Shown here: positions 1 to 64,000 of the stretch, one piece after another
How the letters are laid out: every line of letters begins with the position of its first letter
How positions within the stretch are numbered: the stretch's first letter is position 1
Assembly (NCBI RefSeq): GCF_001050035.1
Contig: NZ_CVTA01000004.1
Coordinates: 1-64,000, forward strand
DNA from: Mycolicibacterium komanii
Lineage (GTDB): Bacteria; Actinomycetota; Actinomycetes; Mycobacteriales; Mycobacteriaceae
Direction: 5' to 3'
Length of the DNA stretch: 64,000 nt
Notes under the pieces: model-generated
The model's database searches: none
What the model saw: the letters and a program-made list of their open reading frames with translations, nothing else
Told to the model about the DNA's origin: nothing
Position numbers and translations under genes: made by a program

Positions 1-745
<745 letters not shown>

Positions 746-984
746 CCCGTGCGCCAACGGATGGAGCTCGGCGCGGTTGGGCACGGCGGGCCAATCGGTT
801 TGAGGTCGACCGGCTTGGGACTGAACCGTATCGGCTCGTTTTGGCCGCGTCATCTTTTGCCGATTACGGCGTTTTCCGCCCCGGCAAATCTTAAAAATCC
901 TCTAAATGCCCAGCAGTTTCGGGCGTTTCCGCAGGACCATCGGGGGCTCCACCGCGTCGTAGCCAGGTTGTGATCATTCCGTTA

Positions 985-1000
985 TGTGACGGAAATCACC
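985..1000. promoter_or_regulatory. Crp-like site upstream of rpfA
   Basis: The 16-mer TGTGACGGAAATCACC matches the mycobacterial Crp palindrome TGTGA-N6-TCACA at all but the last base. It sits just past the moaD2 stop, about 425 bp before the rpfA start and upstream of the riboswitch. Crp (Rv3676) control of rpfA is established in M. tuberculosis. A further TGATCA lies at 970-975 and could belong to a second regulator such as MtrA, which is inference. Confidence 0.75.
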
Positions 1001-1001
1001 G

Positions 1002-1271
1002 TTATCCGCCGGCGAATGGGGGAAGAACATCGATCGTTTGAGCGTCCCGCAACGCGACCGACTCATCGCGCACGGCGACGCCGTCGCACAGAAAACTGCA
1101 GCGTTTCAAGACTTTCGCGAGATTCTCGTCGCGTTCGGCCAGGCCCGCGACGAGCGCCGCGAGCGTCGTTCCGGGCCGAAGCCGGATCGTCTCCTCATCG
1201 TTACCGGCGGCGGCCCGTGCGGCCGCGAAATAGCGGACGTTCACCGCGAGTGTGGTCGTTGTCGACGTCAT
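1002..1271 (-). CDS. moaD2: Molybdopterin synthase small subunit MoaD2 (ThiS/MoaD sulfur carrier)
   Basis: Beta-grasp sulfur-carrier protein of molybdenum cofactor synthesis. Its C-terminal glycine carries the thiocarboxylate that MoaE uses to convert cyclic pyranopterin monophosphate to molybdopterin. The 89 residues end in PPFAGG, the obligatory Gly-Gly, and contain the typical VRYFAAAR start. It starts at ATG 1271, 13 bp after the moaA2 stop, so the two are co-transcribed. The order matches Rv0868c-Rv0869c of M. tuberculosis. The stop abuts the Crp-like site of rpfA. Confidence 0.93.
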   Translation of the reverse strand: MTSTTTTLAVNVRYFAAARAAAGNDEETIRLRPGTTLAALVAGLAERDENLAKVLKRCSFLCDGVAVRDESVALRDAQTIDVLPPFAGG

Positions 1272-1284
1272 TGCTTCCTTCGAC

Positions 1285-2334
1285 TCATCCGCCGATCGCG
1301 CTCATCGGGCGGTCGGGTTGTACGAAGTCCGGATCGTTGATGCCGTGGCCGGCCGCCTTGGCCCACATCGCCGCGCGCCACGCGGCCTCGACAGCGGCGT
1401 CGTCGGCACCGTCGCGCATAAGCCTGCGCAGATCGGTCTCCTGCCGCGCGAACAGGCAGTTGCGGACCTGACCGTCGGCGGTCAGCCGGGTGCGGTCGCA
1501 AGCGGAGCAGAACGCGTGCGAGACCGAGGCGATGATGCCGACCTTGCCCACGCCGCCGTCGACCCGCCACAACTCGGCAGGCGCCGATCCGCGCGGCGCG
1601 GTGTCGGGGGTGAGCTCGAAATGCTGCTGAAGCGCGGCCAGGACGTCGTCCGCGGCGATCGCCTTGCCGCGCTGCCACTCGTGCCCGGCATCCAACGGCA
1701 TCTGCTCGATGATGCGCAGCTGATAGCCATGATCGAGGCAGTACCGCAGCAGGGCCACCGCGTCGTCGAGCCCGGTGACCGGGTCGAGCACGGCGTTGAC
1801 CTTCACCGGATCGAGCCCCGCGGCCTTGGCCGCCCGCAGGCCGGCCAGCACATCGGCAAGTCGGTCCCTGCGGGTGATCGCGGCGAACCGCGCGGAGTCG
1901 ACGGTGTCCAGCGACACGTTGATGCGGTCCAGCCCGGCGCGCTTGAGCCGCTCGGCCCGCTTGTCGAGTCCGATGCCATTGGTGGTCAGCGTGATCTCCG
2001 GGCGCGGTCGCAGCGCGGCCGTCGCGGCGACGACGTCCTCGAGGTGCCGGGCGACCAGCGGCTCGCCTCCGGTGAAGCGCACGCTGCGGATGCCGAGCCG
2101 CGTCACCGCGATGCGCAGCAGCCGGGTCAGCTCCTCGGGCCGCAGCAGCCGTTCCGACGGCAGCCAGTCCAGGCCCTCCGCCGGCATGCAGTAGGTGCAG
2201 CGCAGGTTGCAGCGGTCGGTCAGCGACACCCGAAGATCGGTGGCGACCCGGCCGAACGTGTCGATCAACGGTCCGTCGGCGGGCGCGGGGGAGGGCGGTG
2301 CGGTCGAGGGCACGCCGAGGTCGATGACGGTCAT
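1285..2334 (-). CDS. moaA2: GTP 3',8-cyclase MoaA (molybdenum cofactor biosynthesis)
   Basis: Radical-SAM enzyme that, with MoaC, converts GTP to cyclic pyranopterin monophosphate. The 349 residues show the SAM-cluster motif CNLRCTYC near residue 44, FTGGEP for SAM binding, a second-cluster region with FCSACDRTRLT and a later Cys in RNCLF, and the C-terminal Gly-Gly (SAIGG) needed for activity. The frame is open further upstream, but ATG 2334 is chosen because it overlaps the stop of the YccF gene by 4 bp (ATGA) and gives the usual family length. It lies directly upstream of moaD2 in one operon. Confidence 0.95.
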   Translation of the reverse strand: MTVIDLGVPSTAPPSPAPADGPLIDTFGRVATDLRVSLTDRCNLRCTYCMPAEGLDWLPSERLLRPEELTRLLRIAVTRLGIRSVRFTGGEPLVARHLEDVVAATAALRPRPEITLTTNGIGLDKRAERLKRAGLDRINVSLDTVDSARFAAITRRDRLADVLAGLRAAKAAGLDPVKVNAVLDPVTGLDDAVALLRYCLDHGYQLRIIEQMPLDAGHEWQRGKAIAADDVLAALQQHFELTPDTAPRGSAPAELWRVDGGVGKVGIIASVSHAFCSACDRTRLTADGQVRNCLFARQETDLRRLMRDGADDAAVEAAWRAAMWAKAAGHGINDPDFVQPDRPMSAIGG

Positions 2335-2747
2335 GCGGCGGCTCGCCACGGGTCGGCGGCGGGCTGGCCCAGGCTGTCGACGGGGACGATGTCCTTGCCG
2401 AGCGGCATCAGCGACACCGGGATCAGCTTGAGGTTGGCCAGCGCCAGGGGGATGCCGACGATCGTGATCGCCATCGCCACGGCGGTGATGACGTGGCCGA
2501 TCGCCAGCCAGACGCCGAACAGGATGACCCAGATGACGTTGCCGATCAGCGCTCCGGGACGGGCTCCCGGTTTGTCGACGATCGTTTGGCCGAACGGCCA
2601 CAGCGCGTACACCGCGATGCGCAGGGCGGCGAACCCGAAGGGGATGGTGATGATCAGCACGAAGCAGATCAGCGCCGCGAGCAGGTAGCCCAGCGCCAGC
2701 CATAGGCCGCCGAAGACCAACCAGATGATGTTGAGTATCAATCGCAT
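2331..2747 (-). CDS. YccF-family inner membrane protein
   Basis: 138-residue integral membrane protein with two similar halves, each starting with a short hydrophobic segment followed by a TIPFG/TIVGIP turn and a PFGQ/PLGKD loop. This is the pattern of the YccF domain. Function is unknown. It is the ortholog by position of Rv0870c. Its stop overlaps the moaA2 start by 4 bp, so it is probably the first gene of the yccF-moaA2-moaD2 operon. The 161 bp before it, shared with the divergent cspB, must hold promoters for both directions. Confidence 0.88.
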   Translation of the reverse strand: MRLILNIIWLVFGGLWLALGYLLAALICFVLIITIPFGFAALRIAVYALWPFGQTIVDKPGARPGALIGNVIWVILFGVWLAIGHVITAVAMAITIVGIPLALANLKLIPVSLMPLGKDIVPVDSLGQPAADPWRAAA

Positions 2748-2908
2748 ATAGGCGCTTCTTCTCCTCCAGCGGTGGCCTTCAGCCTACCGATAAGGGGGTG
2801 CTGGCGCGGTCGAGGTCAGAGTAGGATCGAGCAGCACGCGTCCCGGCGCATCGGGGCGCTTTCCTTATGTTTCGCTATGTAGGTACACAAGACGAGCGGG
2901 TGAGACCA

Positions 2909-3319
2909 GTGCCGACCGGCAGGGTTAAGTGGTACGACGCCGAAAAGGGCTTCGGGTTTTTGTCGCAGGAGGACGGCGAGGACGTCTACGTCCGATCCTC
3001 GGCGCTGCCCTCCGGTGTCGAGACGCTCAAGGCGGGTCAGCGCGTCGAGTTCGGCATCGCCGCGGGCCGGCGCGGTCCCCAGGCGTTGACGTTGAAGGTG
3101 ATCGATCCGCCGCCGAGCCTCACGCGGATGCGCCGCGAGGCGGCCGCCGCCGAGCGCAAGCATTCGCCCGACGAGCTGCACGGGATGATCGAGGACATGA
3201 TCACGCTGCTGGAGAGCACCGTGCAGCCGGAGCTGCGCAAGGGTCGCTATCCGGACCGCAAGGTCGCCCGCCGGGTGTCCGAAGTGGTGCGGGCGGTCGC
3301 TCGCGAGCTCGAGCACTAG
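2909..3319 (+). CDS. cspB: Cold-shock protein CspB (long actinobacterial type)
   Basis: 136-residue nucleic-acid-binding protein. The N-terminal cold-shock domain (about 1-67) has the RNP1-like KGFGFLSQ and the RNP2-like DVYVRSS, then GRRGPQA. A basic helical C-terminal extension of about 65 residues ([31 protein letters not shown]) is typical of the mycobacterial Rv0871 type and absent from short Csps. The frame is open from 2867, but GTG 2909 ([10 protein letters not shown]) is the family start. The gene is divergent from the yccF-moaA2 operon. Confidence 0.92.
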
Positions 3320-3330
3320 GTTTTTATCGG

Positions 3331-3393
3331 CTCGAGACTGAGCTTGTGTTCGAGTATTGGGCGCTGGAACGCGCATATGTTCAGTTTCGGCGG
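3331..3393. repeat. 63-bp direct repeat, copy 1 (3' end of the DUF559 gene)
   Basis: Aligns with 4301-4363 at 49 of 63 positions. The block GCGCTGGAACGCGCATA at 3361-3377 is identical in both, and the outer parts (CTCGARACTGAGCTTG and TTCAGWTTCGGCGG) are close. The stop codon of the DUF559 gene (TGA, 3383-3381 on the minus strand) lies inside this copy. Confidence 0.85.
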
Positions 3394-4253
3394 CCTGGCC
3401 CGGGCCAGCCGGCGTCCCGCAGAGCGGATGCCGTGCGTTCGACGATTGTGTGCGGTCGGTAGCGCAGCATCTCGGCGCTTACACGGATGATCCGCCAGCC
3501 GAGTGCTTCCAACCTCGCCTGCCTGTCGATGTCGGCCGCGCGAATCCGCGGGTTCGTCCAGTGCTGTTCCCCGTCGTACTCGACGCCCACCTTCCACTCG
3601 GGCCATCCCATGTCGATGCGACCGACATGCACGCCGTAAGCGTCATAGACGTTGATCTGCGTGCGCGATGGTCGTAGACCGGCGTCCGTCAGCACGAGCC
3701 GGGTGCGCGTCTCCTGCGGCGATTCGGCGCCCGGGTCGGCGAGTAACAGCACGTCGCGCAGTTGTCTCAGACCCCGTGCGCCGCGGTGCCGTTCGATCAA
3801 GGCGTCGACGTCGGACAGCTGCAGCGAGGTCGCATGAAGCAACGCATCGACGCGAATGATGGCCAGGGTCCGCCCGTATCGGCGGCCGAGGTCGAACGCC
3901 GTGCGCGCCGCGGTCGTCACCGGCAGTCCACGCACGGTGCAGGTTTCGTCGGGCGCCAGCGTGTCGTTGTGCAGGACGATGCCCTTCGTCTTGTGCTGGC
4001 TGCGTTGGTTGAGTTCGGCCGGTAGGCGGGTGTCGATCCACTTCGTTCCGTGCACCGCTGCGGCCGAGACAGCGACGACCGTCGCCGTGCGCCTCGACCA
4101 CAGCCACGCAGCACGCGCGTTTTCCATTGGCGTCAGCACCTGACCGTGCGGGACGTACACATTGCGGAAGACAGCGTCGTATCGGGTGGACAGTTGATAG
4201 CGGTTGACCAGGCCCGCTGCCAACGCCTCGGTACCCACGAACGGCCAGTCCAC
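3381..4253 (-). CDS. DUF559-type endonuclease-like protein
   Basis: 290 residues from GTG 4253 (MDWPFVGTEALAAG). The frame is open further upstream, but only the repeat region is there. The N-terminal part (about 10-130) resembles the AbiEi/DUF4095-like DNA-binding regions often fused to such proteins (VPHGQVLTPMENARAAWLW, then VTTAARTAFDLGRR). The C-terminal part (about 185-280) is a DUF559/Vsr-like nuclease fold: RIDMGWPEWKVGVEYDGEQHW, then RQARLEALGWRIIRVS. The Asp, Glu and Gln-His residues could bind metal. Function is unknown, and both DNA repair and an accessory role are possible. It sits between two 63-bp repeats and is not part of the synteny shared with M. tuberculosis, so it is probably acquired. 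Confidence 0.75.
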   Translation of the reverse strand: MDWPFVGTEALAAGLVNRYQLSTRYDAVFRNVYVPHGQVLTPMENARAAWLWSRRTATVVAVSAAAVHGTKWIDTRLPAELNQRSQHKTKGIVLHNDTLAPDETCTVRGLPVTTAARTAFDLGRRYGRTLAIIRVDALLHATSLQLSDVDALIERHRGARGLRQLRDVLLLADPGAESPQETRTRLVLTDAGLRPSRTQINVYDAYGVHVGRIDMGWPEWKVGVEYDGEQHWTNPRIRAADIDRQARLEALGWRIIRVSAEMLRYRPHTIVERTASALRDAGWPGPGRRN

Positions 4254-4300
4254 AGTGTTAGGACGGCGGGATCGTCCAGCCGGTTCCACTCGGCGACTCA

Positions 4301-4363
4301 CTCGAAACTGAGCTTGCGCGCGTAATCCCGGCGCTGGAACGCGCATAACTTCAGATTCGGCGG
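4301..4363. repeat. 63-bp direct repeat, copy 2 (upstream of the DUF559 gene)
   Basis: Second copy of the element at 3331-3393, spaced exactly 970 bp away and about 48 bp upstream of the DUF559 start. Read on the minus strand it contains CGC CGA ATC TGA (R-R-I-stop), which parallels R-R-N-stop at the end of the DUF559 gene. It therefore looks like the leftover 3' end of a second, lost DUF559 copy. Confidence 0.8.
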
Positions 4364-4378
4364 GGAAGAATCGACGGC

Positions 4379-5395
4379 ATGGCATATGTCGCCGACAAGT
4401 CCGACTCGGGTGGCGAGTTCAACCGCGACACCAAATACATCGGCACTCGTATCACCGCCGATGGCCGCGACGGCTATCCCGTCGAACCCGGCCGCTACCG
4501 GCTGGTCGTCGCGCGGGCCTGCCCGTGGGCCAACCGCGCGATCATCGTTCGACGGCTGCTGGGCCTCGAGGACGTGCTGTCCATCGGATTCTGCGGGCCC
4601 ACCCACGACGAGGACAGCTGGACGTTCGACCTCGATCCGGACGGCGTGGATCCGGTACTGAAGATCCCGCGGCTCAAGGACGCCTACCTCAAGCGTTTTC
4701 CCGATTACGACAAGGGCATCACGGTCCCGGCGGTCGTCGACGTGCCGACCGGCGAGGTCGTCACCAACGACTTCCCCCAGATCACGCTCGACTTCTCCAC
4801 CGAGTGGACGGAGTATCACCGCGACGGCGCCCCGGACCTGTACCCCGAGCCGTTGCGCGATGAGATCGACGAGGTGGCGCATCGCATCTACACCGAGATC
4901 AACAACGGCGTGTACCGGTGCGGCTTCGCCGGCTCCCAGGAGGCCTACGAGAAGGCCTACGACCGGCTGTTCTTCGCGCTCGACCTGCTCTCCGAGCGCC
5001 TGGACCGCCAGCGATATCTGGTGGGCGACACCATCACCGAGGCCGACGTCCGGCTGTTCACCACGTTGGCGCGCTTCGACCCCGTCTATCACGGGCACTT
5101 CAAGTGCAACCGCCAGAAACTCGCCGAGCTACCCGTGTTGTGGGCCTACGCCCGAGACCTGTTCCAGACGCCGGGATTCGGCGACACAATCGACTTCGTC
5201 CAGATCAAGCAGCATTACTACATCGTGCACACCGACATCAACCCGACGCAGGTTGTGCCGAAGGGGCCCGACCTGTCCAACTGGTTGACGCCGCACGGCC
5301 GGGAAGCCCTGGGCGGCAGGCCGTTCGGCGACGGAACCCCGCCGGGCCCGCCGCGCGACGGCGAGCGCGTACCGGACGGACACGGCGCGAACTGA
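4379..5395 (+). CDS. Glutathionyl-hydroquinone reductase / ECM4-type glutathione S-transferase family protein
   Basis: 338 residues. The N-terminal thioredoxin-like domain carries the signature ARACPWANRAIIVRRLLGL (about 43-61), whose Cys-Pro-Trp is the catalytic site of S-glutathionyl-hydroquinone reductases. FCGPTHDEDSW and the C-terminal helical domain (YRCGFAGSQEAYEKAYD; LVGDTITEADVRLFTTL; FQTPGFGDTIDF) are also family hallmarks. These enzymes remove the thiol from conjugated quinones. Mycobacteria lack glutathione, so mycothiol or another thiol is the likely partner, which is inference. ATG 4379 lies just past repeat copy 2. The gene is convergent with the DUF2771 gene. Confidence 0.88.
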   Translation: MAYVADKSDSGGEFNRDTKYIGTRITADGRDGYPVEPGRYRLVVARACPWANRAIIVRRLLGLEDVLSIGFCGPTHDEDSWTFDLDPDGVDPVLKIPRLKDAYLKRFPDYDKGITVPAVVDVPTGEVVTNDFPQITLDFSTEWTEYHRDGAPDLYPEPLRDEIDEVAHRIYTEINNGVYRCGFAGSQEAYEKAYDRLFFALDLLSERLDRQRYLVGDTITEADVRLFTTLARFDPVYHGHFKCNRQKLAELPVLWAYARDLFQTPGFGDTIDFVQIKQHYYIVHTDINPTQVVPKGPDLSNWLTPHGREALGGRPFGDGTPPGPPRDGERVPDGHGAN

Positions 5396-5399
5396 CCGG

Positions 5400-5879
5400 T
5401 CAGGACCACACCGTGCGCACCGACCACTCGGCGTGCGGCGCCGGCACCTCTTCCTCGTCGATGCGGACCAGCGTGGGCAACCAGACGACGAACCCGGTGA
5501 GCTTGCCGCGGTGCGGGTCGACGGTCGGGATCGTCACCGCTAACCGGGTGTTGGGCCGGAACTCCTCGATCACGTCGGAGTCCTCGTACTGGCGCAGCAG
5601 CACCCACGGCGCCCGACCGATCGCCGGCGGCACCGACACCTGCACCGCGTGACGTTCGTTGACCGGCAGCTCGCCCTGATCCTCGAACACCTCGCACTTG
5701 GTGGGGTTCCGCACGTCGCAGTACCGATAGGGGCCGACGCGCACAAGGTGGCCACTCGAATACGCGCTGATCTCAGGGTATTTCGGGGCGGGGTCGCCGC
5801 TGAGCCGCCAGATGAGCACACCGGTGCCCACGGACGCGAGAATCACCACCGCGACGAGCGCGGCGATCATGCGCTTCAC
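5400..5879 (-). CDS. DUF2771 exported or membrane-anchored protein
   Basis: 159 residues with one N-terminal hydrophobic segment (about 4-26, MIAALVAVVILASVGTGVLIW), so it is anchored or secreted. The rest resembles the mycobacterial DUF2771 family (Rv0875c): two cysteines near YRYCDVRNPTKCEVF, VSVPPAIGRAPW, and a WSVRTVW end. Function is unknown. The start is GTG 5879, which overlaps the stop of the upstream MFS gene by 4 bp (GTGA), so the pair is translationally coupled. Confidence 0.85.
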   Translation of the reverse strand: MKRMIAALVAVVILASVGTGVLIWRLSGDPAPKYPEISAYSSGHLVRVGPYRYCDVRNPTKCEVFEDQGELPVNERHAVQVSVPPAIGRAPWVLLRQYEDSDVIEEFRPNTRLAVTIPTVDPHRGKLTGFVVWLPTLVRIDEEEVPAPHAEWSVRTVWS

Positions 5880-7570
5880 TCGTGCGCCACCGCCGCGGTG
5901 TCGGAGCGTCCGCCCTCCTGTTCGGCCAGCACGGGTCGGTTGCCGCCGAGGCCGGGAATCAGCGAGTCACCGCGATAGCTCACCACGGTCTGAGCCAGTC
6001 CGAGGATCAGCACCGAGGTGATCGCCGTGAAGCCCACCCACAATTCGGTGTAGACCAACACGCCGACCGCGCCGCCCGCGACCCAGGCCAGCTGCAGCAC
6101 CGACTCCGAACGTCCGAATGCCGACGCCCGGGACTCCTCGGGCAGGTCGTCCTGCAGCGACGCGTCCAGCGAGGCCTTGCCGATCGCGCTGGCCCCCGAG
6201 GTCAACAGCGTCGCGATCGCCGCCACCAGGAGGTTGCCGGTCAACGCGGCGGCCAGCGCGGCGAGGGTGACCACGACCGTGCAGCGCACGACCACCTTCG
6301 CCGGATAGCCGAGCTTGAGCCGCGCGCTGGTGAAGTTGCCCGCGAAGTTGCCGATCGCCGCGGCCGCGCCGATCACACCGAGGATGCGCAACTGCTCCCA
6401 CCCGCTGGCGTCGTGCGATTTGGCGACGAACGCCGGATACAGGAACAAGAAGCCGACCATCACCTTGATGGTGCAGTTGCCCCACAGCGCGGCGATGGTG
6501 TTGCGCCCCAACGGCTGGCGCGCCGACTTCGGCGGTGGCAGCAGTTCGGCGCCGCGCCGCAGTTCGCCGGTGCGACCGTGGTAGCTCAGCGTCGCCGGCA
6601 CCTCGCCCTCGGTGACCTCCACCCATCTGGGAATCCGCATCGACAACGCGGCACCGGCCACCGACACCGCGACGATCACATAGAGCGCGCCCGGCATCTC
6701 GAACAGCTTGAACAGGTACTCCGCACCGGCGGCGACCGCGCCGCCGACCATCGTGCCGCCGAGCAGACCGAACGTCGTCAGCCGCGAGTTCACCCGCACC
6801 AGGTCGATGGTCGGCGGCAACACGCGCGGGGTCACCGCGCTGCGCAGCACGCTGAATGATTTGGACAGCACCATCATTCCCAGCGCGCACGGGTAGAGCA
6901 CCCACGACGGGAAGCTTCCGGTGACGCCGTCGTAGTTGGCGATCAACACCACCGCGAGCGCCGTGCGCAATGCGAACGACGTGGCCAGCGCGACCCGGCG
7001 GCCGTGCTGCAGGCGGTCGAGCGCGGGCCCGATCAGCGGCGCGATGACGGCGAACGGCGCGATGGTGATCAACAGGTACAGCGCGACCTTGCCCTTGCTT
7101 TCGCCCGAGGCCGCCGCGAAGAACAGGGTGTTGGCCAGCGCGACCGCCATCGCGGCGTCGACGGCGAAGTTCGCGACCACCGGCCACGTCAGCGCCGTCA
7201 GACCGGATTTGTCGGCTCCGTCAGCGGTCGCGGCCCGGTGCACGAGGCCGTACATCTTGGAGCCCATCTCGCGGCTGCGCTGCGCGGCCACCCTTGTGAC
7301 GGTGACCTTTTCGCCCGCCGCGCTGCCCATCCGGTGCGGAGGGGGCGTGGCGCCGAACTCGCGGGTGGGTTCGTCGAGCGGCGGCAGCCAGCGATTGGCG
7401 CTGGGGGTCGGGCCGTTGCGCCGCGGGCGACGGTAACTCGGGTCGCTCGGATAGTTCGCCATCCCCGGGTGCTCGTCATCCCACCGGTCGTCGGCGGGCG
7501 GGCGCGGCGGGTAGTAGCGGGGGTCGCGCCGACCCGTGAACTCTCGGGGGTCACGACGCGGTCCGCTCAC
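5876..7570 (-). CDS. MFS-fold multi-pass membrane protein (Rv0876c ortholog)
   Basis: 564 residues from GTG 7570. A long soluble N-terminus rich in Pro and Arg (about 1-110) precedes about 12 hydrophobic segments with major-facilitator character (IGPALDRLQHGRRVALATSF, GGTMVGGAVAAG, SRASAFGRSESVLQLAWVAGGAVGV). Substrate is unknown. The longer frame to 7615 adds no recognisable residues. It is the first gene of a two-gene operon with the DUF2771 protein, as in M. tuberculosis Rv0876c-Rv0875c, which suggests they act together at the membrane. It is divergent from the DUF3027 gene. Confidence 0.85.
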   Translation of the reverse strand: MSGPRRDPREFTGRRDPRYYPPRPPADDRWDDEHPGMANYPSDPSYRRPRRNGPTPSANRWLPPLDEPTREFGATPPPHRMGSAAGEKVTVTRVAAQRSREMGSKMYGLVHRAATADGADKSGLTALTWPVVANFAVDAAMAVALANTLFFAAASGESKGKVALYLLITIAPFAVIAPLIGPALDRLQHGRRVALATSFALRTALAVVLIANYDGVTGSFPSWVLYPCALGMMVLSKSFSVLRSAVTPRVLPPTIDLVRVNSRLTTFGLLGGTMVGGAVAAGAEYLFKLFEMPGALYVIVAVSVAGAALSMRIPRWVEVTEGEVPATLSYHGRTGELRRGAELLPPPKSARQPLGRNTIAALWGNCTIKVMVGFLFLYPAFVAKSHDASGWEQLRILGVIGAAAAIGNFAGNFTSARLKLGYPAKVVVRCTVVVTLAALAAALTGNLLVAAIATLLTSGASAIGKASLDASLQDDLPEESRASAFGRSESVLQLAWVAGGAVGVLVYTELWVGFTAITSVLILGLAQTVVSYRGDSLIPGLGGNRPVLAEQEGGRSDTAAVAHE

Positions 7571-7658
7571 GATGTCGATTCTCCACCATCGAAGCGGTAG
7601 CGGGCGTGCAGCCAACCGGTGTGGCTGCCGGTTGGCCGGTCAGGCAGTATTGGGGGCG

Positions 7659-8420
7659 ATGGACAGCGTGACCGAATCCGCCGAACGGCCGGATCTGGAG
7701 GCGGTGCTTCTCGGCGCCGTCGACGACGCCCGCGCGGCGATCGTCGAGTTCAGCGGCGAGAACACCGTCGGTGAGTACCTGGGTGCCAGCTTCGAGGACC
7801 CGACCGCGGCCACGCATCGCTTCCTCGCCGACCTGCCGGGCTACCGCGGCTGGCAGTGGGCCGTCGTCGTCGCGGCGTGGCCGGGCGCCGACCACGCCAC
7901 CATCAGCGAGGTGGTGCTGGTTCCCGGGCCGACGGCGCTGCTGGCGCCGAAGTGGGTGCCGTGGGAAGAACGCGTTCGCCCTGGTGATCTGGGCCCGGGA
8001 GACCTGCTCGCGCCGCCCGCAGACGATCCACGTTTGGTTCCCGGGTACACGGCGACCGGCGATCCGCAGATCGACGACGTCGCACTCGAGGTCGGTCTCG
8101 GCCGACGTCAGGTACTCAGCCAGTGGGGCCGCCTGGACACCGCGCAACGCTGGCACGACGGCGACTTCGGGCCGGGTTCGGCGATGGCGCGCTCGACGCG
8201 GCGGGTGTGCCGGGACTGCGGCTTCTATCTTCCGCTGTCCGGAGCACTGGGCACGATGTTCGGCGTCTGCGCCAATGAGTTCTCCGCCGACGGTCACGTC
8301 GTCGACTCCGAATACGGTTGCGGCGCACACTCGGACACCCCGCAGCCCGCCGGCGGCGGATCCCCGCTGTACGACCCGTACGACGACGGCGTGCTCGACG
8401 TGGCCGAGCCCGCCGACTAG
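7659..8420 (+). CDS. DUF3027 protein (Rv0877 ortholog)
   Basis: 253 residues, soluble, no signal. Typical DUF3027 features are the YRGWQWAVVVAAWPG segment, VPWEERVRPGDLGPGDLL, and a C-terminal metal-binding-looking region with CRDCGFYLP, a further FGVCANEFS and YGCGAHS. The spaced cysteines and His suggest a structural zinc site. Function is unknown, although the family is conserved across Actinobacteria. ATG 7659 is chosen because the upstream part of the open frame overlaps the divergent MFS gene. Its stop overlaps that of the convergent SRPBCC gene. Confidence 0.88.
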   Translation: MDSVTESAERPDLEAVLLGAVDDARAAIVEFSGENTVGEYLGASFEDPTAATHRFLADLPGYRGWQWAVVVAAWPGADHATISEVVLVPGPTALLAPKWVPWEERVRPGDLGPGDLLAPPADDPRLVPGYTATGDPQIDDVALEVGLGRRQVLSQWGRLDTAQRWHDGDFGPGSAMARSTRRVCRDCGFYLPLSGALGTMFGVCANEFSADGHVVDSEYGCGAHSDTPQPAGGGSPLYDPYDDGVLDVAEPAD

Positions 8421-8869
8421 CTCTCGGCCGCGGCCTTGATCCTCGCGAGCGATTCGTTCATGCCCTCGACGAGTTCACGCTCGAAGCTGGGCACGCCGCC
8501 CAACAACGCGTTGACCGTCATGTTGGAGAAGGCCTTCACGCCGTTCTCCGCATGACGCGTCTCCACCAGCCGGGTGCCGGTCTCGGTGGGTTCGAGTTCG
8601 TAGCTCCACACCGTGCCGTTCTCGTTGACCCGGAACGCGAGCTTCTTCTCCGGGACCAGCTCGGTGATCTGGCTTGTGGTGGGCCAGAACAGGAACTTGC
8701 GCCGATTGAGGTTGACCGTCTTCGCCCCCGCCCGCAGCGGGCCGAACGTCTTCATGAGCCGGCACTGCGGGCTCCATCGCGGCATGTTCTTGAGGTCGGA
8801 GATCAGCTCCCACACCTTCGACACCGGGGCGTTGATCGTCGTCTCGGCTTGCAACAGCGGCGCTGCCAT
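8417..8869 (-). CDS. SRPBCC / polyketide cyclase-like ligand-binding protein
   Basis: 150 residues of a START-like helix-grip fold: INAPVSKVWELISDLKNMPRWSP at the N-terminus and a long C-terminal helix (MNESLARIKAAAES). This family binds hydrophobic ligands, but the ligand here is unknown. ATG 8869 is preceded by a strong AGGAGG at about 8880-8875, which decides the start over the longer open frame. It lies downstream of the DUF2530 gene on the same strand and is convergent with the DUF3027 gene. Confidence 0.88.
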   Translation of the reverse strand: MAAPLLQAETTINAPVSKVWELISDLKNMPRWSPQCRLMKTFGPLRAGAKTVNLNRRKFLFWPTTSQITELVPEKKLAFRVNENGTVWSYELEPTETGTRLVETRHAENGVKAFSNMTVNALLGGVPSFERELVEGMNESLARIKAAAES

Positions 8870-8889
8870 TACGTCCTCCTGTCTCTTGA

Positions 8890-9129
8890 TTACGTGAGTC
8901 CGCTCTGAGCCCCGCGCGATCCGCGACGCACGGCGCGACGTTGCCACAACCAGATGGCGGTGCCAAGGGCGCCGACACCCAGCCCGGCCAGCGTGTACGG
9001 CCGCCACTCGTGTAAACCGGTGACCGTGAACGCCAGGATCGCAGCGACGACCCAACCGGCCGCGATCGCGACGACGACCGGCCCGGGCTTGAGCAGGACA
9101 CCGGGCAGCGGAGGCGGTTGCGGGGTCAT
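8890..9129 (-). CDS. Small DUF2530 membrane protein
   Basis: 79 residues with two predicted membrane segments (VVAIAAGWVVAAILAFTV and YTLAGLGVGALGTAIWLW) after a proline-rich start, followed by a basic tail. This is the layout of DUF2530 (Rv0879c). ATG 9129 gives the family length. Function is unknown. The SRPBCC gene follows 20 bp later on the same strand. Confidence 0.82.
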   Translation of the reverse strand: MTPQPPPLPGVLLKPGPVVVAIAAGWVVAAILAFTVTGLHEWRPYTLAGLGVGALGTAIWLWQRRAVRRGSRGAQSGLT

Positions 9130-9171
9130 CGCTATGAAAGGTAACCCACGACACGGCGGTGCCGGTCGGGC

Positions 9172-10047
9172 GTGACCGTGACAGCCACCGTGATCGACGT
9201 CGCCGATCCGTCCGATCCGCGGCTCGACGACTTCCGCGACCTCAACAGCGTCGACCGCAGACCCGACCTGCCCACCGGCAAGGGGTTGGTGATCGCCGAA
9301 GGTGTACTGGTCGTGCAGCGGATGCTGGCGTCGCGATTCGTCCCGCGCGCGATGATGGGCACCGACCGCCGCCTGCAGGAGCTCGCGGCCGACCTCGCCG
9401 GTGTCTCGGCTCCGTACTACCGCGTGGCCGCCGACGTGATGGCTGAGGTGGTGGGCTTTCACCTCAACCGCGGTGTGCTGGCGTCGGCGTCGCGGCCGCG
9501 GGAGTTGACGGTCGCCGAGGTCTTGGATGGAGCGCGCACCGTCGCGGTGCTCGAAGGCGTCAACGACCACGAGAACCTTGGTTCGATCTTTCGCAACGCC
9601 GCCGGCCTCGGCGTAGACGCGGTGGTCTTCGGCACCGGCTGCGCCGACCCGCTGTACCGGCGCGCCGTGCGGGTGTCGATGGGCCACGCGCTGCTCGTGC
9701 CGTACGCGTGGGCGCAGTCGTGGCCGGACGATCTGGGGTTGTTGCGTGACAACGGATTTCGATTGTTGGCCATGACTCCCGGCCCCACGGCGCGGTCCTT
9801 GGCCGACGCGATGTCCGGCGTCGTCGACGACAAGGTGGCGATCCTGGTCGGCGCGGAAGGACCGGGGTTGACCGAGCGAACGATGCGCGCGTCGGATCTT
9901 CGGGTGCGGATCCCGATGTCGCGGGGAACAGACTCGCTCAACGTCGCGACCGCTGCCGCGCTGGCGTTCTACGAGCGGGTTAGATTGGGCACCGGCCAGC
10001 TGGGGCCACACCCGAAGGGTAGGGGAGAGCGGAGCGAATCGGAGTGA
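9172..10047 (+). CDS. SpoU/TrmH-family RNA 2'-O-methyltransferase
   Basis: 291 residues. It has the three SPOUT motifs of the knotted fold: EGVNDHENLGSIFRNAAGLG (motif 1, Asn and Arg for catalysis), LVGAEGPGL (motif 2), and MSRGTDSLNVATAAAL (motif 3, SAM pocket). An N-terminal substrate-binding region (GLVIAEGVLVVQRML) precedes them. It is the positional ortholog of Rv0881, annotated as an rRNA methyltransferase; the exact nucleotide target cannot be read from sequence. It starts at GTG 9172. The next gene's GTG overlaps its stop. Confidence 0.9.
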   Translation: MTVTATVIDVADPSDPRLDDFRDLNSVDRRPDLPTGKGLVIAEGVLVVQRMLASRFVPRAMMGTDRRLQELAADLAGVSAPYYRVAADVMAEVVGFHLNRGVLASASRPRELTVAEVLDGARTVAVLEGVNDHENLGSIFRNAAGLGVDAVVFGTGCADPLYRRAVRVSMGHALLVPYAWAQSWPDDLGLLRDNGFRLLAMTPGPTARSLADAMSGVVDDKVAILVGAEGPGLTERTMRASDLRVRIPMSRGTDSLNVATAAALAFYERVRLGTGQLGPHPKGRGERSESE

Positions 10048-10325
10048 CGGAGATGACCGACGACTCAACGCCGTGGGCGATGGGGTTGACGGTGGCGGGG
10101 TTCGTCGCGGCGGTGATCGCGGCCGCGATCGTGGTGCTCAGCCTCGGCCTGCTGCGGTTGCATCCGCTGCTGGCGATCGGGCTCAACTTGGTCGCGGTCG
10201 GCGGCCTGGCGCCGACGGTGTGGGGGTGGCGCAATCGGCCGGTGTGGCGGTGGTTCGTGCTGGGCTCCGGCGTCGGGGTGGCCGCCGCGTGGCTGGTCGT
10301 GCTCGCCGTCGCGCTGAGCAGCTGA
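10044..10325 (+). CDS. DUF2537 small membrane protein
   Basis: 93 residues with three hydrophobic segments (about 13-35, 40-58 and 71-92). It matches the DUF2537 layout and the position of Rv0882. The GTG at 10044 overlaps the stop of the methyltransferase gene (GTGA); ATG 10053 is an alternative start. Function is unknown. Co-translation with the methyltransferase is likely from the overlap. Confidence 0.82.
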   Translation: MTEMTDDSTPWAMGLTVAGFVAAVIAAAIVVLSLGLLRLHPLLAIGLNLVAVGGLAPTVWGWRNRPVWRWFVLGSGVGVAAAWLVVLAVALSS

Positions 10326-10337
10326 CCTGAGGCGAAC

Positions 10338-11153
10338 TCAGCGCTGGCCGCTGGAGCGCACGCCGAGGAGGACGTCCTCCCAGGCCGGAACCGCGGGCTT
10401 GGCCTTACCCCTGCGGGCCTTGGCCGGCTGCGGCGCGACGGGCTCGGGGGCTTCTTCGGGCTGGGGCTCGGGCGGGGTCGCCTGTACCGGCGGGTCGATC
10501 GGAAGCGTCGGCTCCTCGACCTCGACCTGCGGCTCGGGCAGCGCGGCGACGGGGCGCAGTGGTCGCGTGAAGTTCGGGTCGATCAGTTCGGATGCCGCGT
10601 CGTCGAACGCGGTGACCGTCCCGCCGTGGGCGCCTGGCGAGAAGCGGAAATGCGCCGCAAGGTCCGACCTACCTGCTTTCCATGCCAGCCGCACCGTCCA
10701 GCGGCCGTCTTCGTTGCGCCACGCGTCCCACGTCGGCGCGTCCGGGTCGAGCCCGCGCGCGATCAGAGCCGTCGTGACGGTCTCCAGCAGGGTCAGCACC
10801 GACGGTCCGTCGGCGAGCACCGGATGCGCGGCGGTTGCCAGCTCGGCGGCCCGGGCACGCTCGAGCAACACCGGATGCGCGAACCGCTCGACGCGGGACA
10901 CGTCGACGCCCGACGCCTCGGCGACCTGTTCGACGGATGCACCCGCCCTGATCCGGGACTGAATCTCCTTGGGTCGCAACACGGTTTGAACCTCGGCCTC
11001 GTCTCGTGTCTGACTCGAGCCCACCTGGTCGCCACGGACGGCGGCGCGCAACCGATCGTCGCGCAGCAGCGTGAACTTCTCGCCGGAGCCGTCGGCCTCG
11101 CAGATGATTCGTCTGCCGTCCACATCGAGTCCGACGACTTTGAGTTCCCGCAT
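10338..11153 (-). CDS. sepH: Septation protein SepH
   Basis: 271 residues. The N-terminal DUF3071 domain (MRELKVVGLDVDGRRIIC; LRPKEIQSRIRAGASVEQVAEASG, a helix-turn-helix-like part) is the conserved SepH region that binds FtsZ in Streptomyces and mycobacteria and promotes Z-ring assembly. An acidic, Pro/Glu-rich linker follows (about 205-245), then a short conserved C-terminal PAWEDVLLGVRS motif. ATG 11153 has a GGAGG just upstream, which excludes the 12-codon longer frame. It corresponds to Rv0883c. Confidence 0.92.
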   Translation of the reverse strand: MRELKVVGLDVDGRRIICEADGSGEKFTLLRDDRLRAAVRGDQVGSSQTRDEAEVQTVLRPKEIQSRIRAGASVEQVAEASGVDVSRVERFAHPVLLERARAAELATAAHPVLADGPSVLTLLETVTTALIARGLDPDAPTWDAWRNEDGRWTVRLAWKAGRSDLAAHFRFSPGAHGGTVTAFDDAASELIDPNFTRPLRPVAALPEPQVEVEEPTLPIDPPVQATPPEPQPEEAPEPVAPQPAKARRGKAKPAVPAWEDVLLGVRSSGQR

Positions 11154-11236
11154 GGCGACCTCCTCCGGGCTAGCGCGAAGCCCGATCAACCGGACACTAC
11201 TGCGTTATCCGCCCGTTACCTGGTACGACACGCGGA

Positions 11237-12409
<1,173 letters not shown>

Positions 12410-12499
12410 TCACAAAAGTGGGTAAACGACCTACATAGAGACCTCGTTGTGTCCATACTGTGACCTGTCGGGGACTGAAGCTCGAGCCCAGGGGGGCAC

Positions 12500-12988
12500 G
12501 TGAACAGTCGTAGAAAAAGCTCGGTCCTGTTTTCCATCTGCGCGGGTGCTCTAGCGGTCTGCGCACCGCTGGTCGCGGGTCCGGCTCAGGCCGACGGCGC
12601 CGACGACGGCGCACTGCTGAACGAGATCAACGCCACGCGCGCGGCCAACGGCTGCGGACCGGTCGCGGGAAACCCGCAGCTGAGCGCCGCCGCGGCCCGG
12701 CAGGCCAATGACATGCTCGCCCACAACGTGCAGAGCCACACCGGCTCGGACGGGTCGTCTGCCGGCCAGCGGATCAACGCCGCCGGTTACACGACGTACT
12801 CCAAGGCGGGCGAGATCATCTTCTGGAGCACGGGGGTCGGGGCCGTCCCGGCCGAAGCGGTCAACTGGTGGATGAACAGCCCCGGGCACCGGGCGATCAT
12901 CACCGACTGCAGCATGACCGAAGTCGGTGTCGCCGTGGTGCGCAACGGCCCCCGGGCCGCCGCCGTGGGCGAGTTCGGCAGCAGATAG
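12500..12988 (+). CDS. Secreted CAP-domain (SCP/PR-1-like) protein
   Basis: 162 residues with a signal peptide (about 1-32, KSSVLFSICAGALAVCAPLVAGPAQA) and then a CAP domain: LLNEINATRAANGC, AAARQANDMLAHN, HTGSDGSSAGQRI and WMNSPGHRAIITDCSMTEVGVAV. The His residues and the NSPGHR motif form the typical CAP cavity. Role is unknown; bacterial CAP proteins are linked to the cell envelope. It starts at GTG 12500 with a GGGGGG run just before it. It is not part of the conserved serC-Rv0885 arrangement and looks inserted. Confidence 0.88.
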   Translation: MNSRRKSSVLFSICAGALAVCAPLVAGPAQADGADDGALLNEINATRAANGCGPVAGNPQLSAAAARQANDMLAHNVQSHTGSDGSSAGQRINAAGYTTYSKAGEIIFWSTGVGAVPAEAVNWWMNSPGHRAIITDCSMTEVGVAVVRNGPRAAAVGEFGSR

Positions 12989-13025
12989 CGCCCGACGCTC
13001 ATCTCTTCGCGCGGCACGCATGGGT

Positions 13026-13041
13026 TGTGACCGCGATCACA
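13026..13041. promoter_or_regulatory. Perfect Crp palindrome upstream of the diiron oxygenase gene
   Basis: TGTGACCGCGATCACA fits TGTGA-N6-TCACA with no mismatch. It lies 37 bp after the CAP stop and 123 bp before ATG 13164. Crp control of the serC/Rv0885 region is known in M. tuberculosis. A further half-site (GTGTGACA) follows near 13061. Confidence 0.8.
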
Positions 13042-13163
13042 CAACGATGTCTTCGACGCCGTGTGACACATCGCGCTCGGGGGTATGTTCAGTAGGCGAT
13101 ACCTCCGGTACCGTTGTTGGACATCAGAGGCGCGAATGTAAACCTCATAGGGGAGGTCCGAGA

Positions 13164-14177
13164 ATGGCGCGAACCCGACTGGTCAGGCGATGGCGTCGCA
13201 ACATGGAAGTCACCGAGGACGCCGAATACGTCGACACGCTCACCACGCTCTCCGAGGGTTCGGTGCGGCGGAACTTCAACCCGTACACCGACATCGATTG
13301 GGACTCGCCGGAGTTCGCGGTCACCGCGAACGATCCACGCTGGGTGCTGCCCGCGACCGATCCGCTCGGCGGGCATCCCTGGTATCAGGCGCAGCCGCTC
13401 GAACGGCAGATCCAGATCGGGATGTGGCGGCAGGCCAACGTCGCGAAGGTCGGTCTGCAGTTCGAGATCATCCTCATCCGCGGGCTGACGAATTACGCGT
13501 TCTGGGTCCCCAACGGGTCCCCCGAGTACCGGTACTGCCTGCACGAGTCGGTCGAAGAGTGCAACCACACGATGATGTTCCAGGAGATGGTCAACCGCAT
13601 CGGCGCAGACGTGCCGGGCATGCCCCGCATGCTGCGCTGGCTGTCGCCGTTCATCCCGCTCGTGGCCGGACCGCTTCCGATCCCGTTCTTCTTCGGTGTG
13701 CTCGCCGGCGAGGAGCCGATCGACCACACGCAGAAGAACGTGCTGCGCGAGGGCAAGGAACTGCACCCGATCATGGAGCGGGTGATGGCCATCCACGTGG
13801 CTGAGGAGGCCCGTCACATCTCGTTCGCGCACGAGTATCTGCGCAAGCGCCTGCCGCGGCTCAACCGGCGTCAGCGGTTCTGGCTATCGCTGAACGTGCC
13901 GATCATCATGCGGGTGTTGTGCCAGGCGATCATCGTGCCGCCCAAGGCATTCTGGCGTGAGTTCGACATCCCGCGTTCGGTGCGCAAGGAGCTGTTCTTC
14001 CGCGCGCCGAAGTCCCGTCAGTTCCTGCGCGACATGTTCGGCGATGTCCGGATGCTGTGCCACGAAACCGGTCTGATGAACCCGTTCGCCAAGCTGATGT
14101 GGCGGCTCTGCAAGATCGACGGCAAACCGAGCCGTTACCGCAGCGAACCGGCCCGCCAGCACGTGATTGCCGCCTAG
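13164..14177 (+). CDS. AurF-like diiron oxygenase family protein (Rv0885 ortholog)
   Basis: 337 residues. Two carboxylate/histidine motifs of a four-helix diiron centre are visible: HESVEECNHTMMFQEM (about 130-145) and HVAEEARHISFAHEYL (about 212-227). A further HETGLM follows near the C-terminus. AurF relatives oxidise aryl amines, but no substrate is known for the mycobacterial protein. The start is ATG 13164, preceded by GGGGAGG, although the frame is open from 12927. A Crp palindrome lies upstream, and fprB, which can supply electrons, starts 10 bp downstream. This suggests the two form an oxygenase and reductase pair, which is inference. Confidence 0.88.
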   Translation: MARTRLVRRWRRNMEVTEDAEYVDTLTTLSEGSVRRNFNPYTDIDWDSPEFAVTANDPRWVLPATDPLGGHPWYQAQPLERQIQIGMWRQANVAKVGLQFEIILIRGLTNYAFWVPNGSPEYRYCLHESVEECNHTMMFQEMVNRIGADVPGMPRMLRWLSPFIPLVAGPLPIPFFFGVLAGEEPIDHTQKNVLREGKELHPIMERVMAIHVAEEARHISFAHEYLRKRLPRLNRRQRFWLSLNVPIIMRVLCQAIIVPPKAFWREFDIPRSVRKELFFRAPKSRQFLRDMFGDVRMLCHETGLMNPFAKLMWRLCKIDGKPSRYRSEPARQHVIAA

Positions 14178-14187
14178 GACGCACAAC

Positions 14188-15861
14188 GTGCCCCATGTGA
14201 TCACCCAGTCGTGCTGCAGCGACGGGTCCTGTGTCTACGCGTGTCCGGTGAACTGCATTCACCCGACACCCGACGAGCCCGGTTTCGCGACCGCCGAGAT
14301 GCTCTACATCGATCCCGTGGCATGCGTCGACTGTGGAGCGTGCGTGTCGGCGTGCCCGGTCGGCGCCATCACGCACGACTCGAAACTCGAGCCCGCACAG
14401 CTCCCGTTCGTCGAGCTGAACGCGGCGTTCTATCCCGAACCGGACGGCAAGCTGCCACCGACGTCGAAGCTGGCGCCGGTCATCGAGGCGCCGGTGGTGT
14501 ATCCCCGCGCCGGCGGCCCGCTGACCGTCGCGATCGTCGGGTCCGGGCCCGCCGCGATGTATGCCGCCGACGAGTTGCTCACCCAGAAGGGCGTGCGCGT
14601 CAACGTCTTCGAGCGGCTGCCCACGCCGTACGGGTTGGTGCGCGCGGGTGTCGCGCCCGACCACCAGAACACCAAGCGGGTGACCAAGCTGTTCGACAAG
14701 GTGGCGGCGCAGCCCGGGTTCACCTTCTACCTCAACGTCGAGGTGGGCACGGACCTCACACAAGACGAGCTGCTCGAGCATCACCACGCCGTGCTCTACG
14801 CGGTGGGGGCGCCCAACGATCGGCGGCTCGACATCGCGGGAATGGGTCTGCCGGGCACGGGCACCGCCACCGAGTTCGTGGCCTGGTACAACGGTCACCC
14901 CGAATTCGACTCGCTGCCAATCGATCTGGACCACGAACGGGTGGTCATCGTCGGCAATGGCAACGTCGCCCTCGACGTCGCGCGGATTCTCACCACGCCA
15001 CCGGATGTTCTTGCAGGAACCGACATCTCGGATCACGCGCTCGCCGCGCTCCGCGAGTCCAAGGTGACCGAGGTCGTGATCGCGGCTCGGCGCGGTCCGA
15101 AGGACTCGGCCTTCACGCTGCCGGAGTTGTTGGGGTTGACGTCGACCTGCGAGGTGGTGCTGTCGCCCGCCGACCACGAACAGGTGGAACAGGACCTGGC
15201 CGCAGCCGAGGACCCGTTGACGCGCACCAAATTGGAGGTCCTGAGCAAGCTCGGGGACACCTCGGCTCCGGCGACGCGGCCACGCATCCGCCTGGCGTAT
15301 GGGATGACGCCGAAGCGCGTCGTGGGTGACGGTCGGACCGACGCGATCGAGTTCACGGTCACCGGGACCGACGAGGTCCGCCGACTCGACGCGGGTTTGG
15401 TGTTGACCTCGATCGGCTACCGCGGCAAACCGATTCGCGGCCTTCCCTTCGACGAGTCCGCCGCGGTCGTGCCCAACGACGGTGGGCGCGTCGTCGACCC
15501 CAGGTCGAGTGAGCCGGTTCCAGGCAGCTACGTCGCCGGGTGGATCAAACGCGGACCGACGGGGTTCATCGGCACCAACAAGTCGTGCGCCGCGCAGACC
15601 GTGCACAACCTGGTCGCCGATTACAACGACGGCAGGCTGCGTGACCCGCTGTACAAGCCGGGGGCACTCGACAAGCTCGTCCGCAGCAGACGGCCCGACG
15701 TGGTCGATTCGGCTGGGTGGAAAGCGATCGACGCCGCCGAGATCGCCCGCGGCGGCGACGAGCGCCCGCGCGTGAAGTTCACCGCGGTCGCCGACATGCT
15801 GAGCGCCGCGGCGGACGCGCCCCGGTTCGGCCGGCGCCTACTGGCCGGTCTGCGCCGCTGA
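14188..15861 (+). CDS. fprB: Ferredoxin-fused ferredoxin/NADP reductase FprB
   Basis: 557 residues. The N-terminal ferredoxin domain has two Cys clusters, SCCSDGSCVYACPVNC and CVDCGACVSACPVGAI. A reductase of the adrenodoxin-reductase type follows, with FAD motif VAIVGSGPAAMYAADELL near residue 113, YGLVRAGVAPDH, and NADP motif VVIVGNGNVALDVARIL. It transfers electrons from NADPH to redox partners. GTG 14188 (MPHVITQSCC) is the family start; the frame is open from 14167, overlapping the upstream gene. It corresponds to Rv0886. Confidence 0.95.
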   Translation: MPHVITQSCCSDGSCVYACPVNCIHPTPDEPGFATAEMLYIDPVACVDCGACVSACPVGAITHDSKLEPAQLPFVELNAAFYPEPDGKLPPTSKLAPVIEAPVVYPRAGGPLTVAIVGSGPAAMYAADELLTQKGVRVNVFERLPTPYGLVRAGVAPDHQNTKRVTKLFDKVAAQPGFTFYLNVEVGTDLTQDELLEHHHAVLYAVGAPNDRRLDIAGMGLPGTGTATEFVAWYNGHPEFDSLPIDLDHERVVIVGNGNVALDVARILTTPPDVLAGTDISDHALAALRESKVTEVVIAARRGPKDSAFTLPELLGLTSTCEVVLSPADHEQVEQDLAAAEDPLTRTKLEVLSKLGDTSAPATRPRIRLAYGMTPKRVVGDGRTDAIEFTVTGTDEVRRLDAGLVLTSIGYRGKPIRGLPFDESAAVVPNDGGRVVDPRSSEPVPGSYVAGWIKRGPTGFIGTNKSCAAQTVHNLVADYNDGRLRDPLYKPGALDKLVRSRRPDVVDSAGWKAIDAAEIARGGDERPRVKFTAVADMLSAAADAPRFGRRLLAGLRR

Positions 15862-15889
15862 TGTCACCGGCCGGCCTGCGCCGCTGACC

Positions 15890-16345
15890 TCACTGGGGCT
15901 GGTGGATCGCCTTCTCGATCTCCTCGGGGCTGACCTCGCGCATCGGCTGTCCCATCGACCACATGTGCCCGAACGGGTCGCGCAGCACGCCGTAGCGGTC
16001 GCCCCAGAACATGTCGTCGAGCGGCATCACGACGGTCGCGCCGGCGTCGACCGCCTTCTGAAACTTGGCGTCGACATCGGTGACCGTCAGGTGAATCGTC
16101 ACCGGCGAACCGCCGAACGCCTCCGGCGTCTCCGACTTGCCGTCGTTCATCTCCGGGAAATCGTCGTTGAGCATCACCAGCGAGCCGTTGATCCGCAGCG
16201 CCGCGTGGAACAGCTTCTTACCGTCAGGTCCCGGCACCCGGCCGAGTTCCTCGGCGTCGAACGCCTTGACGTAGAAGTCGATGGCAGCGGCGCCGTCGCT
16301 GACCGTGAGCATGGGGGATACCTCTGGCGTTACGTCGATGGCCAT
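15890..16345 (-). CDS. VOC-superfamily (PhnB/glyoxalase-like) protein
   Basis: 151 residues with paired beta-alpha-beta-beta-beta modules: VSPMLTVSDGAAAIDFYVKAFDAEELGRV in the first half and VTIHLTVTDVDAKFQKAVDAGATVVMP, then DMFWGDRYGVLRDPFGHMW in the second. This is the PhnB-like VOC fold; the reaction is unknown. The start is ATG 16345, with AGGAG about 10 bp upstream. It matches Rv0887c in position. It is convergent with fprB, 28 bp away. Confidence 0.88.
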   Translation of the reverse strand: MAIDVTPEVSPMLTVSDGAAAIDFYVKAFDAEELGRVPGPDGKKLFHAALRINGSLVMLNDDFPEMNDGKSETPEAFGGSPVTIHLTVTDVDAKFQKAVDAGATVVMPLDDMFWGDRYGVLRDPFGHMWSMGQPMREVSPEEIEKAIHQPQ

Positions 16346-16460
16346 GTGCAGGGCTCCTTTCGATTCGGGTTGCGCCCGCGGAGGGGTCACCAGTACCGAC
16401 CGGCGCGGAGCGCCGAATTCATCGGTACGTGGGCCATGCAACCACTGCCCACCGACAGGA

Positions 16461-17063
16461 TCAGACGATCGAGAACGACGGCGGAAGCCCGTCGCGTCCG
16501 GTCAACGCCATCAGCACCGTCTCACCGTGTTCCTCAGCCGCGATCCGAGCCGCCAACACCAACGCCTCCTCGACCACCGGCGGCGGCAGCGTGAACGAAA
16601 TCCCGGTCGCGCGTGCGATATCCAGGCTGTGCACGGCCAGCTCGAACGTCCGCGTCGGCAGGTAATCGCGCAACCGGATGCCCAGCCCGCCGATCACCTG
16701 GATCAGCGGATCGTCCACCGTCTGCAACCGAGCGAGCGCTCGAGTGACCAGATCGGCCACGGCCGCTGCCGGGTCGTCACCAAGGTCCCGCCCGGCCTGC
16801 CGACCGCGCTCGGCCACGTCGGCGGGATCCATGCCCAAGGCGGTCGGGTTCACCCGCGCGTAGTACTCCTGCGGGGTGGTGATGTCCGCGCGGTCGGCAG
16901 TGGTCTCGAGGTAGGTGAGCACCGTGGTGAGCGAGCGCGACGTGTGCCCGACCAGCGAGCGCACATCCCAGTCACCCAGGCCCGTCTCGGACCACGCGCC
17001 GGCGGGAATCCGGCCGACGAGGTCCGCGAAACTGTGTGCCGCCGCGGCGAACGTCGGGGTCAC
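16461..17063 (-). CDS. Mycothiol-dependent maleylpyruvate isomerase-like (DinB-fold) protein
   Basis: 200 residues with the MDMPI N-terminal signature WDVRSLVGHTSRSLTTVLTYL (His for metal), then RTFELAVHSLDIARATG, which supplies further metal ligands (E and H). These proteins form a metal-binding four-helix bundle and often use mycothiol, but the reaction is unknown. The GTG start at 17063 overlaps the citA stop by 4 bp (GTGA), which favours it over the long upstream frame and shows coupling with citA. Confidence 0.85.
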   Translation of the reverse strand: MTPTFAAAAHSFADLVGRIPAGAWSETGLGDWDVRSLVGHTSRSLTTVLTYLETTADRADITTPQEYYARVNPTALGMDPADVAERGRQAGRDLGDDPAAAVADLVTRALARLQTVDDPLIQVIGGLGIRLRDYLPTRTFELAVHSLDIARATGISFTLPPPVVEEALVLAARIAAEEHGETVLMALTGRDGLPPSFSIV

Positions 17064-18178
17064 GACCGGGCGATCTGATCCCAGCCCTCGACCTGCTCCG
17101 GGCTGCGTGGCGCAGGCCCGACGTAGATCGCCGACGGACGCACCAGCTTGCCGAGCCGTTTCTGCTCCAGGATGTGCGCGCACCAGCCGGCGGTGCGGCC
17201 GCAGGTGAACATCGCGGGCATCATCTTGGTCGGCACCTGCGCGAAATCAAGGATCACCGCCGCCCAGAACTCGACGTTGGTTTCGATGGCGCGGTCCGGC
17301 CGCCGCTCCCGGAGCTCGGTCAGGGCGGCCTGTTCGAGCGCGGCGGCCACCTCGTAGCGGGGCGCCTCGAGCCGCTTGGCCGTCGCGCGCAGCACCCGGG
17401 CCCGCGGATCCTCGGCGCGGTAGACCCGGTGCCCGAAGCCCATCAGCTTCTCCTTGCGGTCGAGGATGCCTTTGACCACCGCGCGGGCGTCGCCGGTCTT
17501 CTCGGCCTCCTCGATCATTGGGATGACGCGGGCCGGGGCGCCGCCGTGCAGAGGTCCGCTCATCGCGCCGATCGCGCCGGACAGCGCGGCCGCGACGTCG
17601 GCTCCGGTCGACGCGATCACGCGGGCGGTGAACGTCGAGGCGTTCATGCCGTGCTCGGCGGCGCTGACCCAGTAGGCGTCGATGGCTTCCACGTGGCGGG
17701 GATCGGGATCGCCCTGCCACCGGGTCATGAATCGCTCTGTCACCGTTGAGCATTCGTCGATGGTGCGCTGAGGGACCGCGGGTTGGTAGATGCCGCGCGC
17801 CGACTGAGCGACGTAAGACAACGCCATCACCGAAGCCCGCGCGAGGTGTTCGCGGGCGGTGGCGTCGTCGATGTCGAGCAGCGGCGGGTAGCCCCAGATC
17901 GGCGCCAGCATCGCGAGCCCCGCCTGGACGTCGACGCGGACATCGCCGCTGTGAATCGGCAGCGGGAACGGTTCGGCGGGCGGCAGACCGTTGCCGAACT
18001 TCCCGTCGACCAGCAGCGCCCACACGTCGCCGAAGGTCACCCGCTGGTTGACCAGATCCTCGATGTCCACGCCGCGGTACCGCAGCGCGCCGCCGTCCTT
18101 ATCGGGTTCGGCGATCTCGGAGGTGAAGGCGACGACGCCTTCGAGGCCGGGTACGAAATCTTCAGGCACCGCACTCAT
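17060..18178 (-). CDS. citA: Citrate synthase 2 (CitA)
   Basis: 372 residues. Citrate synthase fold with RYRGVDIEDLV at the N-terminus, the catalytic His in GPLHGGAPARV (about 199-209), GFGHRVYRAEDPRA (second His) and a conserved Asp region (VEFWAAVILDFAQVP). It condenses oxaloacetate and acetyl-CoA. It is shorter than GltA2, also in this window, and matches Rv0889c. It is divergent from pdxH with 83 bp between, which must hold both promoters. Confidence 0.93.
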   Translation of the reverse strand: MSAVPEDFVPGLEGVVAFTSEIAEPDKDGGALRYRGVDIEDLVNQRVTFGDVWALLVDGKFGNGLPPAEPFPLPIHSGDVRVDVQAGLAMLAPIWGYPPLLDIDDATAREHLARASVMALSYVAQSARGIYQPAVPQRTIDECSTVTERFMTRWQGDPDPRHVEAIDAYWVSAAEHGMNASTFTARVIASTGADVAAALSGAIGAMSGPLHGGAPARVIPMIEEAEKTGDARAVVKGILDRKEKLMGFGHRVYRAEDPRARVLRATAKRLEAPRYEVAAALEQAALTELRERRPDRAIETNVEFWAAVILDFAQVPTKMMPAMFTCGRTAGWCAHILEQKRLGKLVRPSAIYVGPAPRSPEQVEGWDQIARS

Positions 18179-18261
18179 GGCCAGATTCTCGCACCCCCGC
18201 GACGGCGGTCATCTGGCGGTTGCTGACACGGCGGTGGGCGGTGTGGGCGTAGCGTTGTCGC

Positions 18262-18924
18262 GTGGCGGAGGTAGGCCCAGAACGCTTGGCGAGGATGCGG
18301 GTGGAATACGGTTCGGCGGAAAAGGACGGCAGCCCCGATCTCGATGTGGATTGGCTGGCCGAAGGCTGGGTTACGTTGCTGCGCAAGTGGTTAGCCGATG
18401 CTGAGCGCGCCGGTGTCGCAGAACCCAACGCGATGGTGGTCGGCACGGTGGACGGTCGTGGACGGCCCGTGACCCGGTCGGTGTTGTGCAAGAGCGTCGA
18501 CGACGCGGGCATCACGTTCTACACCAATTACGACTCGGACAAGGGCGAGCAGTTGGCGGCGACGCCGTACGCGTCGGCCACCTTTCCCTGGTATCTGATC
18601 GGGCGCCAGGTCCACGTGCGCGGACCGGTCACAAAAGTATCCGCGGAGGAAACGGCTGAATACTGGTCAAAGCGCCCGCGGGGTTCGCAGCTCGGTGCGT
18701 GGGCGTCGTACCAGTCGAAGCCGATCGCGTCCCGCGCCGCGCTGCTTGACCAACTGGCCGAGGTGACACAGCGGTTCGCTGACCACGAAACGGTTCCCGT
18801 GCCGCCGAATTGGGGTGGCTATCTGATCGCGGCTGAGGTCGTGGAGTTCTGGCAGGGCCGGGAGAACCGGGTGCACAACAGAATTCGCATCCAGGATGGA
18901 CGGGTCGAGCGGCTGCAGCCGTAG
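18262..18924 (+). CDS. pdxH: Pyridoxamine 5'-phosphate oxidase PdxH
   Basis: 220 residues, FMN-dependent oxidase that makes pyridoxal 5'-phosphate. Motifs are [24 protein letters not shown] (FMN binding), [20 protein letters not shown] and the C-terminal signature [15 protein letters not shown], with the terminal RLQP. The start is GTG 18262. PLP feeds SerC, encoded nearby. The neighbour order citA-pdxH fits fast-growing mycobacteria. Confidence 0.95.
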
Positions 18925-19036
18925 GGGCTGGCGTTAGCTGCGGTGTGGCAACGGCCCGAAATGCAGACGTGGAGCATGTTATCGGCGTCGACAAATTCTT
19001 AGCTCCTTCATAGATTCGGCGGTTAGGATCGCCTTT

Positions 19037-19687
19037 GTGCCTGACGGTAGGGGGGCGCAGACTCTCGGGCTGCGCGAGCGCAAGAAGCTGCGCACGCGAG
19101 CGACTCTCATCGACGCCGCGGTGGAGCTCTGCAATAGCCAGGGTTTCGACAACACCACGGTGGACCAGATCGCCGCGGTGGCCGACGTCTCACCCCGCAC
19201 CTTCAGCCGGTACTTCCCGACCAAAGAGGCGATCGCGCTGGCGTTGGTCGACGAGATTCTCGACCGAACCGCCGTGGAGCTCGCCCGCCAGGGTGATGAG
19301 GTCAACCACTATGAGGCGCTGCTGAGGGCCAACGTCGCGATGGCCGAGTCGGCGAAGCGGGCGGGGCCCGACGGGCTGACGGCCGAGCGCCTGCTGTGCA
19401 TCACCCGGATCATCGTGACGTCGTCGATTCTGCGCCAGGCCAGCGTGGAGTTTCGCGGCAACGCGATCGAGCGTGCGTTGGCCGCCCGACTCGATGTCCC
19501 CCTGCACGATCAGAAAGTCAGGCTCACGGCCGCGGTCTGGGGCGCGGTGATGATGACGGCGCTGGGAAGCGTCGCGCATGACAGCAGGGACTGGTCGCAG
19601 GTCTCCGTGGACGACCTCATCGAGCGTCTGAAAGCGGTATTCGGTGAGTTCGCCGACTTAGCGGGTAATCTGCATCAGCCCGTCTGA
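19037..19687 (+). CDS. TetR-family transcriptional regulator
   Basis: 216 residues. The N-terminal helix-turn-helix (about 15-58) has the TetR pattern RATLIDAAVELCNSQGF, TTVDQIAAVADVSPRTFSRYFPTKEAI. The C-terminal ligand-binding part is not diagnostic. The start is GTG 19037. It lies just upstream of gltA2 on the same strand (95 bp gap), so it might act on gltA2 or itself; this cannot be settled from sequence. Confidence 0.88.
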   Translation: MPDGRGAQTLGLRERKKLRTRATLIDAAVELCNSQGFDNTTVDQIAAVADVSPRTFSRYFPTKEAIALALVDEILDRTAVELARQGDEVNHYEALLRANVAMAESAKRAGPDGLTAERLLCITRIIVTSSILRQASVEFRGNAIERALAARLDVPLHDQKVRLTAAVWGAVMMTALGSVAHDSRDWSQVSVDDLIERLKAVFGEFADLAGNLHQPV

Positions 19688-19782
19688 GCAACTGAGCCCC
19701 CGCCGGGGCGCGGCTGCCGGAATGGGACTACCTTTTGTAGGAGCAATGTTCGAATACTCCCAGCAGCGACGAAGGGAACCTC

Positions 19783-21090
<1,308 letters not shown>

Positions 21091-21110
21091 GCCTGTCTGC
21101 GCCGTCCGCC

Positions 21111-21167
21111 GAACGTGGGTTACCCGCACGTTTTGGGCGTCCTAAGCGTGGCGTAACCCCACACTCG
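21111..21167. terminator. Imperfect inverted repeat downstream of gltA2
   Basis: Arms CGAACGTGGGTTAC (about 21110-21123) and GTAACCCCACACTCG (21153-21167) pair with a few mismatches and one bulge around a loop of about 29 nt. There is no U-tract after it, as usual in mycobacteria. It may work as a terminator or mRNA stabiliser, or be a member of an intergenic repeat family. Calling it a terminator is tentative. Confidence 0.45.
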
Positions 21168-21217
21168 ACGTCGCGTATCTCACTGCTGGCCGGCCTTGCC
21201 GGGCGAACAGTTGTAGT

Positions 21218-21231
21218 TTCACAATTGTTGA
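21218..21231. promoter_or_regulatory. Candidate MarR operator
   Basis: TTCACAATTGTTGA is a near-palindrome around a perfect ACAATTGT core (21221-21228). It sits right before the transporter start, whose operon also encodes a MarR regulator. MarR-family proteins often repress their own transporter operon through such AT-rich palindromes. Assignment is inference. Confidence 0.4.
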
Positions 21232-21255
21232 GTGAATGAATCCGTCGTCCGGTCA

Positions 21256-22668
21256 ATGAGCGCTCGGCGCAAGGCCATCATCCTGGTGACCTGCTGCCTG
21301 AGCCTGCTGATCGTGTCGATGGACGCGACGATCGTCAACGTCGCGATACCGAACATCCGCGCCGACCTCCACGCCACCGGGTCCCAGCTGCAGTGGGTGA
21401 TCGACATCTACACGCTGGTGTTGGCGTCGTTGCTGCTGTTGTCGGGTGCGACGGCTGACCGGTTCGGCCGGCGGGGGACCTTCCAGATCGGGCTGACGGT
21501 CTTCGCGGTCGCGTCGCTGCTGTGCAGCCTGGCGCCGAATATCGAGACGCTGATCGCCGCGCGCTTCCTGCAGGCGATCGGCGGATCGATGATGAATCCG
21601 GTCGCGATGTCGATCATCACGCAGGTGTTCACCGGAAGGGTGGAACGAGCGCGGGCCATCGGTATCTGGGGCGGGGTCGTCGGGATCTCGATGGCGGCAG
21701 GCCCGATCGTCGGTGGTGCGCTGATCGAGTGGATGAACTGGCGGGCGGTGTTCTGGATCAATCTGCCGATCTGCGCGCTGGCGATTCTGTTGACGGTCAT
21801 CTTCGTTCCGGCGTCCAAATCGGCCATGATGCGCGACCTAGATCCGATCGGGCAGGCGTTGGGGATGGCGTTCCTGTTCGGCCTCGTCTTCGTGCTCATC
21901 GAGGGACCCGGATTCGGCTGGGGCGACGTTCGGACCGTCGCAGTCGCGGTGGCCGCAGTGGCGGCGTTCGTCGGTTTCCTAGCTTTCGAGGCGCGTAGGC
22001 GGGACCCGTTCATCGATCTGAGGTTCTTCCGGAGCATCCCGTTCGCGTCGGCGACGATGATCGCGGTGTGTGCATTCGCGTCGTGGGGTGCATTCTTGTT
22101 CATGATGTCGTTGTATCTGCAGGACGAGCGTGGCTTCTCGGCGTTCCACACCGGATTGATCTATCTGCCGATAGCCGTTGGGGCGCTGGTGTTCTCGCCG
22201 TTGTCGGGCCGGATGGTCGGGCGGTTCGGGGCGCGGCCGTCACTGTTGATCGCGGGCATACTGATCACGGCGGCGACGGTGATGCTCGCCCAGCTTTCGG
22301 CGACGACACCGATTTGGGAGCTGCTGGTGATCTTCGCGGTCTTCGGTATCGGGTTCTCGATGGTCAATGCGCCGGTGACCAATGCGGCGGTCAGTGGCAT
22401 GCCGACCGACCGTGCAGGGGCGGCATCGGCGATCGCGTCGACCAGCAGGCAGGTCGGGGTCAGTATCGGTGTGGCGTTGTGTGGTTCGGTGGCTGGCGGT
22501 GCCCTCGTGGCGATGGGGCCGGACTTTGCGGTGGCGACGCGGCCGCTGTGGCTGATCTGCGCGGCGCTCGGGGTGGCGATCATCGTGCTGGGCTGGTACT
22601 CGACGTCGGCTAGGGCGTTGCGGTCGGCGGATCGACTGGAACCATTGGTGGCGGCCGATGTCCGGTAA
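21256..22668 (+). CDS. MFS transporter, DHA2 / EmrB-QacA drug-efflux type
   Basis: 470 residues from ATG 21256; GTG 21232 would add eight residues and is an alternative. About 14 membrane segments are predicted. It has the DHA2 motif SMDATIVNVAIPNI in TM1, ADRFGRRGTFQIG in the first loop, and motif C-like GGVVGISMAAGPIVGGALIEWMNWR. These proton antiporters export drugs or metabolites; the substrate is unknown. It overlaps the downstream marR gene by 11 bp. Confidence 0.9.
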   Translation: MSARRKAIILVTCCLSLLIVSMDATIVNVAIPNIRADLHATGSQLQWVIDIYTLVLASLLLLSGATADRFGRRGTFQIGLTVFAVASLLCSLAPNIETLIAARFLQAIGGSMMNPVAMSIITQVFTGRVERARAIGIWGGVVGISMAAGPIVGGALIEWMNWRAVFWINLPICALAILLTVIFVPASKSAMMRDLDPIGQALGMAFLFGLVFVLIEGPGFGWGDVRTVAVAVAAVAAFVGFLAFEARRRDPFIDLRFFRSIPFASATMIAVCAFASWGAFLFMMSLYLQDERGFSAFHTGLIYLPIAVGALVFSPLSGRMVGRFGARPSLLIAGILITAATVMLAQLSATTPIWELLVIFAVFGIGFSMVNAPVTNAAVSGMPTDRAGAASAIASTSRQVGVSIGVALCGSVAGGALVAMGPDFAVATRPLWLICAALGVAIIVLGWYSTSARALRSADRLEPLVAADVR

Positions 22669-23077
22669 AAGTGTGGCCGACGAGGCGTGGCGGGCGATGG
22701 CGGCGTTCGTCATCGAGAACCACGACAGTTGGAAGAGGGCGGTCGTCGAACAGTCCGGGTTGCCGTTCAGCAGGGTGCGAATCCTGCGACGGTTGAGCCG
22801 ACGACCGATGACGGTCAAGGAATTGGCGCACGCGGCGACCATCGACGCGCCGGCGGCGACCGTCGCGGTCAACGACCTGGAAGCGCGCGGGTTGGTGGTG
22901 CGCAAGGTCGATCCGGAAAACCGTCGATGCAAACGGGTTTCGCTCACCGACGCGGGGCGTGCCATGGTCAGTAAGATCGACGCGATCGATGACCCGGCGC
23001 CTGAGGTCATGACTGCGTTGGATGAGCACGACCTCGAGGCGCTACGGCGCATCCTCGCCAAGCTGACGTCGTCTTAA
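22658..23077 (+). CDS. MarR-family transcriptional regulator
   Basis: 139 residues with a winged helix-turn-helix: SRVRILRRLSRRPMTVKELAHAATIDAPAATVAVNDLEARGLVVRKVDPENRRCKRVSLTDAGRAM. The DxRxxRVSLT-like wing is typical of MarR. It overlaps the transporter gene, so it probably controls efflux in response to the exported compound. Its TAA stop overlaps the TAA of the convergent oxidoreductase gene by 3 bp. Confidence 0.88.
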   Translation: MSGKSVADEAWRAMAAFVIENHDSWKRAVVEQSGLPFSRVRILRRLSRRPMTVKELAHAATIDAPAATVAVNDLEARGLVVRKVDPENRRCKRVSLTDAGRAMVSKIDAIDDPAPEVMTALDEHDLEALRRILAKLTSS

Positions 23078-24642
23078 CCCTCCAGCACCGCCATCGCCGC
23101 GTTGTGGCCGCCGATCCCGGAGACGCCGCCGCCTCGACGCGAACCTGAGCCGCACAGCAGGATTCGTTCGTGCGCAGTGGCCACACCCCAGCGTTGAGCG
23201 GGAGTATCGAGTGGCTCGTCGTCTTCGGCGAACGGCCACGCCAGCCCACCGTGGAAGATGTGCCCGCCCGACATGCCCAACGAGTTTTCGAGATCGACGG
23301 TCGTCTTCGTCTCGATGCACAGCCGTCCCGCCGAATCTTCCATCACCACGTCGTGAATGGGTTCGGCCAGAACGGAGTTCAGCGAGTTGAGCACCGCTGA
23401 GGTCAACGAGTCGCGCATCCGGTCGGGGTCACCCGTCGATACCAGTTGGTGGGGAGTGTGCAGGCCGAAGACCGTCAACGTCTGCGCCCCGGCGGCGCGG
23501 AGTTCGTCCGAGAGGATCGACGGGTCGGTGAGCGAGTGGCAGTAGATCTCGCACGGCAGCGGGTCCGGCATCACTCCGTGATCCGCTCGTGCGTACGCCT
23601 CGTCCAGCTGGCTGTACGTCTCGTTGATGTGAAACGTACCGCCGAATGCCTGCTCGGGTGTCACGGCGTCGTCGCGCAAGCGTGGTAGCCGCCGCAGCAT
23701 CAGGTTCACCTTGACCTGTGCTCCCGGAGTCGACTCCGGCGGTTGCTCACCCATCAAGCCCGCCAGCACAGTCGGTGTGACATTGGCCAGGACGACGTCG
23801 CCGTGGACGGTCTGCTCGGCGCCGTCGCAGTTGAACCGCACCTCGCCCGTCGGGTCGATCGCGTAAACATCGGCACCGCACGTGATTTCGGTACCGAAGC
23901 CGGTCGCGGCCGCCGCCAGGGCACCGCTGACGGCGCCCATTCCTCCGATCGGCACGTCCCAGTCGCCGGTCCCGTTGCCCAGCAGGTGGTAGAGAAAACA
24001 GACGTTCTGAATCAGCGACGGGTCGTCGAGACGGGCGAACGTCCCGATCAAGGCGTCAGTAGCCATCACACCACGCACGACATCGCTGTCGACGGCCGAG
24101 GTGATCGCGCGCCCTATCGGTTCGTCGATCATCATTCGCCACGCAGCCTCATCGCCGACGAGACGACGAGACTGCGTACGCGTCTGAAGCGGCTCCAGCA
24201 GCGTCGGCCACAACTTCTCGACGAGGCCACCACATCGTTGGTAGAAGCCGGCGAACCGCGCCTCGTCGTCAGCCGCGCCGATGGCGTCGAACGTCGACGT
24301 CGGCCCGATCAGCAATCCCGTGCGGCCGCCGGTCGCGGGGTCGGGCGTGTACGACGAGTAGCGGCGCCGAAGCAACCGCACCCGCGCGCCGAGGTCGTCG
24401 ACGATGCGCCGCGGAAGCAGGCTGACGAGATAGGAGTAGCGAGAGAGCCGCGCGTCGACTCCCTCGAAGGCGTGCGCAGATACGGCCGCCCCGCCCACGT
24501 GGTCCAGGCGCTCCAGCACCCGCACTCGGCGACCAGCCTTGGCGAGATAGGCCGCCGCGACGAGGCCGTTGTGCCCACCGCCGACGACGACGGCGTCGTA
24601 TGTCGCCGCCGAAGCGGCTCCGGCGTCGTAACCGGAACTCAG
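23074..24642 (-). CDS. Phytoene desaturase-like FAD-dependent oxidoreductase (Rv0897c ortholog)
   Basis: About 522 residues. The dinucleotide motif YDAVVVGGGHNGLVAAAYLAKAG followed by VRVLERLDHVGGAAVS is diagnostic, and GGHIFHGGLAWPFAE and CGSGSRRGGGVSGIGGHNAA close the FAD domain at the C-terminus. The first ATG or GTG in frame (24525) falls after the FAD motif, so the true start must be upstream. A CTG at 24642-24640 overlaps the stop of the DUF2630 gene as CTGA, with GAGGG about 10 nt before it, and is the best candidate. The reaction is unknown; the family includes carotenoid desaturases and amine oxidases. Confidence 0.85.
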   Translation of the reverse strand: MSSGYDAGAASAATYDAVVVGGGHNGLVAAAYLAKAGRRVRVLERLDHVGGAAVSAHAFEGVDARLSRYSYLVSLLPRRIVDDLGARVRLLRRRYSSYTPDPATGGRTGLLIGPTSTFDAIGAADDEARFAGFYQRCGGLVEKLWPTLLEPLQTRTQSRRLVGDEAAWRMMIDEPIGRAITSAVDSDVVRGVMATDALIGTFARLDDPSLIQNVCFLYHLLGNGTGDWDVPIGGMGAVSGALAAAATGFGTEITCGADVYAIDPTGEVRFNCDGAEQTVHGDVVLANVTPTVLAGLMGEQPPESTPGAQVKVNLMLRRLPRLRDDAVTPEQAFGGTFHINETYSQLDEAYARADHGVMPDPLPCEIYCHSLTDPSILSDELRAAGAQTLTVFGLHTPHQLVSTGDPDRMRDSLTSAVLNSLNSVLAEPIHDVVMEDSAGRLCIETKTTVDLENSLGMSGGHIFHGGLAWPFAEDDEPLDTPAQRWGVATAHERILLCGSGSRRGGGVSGIGGHNAAMAVLEG

Positions 24643-24887
24643 TTGAGGTAGCCCTCGACCTCGTCGGGCGGACGCACCTCTGCTTCTCGCGGATCACCGC
24701 CCGTCTCCCGCTTGGCCCGGCGCTGCCGCAGCAGATCCCAGCACTGATCGAGCTGCACCTCGACGGCTTTGAGCCGTTTGTGCTCCTCGGACTCGTCGAT
24801 CTCGCGGTTCTGAAGCTTCGCCCGGAGTTCCTGCTCCTCGGCGACCAGCTTGTTGACCTGGTTGAGAATGTCTTGGTCTTTGGTCAC
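24639..24887 (-). CDS. DUF2630 small coiled-coil protein
   Basis: 82 residues, highly charged and helical: DQDILNQVNKLVAEEQELRAKL and SEEHKRLKAVEVQLDQCWDLLRQRRAKRE. The last part matches the DUF2630 signature and the protein resembles Rv0898c. Function is unknown. It starts at ATG 24887 and its stop overlaps the proposed CTG start of the oxidoreductase gene. Confidence 0.85.
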   Translation of the reverse strand: MTKDQDILNQVNKLVAEEQELRAKLQNREIDESEEHKRLKAVEVQLDQCWDLLRQRRAKRETGGDPREAEVRPPDEVEGYLN

Positions 24888-24917
24888 CGGACCAGTCTGC
24901 CCGACTACCGTGAGTGC

Positions 24918-25292
24918 GTGACTTCAAGTTCAGGGCAGAAACCCGAAATCGAATTCCCCGACGGCCCTCCGCCCAGCGAGTTGGTGATCACCGATCTGGT
25001 CGTCGGTGACGGCGCCGAGGCGGTGCCCGGCGCCAACGTCGAGGTGCACTACGTCGGTGTGGAGTACGACACCGGCGAGGAGTTCGACAGTTCTTGGAAG
25101 CGAGGCGAGTCGATCGAGTTTCCGCTGCGCGGCCTCATCCAGGGCTGGCAGGACGGCATCCCGGGGATGAAGGTCGGCGGGCGGCGACAGCTCGTCATCC
25201 CGCCGGAGCAGGCCTACGGACCTGCGGGTGGCGGACACCGGCTGTCGGGCAAGACGCTGATATTTGTCATCGACCTGTTGGCCACGCGCTAG
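24918..25292 (+). CDS. FKBP-type peptidyl-prolyl cis-trans isomerase
   Basis: 124 residues, single FKBP domain. The active-site aromatic and Asp residues are in VHYVGVEYDTGEEFDSSW, LIQGWQDGIPGMKVGGRRQLVIPPEQAYG and GKTLIFVIDLL. It accelerates proline isomerisation during folding. There is no signal peptide, so it is cytosolic. GTG 24918 gives the family length; the long upstream open frame overlaps the divergent DUF2630 gene. Its stop is one base from that of prrB. Confidence 0.93.
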   Translation: MTSSSGQKPEIEFPDGPPPSELVITDLVVGDGAEAVPGANVEVHYVGVEYDTGEEFDSSWKRGESIEFPLRGLIQGWQDGIPGMKVGGRRQLVIPPEQAYGPAGGGHRLSGKTLIFVIDLLATR

Positions 25293-25293
25293 C

Positions 25294-26637
25294 TCACTGA
25301 TGGCCGGGTAGCCGCAGCAGCAGGCGGGCGCCGCCGAGCGGACTCTCCTCCAAAGAGGCTGTGCCGCCGTGTAATTCGGCCTGCTGCGCGACCAACGCGA
25401 GGCCAAGGCCCGAACCCGACACCGACGCCGTCGATCCGCGGGAGAACCGCTCGAACACGATCGAGCGCTCTTCCTCGGGAATGCCGACGCCGTCGTCGTC
25501 GATCGCGATCTCGACTCCCGCTCGCGAACTGACCGCCGACAATTGGACTCGCGTTGCGCCGCCGTGCTTCACGGCGTTGGCGATCGCGTTGTCCACGGCC
25601 AACCGCAGGCCGGCGGGCAGGCCCACGATGATGACCGTCGGCGCGGGAACCAGCGACACCTCCAGGTCCGGGTAGACACGCATCGCATCGTGGGCGGCGC
25701 GGTCCAGAAGTTCGGTGATGTCGACGGGCACGTGGTCGTCGGCGGTCGACAGTTCGCCCTGCGCCAGGCGCTCGAGCGCACTGAGCGTGGCCTCGATGCG
25801 CGACTGCGTCCGAATCACGTCGTTGACCACCTCTTTGCGCTGGTCCTCGGGCAGATCAAGGGTGGCCAGCACCTCGAGGTTGGTCCGCATCGCGGTCAGC
25901 GGCGTGCGCAGTTCGTGGGCGGAGACCGATGCGAAGTCGCGCGCCGACGCCAGGGCGGCCTTGGTCCGGTCCTGTTCTTTCCAGACACGTTCGACTAGGC
26001 CCTTGACGGCCTCGGCGATCTCCACGGCCTCGGTGGCTCCGCGCACTTCGACGTCGGGGTCCTCGTCGCCGGCGTCGATCTGACGGGTCTGCCGCGCGAG
26101 GCTTTTCAGCGGGCGCACCGCGAATGCGGCTAGCACCCAGCCGAACACCGACGCCGCGCCCACGGCGAAAACGCAGATGATGATCACCCGTCGGTGCAGA
26201 TTGTTGGTGTCGGCGATGGTGGCGTCGTAGGTGGCGCCGACGGCGACTGACATCGGGCCGGGATAGTAGGGGATGTCGACGGTGCGGACGCGGTAGCGCA
26301 CGCCGTCGACATAGGTGTCGGCGTAGCCGGGGGGCAGCTGCGGGAGGACGACGTCGGAGTTGGACGTCACCTCGTTCCCGCGGTGCACGGTGATGACGGC
26401 GTCCTGGTTGGTGGGGGATTTGGGGATCTCGTCCAGACCGCGGGGGAGGAAGGGGATCGCGAAGCCGGCGGCCTCGTCGAGTCGCCGGTCGAGGCGCTCC
26501 TTGCGGTCGTTGGTGATGCCGACCCAGACCACCGTTCCTACGATGACGACGACGATCGCGGCGCCGATCGCGGTGGCCAGTGCGACGCGGGTGCGCAGCG
26601 AGGGAGTTCGGCGGAAGATCCGCGACAGCAGGTTCAT
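25294..26637 (-). CDS. prrB: Sensor histidine kinase PrrB
   Basis: 447 residues. Topology is N-in, with a membrane segment at about 20-40, an extracellular sensor loop of about 110 residues, a second segment at about 150-172, HAMP (AVRPLKSLARQTRQIDAG) and the dimerisation domain with the phospho-His in SVSAHELRTPLTAMRTN. The ATPase domain has DNAIANAVKHGG (N box), DDDGVGIPEEER (G1) and GSGLGLAL (G2). The PrrAB pair is essential or needed for early intracellular growth in M. tuberculosis (Rv0902c) and controls respiration and ammonium responses in M. smegmatis. It lies 36 bp downstream of prrA. Confidence 0.95.
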   Translation of the reverse strand: MNLLSRIFRRTPSLRTRVALATAIGAAIVVVIVGTVVWVGITNDRKERLDRRLDEAAGFAIPFLPRGLDEIPKSPTNQDAVITVHRGNEVTSNSDVVLPQLPPGYADTYVDGVRYRVRTVDIPYYPGPMSVAVGATYDATIADTNNLHRRVIIICVFAVGAASVFGWVLAAFAVRPLKSLARQTRQIDAGDEDPDVEVRGATEAVEIAEAVKGLVERVWKEQDRTKAALASARDFASVSAHELRTPLTAMRTNLEVLATLDLPEDQRKEVVNDVIRTQSRIEATLSALERLAQGELSTADDHVPVDITELLDRAAHDAMRVYPDLEVSLVPAPTVIIVGLPAGLRLAVDNAIANAVKHGGATRVQLSAVSSRAGVEIAIDDDGVGIPEEERSIVFERFSRGSTASVSGSGLGLALVAQQAELHGGTASLEESPLGGARLLLRLPGHQ

Positions 26638-26673
26638 CGGCTCTTCATCGTTGGTTCTTCGCGCGAGCGCTCA

Positions 26674-27387
26674 TCACTGAGTCCGCAGGACGAAACCCAC
26701 TCCGCGGACGGTATGCAGGAGTCGGGGAGCGCCGCCCGCTTCGAGCTTGCGGCGCAGGTAGCCGATGAACACGTCGACGACGTTGGTGTCGGCGGCGAAG
26801 TCGTAGCCCCAAACGAGCTCGAGCAGCTGCGCGCGGGACAGCACGGCCGTCTTGTGCTCGGCCAGCACCGCGAGCAGGTCGAACTCGCGTTTGGTCAGGT
26901 CGACGTCGACGCCGTTGACGCGGGCGCGACGGCCGGGGATGTCGACTTCGAGCGGGCCGACCTGGATGGTCTCGGAGGAGAAGGTTGCGGTGGAGCCGCG
27001 CCGACGCAGCAGGGCCTTGACTCGGGCCACCAGTTCAGCGAGGACGAAGGGTTTGACCAGGTAGTCGTCGGCGCCCGCCTCCAGGCCGGCGACGCGGTCG
27101 TCGACCGAACTGCGGGCGGACAGCACGCAGACCGGTACGTCGTTGTCCATCGCGCGGAGTGCGGTGACCACGCTGACGCCGTCGAGGACGGGCATGTTGA
27201 TGTCGAGGACGATCGCGTCCGGTCGGGTCTCGGTCGCGCTGCGCAGCGCCTCGGCGCCGTCCACCGCGGTGGCCACGTCGAACCCGGAAAGCCGCAGGCC
27301 GCGCTCGAGCGAGGCCAGCACGTCGGGGTCGTCGTCGACCACGAGAACCCGGGGTGAGGCTCCGCCACTCTCTGTACCACTGGCCAT
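26674..27387 (-). CDS. prrA: Response regulator PrrA (OmpR type)
   Basis: 237 residues. Receiver domain at about 12-125 with phospho-Asp in [14 protein letters not shown] and the conserved Lys in DDYLVKPF, then an OmpR winged helix ([42 protein letters not shown]). ATG 27387 gives the known family length; the longer frame to 27558 lacks recognisable sequence. The region 27388-27590 upstream is a gene-free stretch likely to hold its promoter. It corresponds to Rv0903c. Confidence 0.95.
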
Positions 27388-27590
27388 GTAGCCAATCTTG
27401 CCTGATTGGCGGTCCCGATTGCGGGAGGCCGTGCCCCCGCGCGCAGGGGCCGCACCGTGCTCGCCGAATGACGGGACGCGGGTTGCCGCGGGCTCGTGGA
27501 TCCATACCGTTTTGCTGGATCCGAGCAGATCTTTGCTGACGCTCGTATCGTCGCTCATTGCACGCGCTCACGGCATGTTGGGCCGATCCG

Positions 27591-28505
27591 TTAGCGCGCT
27601 TCGGAGACGTCGACGTTTCCGCTGCTCGAGCGAGCAACCACTGTGGGCGCGCTCCGATCGGTGGTCTTCGACACGGTCACCGTCGTTGACCTGGCGGGAT
27701 CCTTGGATCCGGCGTTCACTCGGTACGCGTCGGATGCGGGCAACCTGACAGTGACGTTGCCACCCGCGATCACTTCGGTGTTGCGAGGCACCGAGCGGAA
27801 TTCCACCCAGATGTCGCTGGACTCGCTCGTCGCCTCGAACCCCTCGCTCACTGCGATTCCGGTGCTGGTCCTGATGTCTCCATGTCGGTTGGAAACGCGG
27901 ACCGAACGGGCCGAACCCCCGAGCGTCAGGGCCCCGTTATCGGACTTCACCACCAGCTCGTCGAGGTCCGCATCAGAGGTTAAGGGGCCGGTCCGGTGGT
28001 TGACCGTCAGGCGCAGCTTGCGTGCGACATCCGGCGGGAGGACGACGCTGACTGAGGTGCCGATGAGCGAAGCGAACCCTGAAGTACTGTCGCCCAGCGT
28101 AACTCGGCTAGCGGCACCCTCGGAGTGCACTGCAAGCTGTGTATCGTCAGTCCGCGTCACCAGGCGCAGGTCCACGCGCGGCCGCTTTGCATCGGCGTCG
28201 GCGATGATCCGCACTGGTACCGGGACGCCGCCGGTGTCGACGGTCAGCGATCGCATGCCGACCGGGAGTTCCTGCGTATCGGTGACGACTCGACTCGTCG
28301 CCACAGCGAACGAAACCGCACCGAGACCGCCGACCGCGACGAGGACCACCAACGCACCGATGACGATTATTGCGGAACGCATCGCGCCGCGGGCGGCGGG
28401 AGCGTTTGCGGGCGGCGGAGAGGCCGGCCAGGGAGTGGGCGGCCGTTCCGTCTCGCGTAGATGGTGCTCTGGCTCAGGACTAGGACTGACACCGAATCCG
28501 CTCAC
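27591..28505 (-). CDS. DUF4097-type membrane-anchored beta-helix protein
   Basis: 304 residues from GTG 28505. A cytosolic Pro-rich N-terminus (about 1-40) precedes one membrane segment (about 42-67, MRSAIIVIGALVVLVAVGGLGAVSFAVA). An extracytoplasmic domain of repeated short beta strands follows (LVVKSDNGALTLGG, SVRVSNRHGDIRTS, TVVARSSSGNVDVSE), the pattern of the DUF4097 family. Function is unknown; such proteins are often encoded with two-component systems and envelope-stress operons. Its start overlaps the previous gene by 4 bp (GTGA), so it is the last gene of the kinase/regulator operon. Confidence 0.78.
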   Translation of the reverse strand: MSGFGVSPSPEPEHHLRETERPPTPWPASPPPANAPAARGAMRSAIIVIGALVVLVAVGGLGAVSFAVATSRVVTDTQELPVGMRSLTVDTGGVPVPVRIIADADAKRPRVDLRLVTRTDDTQLAVHSEGAASRVTLGDSTSGFASLIGTSVSVVLPPDVARKLRLTVNHRTGPLTSDADLDELVVKSDNGALTLGGSARSVRVSNRHGDIRTSTGIAVSEGFEATSESSDIWVEFRSVPRNTEVIAGGNVTVRLPASDAYRVNAGSKDPARSTTVTVSKTTDRSAPTVVARSSSGNVDVSEAR

Positions 28506-28987
28506 AACTGCGGCTGCTCCTCCGCTTCGAGGTGGGCGGCGGCGCGCTTGAGGGCCAGGACCGCGTCGGCCCTCGTCGTGTGCGGATCGTCGTTGTAAGC
28601 CTGCAGGCTCGGCCACGCCACCGCGGCGGCCGCATTCGCCGCGCGCAAGACGAGGCTCTCCAACCGCTCAACCTGGTCAAGGGCGGCGTACGGCTCTGCG
28701 ACGTCCCAGTAGCCGGCCGCAGCGCGCAACGCGCCTCCGAGGCAATAACTACACGGGGTCGCCCCCGATTCCGTGCATACGGCATAGCCGCCCCCGCCGA
28801 CGTGCGGGGTATGCACCCGAACCCATTCGCCCGGCGTATCGGCGCTGGGGTGCACCTCCCGGCCGTCTACATCGCGGCAGTAGGTGCCCTGGGTCCAGCC
28901 GTTTTCCACCTCGATGAGCGCAAGCGCGTGCTGAATCACCTGGAGGTCGTACCTGTTCCTCTGAGCGAGGCGGGAGTTCGTGGTCAT
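28502..28987 (-). CDS. Small conserved actinobacterial protein (DUF6197-like)
   Basis: 161 residues, soluble, no signal peptide. It starts MTTNSRLAQRNRYDLQVIQHALALIEVENGWTQG and has three cysteines (TYCRDVDG, VCTESG, CSYCLGGAL). The CSYC pair could bind metal. I associate it with DUF6197 by its N-terminal helix and the WTQGTYC motif, with moderate confidence. Function is unknown. ATG 28987 has an AGAAGGGG upstream. It is 22 bp after the response regulator gene and overlaps the DUF4097 gene. Confidence 0.7.
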   Translation of the reverse strand: MTTNSRLAQRNRYDLQVIQHALALIEVENGWTQGTYCRDVDGREVHPSADTPGEWVRVHTPHVGGGGYAVCTESGATPCSYCLGGALRAAAGYWDVAEPYAALDQVERLESLVLRAANAAAAVAWPSLQAYNDDPHTTRADAVLALKRAAAHLEAEEQPQL

Positions 28988-29009
28988 GACGTATGCCCCT
29001 TCTTTCTCA

Positions 29010-29654
29010 TTACGACTCGAGGTAGCGCAGAACGGCGAGGACACGGCGGTTTTCGGTGTCATCGGGCGCCAGCCCCAACTTCGTGAAGATCGATGCGACG
29101 TGCTTCTCGGCGGATCCGGTGGACATGTGCAGCGAGGCCGCGATTGCCGAATTGGTCTTTCCTTCGGCCATCAACTGCAATACGTCGCCTTCGCGGGGTG
29201 TGAGCTGATCCAGCGCGCTGCGGCGATGCGAACGCGCGAGTATTTGCGACACGACCTCAGGGTCGAGCACAGTCCCGCCGCCTCCGACGACCGAGACGGC
29301 GTCCAGGAACGCCGGCACGTCGGCGACGCGGTCCTTGAGCAGGTAGCCGAAGCCGCGGGTGTCGGAAGTGATCAAGTCGGAGGCATATCGCTCTTCGACG
29401 TAGTGCGAGAGCACCAGCACCGGGGATTCGGGGTTCTCACTCCGGAGCAGGGCGGCGGCACGAATTCCCTCATCGGTGAAGGACGGGGGCATCCTCACGT
29501 CGACGATCACGAGGTCGGGTTTGGTCTCATCGACCAGGGCCACCAGGTTCGAGGCGTCCGGCACGCCGGCGACCACCTCATGACCGGCGTCAATGAGGAT
29601 GCGTTCGACACCCGCCCGCAGCAGAGCGGAGTCCTCTGCGATCACGATGCGCAT
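29010..29654 (-). CDS. LuxR/NarL-family response regulator
   Basis: 214 residues. Receiver with MRIVIAEDSALLRAGV, phospho-Asp in LVIVDVRMPP (about residue 54) and Lys in YLLKDRV. The C-terminal LuxR helix-turn-helix is LDQLTPREGDVLQLMAEGKTNSAIAASLHMSTGSAEKHVASIFTKLGL. Its start overlaps the kinase gene by 13 bp. It probably controls its own operon, and possibly the lipopeptide locus that starts 2 kb away; the latter is a guess from proximity only. Confidence 0.92.
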   Translation of the reverse strand: MRIVIAEDSALLRAGVERILIDAGHEVVAGVPDASNLVALVDETKPDLVIVDVRMPPSFTDEGIRAAALLRSENPESPVLVLSHYVEERYASDLITSDTRGFGYLLKDRVADVPAFLDAVSVVGGGGTVLDPEVVSQILARSHRRSALDQLTPREGDVLQLMAEGKTNSAIAASLHMSTGSAEKHVASIFTKLGLAPDDTENRRVLAVLRYLES

Positions 29655-30910
29655 GGCAGCACCGCCGTAATCGTCGTGGGTCCGTCGGCCGGACTGGAAA
29701 CCGTGAACGTTCCGCGGGCGGCGCGAACCCGGTCAGCCAGCCCCCGGAGGCCGGTGGCGTGCGTGCTGTCGGTGATCTGCGCGCCGCCGCGGCCGTCATC
29801 GAATACTGAGACGTGAAGTGTGCTTTGCGCCTGGTCTAGCCGCACCGTCACGACGGCGCTCTTCGCCGAAGCGTGTTTGGCCACATTGGTCAATGCCTCG
29901 GTGACAACGAAGTACGCGACGGATTCGGTTTCGGCGGGGATGCGCCGGGGGAGGTCGATGTTCAACGTCGTGGAAACCCCGGTGTTCTGGGCGCGCTGCA
30001 CGACCGATGAGAGCGCAGCATCCAGGCCGCGGTCCGAGAGAATGGACGGTGCGATACCCCGCACCACGTTCCGCAGTTCGACAAGAGCGGTTTTCGCGTC
30101 CTGATGTGCCTCCGCGATCAGAGCCTTCGCGGCAGACGGGTCATTGTCTAACTTGGTCTGGGCGAGACCGATGGTCATTGCCAGCGAGACGAGGCGGGAC
30201 TGAACACTGTCGTGCAGGTCGCGTTCGATGCGGTTGCGCTCGGAGTGCGCCGACGACACCGCGCCCATCCTGGCGTCAGCCAGCGCGTTCAGTTCGTGTT
30301 GATACATCGCAGCCGGCGAGGGGGAGAGCAACCAGAGATCGATTTTGGCGTCGAGAATCGGTGCGAACACCACGACTCCCACGGAAGCGAGCAACGCTAC
30401 GACTGCCAACGGCCACGCCAGGGCCGGCGGAATGAAGGACAGGCCGGCGTCGCCATCGCTGTGGCTCACCGCGATCGCGGCAGCAGGCGCGAGAAACGCG
30501 AAGGCCAGCAGGAACAACGCGAGACCAACGGCGAAAAGGTCGTAACTCAGCCGAAGGCAATGGTGGGCGCAGCCCTTCCAGAAACGAGTACTGCTGACAT
30601 CCAACCCGATCTGGGTGAGCCATCCATGAAAGCCCCTATGTTGGGACATCTTTCGAGGCGGGACCGGGATGTTCATCCCAAAGACGAGTTCACTGCGCCG
30701 CCGCTCGAGCCATTCCGCACCACGAGTCAGGTAGACAAACATCAAGAGAGCGACCGCGAATCCGACCACGGACGGCACAAGCCAAATCCCGACGATCACG
30801 ATCATGACGTACAGCCACAGCCAAACCGCGGCGGCGACGGCGCCGACGACCATCGACGCACTGGGCAGGACCCCGATGCGGCGAATGGCCGGCGTGGTGG
30901 TGTCAGCCAT
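29642..30910 (-). CDS. NarL-type sensor histidine kinase (HisKA_3)
   Basis: 422 residues from ATG 30910 (MADTTTPAIRRIG); ATG 30946 would add 12 residues. Four hydrophobic segments (about 20-42, 45-61, 133-158 and 169-193) lie in the N-terminal half. The HisKA_3 phospho-His is in RNRIERDLHDSVQSRLVSLAM. The ATPase has TEALTNVAKHA, FDDGRGG and THATGLRGLADRV. It pairs with the overlapping regulator. The operon is kinase, regulator, DUF6197-like, DUF4097, with short gaps or overlaps throughout. Confidence 0.9.
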   Translation of the reverse strand: MADTTTPAIRRIGVLPSASMVVGAVAAAVWLWLYVMIVIVGIWLVPSVVGFAVALLMFVYLTRGAEWLERRRSELVFGMNIPVPPRKMSQHRGFHGWLTQIGLDVSSTRFWKGCAHHCLRLSYDLFAVGLALFLLAFAFLAPAAAIAVSHSDGDAGLSFIPPALAWPLAVVALLASVGVVVFAPILDAKIDLWLLSPSPAAMYQHELNALADARMGAVSSAHSERNRIERDLHDSVQSRLVSLAMTIGLAQTKLDNDPSAAKALIAEAHQDAKTALVELRNVVRGIAPSILSDRGLDAALSSVVQRAQNTGVSTTLNIDLPRRIPAETESVAYFVVTEALTNVAKHASAKSAVVTVRLDQAQSTLHVSVFDDGRGGAQITDSTHATGLRGLADRVRAARGTFTVSSPADGPTTITAVLPCAS

Positions 30911-30946
30911 GACCGACTCAACGTCTCGACTCGTGACTGCGACCAT

Positions 30947-31755
30947 ACCTCGAACGTACGGACACTATGGCCGCGACAACACGGCGTTTACCGGACGAAA
31001 TAGGGGGGGTTATCCCCCCCAAACCCAACGCTGCGGCTAATGCGACGTCCCGAAACGTCCGATTCGAGCGGTCTTATGTCGAAGATGCGAGTCAAGCACC
31101 GGCAGACGAAGACCGAGGCGACGGGTGCATCCAGTCAATTGCCGGGCAGGTATCTCCAACTTTCCGTCGAGTGTTACATGCCTACGACGACGGTACGATA
31201 CCGCCCCTCGAACAGTCCAATGGGACTTCGCCAGCACGGATATCCGTCGTCGATATCTGCAGTGCGTTGGCGCCGTCCGGTGCGATCTGCAGGACTTGCG
31301 GCGCAGTTGCGGTAACTGATTAAGTTCGCGGGACGATTGCATCACTTGACTGGGTAACAATCCTAAGGTCTTTGATGACGGAAAGGACCTTGTGTGGGTA
31401 GTTGGATCGAATACGCACCTCAGGGTCCTGACGTAGGTACCGTCAAGGTCTCGCGGGATGGCGCGATCTCGCGATTCGGCCGCATCTCCAGCCCTGTGAC
31501 GACACGCGCGAGCCTTGCATTACGATCCCGTATCACGTTAGGAACGGATCGGTGCGAAGGCCGACGCCGTGGTTTACTCGTCAGCACCGGGTCGCGCTCC
31601 CCGAGGTATCGCGTGTTTGCGGTGACCGCGCCCGGACTCGTCTCGGACGCTTACCGCTCGCTCGGTGCAACCGGCCGCTCGAGCCCAGGGCGCTGTTGCT
31701 ACCTTCGAGTGGCTGCCACGGCGCCGGGGTTAGTAACGGATGGAGGGGATCGTCG
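30947..31755. other. Gene-poor region between the kinase operon and mmpS
   Basis: About 810 bp without a gene I can support. It holds the G7/C7 palindrome (31003-31020) and must contain divergent promoters for the kinase operon and the mmpS-mmpL operon. A plus-strand frame at 31394-31771 starts with GTG after a GGAAAGG, but its composition and lack of any family resemblance do not convince. From here to about 39.6 kb the DNA is visibly richer in A and T than the flanking genome. Confidence 0.6.
31003..31020. promoter_or_regulatory. Perfect G7/C7 inverted repeat upstream of the sensor kinase operon
   Basis: GGGGGGG (31003-31009), loop TTAT, then CCCCCCC (31014-31020). It sits 57 bp upstream of the longer kinase start. 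It could form a hairpin in either strand's transcript or be a regulator site. There is no U-tract on either side, so a classical terminator is unlikely. Confidence 0.5.
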
Positions 31756-32196
31756 ATTTTCAGGATTCTGAAGCGGCTCTGGATTCCGCTACTCGTATTA
31801 GCCGTGATCGTTGCTGGGGGCTTCACTGTTTCGCGGTTGCACGGCATGTTCGGGTCCGAAGTGCGGCCCTCATATGCCGATACCGACACTGAGATTGCTG
31901 CCAAACAGAACTTCGATCCGAAGTATCTGACCTATGAGGTGTTCGGTCCGCCGGGAACGGTCGCAGACATCAGCTATTTCGACGTCAACGCCGAACCGCA
32001 GTTCGTAAAGGGAGCCAGTCTGCCATGGTCATCCAAATTCGAGATCACCGAAGCGGCGGGCATTGGAAATCTCATGGCGCAGGCCAGCAATAGCGACAGT
32101 ATCGGTTGCCGCATCATCGTGGACGGTGAAGTAAAGGCGGAGAAGGTTCGCCAGGGCGTAAGCGCGTTCACTTCCTGCATCCTGAAGGCAGCATGA
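31756..32196 (+). CDS. MmpS-family membrane accessory protein
   Basis: 146 residues if started at the ATT at 31756 ([16 protein letters not shown]). It has an N-terminal membrane anchor (about 7-24), then the MmpS periplasmic domain: [64 protein letters not shown], and a final TSCILKA. MmpS proteins assist MmpL exporters. No ATG or GTG lies between 31552 and the anchor in this frame; GGAGGGG at 31742-31748 fits an ATT start, which gives the family length, but an upstream TTG or the GTG at 31552 are alternatives. The stop overlaps mmpL (ATGA). Confidence 0.85.
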
Positions 32197-35072
32197 GCAC
32201 CCACCATGTGCACGGAAAGCCGCCTTTCATAGCGCGGTGGATCCGCCGATTGGCACTGCCGATCATCCTTGGGTGGGTGGTGATCGCAGTGATACTCAAT
32301 ACCGCGGTTCCCCAACTGGAACAGGTCGAAAGAGAGCGGGCCGTATCGCAGACTCCCATTGATGCACCGTCCATTCAGGCGCAGGAGCGTATGGGCGCGA
32401 TTTTCGGGGAATCCACTTCAGACGCTTTGGCGATGATCGTCATAGAAGGTCAGGACCGGCTCGGCGACGACGCCCATGCTTTCTATTCGGAATTGATTCG
32501 GAAACTCGAGGCTGACACAAAACACGTCAAGTTCATACGGGATTTCTGGGGGGATCCGCTTACGGCTGCCGCTGCCGAAAGTGCTGATGGTAAGGCTGCA
32601 TATGTTCAAATAACGCTTAACGGCAACATCGGTCAGGCGTTGGCGAACGAATCCGTCGAAGCTGTCCGCGACATCGTCGACCGCACGCCGCCGCCCCCGG
32701 GTATCAAGGCTTACCTCACCGGACCGGCCCCGTTTATCGCTGAGATGGGCGAATCCGGCAACGAGACCGTCACCTTGATCACGTTGGTGAGCTTGGCGGT
32801 GATCTTGGTTATGCTGCTCATCTTCTTCCGTTCTATTGCCACCGTAATCGTCTTGATGGTGACGGTCGGCGTTCAGTTGCAGGTGGCGAGAGGCTTCGTC
32901 GCATTTCTCGGAGATATCGGCGCTTTTGGACTGTCGACATTCGTTGTCAACCTATTGGTAGCTCTGCTGATCGCGGCAGGTACGGATTATGGGATCTTTT
33001 TCTTCGGCCGCTACCATGAGGCGCTTGAGGCAGGCGAGGACCAGGAGACCGCCTTCTACTCCACGTTCAGCGGTACTGCGAAGGTGGTGTTGGGTTCCGG
33101 TCTGACTATTGCTGGCGCACTTCTCTGCCTGAGTTTCACACGATTGCCGTCGTTCAAAGTCCTTGGTGTTCCTTCCGCGGTCGGTGTGGTCACTGCGGTC
33201 GCGGTGGCCCTCACGCTTGTTCCGGCCATCATCGCGCTCGGAGGGCGCTTTAAGTGGTTCGAGCCCAAGCGCAAGATCAAGGTTCGTCACTGGCGGCGGG
33301 TGGGCACGGCGATTGTGCGGTGGCCGGCGCCTATCCTTGCCGCGTCATGCGCAGTTGCGATGATTGGCCTGCTGGCATTACCCGGATATCAACCCAGCTA
33401 CAACGATCAGGAGTCGCTTCCCAAAGATATCCCTGCGGCTCTCGGGTTACAGGCCGCAGAGCGACATTTCCCCGTGTCGCAAATGTCCGCCCCCGATGTC
33501 TTGCTCGTCGAGTCCGATCATGATATGCGGAACCCAACAGACTTCCTGATCCTGAACAAATTGGAGAAAGGCGTCCTGTCCGTTCCGGGCGTTTCTATGG
33601 TGCAGGGTCCGACGCGGCCGGCGGGATCTCCGCTTCAACACACGTCGATTCCATACATGATCAGTATGGGCCAAGCCAGTCAAATGCAGATGCTGCCTTT
33701 CCAACGAGCGCGCATGGACGACATGCTGGCTCAGGCTGAGGACATGACCAGGACGATCGCGCTCATGAACCGCATGTATGGCTTGATGCAAGAGCTAGCG
33801 TCAACAACGCACCGCATGGTCGAGAAAACTCACGAGCTCGAGGAGACCACGTACGAGTTGCGCGACCAGATATCGAATTTCGACGATTTCTTCCGACCAA
33901 TTCGGAACTATTTTTACTGGGAGCCGCACTGCTTCAACATTCCTATCTGCTGGTCCTTGCGATCCATATTCGACGCGCTCGACGGAATCGACAGTATTAG
34001 CGCGCAGATGGACGACCTGATGAAGGATCTCGACGCCCTAGACGCGTTGCTTCCGCAAATGATCGCCCAGTTCCCACCGATGATTCAGACGATGGAAAGC
34101 ACGCGGACAATGATGCTGACAATGCACAGCACCATGGCCGGGATGATCGGTCAGATGGATGAAAACTCCAGCAACGCCACCGCAATGGGCAAAGCGTTCG
34201 ATGCCGCACAGAACGACGATTCGTTTTATATTCCCGAGGAGATCTTTAAAAACAAAGACTTCAAGCGGGTAATGGATGTCTTCCTGTCACCGGACGGCAA
34301 GGCGGCCCGCCTTCTCATTTCGCAACGAGGCGAACCCGCCTCCCCGGAGACGATGGCGCTCGTCGAACCCATCCATACCGCGGCCGAGGAAGCGCTAAAA
34401 GGAACTCCTCTGGAAAATTCCAAGGTGTCCCTCACCGGCAGCTCAGCGATGACGAAGGACATCATCGACGGTTCCACCTACGACCTATTGATTGCGGCGA
34501 TCTCAGCGCTCTGCCTCATATTCACGATCATGCTGATCATGACCCGAAGCTTGTTCGCCGCCCTAGTCATCGTCGGCACGGTGGCACTTTCATTGGGCGC
34601 GGCATTCGGGCTTTCGGTGCTCGTTTGGCAACACATCCTCGGTATCCAAATCCATTGGGCTGTTCTCGTCATGGCCGTCATCTGCCTCCTGGCGGTGGGC
34701 TCTGACTACAACCTGCTCTTGGTATCCCGGATGAAAGAGGAGGTAGGTGCCGGGATCAACACCGGCATCATTCGGGCGATGGCTGGAACCGGACGAGTGG
34801 TGACGGCCGCTGGTCTCGTGTTCAGTTTCACGATGCTCTCAATGGTGGTCAGTGATCTTCGAACCGTCGGTCAATTGGGCTCGACGATCGGGCTCGGCCT
34901 GTTGTTCGACACATTGGTGGTGCGTGCTTTCATGACGCCTTCGATCGCCGCCCTCCTGGGCCGGTGGTTCTGGTGGCCGCAACGAGTGCGTCCCCGTCCA
35001 GCCAGCTCGATGTTGAGGCCGACAGGACCCCGTCCGCTGGTTCGTTCCCTCTTGCTGAACCCAGAGCGGTAA
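32193..35072 (+). CDS. MmpL-family RND exporter (first of tandem pair)
   Basis: 959 residues. RND topology with 12 membrane segments: one at about 19-39, five at about 190-375 and six at about 760-935, and two extracellular porter domains. Proton-relay Asp-Tyr pairs are in [15 protein letters not shown] (TM4) and [15 protein letters not shown] (TM10). The second porter loop has a long Met-rich helical hairpin (about 475-680, [16 protein letters not shown] to [15 protein letters not shown]), as in MmpL4/MmpL5. It overlaps mmpS. By analogy with the mmpS4-mmpL4a-mmpL4b-mbtH-mps order of the glycopeptidolipid locus, it should export the lipopeptide made downstream. Confidence 0.95.
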
Positions 35073-35168
35073 TTCCGTGAAAGACCTTGCCTTGCAGAGC
35101 AACTGCGTCCACATCCGACTTCGCAGCAGTATGGGTGGTCGATTTCATTCGGGCCTGCTGAAGGCGCT

Positions 35169-38066
35169 ATGAGTGACCACCGACTAAACAGCCGCCCGGG
35201 CTTCATTGCGCGGGCAGTTTATCGGCTGTCGATGTTCATCGTCATCGGTTGGGTGGCGGTCGCCGCTGTGACCTTCTTCGCGCTTCCCTCGCTCGAACAG
35301 GTGGGCAGAGAGCAGTCGGTCTCGCAGGTGCCTGAGGACGCGCCGTCGTTACAGTCGATGAAGCGCATGGGACAGGTTTTCCAAGAATCGGATTCCGACA
35401 GCTTCGCGATGATCGTCCTGGAGGGGGAGCAACCGCTCGGCCTCGACGCACACACGTACTACGACGAGTTGGTCCGCCAGCTGAAAGCTGACACCGACCA
35501 CGTCCACCATGTACAGGATTTCTGGGGGGATCCGCTGACCGCCCCCGGCGCGGAAAGCGCCGACGGCAAAGCCGCGTATGTCCAAGTGAACCTGGTAGGT
35601 GACCAGGGAGAGGCGAAAGCGAATAGGTCCGTCGAGGCGGTCCGCGACATCGTTGAACGAACGCCCCCGCCGCCGGGAGTCAAAGCTTACGTGACAGGTC
35701 CGGCGCCGTTAGTCACCGATATGAACAGCGCCGGTGACGATTCCATCCTGAAGATCACTATTGTCACCGTCGCGGTGATCTTGATCATGTTGCTGTTCGT
35801 CTACCGCTCGATCATCACTGTGCTCGGCGTAGCGGTCATGGTAGGGGTTCAGGTTCAGGTAGCCCGGGGCTTTGTGGCGTACCTCGGTGATCATCAGGTT
35901 TTTGAACTCTCGATTTTTGCTGTCAACCTGCTGGTATCGCTGGGTATAGCCGCGGGCACAGATTACGCAATCTTCTTCTTCGGTCGTTACCACGAGGCGC
36001 GTCAGGCCGGTGAAGACCCGGAAACTGCGTTCCACACCACGTTCCGTAGCGTCGCGAAAGTTGTCATGGCGTCCGGCGCGACAATCGCCGCTGCGATCTT
36101 CTGCCTCAGCTTTGCGAGGCTCCCCTACTTCCAGACCATTGGTGTCCCGGGGGCGCTGGGCATGATGGTCGTGGTGGCCGTCGCCGTCACGCTCATCCCG
36201 GCGAGTATCGCCGCGGGAAGCCGGCTCGGTTTGTTTGAACCCAAGCGGATGGTTGCGGTCCGTCGATGGCGGCGGCTGGGGACCGCGATCGTCCGGTGGC
36301 CCGCCCCCATCCTCGCTGGGGCGAGCGTGGTCGCGCTCGTCGGCTTGCTGGCCCTCCCCGCATACGAATCCAGCTACAACGATCGGGCGTACATGCCGCA
36401 GGACATTCCGGCCAATGTCGGGTTCACGGCGGCCGAACGACATTTTCCCCAGGCACGCGTGATGCCGGACATCGTCTGGATCGAGGCCGATCACGATATG
36501 CGCAATCCATCAGATTTTCTGATTCTGCACAAATTGGCCAAAAAGGTGTTCGCCGTTCCGGGCATTTCTAGGGTCCAGGGTATAACGCGTCCGGAGGGGA
36601 CGCCTCTTGAACGGACTTCTATCCCTTTCATGATCAGCCTCCAATCCGCCGGCATGGTGCAGATGTTGCCCTTCCTGCAAAGAACGACGGATCTCATGAT
36701 GAAGCAGGCCGACGCGATTGGTGATATGCAAGCGCAGATGCAAAGCATGTACGAGTTGATGAAAAAAACCAACGCGATAACTCACAGTATGACCGGTAAG
36801 ATGCACGGCTTAGAGGACAGCGTGAATGACGTACGCGATAGGCTCGCTGATTTCGATGACTTCTTCAGGCCGATCCGCAATTACTTCTATTGGGAGCCTC
36901 ATTGCTTCAATATCCCCCTTTGCCTATCGATTAGATCCATATTCGAGACAATGGATGGCACCGACAAGATCACCGCTCAGCTGTCCATTCTTGTCGAACT
37001 CGTCGATAAGCTAGATGAGATTATGCCGCAGATGATCGCCGATTTCCCGCAGATGATAGCGACAATCGCACGGATGCGAACCTCGATACTCACTATGCAA
37101 AGCACTATGTCGGGGATGATCGAACAGATGGAGGAGGGGTCGGCGAACGCTACCGCCATAGGCAGGGTGTTCGACGCCGCCCACAACGACGACTCTTTCT
37201 ATCTCCCGCCCGAAGTTTTCGAGAATGAAGACTTCAAACGGGCAATGAGTTTGTTCTTTTCGCCAGACGGTAAAGCGATGCGGTTAATCATCTCGCACAG
37301 GGATGATCCGGGGTCACCGCAATCCCTGGCGCGGGTGGATGCGATAAAGACTGCAGCCGAAGAAGCGCTCAAGGTCGGCCCGCTGGAGCATGCGAAGATA
37401 CATGTCGCGGGCACCGCCGCAACGTACAAAGACATGCGAGACGGCTCGACATACGACCTCTTGATCGCGGGCGTTGCGGCTCTCTGCCTTGTCTTTATCA
37501 TCATGTTGATCATTACGCGGAGTTTCATCGCCGCCATGGTCATCGTCGGCACGGTGGCATTGTCCCTAGGCGCGGCATTCGGCCTTTCAGTCCTTCTTTG
37601 GCAGCATATTTTGGGCATTCATCTGCACTGGCTCGTTCTTGCGATGTCTGTAATCATTCTTTTGGGCGTGGGCTCTGATTACAATTTGCTGCTGGTATCC
37701 CGAATGAAAGAGGAGTTGGGCGCCGGGCTGAATACAGGCATCATCCGGGCGATGGGCGGAACCGGCAAGGTCGTGACGGCTGCTGGATTGGTGTTCGCGT
37801 TCACCATGTTGTCCATGGTCGTCAGCGATCTGCGCATCATCGGCCAAGTCGGTTCGACAATCGGCTTGGGTTTGTTGTTCGACACGCTGGTGGTGCGTGC
37901 GTTCCTTACTCCGTCGATCGCGGCCCTGCTGGGACGTTGGTTCTGGTGGCCGCAGATAGTGCGGCCCCGGCCCGCCAGTGGATTACTCCGTTCGTCGGGC
38001 CCTCGGCCGCTGGTGAGGTCCACGCTGCTCGGAGAAGACCCGCAATCTCCGACATCGTCTCGCTAA
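35169..38066 (+). CDS. MmpL-family RND exporter (second of tandem pair)
   Basis: 965 residues, paralog of the previous gene with the same domains: [15 protein letters not shown] and [15 protein letters not shown] with proton-relay residues, a Met-rich coiled hairpin at about 480-680, and the same WEPHCFNIP segment. ATG 35169 follows GAAGG. The 96-bp gap from the first mmpL suggests one transcript. Tandem MmpL pairs are known in the glycopeptidolipid locus, where both are needed for export. Confidence 0.95.
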
Positions 38067-38153
38067 TGCGTCGGGCCGGTAGTCGGAGTTCACGCGTTCG
38101 AGCGAACTCCTCTTCACCACCCCCACCGGGCGTGACCCTTCAGTGGCCTCCTT

Positions 38154-38463
38154 TATCGTTAGAGGATCAAGTTGTCGGCGCACCATGTCGACGAGACGGC
38201 GAGGAGTGGTATGAGCATCAATCCGTTCGATGACGAAAATGGAACCTTCGTCGTTCTAGTCAACGACGAGGAGCAACACAGCCTTTGGCCGACCTTCGCC
38301 GATATCCCAGACGGTTGGCGGGTGGTGTACGGCGAAGCAGACCGTGCTGCCTGTCTCGACTACATCGAACAGAACTGGCCTGACATCCGGCCGAAGAGCT
38401 TGCGCGACAGGTTGGCAAAAGATCGCGGGCAGTAGAAATAGCTCGGCGCCGGAAACGTCGTCG
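38154..38463 (+). repeat. MbtH-region duplication, copy 1
   Basis: Resembles 39322-39632: TATCGTT about 57 bp before the ATG, CGCACCA exactly 32 bp before it in both copies, the whole MbtH gene, and the downstream AGCTCGG block. Similarity extends beyond the coding part on both sides, so the unit copied was a segment with its leader and not only the gene. Confidence 0.75.
38211..38435 (+). CDS. mbtH: MbtH-like NRPS adenylation partner (copy 1)
   Basis: 74 residues. MbtH-domain hallmarks are [57 protein letters not shown]. Invariant Trp residues are present. Such proteins bind the adenylation domain and help it fold or work. ATG 38211 with GAGGAG upstream is preferred over the 13-residue longer frame. 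The protein differs from copy 2 by four conservative changes plus its C-terminal tail. Confidence 0.95.
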
Positions 38464-39379
38464 CCAGATTCCATCGTCCAAGCCGGACTTTCGAGTCCCG
38501 CTCGTTTCGACCTTGGGTTTTCTGCGCTCGGGCTTTGATGAGCGATAGAAGAGGGCCGTTATCCGTTGTGCCTTCCTCCGGAAGAAAGCTTCGGGGACGG
38601 CTGCAGCGCGGGCGGCAGCCAAGCAACCGGCCACACCGCGAGATCGTGGCGTATTTCGGGTAAGTGTGGGCAACGGCCCCGCCGCAACACCGGTGGGCGA
38701 AGTGGGAAGATAACTGTCTGACCGCCGCCGACGTCGTCAGAAACTATGGGCTCCTGCGCTGAATCGCGATCAAGGTCCACTGCGCTCAATCTTTCCCGCC
38801 GAACCCAAGCCGACATCGCGGCCATCTTGACTGAACCGGGGCCCCGAGTAAGTGTCTGACTCCGTCAGTGCTTACCATTCAAGTTTGCTCTTTGCAGCCT
38901 TTACCAGCTCACAGCAACCCCTAAAGGCGACCGCGTTCCGGGATCCTCGAAGCGGAACATTGCCGTCGTCACCGGATGATCATTACGGATGACCGCGGTA
39001 TGGCGACGTGTAGGGAGCCAGATTCCTATCGTTTCGTCTGAAATCAACGGCTGATGTCAACCTTTGCTGACTGACGGACCGCCGCTCTCCTTAGGTTCGC
39101 TCACGGCCTGCAAGGGTCGGAGTCGGCATTGCCCAGGTGGATTTCCGTCGGATCTGAGCATGCGTTCCAGGACAAGATCAAATCCTATTGCAGCAGGTCA
39201 ACCTGCCTGCTTCGCTACAGGCCGGTCCCGGCTGCGCGGCTATTTGCTACACCGTCAATTTTTAAATTCAGAAGTTCGCTGAGAAACTTCGAAAACCCCA
39301 CCCGTAACTGGCCGCCTCATCTATCGTTGGGAGAAACGAGCTATTGACGCACCAGTTCGATCTGACGGTGGAGAGTGGG
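38436..39379. other. Spacer between the two MbtH genes
   Basis: About 940 bp with no gene I can support on either strand; all frames are short. The first part repeats the downstream flank of copy 2 (38440-38463 against 39609-39632). The last 58 bp repeat the leader of copy 1. The middle may be a decayed gene or insertion, but I could not identify one. Confidence 0.6.
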
Positions 39380-39632
39380 ATGAGCATCAATCCTTTCGAT
39401 GACGATAATGGAACATTCGTCGTTCTAGTTAACGATGAGGAGCAGCACAGCCTGTGGCCCACGTTTGCCGAGATCCCAGACGGTTGGCGGGTGGTTTATG
39501 GCGAAGCGGAGCGCGCGGCGTGCCTCGACTACATCGAGCAGAACTGGCCTGACATACGGCCAAAGAGTCTGCGCGACAGGCTGGCGAGAGACCGCGCTCA
39601 TTCGAATTAGCTCGGGAGCGGGAACTTCGTCG
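39322..39632 (+). repeat. MbtH-region duplication, copy 2
   Basis: Second copy of 38154-38463, offset by about 1,169 bp. The coding parts carry many synonymous changes but few amino-acid changes, so the duplication is old and both copies seem to be under selection. Confidence 0.75.
39380..39610 (+). CDS. mbtH: MbtH-like NRPS adenylation partner (copy 2)
   Basis: 76 residues, same domain as copy 1 ([43 protein letters not shown]). It starts at ATG 39380; the 12-residue longer frame is less likely. It lies 44 bp before the giant NRPS gene, the usual position for an MbtH partner, so it is the more probable direct partner of this NRPS. Confidence 0.95.
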
Positions 39633-39654
39633 AGCGGTCTCTTGGGGGTCCATT

Positions 39655-42600
39655 TTGCTTCATGACCGGTCGCTGGAAGCTACCCGCCAGCAGTTAGACA
39701 TATGGCTCGCGCAGGAGACGGGCCAAGCCGGCACGGAGTGGCAGCTCGGCCTGTTCGTGCGGATCGACGGACCGGTAGACCGCGATGCCCTTGAGTGGGC
39801 AATCCACCGCGTAGTGCGCGAGTCCGAACCTCTGAGGGCCGCTTTCTCTGAAGTAGACGGCAAGGTCGTTCAAGCAGCGATCGACTATTCAGACGTCGAT
39901 GTGGCATTCCATGACCTCACTGGCTCGCTCGATCCCGTTGAGGAAGCGCGCCGGCTAGCCGATTCGATCCAGCGGACACCGATGTCGCTGGCAGGCCCGT
40001 TGTTTAGGTTCGCGCTGTTCAAGACGCGTCTTGATGAGTTCTACCTGTTCGGGTGCTGCCACCACATTGTCATCGACGGGTTCGGCATTGCGTTGGTCGG
40101 CCAACGGATTGCATCGCTGTACTCCTCAGCGGTATCCGGTACCGCCGTTTCTCCCGCACTCTTCGGCTCATTGGAGGACTTGGTCGCTTGCGAGTCCGAA
40201 TACGAATCCTCGAACGATTACCTCGAGGATGAGGCCTTCTGGGCGGAACGCCTTCCGCAAGAAGCTTCGTCAAGCAGCCAGGGATACAACGCCGCGGAGA
40301 AGTGCGATTCGGGGCCTTCTGACCCGGTGCTTCTAGACCGCGGTGTCCTTGACCGCCTCGAAGAGTTCGCCAACCTGTGGCAAGTACCGCAAAATGCGGT
40401 CATCACCGCGGCGTGTGCGCTCGTGGTTCGAGGCTTGTGTGTGGACGGCTCGGAGGTCGTGCTCGACTTTCCGGTCAGCAGGCGAGTACGCCCGGAGTCC
40501 AAGACTCTCCCCGGGATGCTGGCCGGAATCGTCCCGCTGGTGCTGTCGCTGTCCCCGCAGTCCACTGTCGCCGACTTCTGTCGGCTCGTTGATGCACGAA
40601 TGCGGGAAGCGTTGCGGCATCAACGCTTCCCGGTACATGTCCTTGAGCGCAACGCCCACGCCCGTCGATCCGGGGAGTCGACGAACAGAGTGAGCGTCAA
40701 CTTCCTTCCGGCATCGTTCACACTGGATTTCGGTGGCGTTCGGGCATCGGCGTCACTGACCAATGCCGGCCGTATGGGCGGATTCGGATTGATCTTCTCC
40801 GACGCTGGCGGCGACCTTGCGCTAAGCGCGACGGGTGCTGGCCATCCGCTTTCCGGCGTCGATGTCGCTGATCTAGCGCAGCAGCTGGAGCGCGTCCTAT
40901 TGGCAATGTTTGACGACCCTTCACGGTCACTGCGTTCGCTCGGCGTGCTCGATGCGCTCGATCGGGCACGACTCGATGAGATGGGTAATCGAGCAGTGCT
41001 GGCGGCTCCAACACCATCGAGGGTTTCGATCGCAGAGTTGTTCGACCGTCAGGTGGCACGCGCTCCGCAGGCAGTGGCGTTGGTTTGTGGGGAGCGGTCA
41101 TGGACCTACCGCGAGGTCGATGAGGCCGCGAATCAGCTTGCGCACCTGTTCGCTCAGCACGGTGCTGGGCCGGGAGAAGTTGTGGCCCTACTGTTTCCGC
41201 GATCTGCCGAGGCGATCCTGGCGATACTGGGCGTCCTCAAGACCGGAGCGGCTTACCTGCCGATTGACATAGGGCATCCTGAGGTGCGGATCAGGTTCAT
41301 GCTCGAAGATGCCGCGCCGGTGGTAGCGGTCACCAACGCGACGTTGGTGGAGCGGTTGAGCGGCTTCCATGTGCCGGTGATCGACGTCGACAGTCTTCGG
41401 ATCGAATCTCGTTCCTCCAGCTCGCAGCCGGCTCCTACGGCGGATGATATCGCCTACCTCATCTACACCTCGGGCACTACCGGCGTGCCGAAAGGGGTGG
41501 CCGTTACTCACGGCAACGTCGTCCAGTTGCTGCAGTCAGCGGATCAGACGCTGATCGCGCCAGGACAGGTGTGGACGCAGTGGCATTCGTATGCCTTCGA
41601 CGTGTCGTGCTGGGAGATTTGGGGCGCACTGCTGGGTGGTGGGTGCCTGGTGGTGGTGCCCGAGGCCGTGGCGAGTTCACCGGACGATTTCCACACGTTG
41701 TTGGTGACCGAGAAGGTCAGTGTGCTGTGCCAGACGCCGTCGGCCGCTGGGATGTTGCCGTCGCGGGGGCTGGAGTCCTTGACCCTTGTGGTGGCAGGCG
41801 AGGCTTGCGCACCCGACTTGGTCAGTCGCTGGGCGTCCGGGCGCGTGATGATCAATGCGTATGGTCCGACGGAAGCTACGGTGTACTCGGCGATGAGTGC
41901 GCCGTTGGCGCCGGGGTCGGGGGCGGTGCCCATCGGGGGGCCGGTGCCCGGAGCTGCGTTGTTTGTGCTCGATGTGTGGTTGCGTCCGGTGCCCGTGGGG
42001 GTGGTTGGCGAACTGTACATAGCCGGCGCTGGGGTAGCCGTCGGATATGTGCGGCGTCCCGGGTTGACTGGTTCACGGTTTGTGGCGTGCCCGTTCGCAG
42101 GAGCGGAAGCGACCGGTCTAAGGATGTATCGCACTGGTGATCTCGTGCGTTGGGACGATAACGGCCAACTGCATTACTTGGGACGCACCGATGAACAGGT
42201 GAAGATTCGCGGATACCGGATTGAGCCGGGTGAGATCCAGGCGGTATTGGGTGGACTCGACGGGGTGGCCCTGGCGGCGGTCATCGTCCGCGAGGATCGT
42301 CCCGGCTATAAGCGTCTGATTGGATACGTCACTGAATCTTCTGACGGCGCAGTCGATCCCGATAGACTACAAGTTGCGTTGGCCGAACGGCTGCCTGCGT
42401 ACATGGTGCCCGCCGCCATCGTGCTGCTCGACGCGTTTCCGTTGACTGTCAACGGAAAACTCGACAGAGCTGCTCTCCCGGCGCCGGAGTACAGTGCGGG
42501 AACGTACCGCGCCCCAGTCACTCCGACCGAAGAGATACTGGTTGGCATTTACACCCAAGTGCTCGGGCTCGAGCGCGTCGGGGTTGATGAGTCGTTCTTC

Positions 42601-45600
42601 GATCTGGGCGGGGACAGCATTCTTGCAATGCGCCTAGTTGCCACGATCAACGCCGGCCTGGGCGTGCAACTCGCGGTGCGCGCGGTATTCGACGCCCCTA
42701 CGGTGGCACAGCTAGCTCTCCGCGTGACCGAAGGCGGCGACCGGCGGGAGCCGTTGGTGGCAGTCGAGCGGCCGTCAGTGGTGCCGTTGTCCTACGCGCA
42801 GAGCCGGTTGTGGTTTCTCAACCGGTTCGAGGGCGGTGCGGCGACATACAACATGCCCACGGCGTTGCGAATCAGCGGTGCGCTCGATCTCCAAGCGCTC
42901 GACATGGCGCTGGACGACGTGATCGCCCGCCATGAATCGTTGCGCACTGTCTTCCCCGACGTCGACGGTGAGCCGTATCAGCGGGTGCTGCCTGCGGAGG
43001 CTGGAATGTGGCGGCGCGGTGGCAAGGCGATCGAGCACCTCGCCGAAGAGGATCTCCCCGTCGAGCTGGCGGCGTTGGCGGAATATCGCTTCGATCTGGC
43101 CAACGAAATACCGATACGCGCACAGATCTATGCGATGGGGCCGGATCAATATGTGCTCGGAATTGTGGTGCATCACATCGCTTTTGACGGTTGGTCGTTG
43201 GCGCCGATGGTGCGCGATGTGGCTGAGGCATATCGCACGCGACGAGCCGGGCAGGAGCCGAGCTGGTCACCGTTGCCGGTGCAGTATGCCGATTACACGC
43301 TGTGGCAACAAGATTGGCTGGGTGACGAGGTAGATCCAGACAGCGTGATCGCCGCGCAGCTGGGCTATTGGCAAGCGGAATTGGCGGACTTGCCGGAGGT
43401 GGTGTCGTTGCGGGCGGATCGTCCGCGCCCGGCGGTGCCCAGCTATCGCGGTGACGGGGTGGAGTTGCGCATCGAGGCGCCGCTGTGGGCGCAGGTCAAG
43501 GCGGTGGCCGCGGCGCACAAGACGACGGCGTCGATGGTGATGCAGGCTGTCCTGGCGGTAGTGCTGAATCGCGCCGGTGCCGGTGAGGATATCGTGATGG
43601 GCTCACCAATCGCCGGGCGGTCAGACGCCGCGCTCGACGATCTGGTCGGTTTCTTCGTCAACACCTGGGTGCTGCGTGTTCCCGTGGGCTCCCAGGACTC
43701 GTTCAGCGAGGTGCTCGAGCGGGTGCGCCAGAAGGCGTTGGATGCCTACTCCAATCAGGATGTGCCGTTCGAGTTGCTGGTGGAGCAACTCAACCCGGTG
43801 CGCTCCGCATCGCATCACCCGCTGTTTCAGGTGGCCTTGGCGTTTCAGAACAACCTGCGCCCGGATATGACGCTCGAGGAAGTCAGCCTCGAGACAATCG
43901 AAATGGACACTCGCACCGCAAAGTTCGACCTGGATATCCAACTCAGTGAGTCGCCAGGTTCCGATGCGCCGACGACCACCGGTACGGTCACCTACGCCAC
44001 AGACCTCTACGACCGGTCGACCATCGAGCGGATGGTCGCCTGGTTCGGCCGCGTGCTCGAGGCGGTCGTCACGGACACCTCAGTCGTAGTCGGTGATATC
44101 GCATTGCTCGCCGACGGGGAACGCAGCCTGGTGCTGTCGGAATGGGCGGGTGCCCAGGTGCACACGCCGGTGGGGCTGGCTCCTGAACTACTGGCGGCGG
44201 CGGTGGCCGACAGTCCCGACACCTTGGCCGTCATCGACGGCGACCGGCAGTACTCCTACCGCGTGCTCGATGAGTGGTCGACGCGGCTGGCGCGGGTGCT
44301 CATCGAAGCGGGGGTAGGGCCGGAATGCACTGTGGCGGTGGCGATGGATCGCCGGGTGGAGCTGGTGGTTTCCTGGTGGGCGGTACTCAAGGCCGGCGGT
44401 GCATATGTGCCTGTGGATCCCGCACATCCAATCGAGCGCATCGCAGGGCTACTGGATGCGGTCGCCGCGCGCTGCGTATTGACCTACGGCACCGACACGT
44501 TGGCGGGAGCGGGATCGCGCCCGGTCTTGCGCGTTGATCGTCGGGATCTGTCGCGGCACAGTGCGGATCCGATCACCGACACCGATCGGTTGGCACCACT
44601 TTCTGCCGACAACGCCGCATATGTGCTCTTCACGTCGGGCTCCACCGGCGTGCCCAAAGGGGTCGTCGTCAGTCACGCCGGTCTACTGGGTGTGGCGGCA
44701 GCCCACCGTGGACAGTTCGCGCTTCGCGCGGGATCACGTGTGTTGATGGTCGCCGCACCGACTTTCGATGCTTCCATCTTCGAATGGATGTGGGCGGTGG
44801 GCTCATTCGCGACGTTGGTGGTAGCCGCACATGACGCCTACGGCGGGGAGGCATTGACCGATGTCTTGAGCACGCAGCGGGTCGACGCCGCGTTACTGAC
44901 TCCGACGGTGCTGTCCACGCTCGATCGAGCCCGGGTAACCGGGCTCGAGACCCTGGTGACCGGAGGGGAGGCCTGCCCCGCGCAACTGGTTGCCGCCTGG
45001 GCGCCGGGCCGTCGCATGTTCAACGCCTATGGGCCGACCGAGGCGACCATCTGGGCGACGTGTGATGCGTTGACCGTCGGAGAACCGGTGCGCATCGGAA
45101 CCCCGATCGCCGGGGTTACCGCGTTGGTGTTGGACGCTCGCCTCGAGCCCGCCCCCATAGGGGTGGTGGGCGAGCTGTATTTGGCTGGGCCCCCAGTGGC
45201 GCGCGGCTATGTCGGCCGACCGGGCCTGACCGCTGAGCGGTTCGTCGCCGCCCCCCATGGTGCGGCAGGGATGCGGATGTACCGCACCGGTGATGTGGTG
45301 CGCTGGACCATGGACGGCACGCTGGATTATCTAGGTCGCGCAGACGCCCAGGTGAAGCTGCGCGGGCAACGCCTGGAACTCGGCGAGGTGGAAAACACGC
45401 TGTTGGCCTGTCCGCAGGTCACTCGGGCGGCTGCCAGCCTGCACACGAGCGACAACGGTGATCATCTGGTGGCCTACGTGGGCCTGGAGCACACCACCGC
45501 CGTCGAACACGAGAGCCAAACCGTCGAGCACTGGCAAAACATCTACGACGAGCTGTACGAGGCTGACATCGAGGCGCCGGAGTTCGGCAGCGACTTCCGG

Positions 45601-48600
45601 GGCTGGAACAGCAGCTACACCAACGATCCGATACCCGTGACCGAAATGCAGCAGTGGCGATCGGCCACTGTGAACCGCATCATGGCGTTGCAACCAAGAC
45701 ATGTCTTGGAGATCGGCGTCGGCTCAGGCCTGGTGTTGTCCGAAATCGCACCTCTATGTGAGAACTACTGGGGGACAGATTTTTCCGCTCCTACCGTTCA
45801 AAAGTTGCAGTCAGCGGTGGCCTCACAGCCTTGGGGCGGTCGGGTCCGGCTGCTGACTCAGCCCGCGCACGTTTCGGGAGCACTTCCACGAGATTTGTTC
45901 GACACCATCATTATCAACTCAGTCATCCAGTACTTCCCCAGCCCACATTATCTGGCCCAGGTGATTGGGACCGCTGTCGATCTGCTCGCGCCGGGTGGAG
46001 CTTTGTTCATCGGCGACGTGCGCAACTACAGCCTGCAAAGTGCGTTCCAGACGGGTGTTGTGCTGGCCCACACCTCCGAAGGCGACGCTGCCGACATCCG
46101 GCATCGGGTTCAACGAGCAATGATGGGCGAGCCCGAATTGCTGCTTGCACCAGAATTTTTCACCACATTGGCCGCCGAGAACACATCGGTGGCCGGCCTG
46201 GACATCCAGCTGAAACGCGGAACCGCCGACAACGAGCTGACCCGTTACCGCTATGAGGTCGTCATTTACAAGACGCCCGCTGCCGTGCGCTCGCTGGTCG
46301 ATGTTCCGGCATGGGAATGGAGCTCCTGTGATGGACTCGAAGGGCTGCATGCCCTCCTGATGTCTCAACACCCGGAGACGATACGTATCACCGGGATTCC
46401 GCACGCCGGCGTCATCAGCGACGTCCGGGCCGAACAGGGCCTAGCTGAAGGGCTTTCTCTGAGCGAGGCGTTGGCCTTCGCTGCCGGAGCGCCGGGGGCA
46501 GTCACTCCCGAGCAATTGCATCGTCTCGGTGAAACCAGCGGATACCGGGCGGCGGTCACGTGGGGCCGCCAGCCTGGCGATCTGGATGCGGTCTTCACGC
46601 GTCCCGCCGACTTCGGCCATTCGTCGGCGTTGTGCGATCTGTACCTCCCTGCCGCCCACCCTGGGGCCAGCGCATACGCAAACGATCCGCACGCCAACAC
46701 CAAGATAAGCGCGGTGCGCCAGTGGATGAGCTCTCGGCTGCCTGACTACATGGTGCCGACTCACTTCGTGGTGCTCGACGAGTTCCCTATGACTTCCTCG
46801 GGCAAAATCGACCGAAAAGCTCTGCCCGAACCAGTGATTGCGGCAACAACATTCCGGGAGCCGCGGACTCAGACCGAAAGAGTCGTCGCCGACGTTTTCG
46901 CCGAGGTGCTGGGCGTCGACCGGGTGGGGCTCGATGACGACTTCTTCGCCCTGGGCGGAGATTCGCTGATCGCGATCCGCGTCAGTGCTCGGCTGCAGAC
47001 TGCCTTGGAGCGGGAAGTCCCCGTGCGATATCTGTTCGACGCCCCCAGGGTCGGAGAACTCGCCGATCACCTGAGCCAGCCTAGTGATGGTGCGGCCCAT
47101 TCCGCCCTGCGGCCGATGCCGCGTCCGGAGCGGGTGCCATTGTCTTTCGCCCAGAGTCGGTTGTGGTTCTTGGATCAGCTGCAAGGGCCGTCCGCCATCT
47201 ACAACATGGCGGTGGCCTTGCGGCTGTGCGGGAAGCTGGATGCGGGCGCACTCGGCGCGGCCCTGGGCGATGTGGTGGACCGGCATGAGAGCCTGCGCAC
47301 CTTGTTCGTGACAGAAGGAGGCATTCCCCACCAGGTGGTGACGCCGCCCGTTGGGGCCGACTTCGGTTGGGAGGTCATCGATGCCGGCCACTGGCCGAAG
47401 GCGCGGCTTGTCGAGGCAATAGACACGGCGGTGCGTCACAGCTTTGATCTCGCTGTCGAGATTCCAATGCGCGCGACGCTGTTCCGTACTGCTGATGACG
47501 AGCATCTACTGGTGGCAGTGGTGCATCATATCGCCGCGGACGGTTGGTCAATCGCCCCGTTGGTGCGTGATCTAGGGCTTGCATACGACAGCCGGTGTGC
47601 GGGACGGAGTCCGGACTGGTCGCCTTTGGCGGTGCAGTACATCGACTACACGCTGTGGCAGCGCGCGCACCTGGGTGACGTCGACGACGAAAGCAGTCCC
47701 ATCAGCGCTCAGATCGCCTATTGGGAGCAGGCTCTTGCCGGCCTACCCGAACGGCTGATATTGCCCACCGACAGGCCCTATCCGCCGGTGGCCGATTACC
47801 GCGGGGCCAGTGTGGCGGTCGACTGGTCAGCCCAGCTGCAGCGACAGGTGGCCCGGCTGGCCCGGGAAAGCAACGCCACCAGTTTCATGGTGATTCAGGC
47901 TGCAATGGCGGTGCTGCTATCCGAAATCAGCGGCAGCAGCGATGTGGCGGTGGGCATCGCCATCGCCGGACGCGGTGACCCGGCACTCGATGACTTGGTC
48001 GGCTTTTTTGTCAACACCTTGGTGCTACGAGTCGACCTGAGCAAGGAACGCGATATCGCTGGAGTATTGGCCCAGGTACGCAGGCGTGGTTTGGCCGCTT
48101 ACGAGCACCGGGATGTGCCTTTCGAGGTACTGGTGGACCGGCTCAACCCGATCCGATCGCTGTCTCATCACCCATTGGTACAGGTGATGATCACGTGGCA
48201 GAACCTCCCATGGCACAGCAGCGGCCCAGCGGCCGGCCTCCAATTGGGCGACGTTCAGGTTGAGCCGCTGCCCGCGGACACCTGCACCGCCCGCATGGAT
48301 CTGGTGTTCTCTTTGGCTGAGGGGTGGACGGAAGCTGGTGAGCCGGCGGGGATTTCGGGAATGGTGGAGTTCCGAACCGACGTATTCGACGCCGATACAA
48401 TCGAAACCCTGGTGAGGCGCTTGGAACGGGTGCTCCTGGCGATCACCGCGGATCCGGCTCAGGCATTGTCGTCGCTGGATGTGCTCGATGCCGCCGAACA
48501 CGCTCTGCTTGACGAGATCGGCCACCGGGAGGTCTTGGCTCAGCCGTTGACCGGGGAGTCGATTCCTGCGGTGTTCGCCCAACAGGTCGCACGCGCGCCG

Positions 48601-51600
48601 AGGGCGACGGCATTGACTTTTGCGGGTCAGTCGATGACCTACCGTGAGCTCGATGAGGAATCAAATCGTCTGGCGCACTTGCTGATCAGTGAAGGTGCAG
48701 GTCCGGGGCGGTGCGTGGCGACGTTGTTCGACCGTTCGTCCGAGGCGATCATCGCAATCGTTGCGGTCCTCAAGACGGGGGCGGCCTACCTGCCGATCGA
48801 TCCATCTGTGCCGGCGGCGCGGATCGCTTTCATGGTGGCAGATTCCACGCCGATCGCAGCGGTCACCTCTGCAGGGTTGACTGACCGCTTGCAAGGCCTC
48901 GATCTGAGGGTCATCGATGTCGCCGATCCGCGCGTTGACACCTACCCGCTGACCGCACTGGCTGCCCCGGCAGCACAGGACATCGCCCATATCATCTACA
49001 CCTCGGGTACAACTGGGACGCCGAAGGGAGTGGCGGTCACGCACCACAACGTGACCCGACTCTTCGACGGTCTTGATGTCGGTCTGAGTACGGGACCGAA
49101 ATCGGTCTGGTCCCAGTGCCATTCATATGCCTTCGATTATTCGGTATGGGAGATCTGGGGGGCATTGCTGTCCGGCGGGCGGCTGGTGGTGGTACCGGAC
49201 GCGGTGACTCGGTCCCCCCGGGACCTGCATGCGTTGCTGGTTGCCGAAGGCGTCACCGTGCTCAGTCAGACTCCGTCGGCGGTGGGGATGCTGTCGTCTC
49301 AGGGTTTGGATCAGACGGCGCTGATGATCGCGGCCGAACCGTGCCCGCCTGACGTAGTGGATCGGTGGGCGCCGGGACGCGTGATGATCAACGGTTACGG
49401 ACCGACGGAGACGACGGTGTATGCCACCATCAGCGCACCACTTGTCGCGGGGTCGGCGGACGTGCCGATCGGTGTGCCAGTCCCGGGAGCAGCGTTGTTT
49501 GTTCTCGACGCCCGGTTGCGGGCGGTACCGGCCGGGGTCGTCGGGGAATTGTATGTGGCCGGTTCTGGGGTAGGGCTGGGTTACGTGGGCCGGCCGGGAT
49601 TGAGCGCGTCTCGGTTTGTGGCCTGTTCCTTCGGGGCCCCGGGTCAGCGCATGTATCGGACCGGGGATCTGGTGTCGTGGGGCGCTGACGGACAGCTGCG
49701 CTATTTCGGTCGGGCTGACGAGCAGGTCAAGATCCGCGGCTATCGCATCGAATTGGGCGAGATCCAGGCCGCGCTGACGGCGTTGGAGGGTGTGGATCAA
49801 GCCGCCGTGATCGCCCGTGAGGACCGCGTCGGCGACAAGCGCCTGGTCGGATACATAACGGGAGATGCCGATCCGACACAGGTCCGCGCCCAACTATCTG
49901 ACCGGCTACCGGCCTACATGGTGCCAACGGCGGTGGTCCTCCTCAATGCGCTGCCGCTGACGGTCAACGGCAAGCTCGACAAGCGCGCGTTGCCGGCACC
50001 CGAGTACGCCGAATGCGACACGTATCGCGCCCCACGCACTGCGGTCGAGGAAATCCTGGCTGGGATCTTCGCTCAGATTCTGGGACGTGAGCGGGTGGGG
50101 GTCGACGACTCGTTCTTCGACCTCGGCGGGGACTCCTTGTCCGCAATGCGGGTGACCGCCGAGATCAACACCGCGCTGGGCGTCGACGTCGCGGTGCGAA
50201 CACTGTTCGATGCGTCCACAGTCGCCCAACTCGCGCCGCGTATTGGAGAAGGTTCGCGCGGGCTTCCACCGTTGGTAGCGGGCGAGCGGCCCACGGTGTT
50301 GCCGCTTTCGTTCGCCCAACAGCGGTTGTGGTTCCTCGAACAGTTGCAAGGACCTTCGGCGATCTACAATATGCCGGTCGCGCTGCGGCTGACCGGACAG
50401 CTTGACGCCGAGGCGCTGGGTGCCGCGCTGGCCGATGTGGTAGCCCGGCAAGACACCTTGCGTACGGTGTTTGCGGCGGTCGACGGGGCCCCCCAACAGT
50501 TGCTGGTGCCCGCCGAACGGGCGGACTTCGGCTGGGAGATCATCGATGCCGGAGGCTGGTCACCCGCCAAGCTGAGTGAGGCAATCGATGAGGTGGCGTT
50601 CCACGCCTTCGACCTCAACACCGAGATTCCGCTACGTGCAACGCTTTTCCGAGTTGCCGAAGACGAGTACGTCCTGGCGGCGGTCGTGCACCACATCGCC
50701 GCGGACGGCTGGTCGATAGGTCCGTTGGTCACAGATCTCGGGCTCGCATACGCCAGCCGGTGTGCGGGTAGCGCGCCTGATTGGGCGCCGCTGCCGGTTC
50801 AGTACGTCGACTACACGCTATGGCAGCGTCGACACCTCGGCGATATTTCTGACAGCGCGAGTCCCATCGCGGTGCAGTTGGCTTATTGGGAACACGCGCT
50901 TTCGGGGCTACCCGAGCGGTTGGCCTTGCCCACCGATCGGCCGTATCCGCCGGTTGCCGATTACCGGGGGTCCACTGTGACGGTGGACTGGCCGGCTGAT
51001 GTGCAGCAGCAGGTGGCCGCGGTGGCACGCGAGCGCAACGCGACCAGTTTCATGGTGGTGCAGGCCGCGATGGCGGTGTTGCTGGCCGAAATCAGCGCGA
51101 GTTCTGATGTGGCAGTGGGCTTTCCGATTGCAGGACGGCGCGATCCAGTCCTCGATGAATTGGTGGGATTCTTCGTCAACACGCTGGTGTTGAGGGTTGA
51201 TGTGGCCGGGGACCCAACGGTTGCTGAGCTCATCGATCAGGTGCAACAACGTGCGCTAGCCGCTTACGAGCACCAGGACGTGCCTTTCGAGGTATTGGTA
51301 GAGCGGCTCAACCCGAACCGCAGTCTTACCCATCACCCGCTGGTGCAGGTGATGTTGGCGTGGCAGAACTTCGCCGGAAATCCCGTTGCCGATCTCTCCC
51401 TTGGTGATGTGCAAGTCGCCCCGATACCCGTGAACACCCGCACTGCACGTATGGACTTGGCGTTTTCGTTAGCTGAATGCTGGACTGCGACTGGCGAACC
51501 CGCTGGGATAAGCGGGACAGTGGAGTTCCGTACCGATGTGTTCGACCGTGCGGGGATCGAGTCACTGGTCGACCGGTTGCGACGCGTGATCGTGGCGATG

Positions 51601-54600
51601 ACCACTGATCCGCAGCGCCCGCTGTCGTCAATCGACGTGCTCGATCCCAGTGAGCGTGAGCAACTGGATCGGTGGGGCAATCGTGCGGTGTTGGCCGAGG
51701 CCGTGACACCGGCGTCGATAACGCAGCTGTTCACCGCCCAGGTGGCACGCACGCCCGATGCGACAGCCTTGACATGCGACGGCCGTTCGTGGACTTATCG
51801 CGCACTGGATGAGGAGTCGAACCGGTTGGCGCACTTGCTGGTCGAGCACGGCGCGGGACCGGGACATTCTGTGGCGCTGCTGTTCTCCCGCTCGGCTGAA
51901 GCGATTCAGGCGATTCTCGGCGTGCTCAAGACTGGGGCGGCGTATCTGCCTATCGACCCCGCGGTCCCCCCGGCGCGGCTCCAATTCATGGTCGAAGACG
52001 CCGCACCGATGGCCGCTGTCACTACAGCTCAATTCGCCGACCGTATAGCCGGTTTCGGTGACCTGCCGGTGATCGATGTCGGTGATCCTGACATCGCCAG
52101 GTATCCGTCCACCGCATTGACGGCACCGGCACCCGACGACGTCGCTCACATCATCTACACATCGGGAACCACCGGTACTCCCAAGGGAGTGGCCGTTACT
52201 CAGAACAATGTCATCCAGCTGTTCGAGTCGCTCGACCTCGGTTTCGAGTTGGTGCAGGGCCAGGTCTGGACACAATTTCATTCGTACGCCTTCGATTTCT
52301 CGGTGTGGGAAATCTGGGGTGCGTTACTTCACGGTGGGCGGTTGGTCGTCGTGCCTGACTCTGTGGCGCGATCGCCGGAAGAATTCCATGCCTTGCTTGT
52401 TGCCGAAAATGTCAGCATCCTCACCCAGACCCCCTCAGCGGTTGGACTGCTCTCCCCGGAGGGTTTGGACTCAGCATCCCTGGTGATCGGCGCGGAGCCC
52501 TGCCCACCTGAACTCGTGGATCGATGGGCGCCGGGACGGGTGATGGTCAACGTCTACGGACCGACCGAGACCACCATGTGGGCGTCCAAGAGCGCGCCCC
52601 TGGCCGAGGGCACCGGCGCGCCCCCGATCGGCTCGCCGGTAGCAGGTGCCGCTTTCTTCGTGCTGGACAAATGGTTACGAGCAGTCCCGGTCGGGGTGGT
52701 CGGTGAGCTATATCTCGCCGGTCGCGGCGTCGGGGTCGGGTATTGGCGGCGGGCCGGTTTGACCGCATCGCGATTTGTGGCGTGCCCGTTCATCGGCGCG
52801 GAAGCACAAGGGCAACGGATGTATCGCACCGGCGACCTGGTGTGCTGGGGCCCTGATGGACAGCTTCGGTACTTCGGACGCGCTGATGAGCAGGTCAAGA
52901 TCCGCGGCTATCGCATCGAATTAGGTGAGATTCAGGCGGCCCTGGCCGGGCTCGCGGGAGTGCAGCAAGCGGTAGTCATCGCGCGCGAGGACCGTCCCGG
53001 GGACAAGCGTTTGGTTGCTTACATCACCGGTACTGCGGATCCGGCAAACGCACGGGCCAAACTGGCCGAGCGGCTGCCGGGCTATATGGTTCCGGCCGCG
53101 GTGGTCGTGGTCGACGCACTGCCGGTGACCGTGAACGGCAAACTCGACAAGCGCGCACTGCCGGCGCCCGACTACGGCGACGCCGATGGCTACCGCGCCC
53201 CGACAACCGCGGTGGAGGAGATGCTGGCCGGCATCTACGCCCACGTCCTCGGATTGGATCGGGTCGGGGTCGACGAGTCATTCTTCGACTTGGGCGGGGA
53301 CTCCGTGTCGGCGATGCGGCTGATCGCTGCGATCAACGACAGCCTGGACGTCGACTTGGGTGTCCGGACGTTGTTCGACACGCCCACTGTGTCCCAACTG
53401 GCGCCGCAAATCGATTCGGCTTCGCGTCGGCGTGAGCCGCTGGTGCCCGTAGATCGACCTGCTGTGGTGCCCTTGTCGTACGCCCAGAGCCGGTTGTGGT
53501 TCCTCAACCGGTTCGAGGGCGGAGCGGCGACATACAACATGCCGATCGCGTTCAGGATCAACGGACTTCTCGATATCGAGGCGCTCGCTGCGGCACTGGA
53601 TGACGTGATCGCACGCCACGAATCGTTACGCACCATCTTCCCGGAGATCGGCGGTGTGCCGTCTCAGAAGGTCCTGCCGGCGGAGCCGGGAATGTGGCGG
53701 CGCGAGAGCGCGACAGTGGTGTCGTTGCCCGCATCGGAAGTCGACGGCGCGTTGGCGGCGCTGGCAGGCCACCGGTTCGATTTGGCCACCGAGATCCCGA
53801 TTCGCGCGCGAATTTTTGCCGCGGGGCCTGATCGATATGTCGTAGGAATCGTGCTGCACCACATCGCTTTTGACGGATGGTCCATGGCACCGATGGTTCG
53901 CGATGTGGCCGAGGCGTACCGGGCACGGCGACAAGGTCTGCCCCCGAGCTGGGCGCCGCTACCCGTGCAATATGTGGATTACACGCTCTGGCAACAGGAT
54001 TGGCTGGGTGACGAGTCCGATCCCGATAGCGTGATCGCCGCCCAGTTGGACTACTGGCAGAAGGAGTTGGCCGATCTTCCCGAAGTAGTCTCGCTGGTTT
54101 CGGATCGGCCCCGTCCTCCGGTACCCAGTTACCGCGGCGATGTTGTTGACCTGCGCATCGAGCCAGAGCTCTGGGCAGGTATCAAGGCGGTGGCTGCGGC
54201 TCACAACGCCACGGCCTCGATGGTCACACAGGCAGTCTTGGCCGTCGTATTGCACCGGGCGGGAATGGGTGAGGACATCGCGCTGGGCACCCCGATCGCC
54301 GGGCGGTCGGATCAGGCTCTGAATGAATTGGTCGGATTCTTCGTCAACACATGGGTGCTGCGCGTGGGAGTGACCCCGGGGCAGCGGTTCAACGAGGTAC
54401 TCCACCAGGTGCGCCAGAAGGCGCTCGACGCCTACAGCAATCAGGATGTGCCGTTCGAGCGACTGGTCGAGCAACTCAATCCGGTTCGTTCCACATCGCA
54501 CCATCCGCTGTTCCAGGTGGCCTTGGCTTTCCAGAACAATGTGCGTCCCGAGGTGGCGCTCGACGGAGTCGATGTGGAGCCCGTCGAAGTGGTTACCCGC

Positions 54601-57600
54601 ACTGCCAAATTCGATCTGGATTTCGATGTGAGAGAGGTGGCCACTGAGGACCCTGCCAAGTCGATGGCTGCCGGCGCCGTGACGTACGCGACGGATTTGT
54701 TCGACCGGTCCTCCATCGAGCGGTTGGTGCGCTGGTTTGACCGGATCGTCGAGGCGGTCGTCGTCGATACCTCGGTGGTTATCGGTGAGGTCGGGCTGCT
54801 GGGCCACGATGAACGCGATCTAGTGCTGTCGGAGTGGTCTGGCGCAGCGGTGACAGCGCCGGCCGGTATCGCGCTGCAGTTGCTTGCGTCAGCGGTAGCC
54901 GCGGATCCGGACGCGGTGGCGGTTGTCGACGGTGAGCGCCAATTGTCGTACCGGGTGCTCGATGATTGGTCGACCCGGATGGCGCGGGCGCTCATCGAGA
55001 CGGGAGTTGGCCCTGAATGCGCCGTGGGTGTAGCCACGGGCCGTTGCGCGGAGTTGGTGGTGGCCTGGTGGGCGGTCCTCAAGGCCGGTGGGGCCTATGT
55101 GCCGCTGGACACTGCGCATCCGGTTGAGCGCGTCGCCGGGGTGTTGGACACCGTGGATGCGAAGTGTGTACTGACCTGTGGCGTCGACGCTTTCGCGGGG
55201 ACGGGCTCGCGCCCGGTGCTACGCATGGATGACCGGGCTGTGTGTGGTGTCTCCGCGGACCCCATCACAGATGCCGATCGTCTGGCACCGTTGTCTGTGG
55301 ACACCGCCGCTTATGTGATCTTCACGTCGGGATCGACCGGCGTTCCCAAGGGCGTCGTGGTGAGCTACGCCGGTCTGCTCGGACTGGCTGCGGCGCAGCG
55401 CCATACGTTCGGCTTGGCCCCCACCTCTCGGGTGTTGATGGTCGCCGCACCGACCTTCGATGCATCGGTCTTCGAGATGTTGTTGGCCGCGGAGGCGGGT
55501 GCGACGCTGGTGGTGGCCGAACGCGATGCCTACGCCGGGGAAGCGCTGACCGATCTCCTGCAAGATCAACGGGTCAGTGCGGCCGTGGTGACGCCCTCTG
55601 TAGTGGCTTCGCTGGACCGGGCTCGGCTCGATGGGCTTGACACCCTCATCACGGCCGGGGAGCCATGTCCGGACGAACTCGCGGCCGTGTGGTCACCGGG
55701 GCGGCGGATGTACAACGCCTACGGTCCCACGGAGACGACGATCTGGGCGAGCTGCACGGCACCGCTGTCTGTGGAGCAGCCCGTCGACATCGGCGTGCCG
55801 ATCCCAGGCGTGTCTGCGCTGGTTCTGGATTCACGGTTGAACCCGAGCCCGCCCGGGATGGTCGGCGAACTGTATGTGTCCGGATCTGCGCTCGCGCGCG
55901 GGTACGTCGGCAGGCTGGCACTGACGGCGGAGCGGTTCGTGGCCAACCCGTACGGCAGGGCCGGAGAACGGATGTATCGCACTGGGGATCTGGTGCGCTG
56001 GTTACCGGCGGGCACGCTCCAGTATTTGGGGCGCGCCGACGCACAGATAAAACTGCGCGGGCAGCGCATCGAGTTGGGTGAGATCGAGAACACGCTGCTG
56101 GGTTGCCCGCTCGTCACGCAGGCCGCGGCGACCGTGCACCATAGCGATACCGGTGCGGATCATCTGGTCGCCTATGTCGCCCTGGAGCATGTCAGCACCG
56201 TCCATCACGACGTTGAGATCGTCGACCAGTGGCAGCACATGTACGACGAGTTGTACGGCTCTGAGCTCGAAATATTGGAATTCGGAATGGATTTCCGTGG
56301 CTGGAACAGCAGCTACACCGGTGATCCGATTCCTCAACCGCAGATGGAGGAGTGGCGGCGCGCCACTGTGGACCGGATTCTGGAGTTGCAGCCAAGGCGT
56401 GTTTTGGAGATCGGCGCGGGCTCGGGTCTGATTCTGTCTCAAGTCGCTCCGAACTGTGAACGCTATGTCGGCACTGATATGTCCGGAGAGGCTGTCGACA
56501 ACCTCGCGAACGCGCTCGAACGATTGCAGATTCCGTGGCGGGACCGCGTTGAGTTGTTGACCCGCCCAGCGCACGTGACAGACGGCCTTCCGGTCGGTTA
56601 CTTCGACACTGTGATCTTCAACTCGGTAATCCAGTATTTCCCGAACGCGGGATACCTGGCCGAAGTCATTGACGCTGCAATGGACCTCCTGGCACCCGGT
56701 GGAGCTTTGTTCATCGGCGATGTGCGAAACCACAGTTTGCAGAGGGCCTTCCAGACTGCAGTGGCATTCGCACGCGCGAAGACCGACGACGCCGCCGACA
56801 TTCGCCAGCGGGTGGAGCGCGCGGTGCTGGGCGAACCCGAGTTGCTGCTCGCGCCGGAATTCTTCACTACATGGGCTGTCGAGCATCCGTCAGTCGCCGG
56901 CCTCGACATCGAAGTCAAACGCGGCATAGCCGACAACGAGTTGAACCGGTACCGCTACGACGTCATAGTCCACAAGACTCCCACCCAAGTGAGGTCAATG
57001 GCCGAGGTACCCACCTGGGAGTGGAAGACGAGCGGCGGTGTCACCGCCTTGGAAGCCGCGTTGACGGCGCGGCGCATCGACGCGGTGCGAGTTTGCTCTA
57101 TTCCGCGGGCCGGGGTCATCAGCGACGTTCAGGTCGAACAAGCTCTGGCCGCCGGATTGACGGCCGTCGAGGCGCGCAGTAAGGCCGCAGTGATATCGGA
57201 AGGGGTTGTCCCGGAACAGCTGTACCGCCTGGGTGAAGCGACCGGATACCACGTCGCAGTCACATGGGGCGCTGAACCCGGCACCGTCGATGCGGTGTTC
57301 ACCGCAGCGCTGAACGGTGCGAACGGACCCGCGTGGACAGACCTGTATCGGGCCCCGGCCACAGCCGAACAGCGCAGCATCTACGCCAACGATCCCGACA
57401 CCAACACGAAGATCAGCGCGGTGCGCCAGTGGATGGGCGAGCGGTTACCCGAGTACATGGTGCCAAGCCAGATCGTGGTCCTCGACGAACTGCCACTGAC
57501 CTCCTCGGGCAAGGTAGACCGCAAGGCGCTACCCGAACCGGTGTTCGCGGCTACGGCTTTCAGGGCCCCTCAGACACAAACTGAAAAGATCATCGCCGAC

Positions 57601-59178
57601 ACCTTCGCCGACGTATTGGGCGTGAGCCGGGTCGGCCTCGACGATGACTTCTTCGGACTCGGGGGCGATTCATTGATAGCGACCCGGGTGACTGCGCGGC
57701 TTCAATTGGCTCTGGGCCGGGAAGTACCGGTGCGATGCCTGTTCGACGCGTCAACCGTTCGCGGTCTCGCTGACTACCTGCGCCGGCATGGTGGCGATGC
57801 GGTACGTCCGGCGGTGCAACCGATGCCGCGCCCGGAGCGGCCACCGCTGTCCTACGCTCAGCAACGGTTGTGGTTCTTCGACCAATTACAAGGACCATCC
57901 CCGGTTTACAACATGCCAGTGGCGTTGCGAATGAGCGGGCCGCTGAATGTGTCGGCGTTGGGGGCGGCACTGGTCGATGTGGTAACCCGCCAAGAGAGTC
58001 TGCGCACGCTGTTCCCGTCGGTCGACGGTCTACCACATCAGCTCGTGGTGCCCTCCGAGTCCGCGGACTTCGGTTGGGTCGTTGTCGATGCCAAAGGCTG
58101 GTCGGCAACGCAGCTGGAGGAAGCCGTTGGTGCGGTGGCGCGTCACAACTTCGACTTGCGCAACGAGATCCCGCTGTATGCACGGCTTTTCCGCGTGGCG
58201 GACAACGAGCACATATTCGTAGCGGTGGTTCACCATATTGCTGCCGACGGCTGGTCGGTCAGACCGCTCGTGAGGGATCTGTCAGTGGCGTACGCCAGCA
58301 GGTGTGCGGGAAGGACACCCGATTGGTCGCCGTTGCCGGTGCAGTATGTCGACTACACGCTGTGGCAGCGAGAGCATCTCGGGGACCTGACGGATGACGA
58401 CAGCCCGATCGCCGCACAGCTGGCCTACTGGGAGGATTCCCTGGCCGGGCTGCCGGAGCGGCTACAGCTGCCCACCGATCGGCCGTATCCGCCGGTGGCC
58501 GACTATCGCGGTGCCAGCGTGGAGGTGGACTGGCCGGCGCAGCTGCAGCAGCGGGTACGCGATCTGGCCCGTGAACACAACGCTACGAGCTTCATGGTGA
58601 TCCAAGCCGCCTTGTCGGTCTTGCTGTCCAAGCTCAGCGGCAGCTCCGATGTGGCAGTGGGGATCACGACCGCTGGTCGCGGTGACCCCGCACTGGACGA
58701 GCTGGTCGGTTTCTTCGTCAACACGTTGGTGTTACGTGTCGATCTGGGTAGCGATCCCACGATCGCCGAACTGCTGAACCAGGTTCGCGAGCGCGGCCTG
58801 GCGGCTTACGAAAACCAGGACGTGCCTTTTGAGGTGCTGGTGGATCGGCTCAACCCCACTCGTAGCCTGACCCAGCACCCCTTGGTGCAGGTGATGTTGG
58901 CGTGGAACAACCTGCCGTGGTACAGCAGCGGTCCCGCGGCCGGGCTGACTCTCGGTGATGTGCAGATCACGCCGCTATCGGCGCAAACACATACTGCACG
59001 AATGGATTTGGTCGTCTCCCTGGCTGAACGTTGGAGCGACACCGGCGAACCGGGGGGGATTGGGGGGCTAGTGGAATTCCGTACCGACGTATTCGACGTC
59101 GCAACCATCGAGCTGCTGATTGAGCGCTTGCGACGCGTGTTGATGGCGTTGACCGCCGACGTGGCGGCACAGTCATGA
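39655..59178 (+). CDS. Giant lipopeptide non-ribosomal peptide synthetase, modules 1-5 plus C6
   Basis: 6,507 residues from TTG 39655, with GGGGG 6 nt upstream. Domain order by residue: starter C1 5-433 (HHIVIDG), A1 456-942, T1 (Ser988); C2 1044-1487, A2 from 1503, N-methyltransferase 1953-2219, T2 (Ser2437); C3 2496-2942, A3 2969-3449, T3 (Ser3494); C4 3550-3996, A4 4016-4502, T4 (Ser4550); C5 4606-5049, A5 from 5069, N-methyltransferase 5521-5786, T5 (Ser6006); C6 6064-6502. No epimerase or thioesterase is visible. Hand-read pocket codes are A1 DVWCVAAVY, A2 DAFLVGAIW, A3 DYWSMAGVY, A4 DFWTVGVMW, A5 DAFVIAAIW. A2 and A5 fit a bulky aliphatic residue. Predicted role is assembly of an N-acylated peptide with N-methyl residues at positions 2 and 5. 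Its stop overlaps the next NRPS gene (ATGA). Confidence 0.95.
42784..46310 (+). repeat. C-A-NMT block of module 2 (paralogous to module 5)
   Basis: The C2, A2 and methyltransferase segments are more alike to those of module 5 (53470-57010) than to any other module here: [34 protein letters not shown] and the methyltransferase SVIQYFP and [13 protein letters not shown] occur only in these two. The SAM motif is [13 protein letters not shown] (from about 45706). The block looks duplicated as a unit. Confidence 0.85.
53470..57010 (+). repeat. C-A-NMT block of module 5 (paralogous to module 2)
   Basis: Second copy of the block at 42784-46310. Methyltransferase motif [13 protein letters not shown] starts near 56407. 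The pocket positions differ from module 2 only by conservative exchanges (L/V, V/I, G/A), which predicts the same amino acid, N-methylated, at positions 2 and 5. Confidence 0.85.
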
Positions 59179-62100
59179 CGGCGGATCTCACACGGCGCTT
59201 GTCGTCGATGGATCTGATGGACGACGCCGATTACGCGCAGCTGGACGACTGGGGCAATCGCGCGGTCCTGACCGAGTCGATGGGCGTACCGTCGCGGTCG
59301 ATCCCCGACTTGTTCCATAAGCAGGTGGCGCGCACGCCGGATGCTGCGGCACTCACATTCGGTGGACGATCCTGGACGTATCGGGAACTGGACGAGGCGT
59401 CGAACCGGTTGGCGCACCTGCTGGCAGCGCGCGGCGCCGGTCCAGGTCAGTTTGTGGCGTTGCTGCTTTCACGCTCGGCCGAGGCGATCGTGGCGATCCT
59501 GGCGGTGCTCAAGACAGGTGCCGCTTACCTGCCGATCGACCCGCTGCATCCCGATGCTCGAGTGGACTTCATGCTCGGCGACGCGGCGCCGATGGCTGCG
59601 GTCACCACCGCCGGTCTGGCCGAGCGGTTGAACGGATATGAGCTGCCGGTGATCGACGCCGAGGGCCCCGCGGTGCATAGCCAGCCGGGTACGCCGTTAC
59701 CGGTACCCGATCCCGACGACATCGCGTACCTCATCTACACCTCGGGCACCACCGGCGTGCCCAAGGGGGTGGCCATCAGCCATCGCCATGTCACACGGAT
59801 GCTTGAAACCCTCGACAGTGATCTTCATTTCGCGAATCAGGTATGGACGCAATGTCACTCATTGGCCTTCGACTACTCGGTGTGGGAGATTTTCGGGGCG
59901 CTGCTGCATGGCGGTCGCCTGGTGGTGGTCCCCGACGAAGTTGTGCGCTCTCCGCGTGACCTCCACGCTCTCTTGGCTGCCGAACACGTCAGCTTGTTGA
60001 GCCAGACGCCATCGGCGTTCTACGCGCTTCAGACAGTGGATTCGCTGGAGCACGAACGCAGGTCGGAGTTGACGCTCGAGGCGGTCGTGTTCGGCGGAGA
60101 AGCCCTCGATCCTCAGCGCATCCTCACCTGGTTGAATAACCATCCGGAATCACCGCGGATGATCAACATGTACGGCATCACCGAAACCACGGTGCACGCG
60201 TCAGTTCGCGAGATCATCGAGGCTGACGTCGAGAGCGGTGCCAGCCCTATCGGGGTGCCGTTGGGTCATCTGGCCTTCTTTGTATTGGACAGTTCGCTAC
60301 AACAGGTGCCGGCCGGGGTGGTCGGTGAGTTGTACGTGGCCGGTGGCGGTCTGGGTATGGGGTATTGGCGCCGAGGCGGATTGAGCGCGACGCGTTTCGT
60401 CGCCTGTCCGTTCGCGAGCAAGGACACGCCAGGACAACGGATGTATCGGACCGGGGATTTGGTCCGGTGGAGTCTTGACGGGCAGCTGACCTACATGGGG
60501 CGTGCCGACGAGCAGGTCAAGCTTCGCGGATATCGCATCGAGCTGGGTGAGATCCAGGCCGCGCTCGCCGGATTGGACGGAGTCGAGCAGGCGGCAGTCA
60601 TCGCGCGTGAGGACCGCCCCGGCGACAAGCGCCTGGTCGGATACATCACCGGCGAGGCGGACCCCACCAAGGTCCGGGTGCGGCTTGGCGAGCGGTTGCC
60701 GTCATATATGGTGCCGGCCGCGGTGGTGACGCTAGAGGCGCTGCCGTTGACGGTCAACGGCAAGCTGGACAAGCGCGCCTTGCCCGAACCCGAGTACACG
60801 GAAGCGGACCGCTACCGAGCTCCCGCCACCGCGGTCGAGGAAATACTCGCCGGACTGTACGCTCGGGTGCTCGGACTGGAACGGGTGGGAGTGGACGACT
60901 CGTTCTTCGACTTGGGTGGCGATTCGCTGTTGGCGACGCGGATGATCGCCGCCATCAACAACGATCTCAGTGCCGATCTGGCCGTGCGCACGCTCTTCGA
61001 ATCGCCCACCGTGGCCCAACTGGCGCTTCGCCTCGATGAGCGTTCGGGCGGATTCGAACCTTTGACGACGCGGCAACGCACTGAGATTCTGCCGCTGTCA
61101 TTTGCGCAGCAGCGATTGTGGTTCCTGCATCAGCTGCATGGGCCCTCGCCCGTCTACAACCTGCCCGCGGCGTTTCGGATCAGTGGTGCGCTGGATGTCG
61201 ACGCATTAGACGCAGCGTTGGCTGATGTGGTGGCCCGCCAAGAGAGCCTTCGCACAGTGTTTTTGGCACGCGAAGGGGTTCCCGAGCAGGTCATCATGTC
61301 CGCTGAGCAGGTGGATCCGGGCATGCGGGTCGTCGATGCAGCGGGCTGGTCGGAACCACAGATTGAAGAGGCCGTCGGCGCCGAGGTGCGGTATGGCTTC
61401 GATTTGTCGACGGAAATCCCGTTGCGCACAACGGTGTTCCGCCTAGGAGGCGACGATCACATCTTGGTGGCGGTGGTGCATCATATCGCCGCAGACGGCT
61501 GGTCGATCACCACGTTGATACGCGACCTCGTCATTGCGTATACCAGCCGGGCCACCGGACACACACCGGACTGGGCGCCGTTGCCGGTGCAGTATGTCGA
61601 TTACACGTTGTGGCAGCGCGAGCAGCTGGGCGATCTCGATGATGCCGACAGTCGCATCGCTGCGCAGGTGGGTTACTGGGAGCAGGCGCTGGCCGGATTG
61701 CCTGAGCGACTTGACTTGCCCACCGATCGGCCGTACCCGCCGGTGGCGGATTACCGCGGGGGCAGTGTGGCCGTGGAATTTCCGGTGGAACTGCAACAAG
61801 GGCTCGGACGGGTTGCCCGCGAGCACAATGCAACCAACTTCATGGTGGTGCAGGCCGCATTGGCGGCGTTGTTGGCCAAATTGAGCGCCAGCTCAGATGT
61901 GGCGATCGGCTTCCCGATCGCTGGGCGGCGAGATCCGGCCCTGGACGATCTCGTTGGATTGTTCGTCAACACCTTGGTGTTGCGGGTCGAACTGTCCGGT
62001 AACCCCAGTGTCGCTGAGCTTCTGGCTCAGGTCCGTGCACGCAGCCTGGCAGCTTTCGAGCATCAGGATGTGCCGTTCGAGGTGTTGGTGGATCGGCTCA

Positions 62101-64000
62101 ATCCAGCCCGATCACTGACGCATCACCCGCTTGTGCAGGTGTTGTTGGCCTGGCAGAACCTACCTGCGGGCAACCGCGAGCGCGTCGCGGGGGAGAACTC
62201 CGATCTTCAAGTCTCGCCGCTGGAGGTTGAAACCCAGGCGGCTCGGATGGATCTGACGTTTTCGCTGGCTGAGCGATTCAACGAGTTTGGTGAACCGGTA
62301 GGCATCGGTGGAGCGGTGGAGTTCCGAACCGATGTGTTCGATGCGGCCGGCATCGAGGTGTTGATCGGGCGGCTGCAACGAGTCTTGACGGCCATCACCG
62401 CCGACCCCACACGTCAGCTGTCGTCGGTGGATGTGCTCGACGCCGGCGAGTACGCGCTTCTGCGCCGGTGGGAGAACCGGAAAGCCGTGACTCCTGTCGC
62501 ACCAGCGAGTACTTTGGTGCCGTCCATCCCGGCGTTGTTCGCCGAACGGGTTGCACAGGCGCCGGACGCGTTAGCGGTGAGCTTCGACGGTCACGGCATG
62601 ACGTACCGGCAATTGGATGAGGCCGCCAACCGACTTGCCCATCTGTTGGTCAGCCAGGGTGCGGGTCCATCGGAGTGTGTGGCGCTACTGGTTCCGCGCT
62701 CAGCCGAGGCGATCGTGTCGATTCTCGCAGTCCTGAAAACGGGAGCTGCCTATCTGCCGATCGATCCGGCGCTCCCCGCGGCCCGGATCGAGTTCATGCT
62801 GGGCGACGCGGCGCCACTGCTTGCGGTCACTACCGATGGGCTCGCGGAGCGGTTCGAGGGGCGCGGACTGTCGGTCATCGACGTCAATGACCCAGCCGTC
62901 GCCGACCAACCGAGCATCACGCTCCCAGCGCCGGCAGGCGATGAGATCGCCTACCTGATCTACACGTCGGGTACCACCGGTGTCCCGAAAGGCGTTGCGA
63001 TTACTCATCACAACGTCATCGAGCTACTTGCGTCGTTGTCTGCTGATGTACCCCGGTCCGGGGTGTGGTCCCAGTGGCATTCCTATGCCTTCGACGTGTC
63101 GGTGTGCGAGATCTGGGGTGCTCTACTCGGTGGTGGGCGACTGGTCGTGGTTCCCGAGCCGGTCACCCGCTCTCCAGAGGAATTCCATGCCCTGCTGGCC
63201 CGTGAACAGGTAAGCGTGTTGAGCCAGACCCCCTCGGCGTTCTATGCGTTGCAAACCGCCGATGGACTGGCACCCGAGCTGGGACAGCAGCTCGCGCTTC
63301 AGAGCGTGATCTTCGCCGGCGAAGCCCTTGAACCGCAACGTCTTCGGTCCTGGCTAGAACGTCATCCCCGATCACCGCGGCTGTTGAATCTCTATGGCAT
63401 CACCGAGACCACGGTGCACGCCTCGTTCCGAGAAATCGCCGCTGGGGACATCGACAGCAACGCGAGCCCAATCGGGATTCCACTGAGCCATCTTGGCTTC
63501 TTTGTGCTGGATCAGTGGTTACGTCCAACCCCGGTCGGGGTGGTCGGTGAGCTGTATGTGGCCGGTAGCGGGCTGGGATTGGGGTACTGGCGCCGCCCCG
63601 CATTGACATCATCGCGGTTCGTGGCATGCCCGTTAATTGACGCGGGAGCACCCGGACAACGGATGTATCGCACAGGCGATCTGGTCTGCTGGGGCGCCGA
63701 CGGTGAACTGCGCTACCTGGGTAGAGCCGATGAGCAGGTCAAGATCCGCGGGTTCCGGATCGAACTCGGCGAGGTTCAGGCTGCGCTCGCTGCAGTTCCC
63801 GGGGTGGACCAGGCGGTGGTGATCGTCCGCGAGGACCGTGCCGGCGACAAGCGTCTGGTCGGTTACGTCACCGGGACCGTTGATCCGGCGCTGGCACGCA
63901 GTGCATTGGCGGACAGACTGCCCGGATATATGGTGCCAGCCGCGGTGGTCGGCATCGAAGCGTTGCCGTTGACGGTCAACGGCAAACTCAATAGGCGCGC
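59175..64000 (+). CDS. Lipopeptide NRPS, modules 6-7 (continues past the right edge)
   Basis: The frame opens at ATG 59175, overlapping the previous stop, and stays open to the edge (about 1,608 codons). Domain order: A6 24-537, T6 (Ser584 in FFDLGGDSL), C7 639-1082 (HHIAADG), A7 from about 1119, reaching its last core motif NGKLNRR at the edge. It has no C domain of its own at the start; its first A domain must work with C6 at the end of the preceding protein. A6 has the typical threonine-type context ([13 protein letters not shown]) and a pocket DYWSVGMVH, near the known threonine code DFWNIGMVH. A7 has the same context with DVCSIALVH, less canonical. More modules must follow. Confidence 0.95.

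Follow-up and report, generated by a model that had tools for sequence, protein, structure and literature searches.

A fortuitine-type peptide synthetase locus of Mycolicibacterium komanii predicted to encode an eleven-module lipopeptide line, and a likely fortuitine line in the Mycolicibacterium fortuitum complex

Does the large nonribosomal peptide synthetase (NRPS) locus at positions 39,655 to 64,000 of the Mycolicibacterium komanii stretch encode fortuitine, as a sequence-only reading had proposed, or a different acyl-peptide? The stretch analysed, called the window here, is 64,000 nucleotides long and ends within the second of two NRPS genes. The peptide of fortuitine is taken here to be Val-MeLeu-Val-Val-MeLeu-Thr-Thr-Ala-Pro, with both threonines presumably acetylated. 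Fortuitine of Mycobacterium fortuitum, an acylnonapeptide methyl ester by the title of Barber et al. 1965, was the subject of early peptide sequencing by mass spectrometry in that year.

The NRPS frames of the window were scanned with Pfam, which returned condensation, AMP-binding, PP-binding and methyltransferase domains, and with domain models built from the window's own domains. The nine pocket positions of each A domain were taken from an A-domain alignment to gramicidin S synthetase 1 (a stretch identical to PDB entry 1amu), and the letters were calibrated within the mycobacteria on lines matching two lipopeptides of reported structure, GL8P and L5P.

The calibrating line of Mycobacteroides sp. 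CBMA 271 has the pockets DFWSVGMVH, DVWSVAAVY, DVWTAVAMC, DFWTVGVMW, DAESLAAIC and DFWTLGAVY at positions 1–6 and DFWSVGMVH twice at positions 7–8, in its second gene. It reads T-A-F-I-Y-L-T-T, with epimerisation-like segments after 1, 3, 6 and 8; the GL8P of M. abscessus is given as TAFIYLTT in the GL8P sections of PMC11978893, where positions 1, 3, 6 and 8 are predicted to be D. Two M. abscessus proteins carry the CBMA 271 codes at positions 2 to 6, either the same or one letter off. The other calibrating sequence, a protein labelled M. avium with no subspecies stated, gives Phe-MeVal-Ile-Phe-Ala and shows an epimerisation-like segment behind the first residue; this is the order of L5P in PMC8103206, where L5P is called unique to subsp. 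paratuberculosis. Leu (module 2) and Val (modules 3 and 8) were taken from the fortuitine register, which is itself a predicted alignment of modules and residues.

The features of the two NRPS genes, with their pockets, are as follows; the putative start of the first is a TTG at 39655, the first start listed for the frame.

39655..59178, forward strand: NRPS1, modules 1–5 and the C domain of module 6, one open frame of 6507 aa
39691..40968, forward strand: starter C domain, predicted N-acylation, grouping with the initial C domains of GL8P- and L5P-type lines in one clade (support 1.0)
41041..42048, forward strand: A1, pocket DVWCVAAVY, Ala-like, nearest to Ala at 8 of 9 positions
44194..45210, forward strand: A2, pocket DAFLVGAIW, as also found in modules 2 and 5 of the M. 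fortuitum line, where the fortuitine register places MeLeu
45664..46053, forward strand: N-methyltransferase core of module 2 (domain scan; SAM motif)
48574..49584, forward strand: A3, pocket DYWSMAGVY, Val-type by the fortuitine register
51730..52743, forward strand: A4, pocket DFWTVGVMW, Ile-type, 9 of 9 positions as in the Ile modules of GL8P- and L5P-type lines
54886..55905, forward strand: A5, pocket DAFVIAAIW, nearest to MeLeu at 6 of 9 positions
56362..56757, forward strand: N-methyltransferase core of module 5 (domain scan; SAM motif)
57844..59166, forward strand: C domain of module 6, closing NRPS1 (domain scan)
59175..64000, forward strand: NRPS2, first 1608 aa, running off the window end
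59313..60365, forward strand: A6, pocket DYWSVGMVH, Thr-type
62538..63587, forward strand: A7, pocket DVCSIALVH, resembling Thr-type A domains over the pocket region and differing from them in its code

NRPS1 has the domain order C-A-T / C-A-MT-T / C-A-T / C-A-T / C-A-MT-T / C, and the portion of NRPS2 inside the window has A-T / C-A. Seven A domains behind a starter C domain, with N-methyltransferases in modules 2 and 5 only, had been claimed beforehand, and both statements were borne out by the domain scan, the former also by the C-domain tree; the Thr-type A6 agrees with the threonine-like pocket noted there. The same reading had sorted the A domains into three families, X, Y, X, X, Y, Z, Z. 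The Y modules 2 and 5 do have related pockets, but the X modules are not uniform, being Ala-like (1), Val-type (3) and Ile-type (4). Core motifs were sought by pattern across the window's NRPS1 and the full NRPS2 of the closest relative described below (G001, P0013). Every C, T and MT domain had its motifs, as did the thioesterase; the strict patterns failed to pick up one A3 and three A10 motifs.

Five genes for putative export and for MbtH-like proteins lie upstream.

31552..32196, forward strand: MmpS-type membrane protein (Mycobact_memb), predicted export partner (Pfam PF05423, 8e-56)
32193..35072, forward strand: MmpL transporter 1 (Pfam MMPL, 1.6e-220; NCBIfam TIGR00833 above cut-off)
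35169..38066, forward strand: MmpL transporter 2 (Pfam MMPL, 3.5e-223; NCBIfam TIGR00833 above cut-off)
38172..38435, forward strand: MbtH-like protein, copy 1 (Pfam PF03621, 3e-29)
39344..39610, forward strand: MbtH-like protein, copy 2 (Pfam PF03621, 3.2e-29)

The two mbtH genes sit in a 300-nt direct repeat (38162–38461 and 39331–39630) with 82% identical DNA. The mmpS/mmpL and mbtH neighbours seen with mycobacterial N-acyl peptide (GPL-like) synthetases are accordingly present, and mmpS/mmpL genes presumably also adjoin the classical GPL loci. No fatty-acid-activating gene was found among the 26 of 101 window ORFs (at least 150 aa) scanned with Pfam.

Acylation and stereochemistry were approached with a tree built on 51 C domains; it took in those of the window and G001, of the GL8P- and L5P-type lines, of the M. 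fortuitum line and of two lines with eight modules. All six first C domains, the window starter included, fell into one clade (support 1.0), and the window starter, grouped with the GL8P- and L5P-type first C domains, is of the type with which acyl-peptide lines begin. The 11 C domains that follow an epimerisation-like segment all fell into a separate clade (support 1.0), and the remaining window-type C domains into neither. No epimerisation-like segment was detected in the window-type line by partial matches to the C model, a search that uses no dedicated model and does not extend to dual C/E domains. Since the line has neither such a segment nor a C domain of the D-accepting clade, its chain is predicted to be all-L.

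Everything past the A domain of module 7, where the window ends at 64000, was read from three relatives: G001 (Mycobacterium sp. 852002-51961_SCH5331710), Mycolicibacterium sp. GF69 and a further genome, G145. Contig C104 of G001 (NZ_LZSQ01000105.1) is 98% identical to the window's last 4826 bp; 1577 of the 1608 visible NRPS2 residues and 6184 of the 6507 NRPS1 residues equal those of the G001 proteins. The NRPS2 of G001 has 7047 aa in six modules, A-T/C-A-T/C-A-MT-T/C-A-T/C-A-MT-T/C-A-T, and a tail matching Pfam Thioesterase (1.3e-31), which gives a complete line of 11 modules with N-methyltransferases at 2, 5, 8 and 10. This plan of 11 modules, N-methyltransferases at the four positions included, recurs in GF69 and G145, and all three genomes have the window's seven pockets, either identical or differing in a single letter. 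The six-module order of NRPS2 is repeated in proteins named Mycobacterium neumannii and Mycobacterium sp. GA-1999. On the GL8P/L5P scale, the pockets read from the relatives are Phe at module 9 (8 of 9 positions to L5P, 7 of 9 to GL8P) and Thr at module 11, which like module 6 agrees with the GL8P Thr pockets at 8 of 9 positions.

In G001, NRPS2 is followed by genes for a GT28/EryCIII-like glycosyltransferase and an FkbM methyltransferase, both of which have downstream homologues in GF69. The gene after NRPS2 in G145 encodes a class I methyltransferase, with a glycosyltransferase gene further along on the opposite strand. The flanks covered after NRPS2 were 2.5 kb in G001, 7 kb in G145, 18 kb in GF69 and about 16 kb in G371, the M. 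fortuitum genome discussed below. No carboxyl-methyltransferase-like gene was found after NRPS2 in the first three over these distances.

As its close relatives have eleven modules, the window is predicted to make an eleven-residue lipid-peptide. We consider it highly probable that it holds modules 1–6 and the start of module 7 of an NRPS that, like that of the 98% identical relative, comprises eleven modules and ends in a thioesterase, and whose product would be an N-acylated, likely glycosylated undecapeptide and not fortuitine.

Three other explanations were weighed. The window's NRPS2 might depart from that of its relatives past 64000, for instance by recombination or shortening, and yield a fortuitine-like peptide of another length. 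The family does vary in this gene, with 3, 4 or 6 NRPS2 modules in the complete clusters read and a second NRPS2-like gene in several clusters, but the DNA stays 98% identical to G001 right up to the window end and the 11-module order is common to three genomes with near-identical seven pockets, so that such a departure appears unlikely. A free cyclic peptide antibiotic or siderophore, in place of a surface lipopeptide, would find a possible lactone in the thioesterase behind a Thr-type last module together with an internal Thr-type residue. The grouping of the starter C domain with those of acyl-peptide lines, the adjoining mmpS-mmpL-mmpL genes, which recall the MmpS/MmpL genes described for the GL8P locus in PMC11978893, and the downstream glycosyltransferase and methyltransferase genes of the relatives all speak against it, and we regard it as decidedly unlikely.

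Fortuitine itself, as acyl-Val-MeLeu-Val-Val-MeLeu-Thr-Thr-Ala-Pro methyl ester, is very improbable at the window and was rejected because of the number of modules, the N-methylation pattern, the pockets and the tailoring genes, past module 7 as read from the relatives: the N-methyltransferases at 2 and 5 and the Thr-type pocket 6 fit, and the window line is homologous to the lines with the best fit to fortuitine, but where two further modules had been expected past 64000, a count on which the proposal was staked, four follow module 7 in G001, GF69 and G145, with N-methyltransferases at 8 and 10 besides. Of the seven visible positions, all of which had been said to match, 2, 3 and 6 agree and 5 is near, but there is disagreement at 1, which is Ala-like, at 4, which is Ile-type, and at 7, which is not Thr-type, and also at pockets 8 and 9 in the relatives. 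The acyltransferase and methyl-ester step foreseen for the locus are, as a pair, absent from the window-type flanks and present in lines of the M. fortuitum type. What does hold is the broader wording of a fortuitine-like acyl-peptide, as the relatives of the window NRPS include lines fitting fortuitine module by module, one of them in M. fortuitum. Judged by domain order and pockets, the window locus is an eleven-module member of a fortuitine-type NRPS family and a longer sister of the fortuitine line, and this sister type is probably glycosylated.

The extent of the family was surveyed with the window's A2-MT module, which had matches at E<=1e-170 in at least 113 of 396 genomes of the genus; three candidates were scored per genome, which makes these counts lower bounds. 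Loci were then chosen by eye for an NRPS1-length frame with two matches about 10.7 kb apart, and 21 were picked and 20 read; the 20-locus set excludes G151, because of its contig end, and fragmented loci, G163 and G359 among them. An NRPS1 frame of about 6.5 kaa whose two A-MT modules lie about 10.7 kb from each other was found in the window, G001, GF69 and 18 of the 20 further loci, which had been chosen for it. Eleven modules were found in one of the 20 (G145). Nine modules with N-methyltransferases at 2 and 5 only and an NRPS2 of the order Thr-Thr-Ala-(DVWNVAG type) were found in seven (G371, G147, G350, G253, G319, G295 and G261, the NRPS2 frame of G261 ending just past its last A domain), and nine modules with N-methyltransferases at 2, 5 and 8 in eight (G142, G303, G302, G215, G044, G274, G158 and G284). 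Among the others, G043 has nine modules with N-methyltransferases at 2, 5, 8 and 9, and G035 nine with N-methyltransferases at 2 and 5 and other NRPS2 pockets; eight A domains were read in G321, where the NRPS2 frame is incomplete, and the contig of G199 ends before NRPS2.

Two further lines, L029 (Mycobacterium sp. AZCC_0083) and L046 (M. frederiksbergense LB 501T), were discarded as fortuitine lines: each has 8 modules, epimerisation-like segments and an N-methyltransferase at 2 only. The first codes and the length of both had looked right for fortuitine.

The seven clusters of the Thr-Thr-Ala order, referred to here as T-T-A-P, include the likely fortuitine synthetase. In G371 the pockets of modules 1, 3 and 4 are equal, as are those of 2 and 5 and those of 6 and 7; module 8 has the Ala pocket seen in the calibrating lines, and the pocket of module 9 is unique. 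On pocket letters, this pattern of equalities is that of the fortuitine peptide as given above, the Pro pocket having no independent calibration. The reading V-mL-V-V-mL-T-T-A-(P) fits five of the seven clusters with some letter changes: G147, G350, G253 and G319 agree with G371 apart from changes at 5 or 6. In the other two, G295 and G261, the pocket at 4 is Leu-like. G371 matches 500 residues of a protein named Mycolicibacterium fortuitum at 100%, the next of eight genomes reaching 76%. Three of the other T-T-A-P lines belong to M. lutetiense (G147), M. boenickei (G350) and M. houstonense (G253), and the same order occurs in proteins of M. setense, M. septicum and M. conceptionense; these six species we take to be members of the M. 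fortuitum complex.

Directly after NRPS2, all seven T-T-A-P clusters carry a WS/DGAT-type acyltransferase gene and then an ICMT/PEMT-family methyltransferase gene, the latter matching the NCBIfam isoprenylcysteine O-methyltransferase model below its cut-off. The pair was found in none of the 14 other clusters with some flank, G001, GF69 and G145 included, the flanks being of unequal length; an ICMT-like gene alone was present in G321, G302 and G274, an acyltransferase-like gene alone in G035, G145 and GF69, and neither in the remaining eight, G001 among them. Since fortuitine has acetylated threonines and a methyl ester, by our assumption and by its 1965 title respectively, this pair is what its line would need. 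In M. fortuitum the line occupies about 985.6–1019.7 kb of contig C1 of G371, its two tailoring genes included; an mbtH gene closely precedes NRPS1, and mmpS-mmpL genes follow some 30 kb past NRPS2. As far as modules, pockets and neighbouring genes can tell, the fortuitine line proper is likely to be the nine-module homologue found in the M. fortuitum complex.

No gene cluster for fortuitine was found in the open-access papers searched, as judged mostly by titles, the opening lines of abstracts and counts of terms; one paper among them cites the 1965 work, and does so in its reference list only. PMC11978893 describes a second GPL-like locus that varies between species, with predictions placed in its supplementary Data S1 and no occurrence of ‘fortuitum’ in its main text; a predicted M. 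fortuitum product may already be listed in Data S1. In the text of PMC4365757, ‘fortuitum’ appears only with other lipids.

The M. fortuitum line and the window type are alike in having two genes, an NRPS1 of about 6.5 kaa with a starter C domain and a terminal C domain, N-methyltransferases at 2 and 5, and MbtH just upstream; in both, NRPS2 starts with (M/V)TADL(S/T)RR and a Thr-type A domain and has a tail of about 290 residues past the last T domain. They differ in module number (9 against 11), in the pockets, in NRPS2, which has no N-methyltransferase in M. fortuitum, and in the genes downstream, which are an acyltransferase and an ICMT-like methyltransferase in M. fortuitum but a glycosyltransferase and a methyltransferase in the window type.

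Among known systems, the GL8P locus of Mycobacteroides abscessus, as outlined in PMC11978893, shares two NRPS genes, MbtH, MmpS/MmpL, thioesterase, glycosyltransferase and methyltransferase with the window type, and the starter C domains of GL8P-type lines are in the same clade. Unlike the window type, GL8P is a glycosylated lipooctapeptide of 8 residues made with four epimerisation domains (PMC11978893), and the calibrating Mycobacteroides line has no N-methyltransferase. The L5P-type line shares the starter C clade and an N-methyltransferase in module 2, whereas L5P of M. avium subsp. paratuberculosis has 5 residues, D-Phe at position 1 and no sugars in the account of PMC8103206. The classical GPL (Mps1/Mps2) is likewise an N-acylated, decorated NRPS product that needs an MbtH-like protein, but its core is a tripeptide-aminoalcohol by the description in PMC3537567. 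It was rejected for the window on the 11 modules and thioesterase end of the relatives.

Domain order, pocket letters and the neighbouring genes with their distribution were read directly; from these we infer the residues, acylation, release form, glycosylation and export of the window-type product, and the tie of the nine-module lines to fortuitine. The starter C domain would acylate residue 1. The five residues brought in by NRPS1 would be an Ala-like one, MeLeu, Val, Ile and another N-methylated one, probably aliphatic, after which the terminal C domain of NRPS1 would hand the chain to NRPS2. The latter would add Thr, a residue without a reading, MeVal, Phe, a further N-methylated residue and Thr, and the thioesterase would release the chain as an acid or a lactone. 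Judging by the gene neighbourhood in the relatives, the products of the downstream glycosyltransferase and methyltransferase genes would decorate the peptide, and MmpS/MmpL would carry it out to the cell surface. The calibrated pocket codes suggest acyl-(Ala-like)-MeLeu-Val-Ile-MeAaa-Thr-Aaa-MeVal-Phe-MeAaa-Thr.

On balance, we favour assigning the window line to a class of mycobacterial surface lipids not described before, glycosylated lipoundecapeptides that carry four N-methyl groups on an all-L chain, in a family that would also hold the fortuitine synthetase as the nine-module M. fortuitum line, so that both compounds would be tied to genes. The M. fortuitum line fits fortuitine residue by residue and carries the expected tailoring genes, which gives a compound of the 1960s its candidate genes. 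The calibrated pocket codes form a local dictionary for other mycobacterial lipopeptide lines. The window type, for its part, predicts a longer, probably glycosylated surface lipid that may serve as a species marker, as has been proposed for GL8P and L5P in PMC11978893.

The mbtH gene was found to be tandemly duplicated ahead of NRPS1 (window positions 38162-38461 and 39331-39630), a duplication also present in the close relative G001; the corresponding stretch of GF69, a further genome with a window-type line, gave a single mbtH match. Two sensor kinase genes and a response regulator gene directly precede the mmpS gene and are candidate regulators of the NRPS cluster:

25294-26637, minus strand, sensor kinase
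26674-27558, minus strand, response regulator
29642-30946, minus strand, sensor kinase

By domain scan and pocket reading, a second large NRPS was identified in the genome of G001:

contig C83, 29628-59678, minus strand, loci L012-L013

This protein of 10017 aa has eight modules, epimerisation-like segments and a thioesterase-like end, and its final two pockets are of the Ala type and the DVWNVAG type.

Among the nine-module lines, a subfamily carries N-methyltransferases at modules 2, 5 and 8 while its final pocket is of the Leu type: L091 (G142), L092 (G303), L098 (G302), L102 (G215), L103 (G044), L105 (G274) and L107 (G158). The NRPS2 frames of L096 (G261) and L093 (G321) appeared broken or incomplete, which may be due to sequence error or decay.

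Several nine-module clusters hold an additional NRPS2-like gene, starting with an A domain, about 10 kb or less after NRPS2:

L099/L118 (G371, the Mycobacterium fortuitum line)
L101 (G350)
L104 (G253)
L105 (G274)
L106 (G319)

The N-terminus (M/V)TADLxRRLSS was common to NRPS2 and the second NRPS2-like gene in G350, G253, G319, G295 and G261. A search at E<=1e-60 with the starter C domain of the M. fortuitum line found one starter C domain in G350 and two each in G371, G253 and G319, where the second lies in a frame of 8.1-8.2 kaa (in G371 a frame resembling that for GL8P, the Mycobacteroides abscessus glycosylated lipooctapeptide). Because of the second A-first genes, the matching N-termini and the starter C counts, the sequences suggest a branched assembly line in these clusters, in which one NRPS1 would serve two alternative NRPS2 partners.
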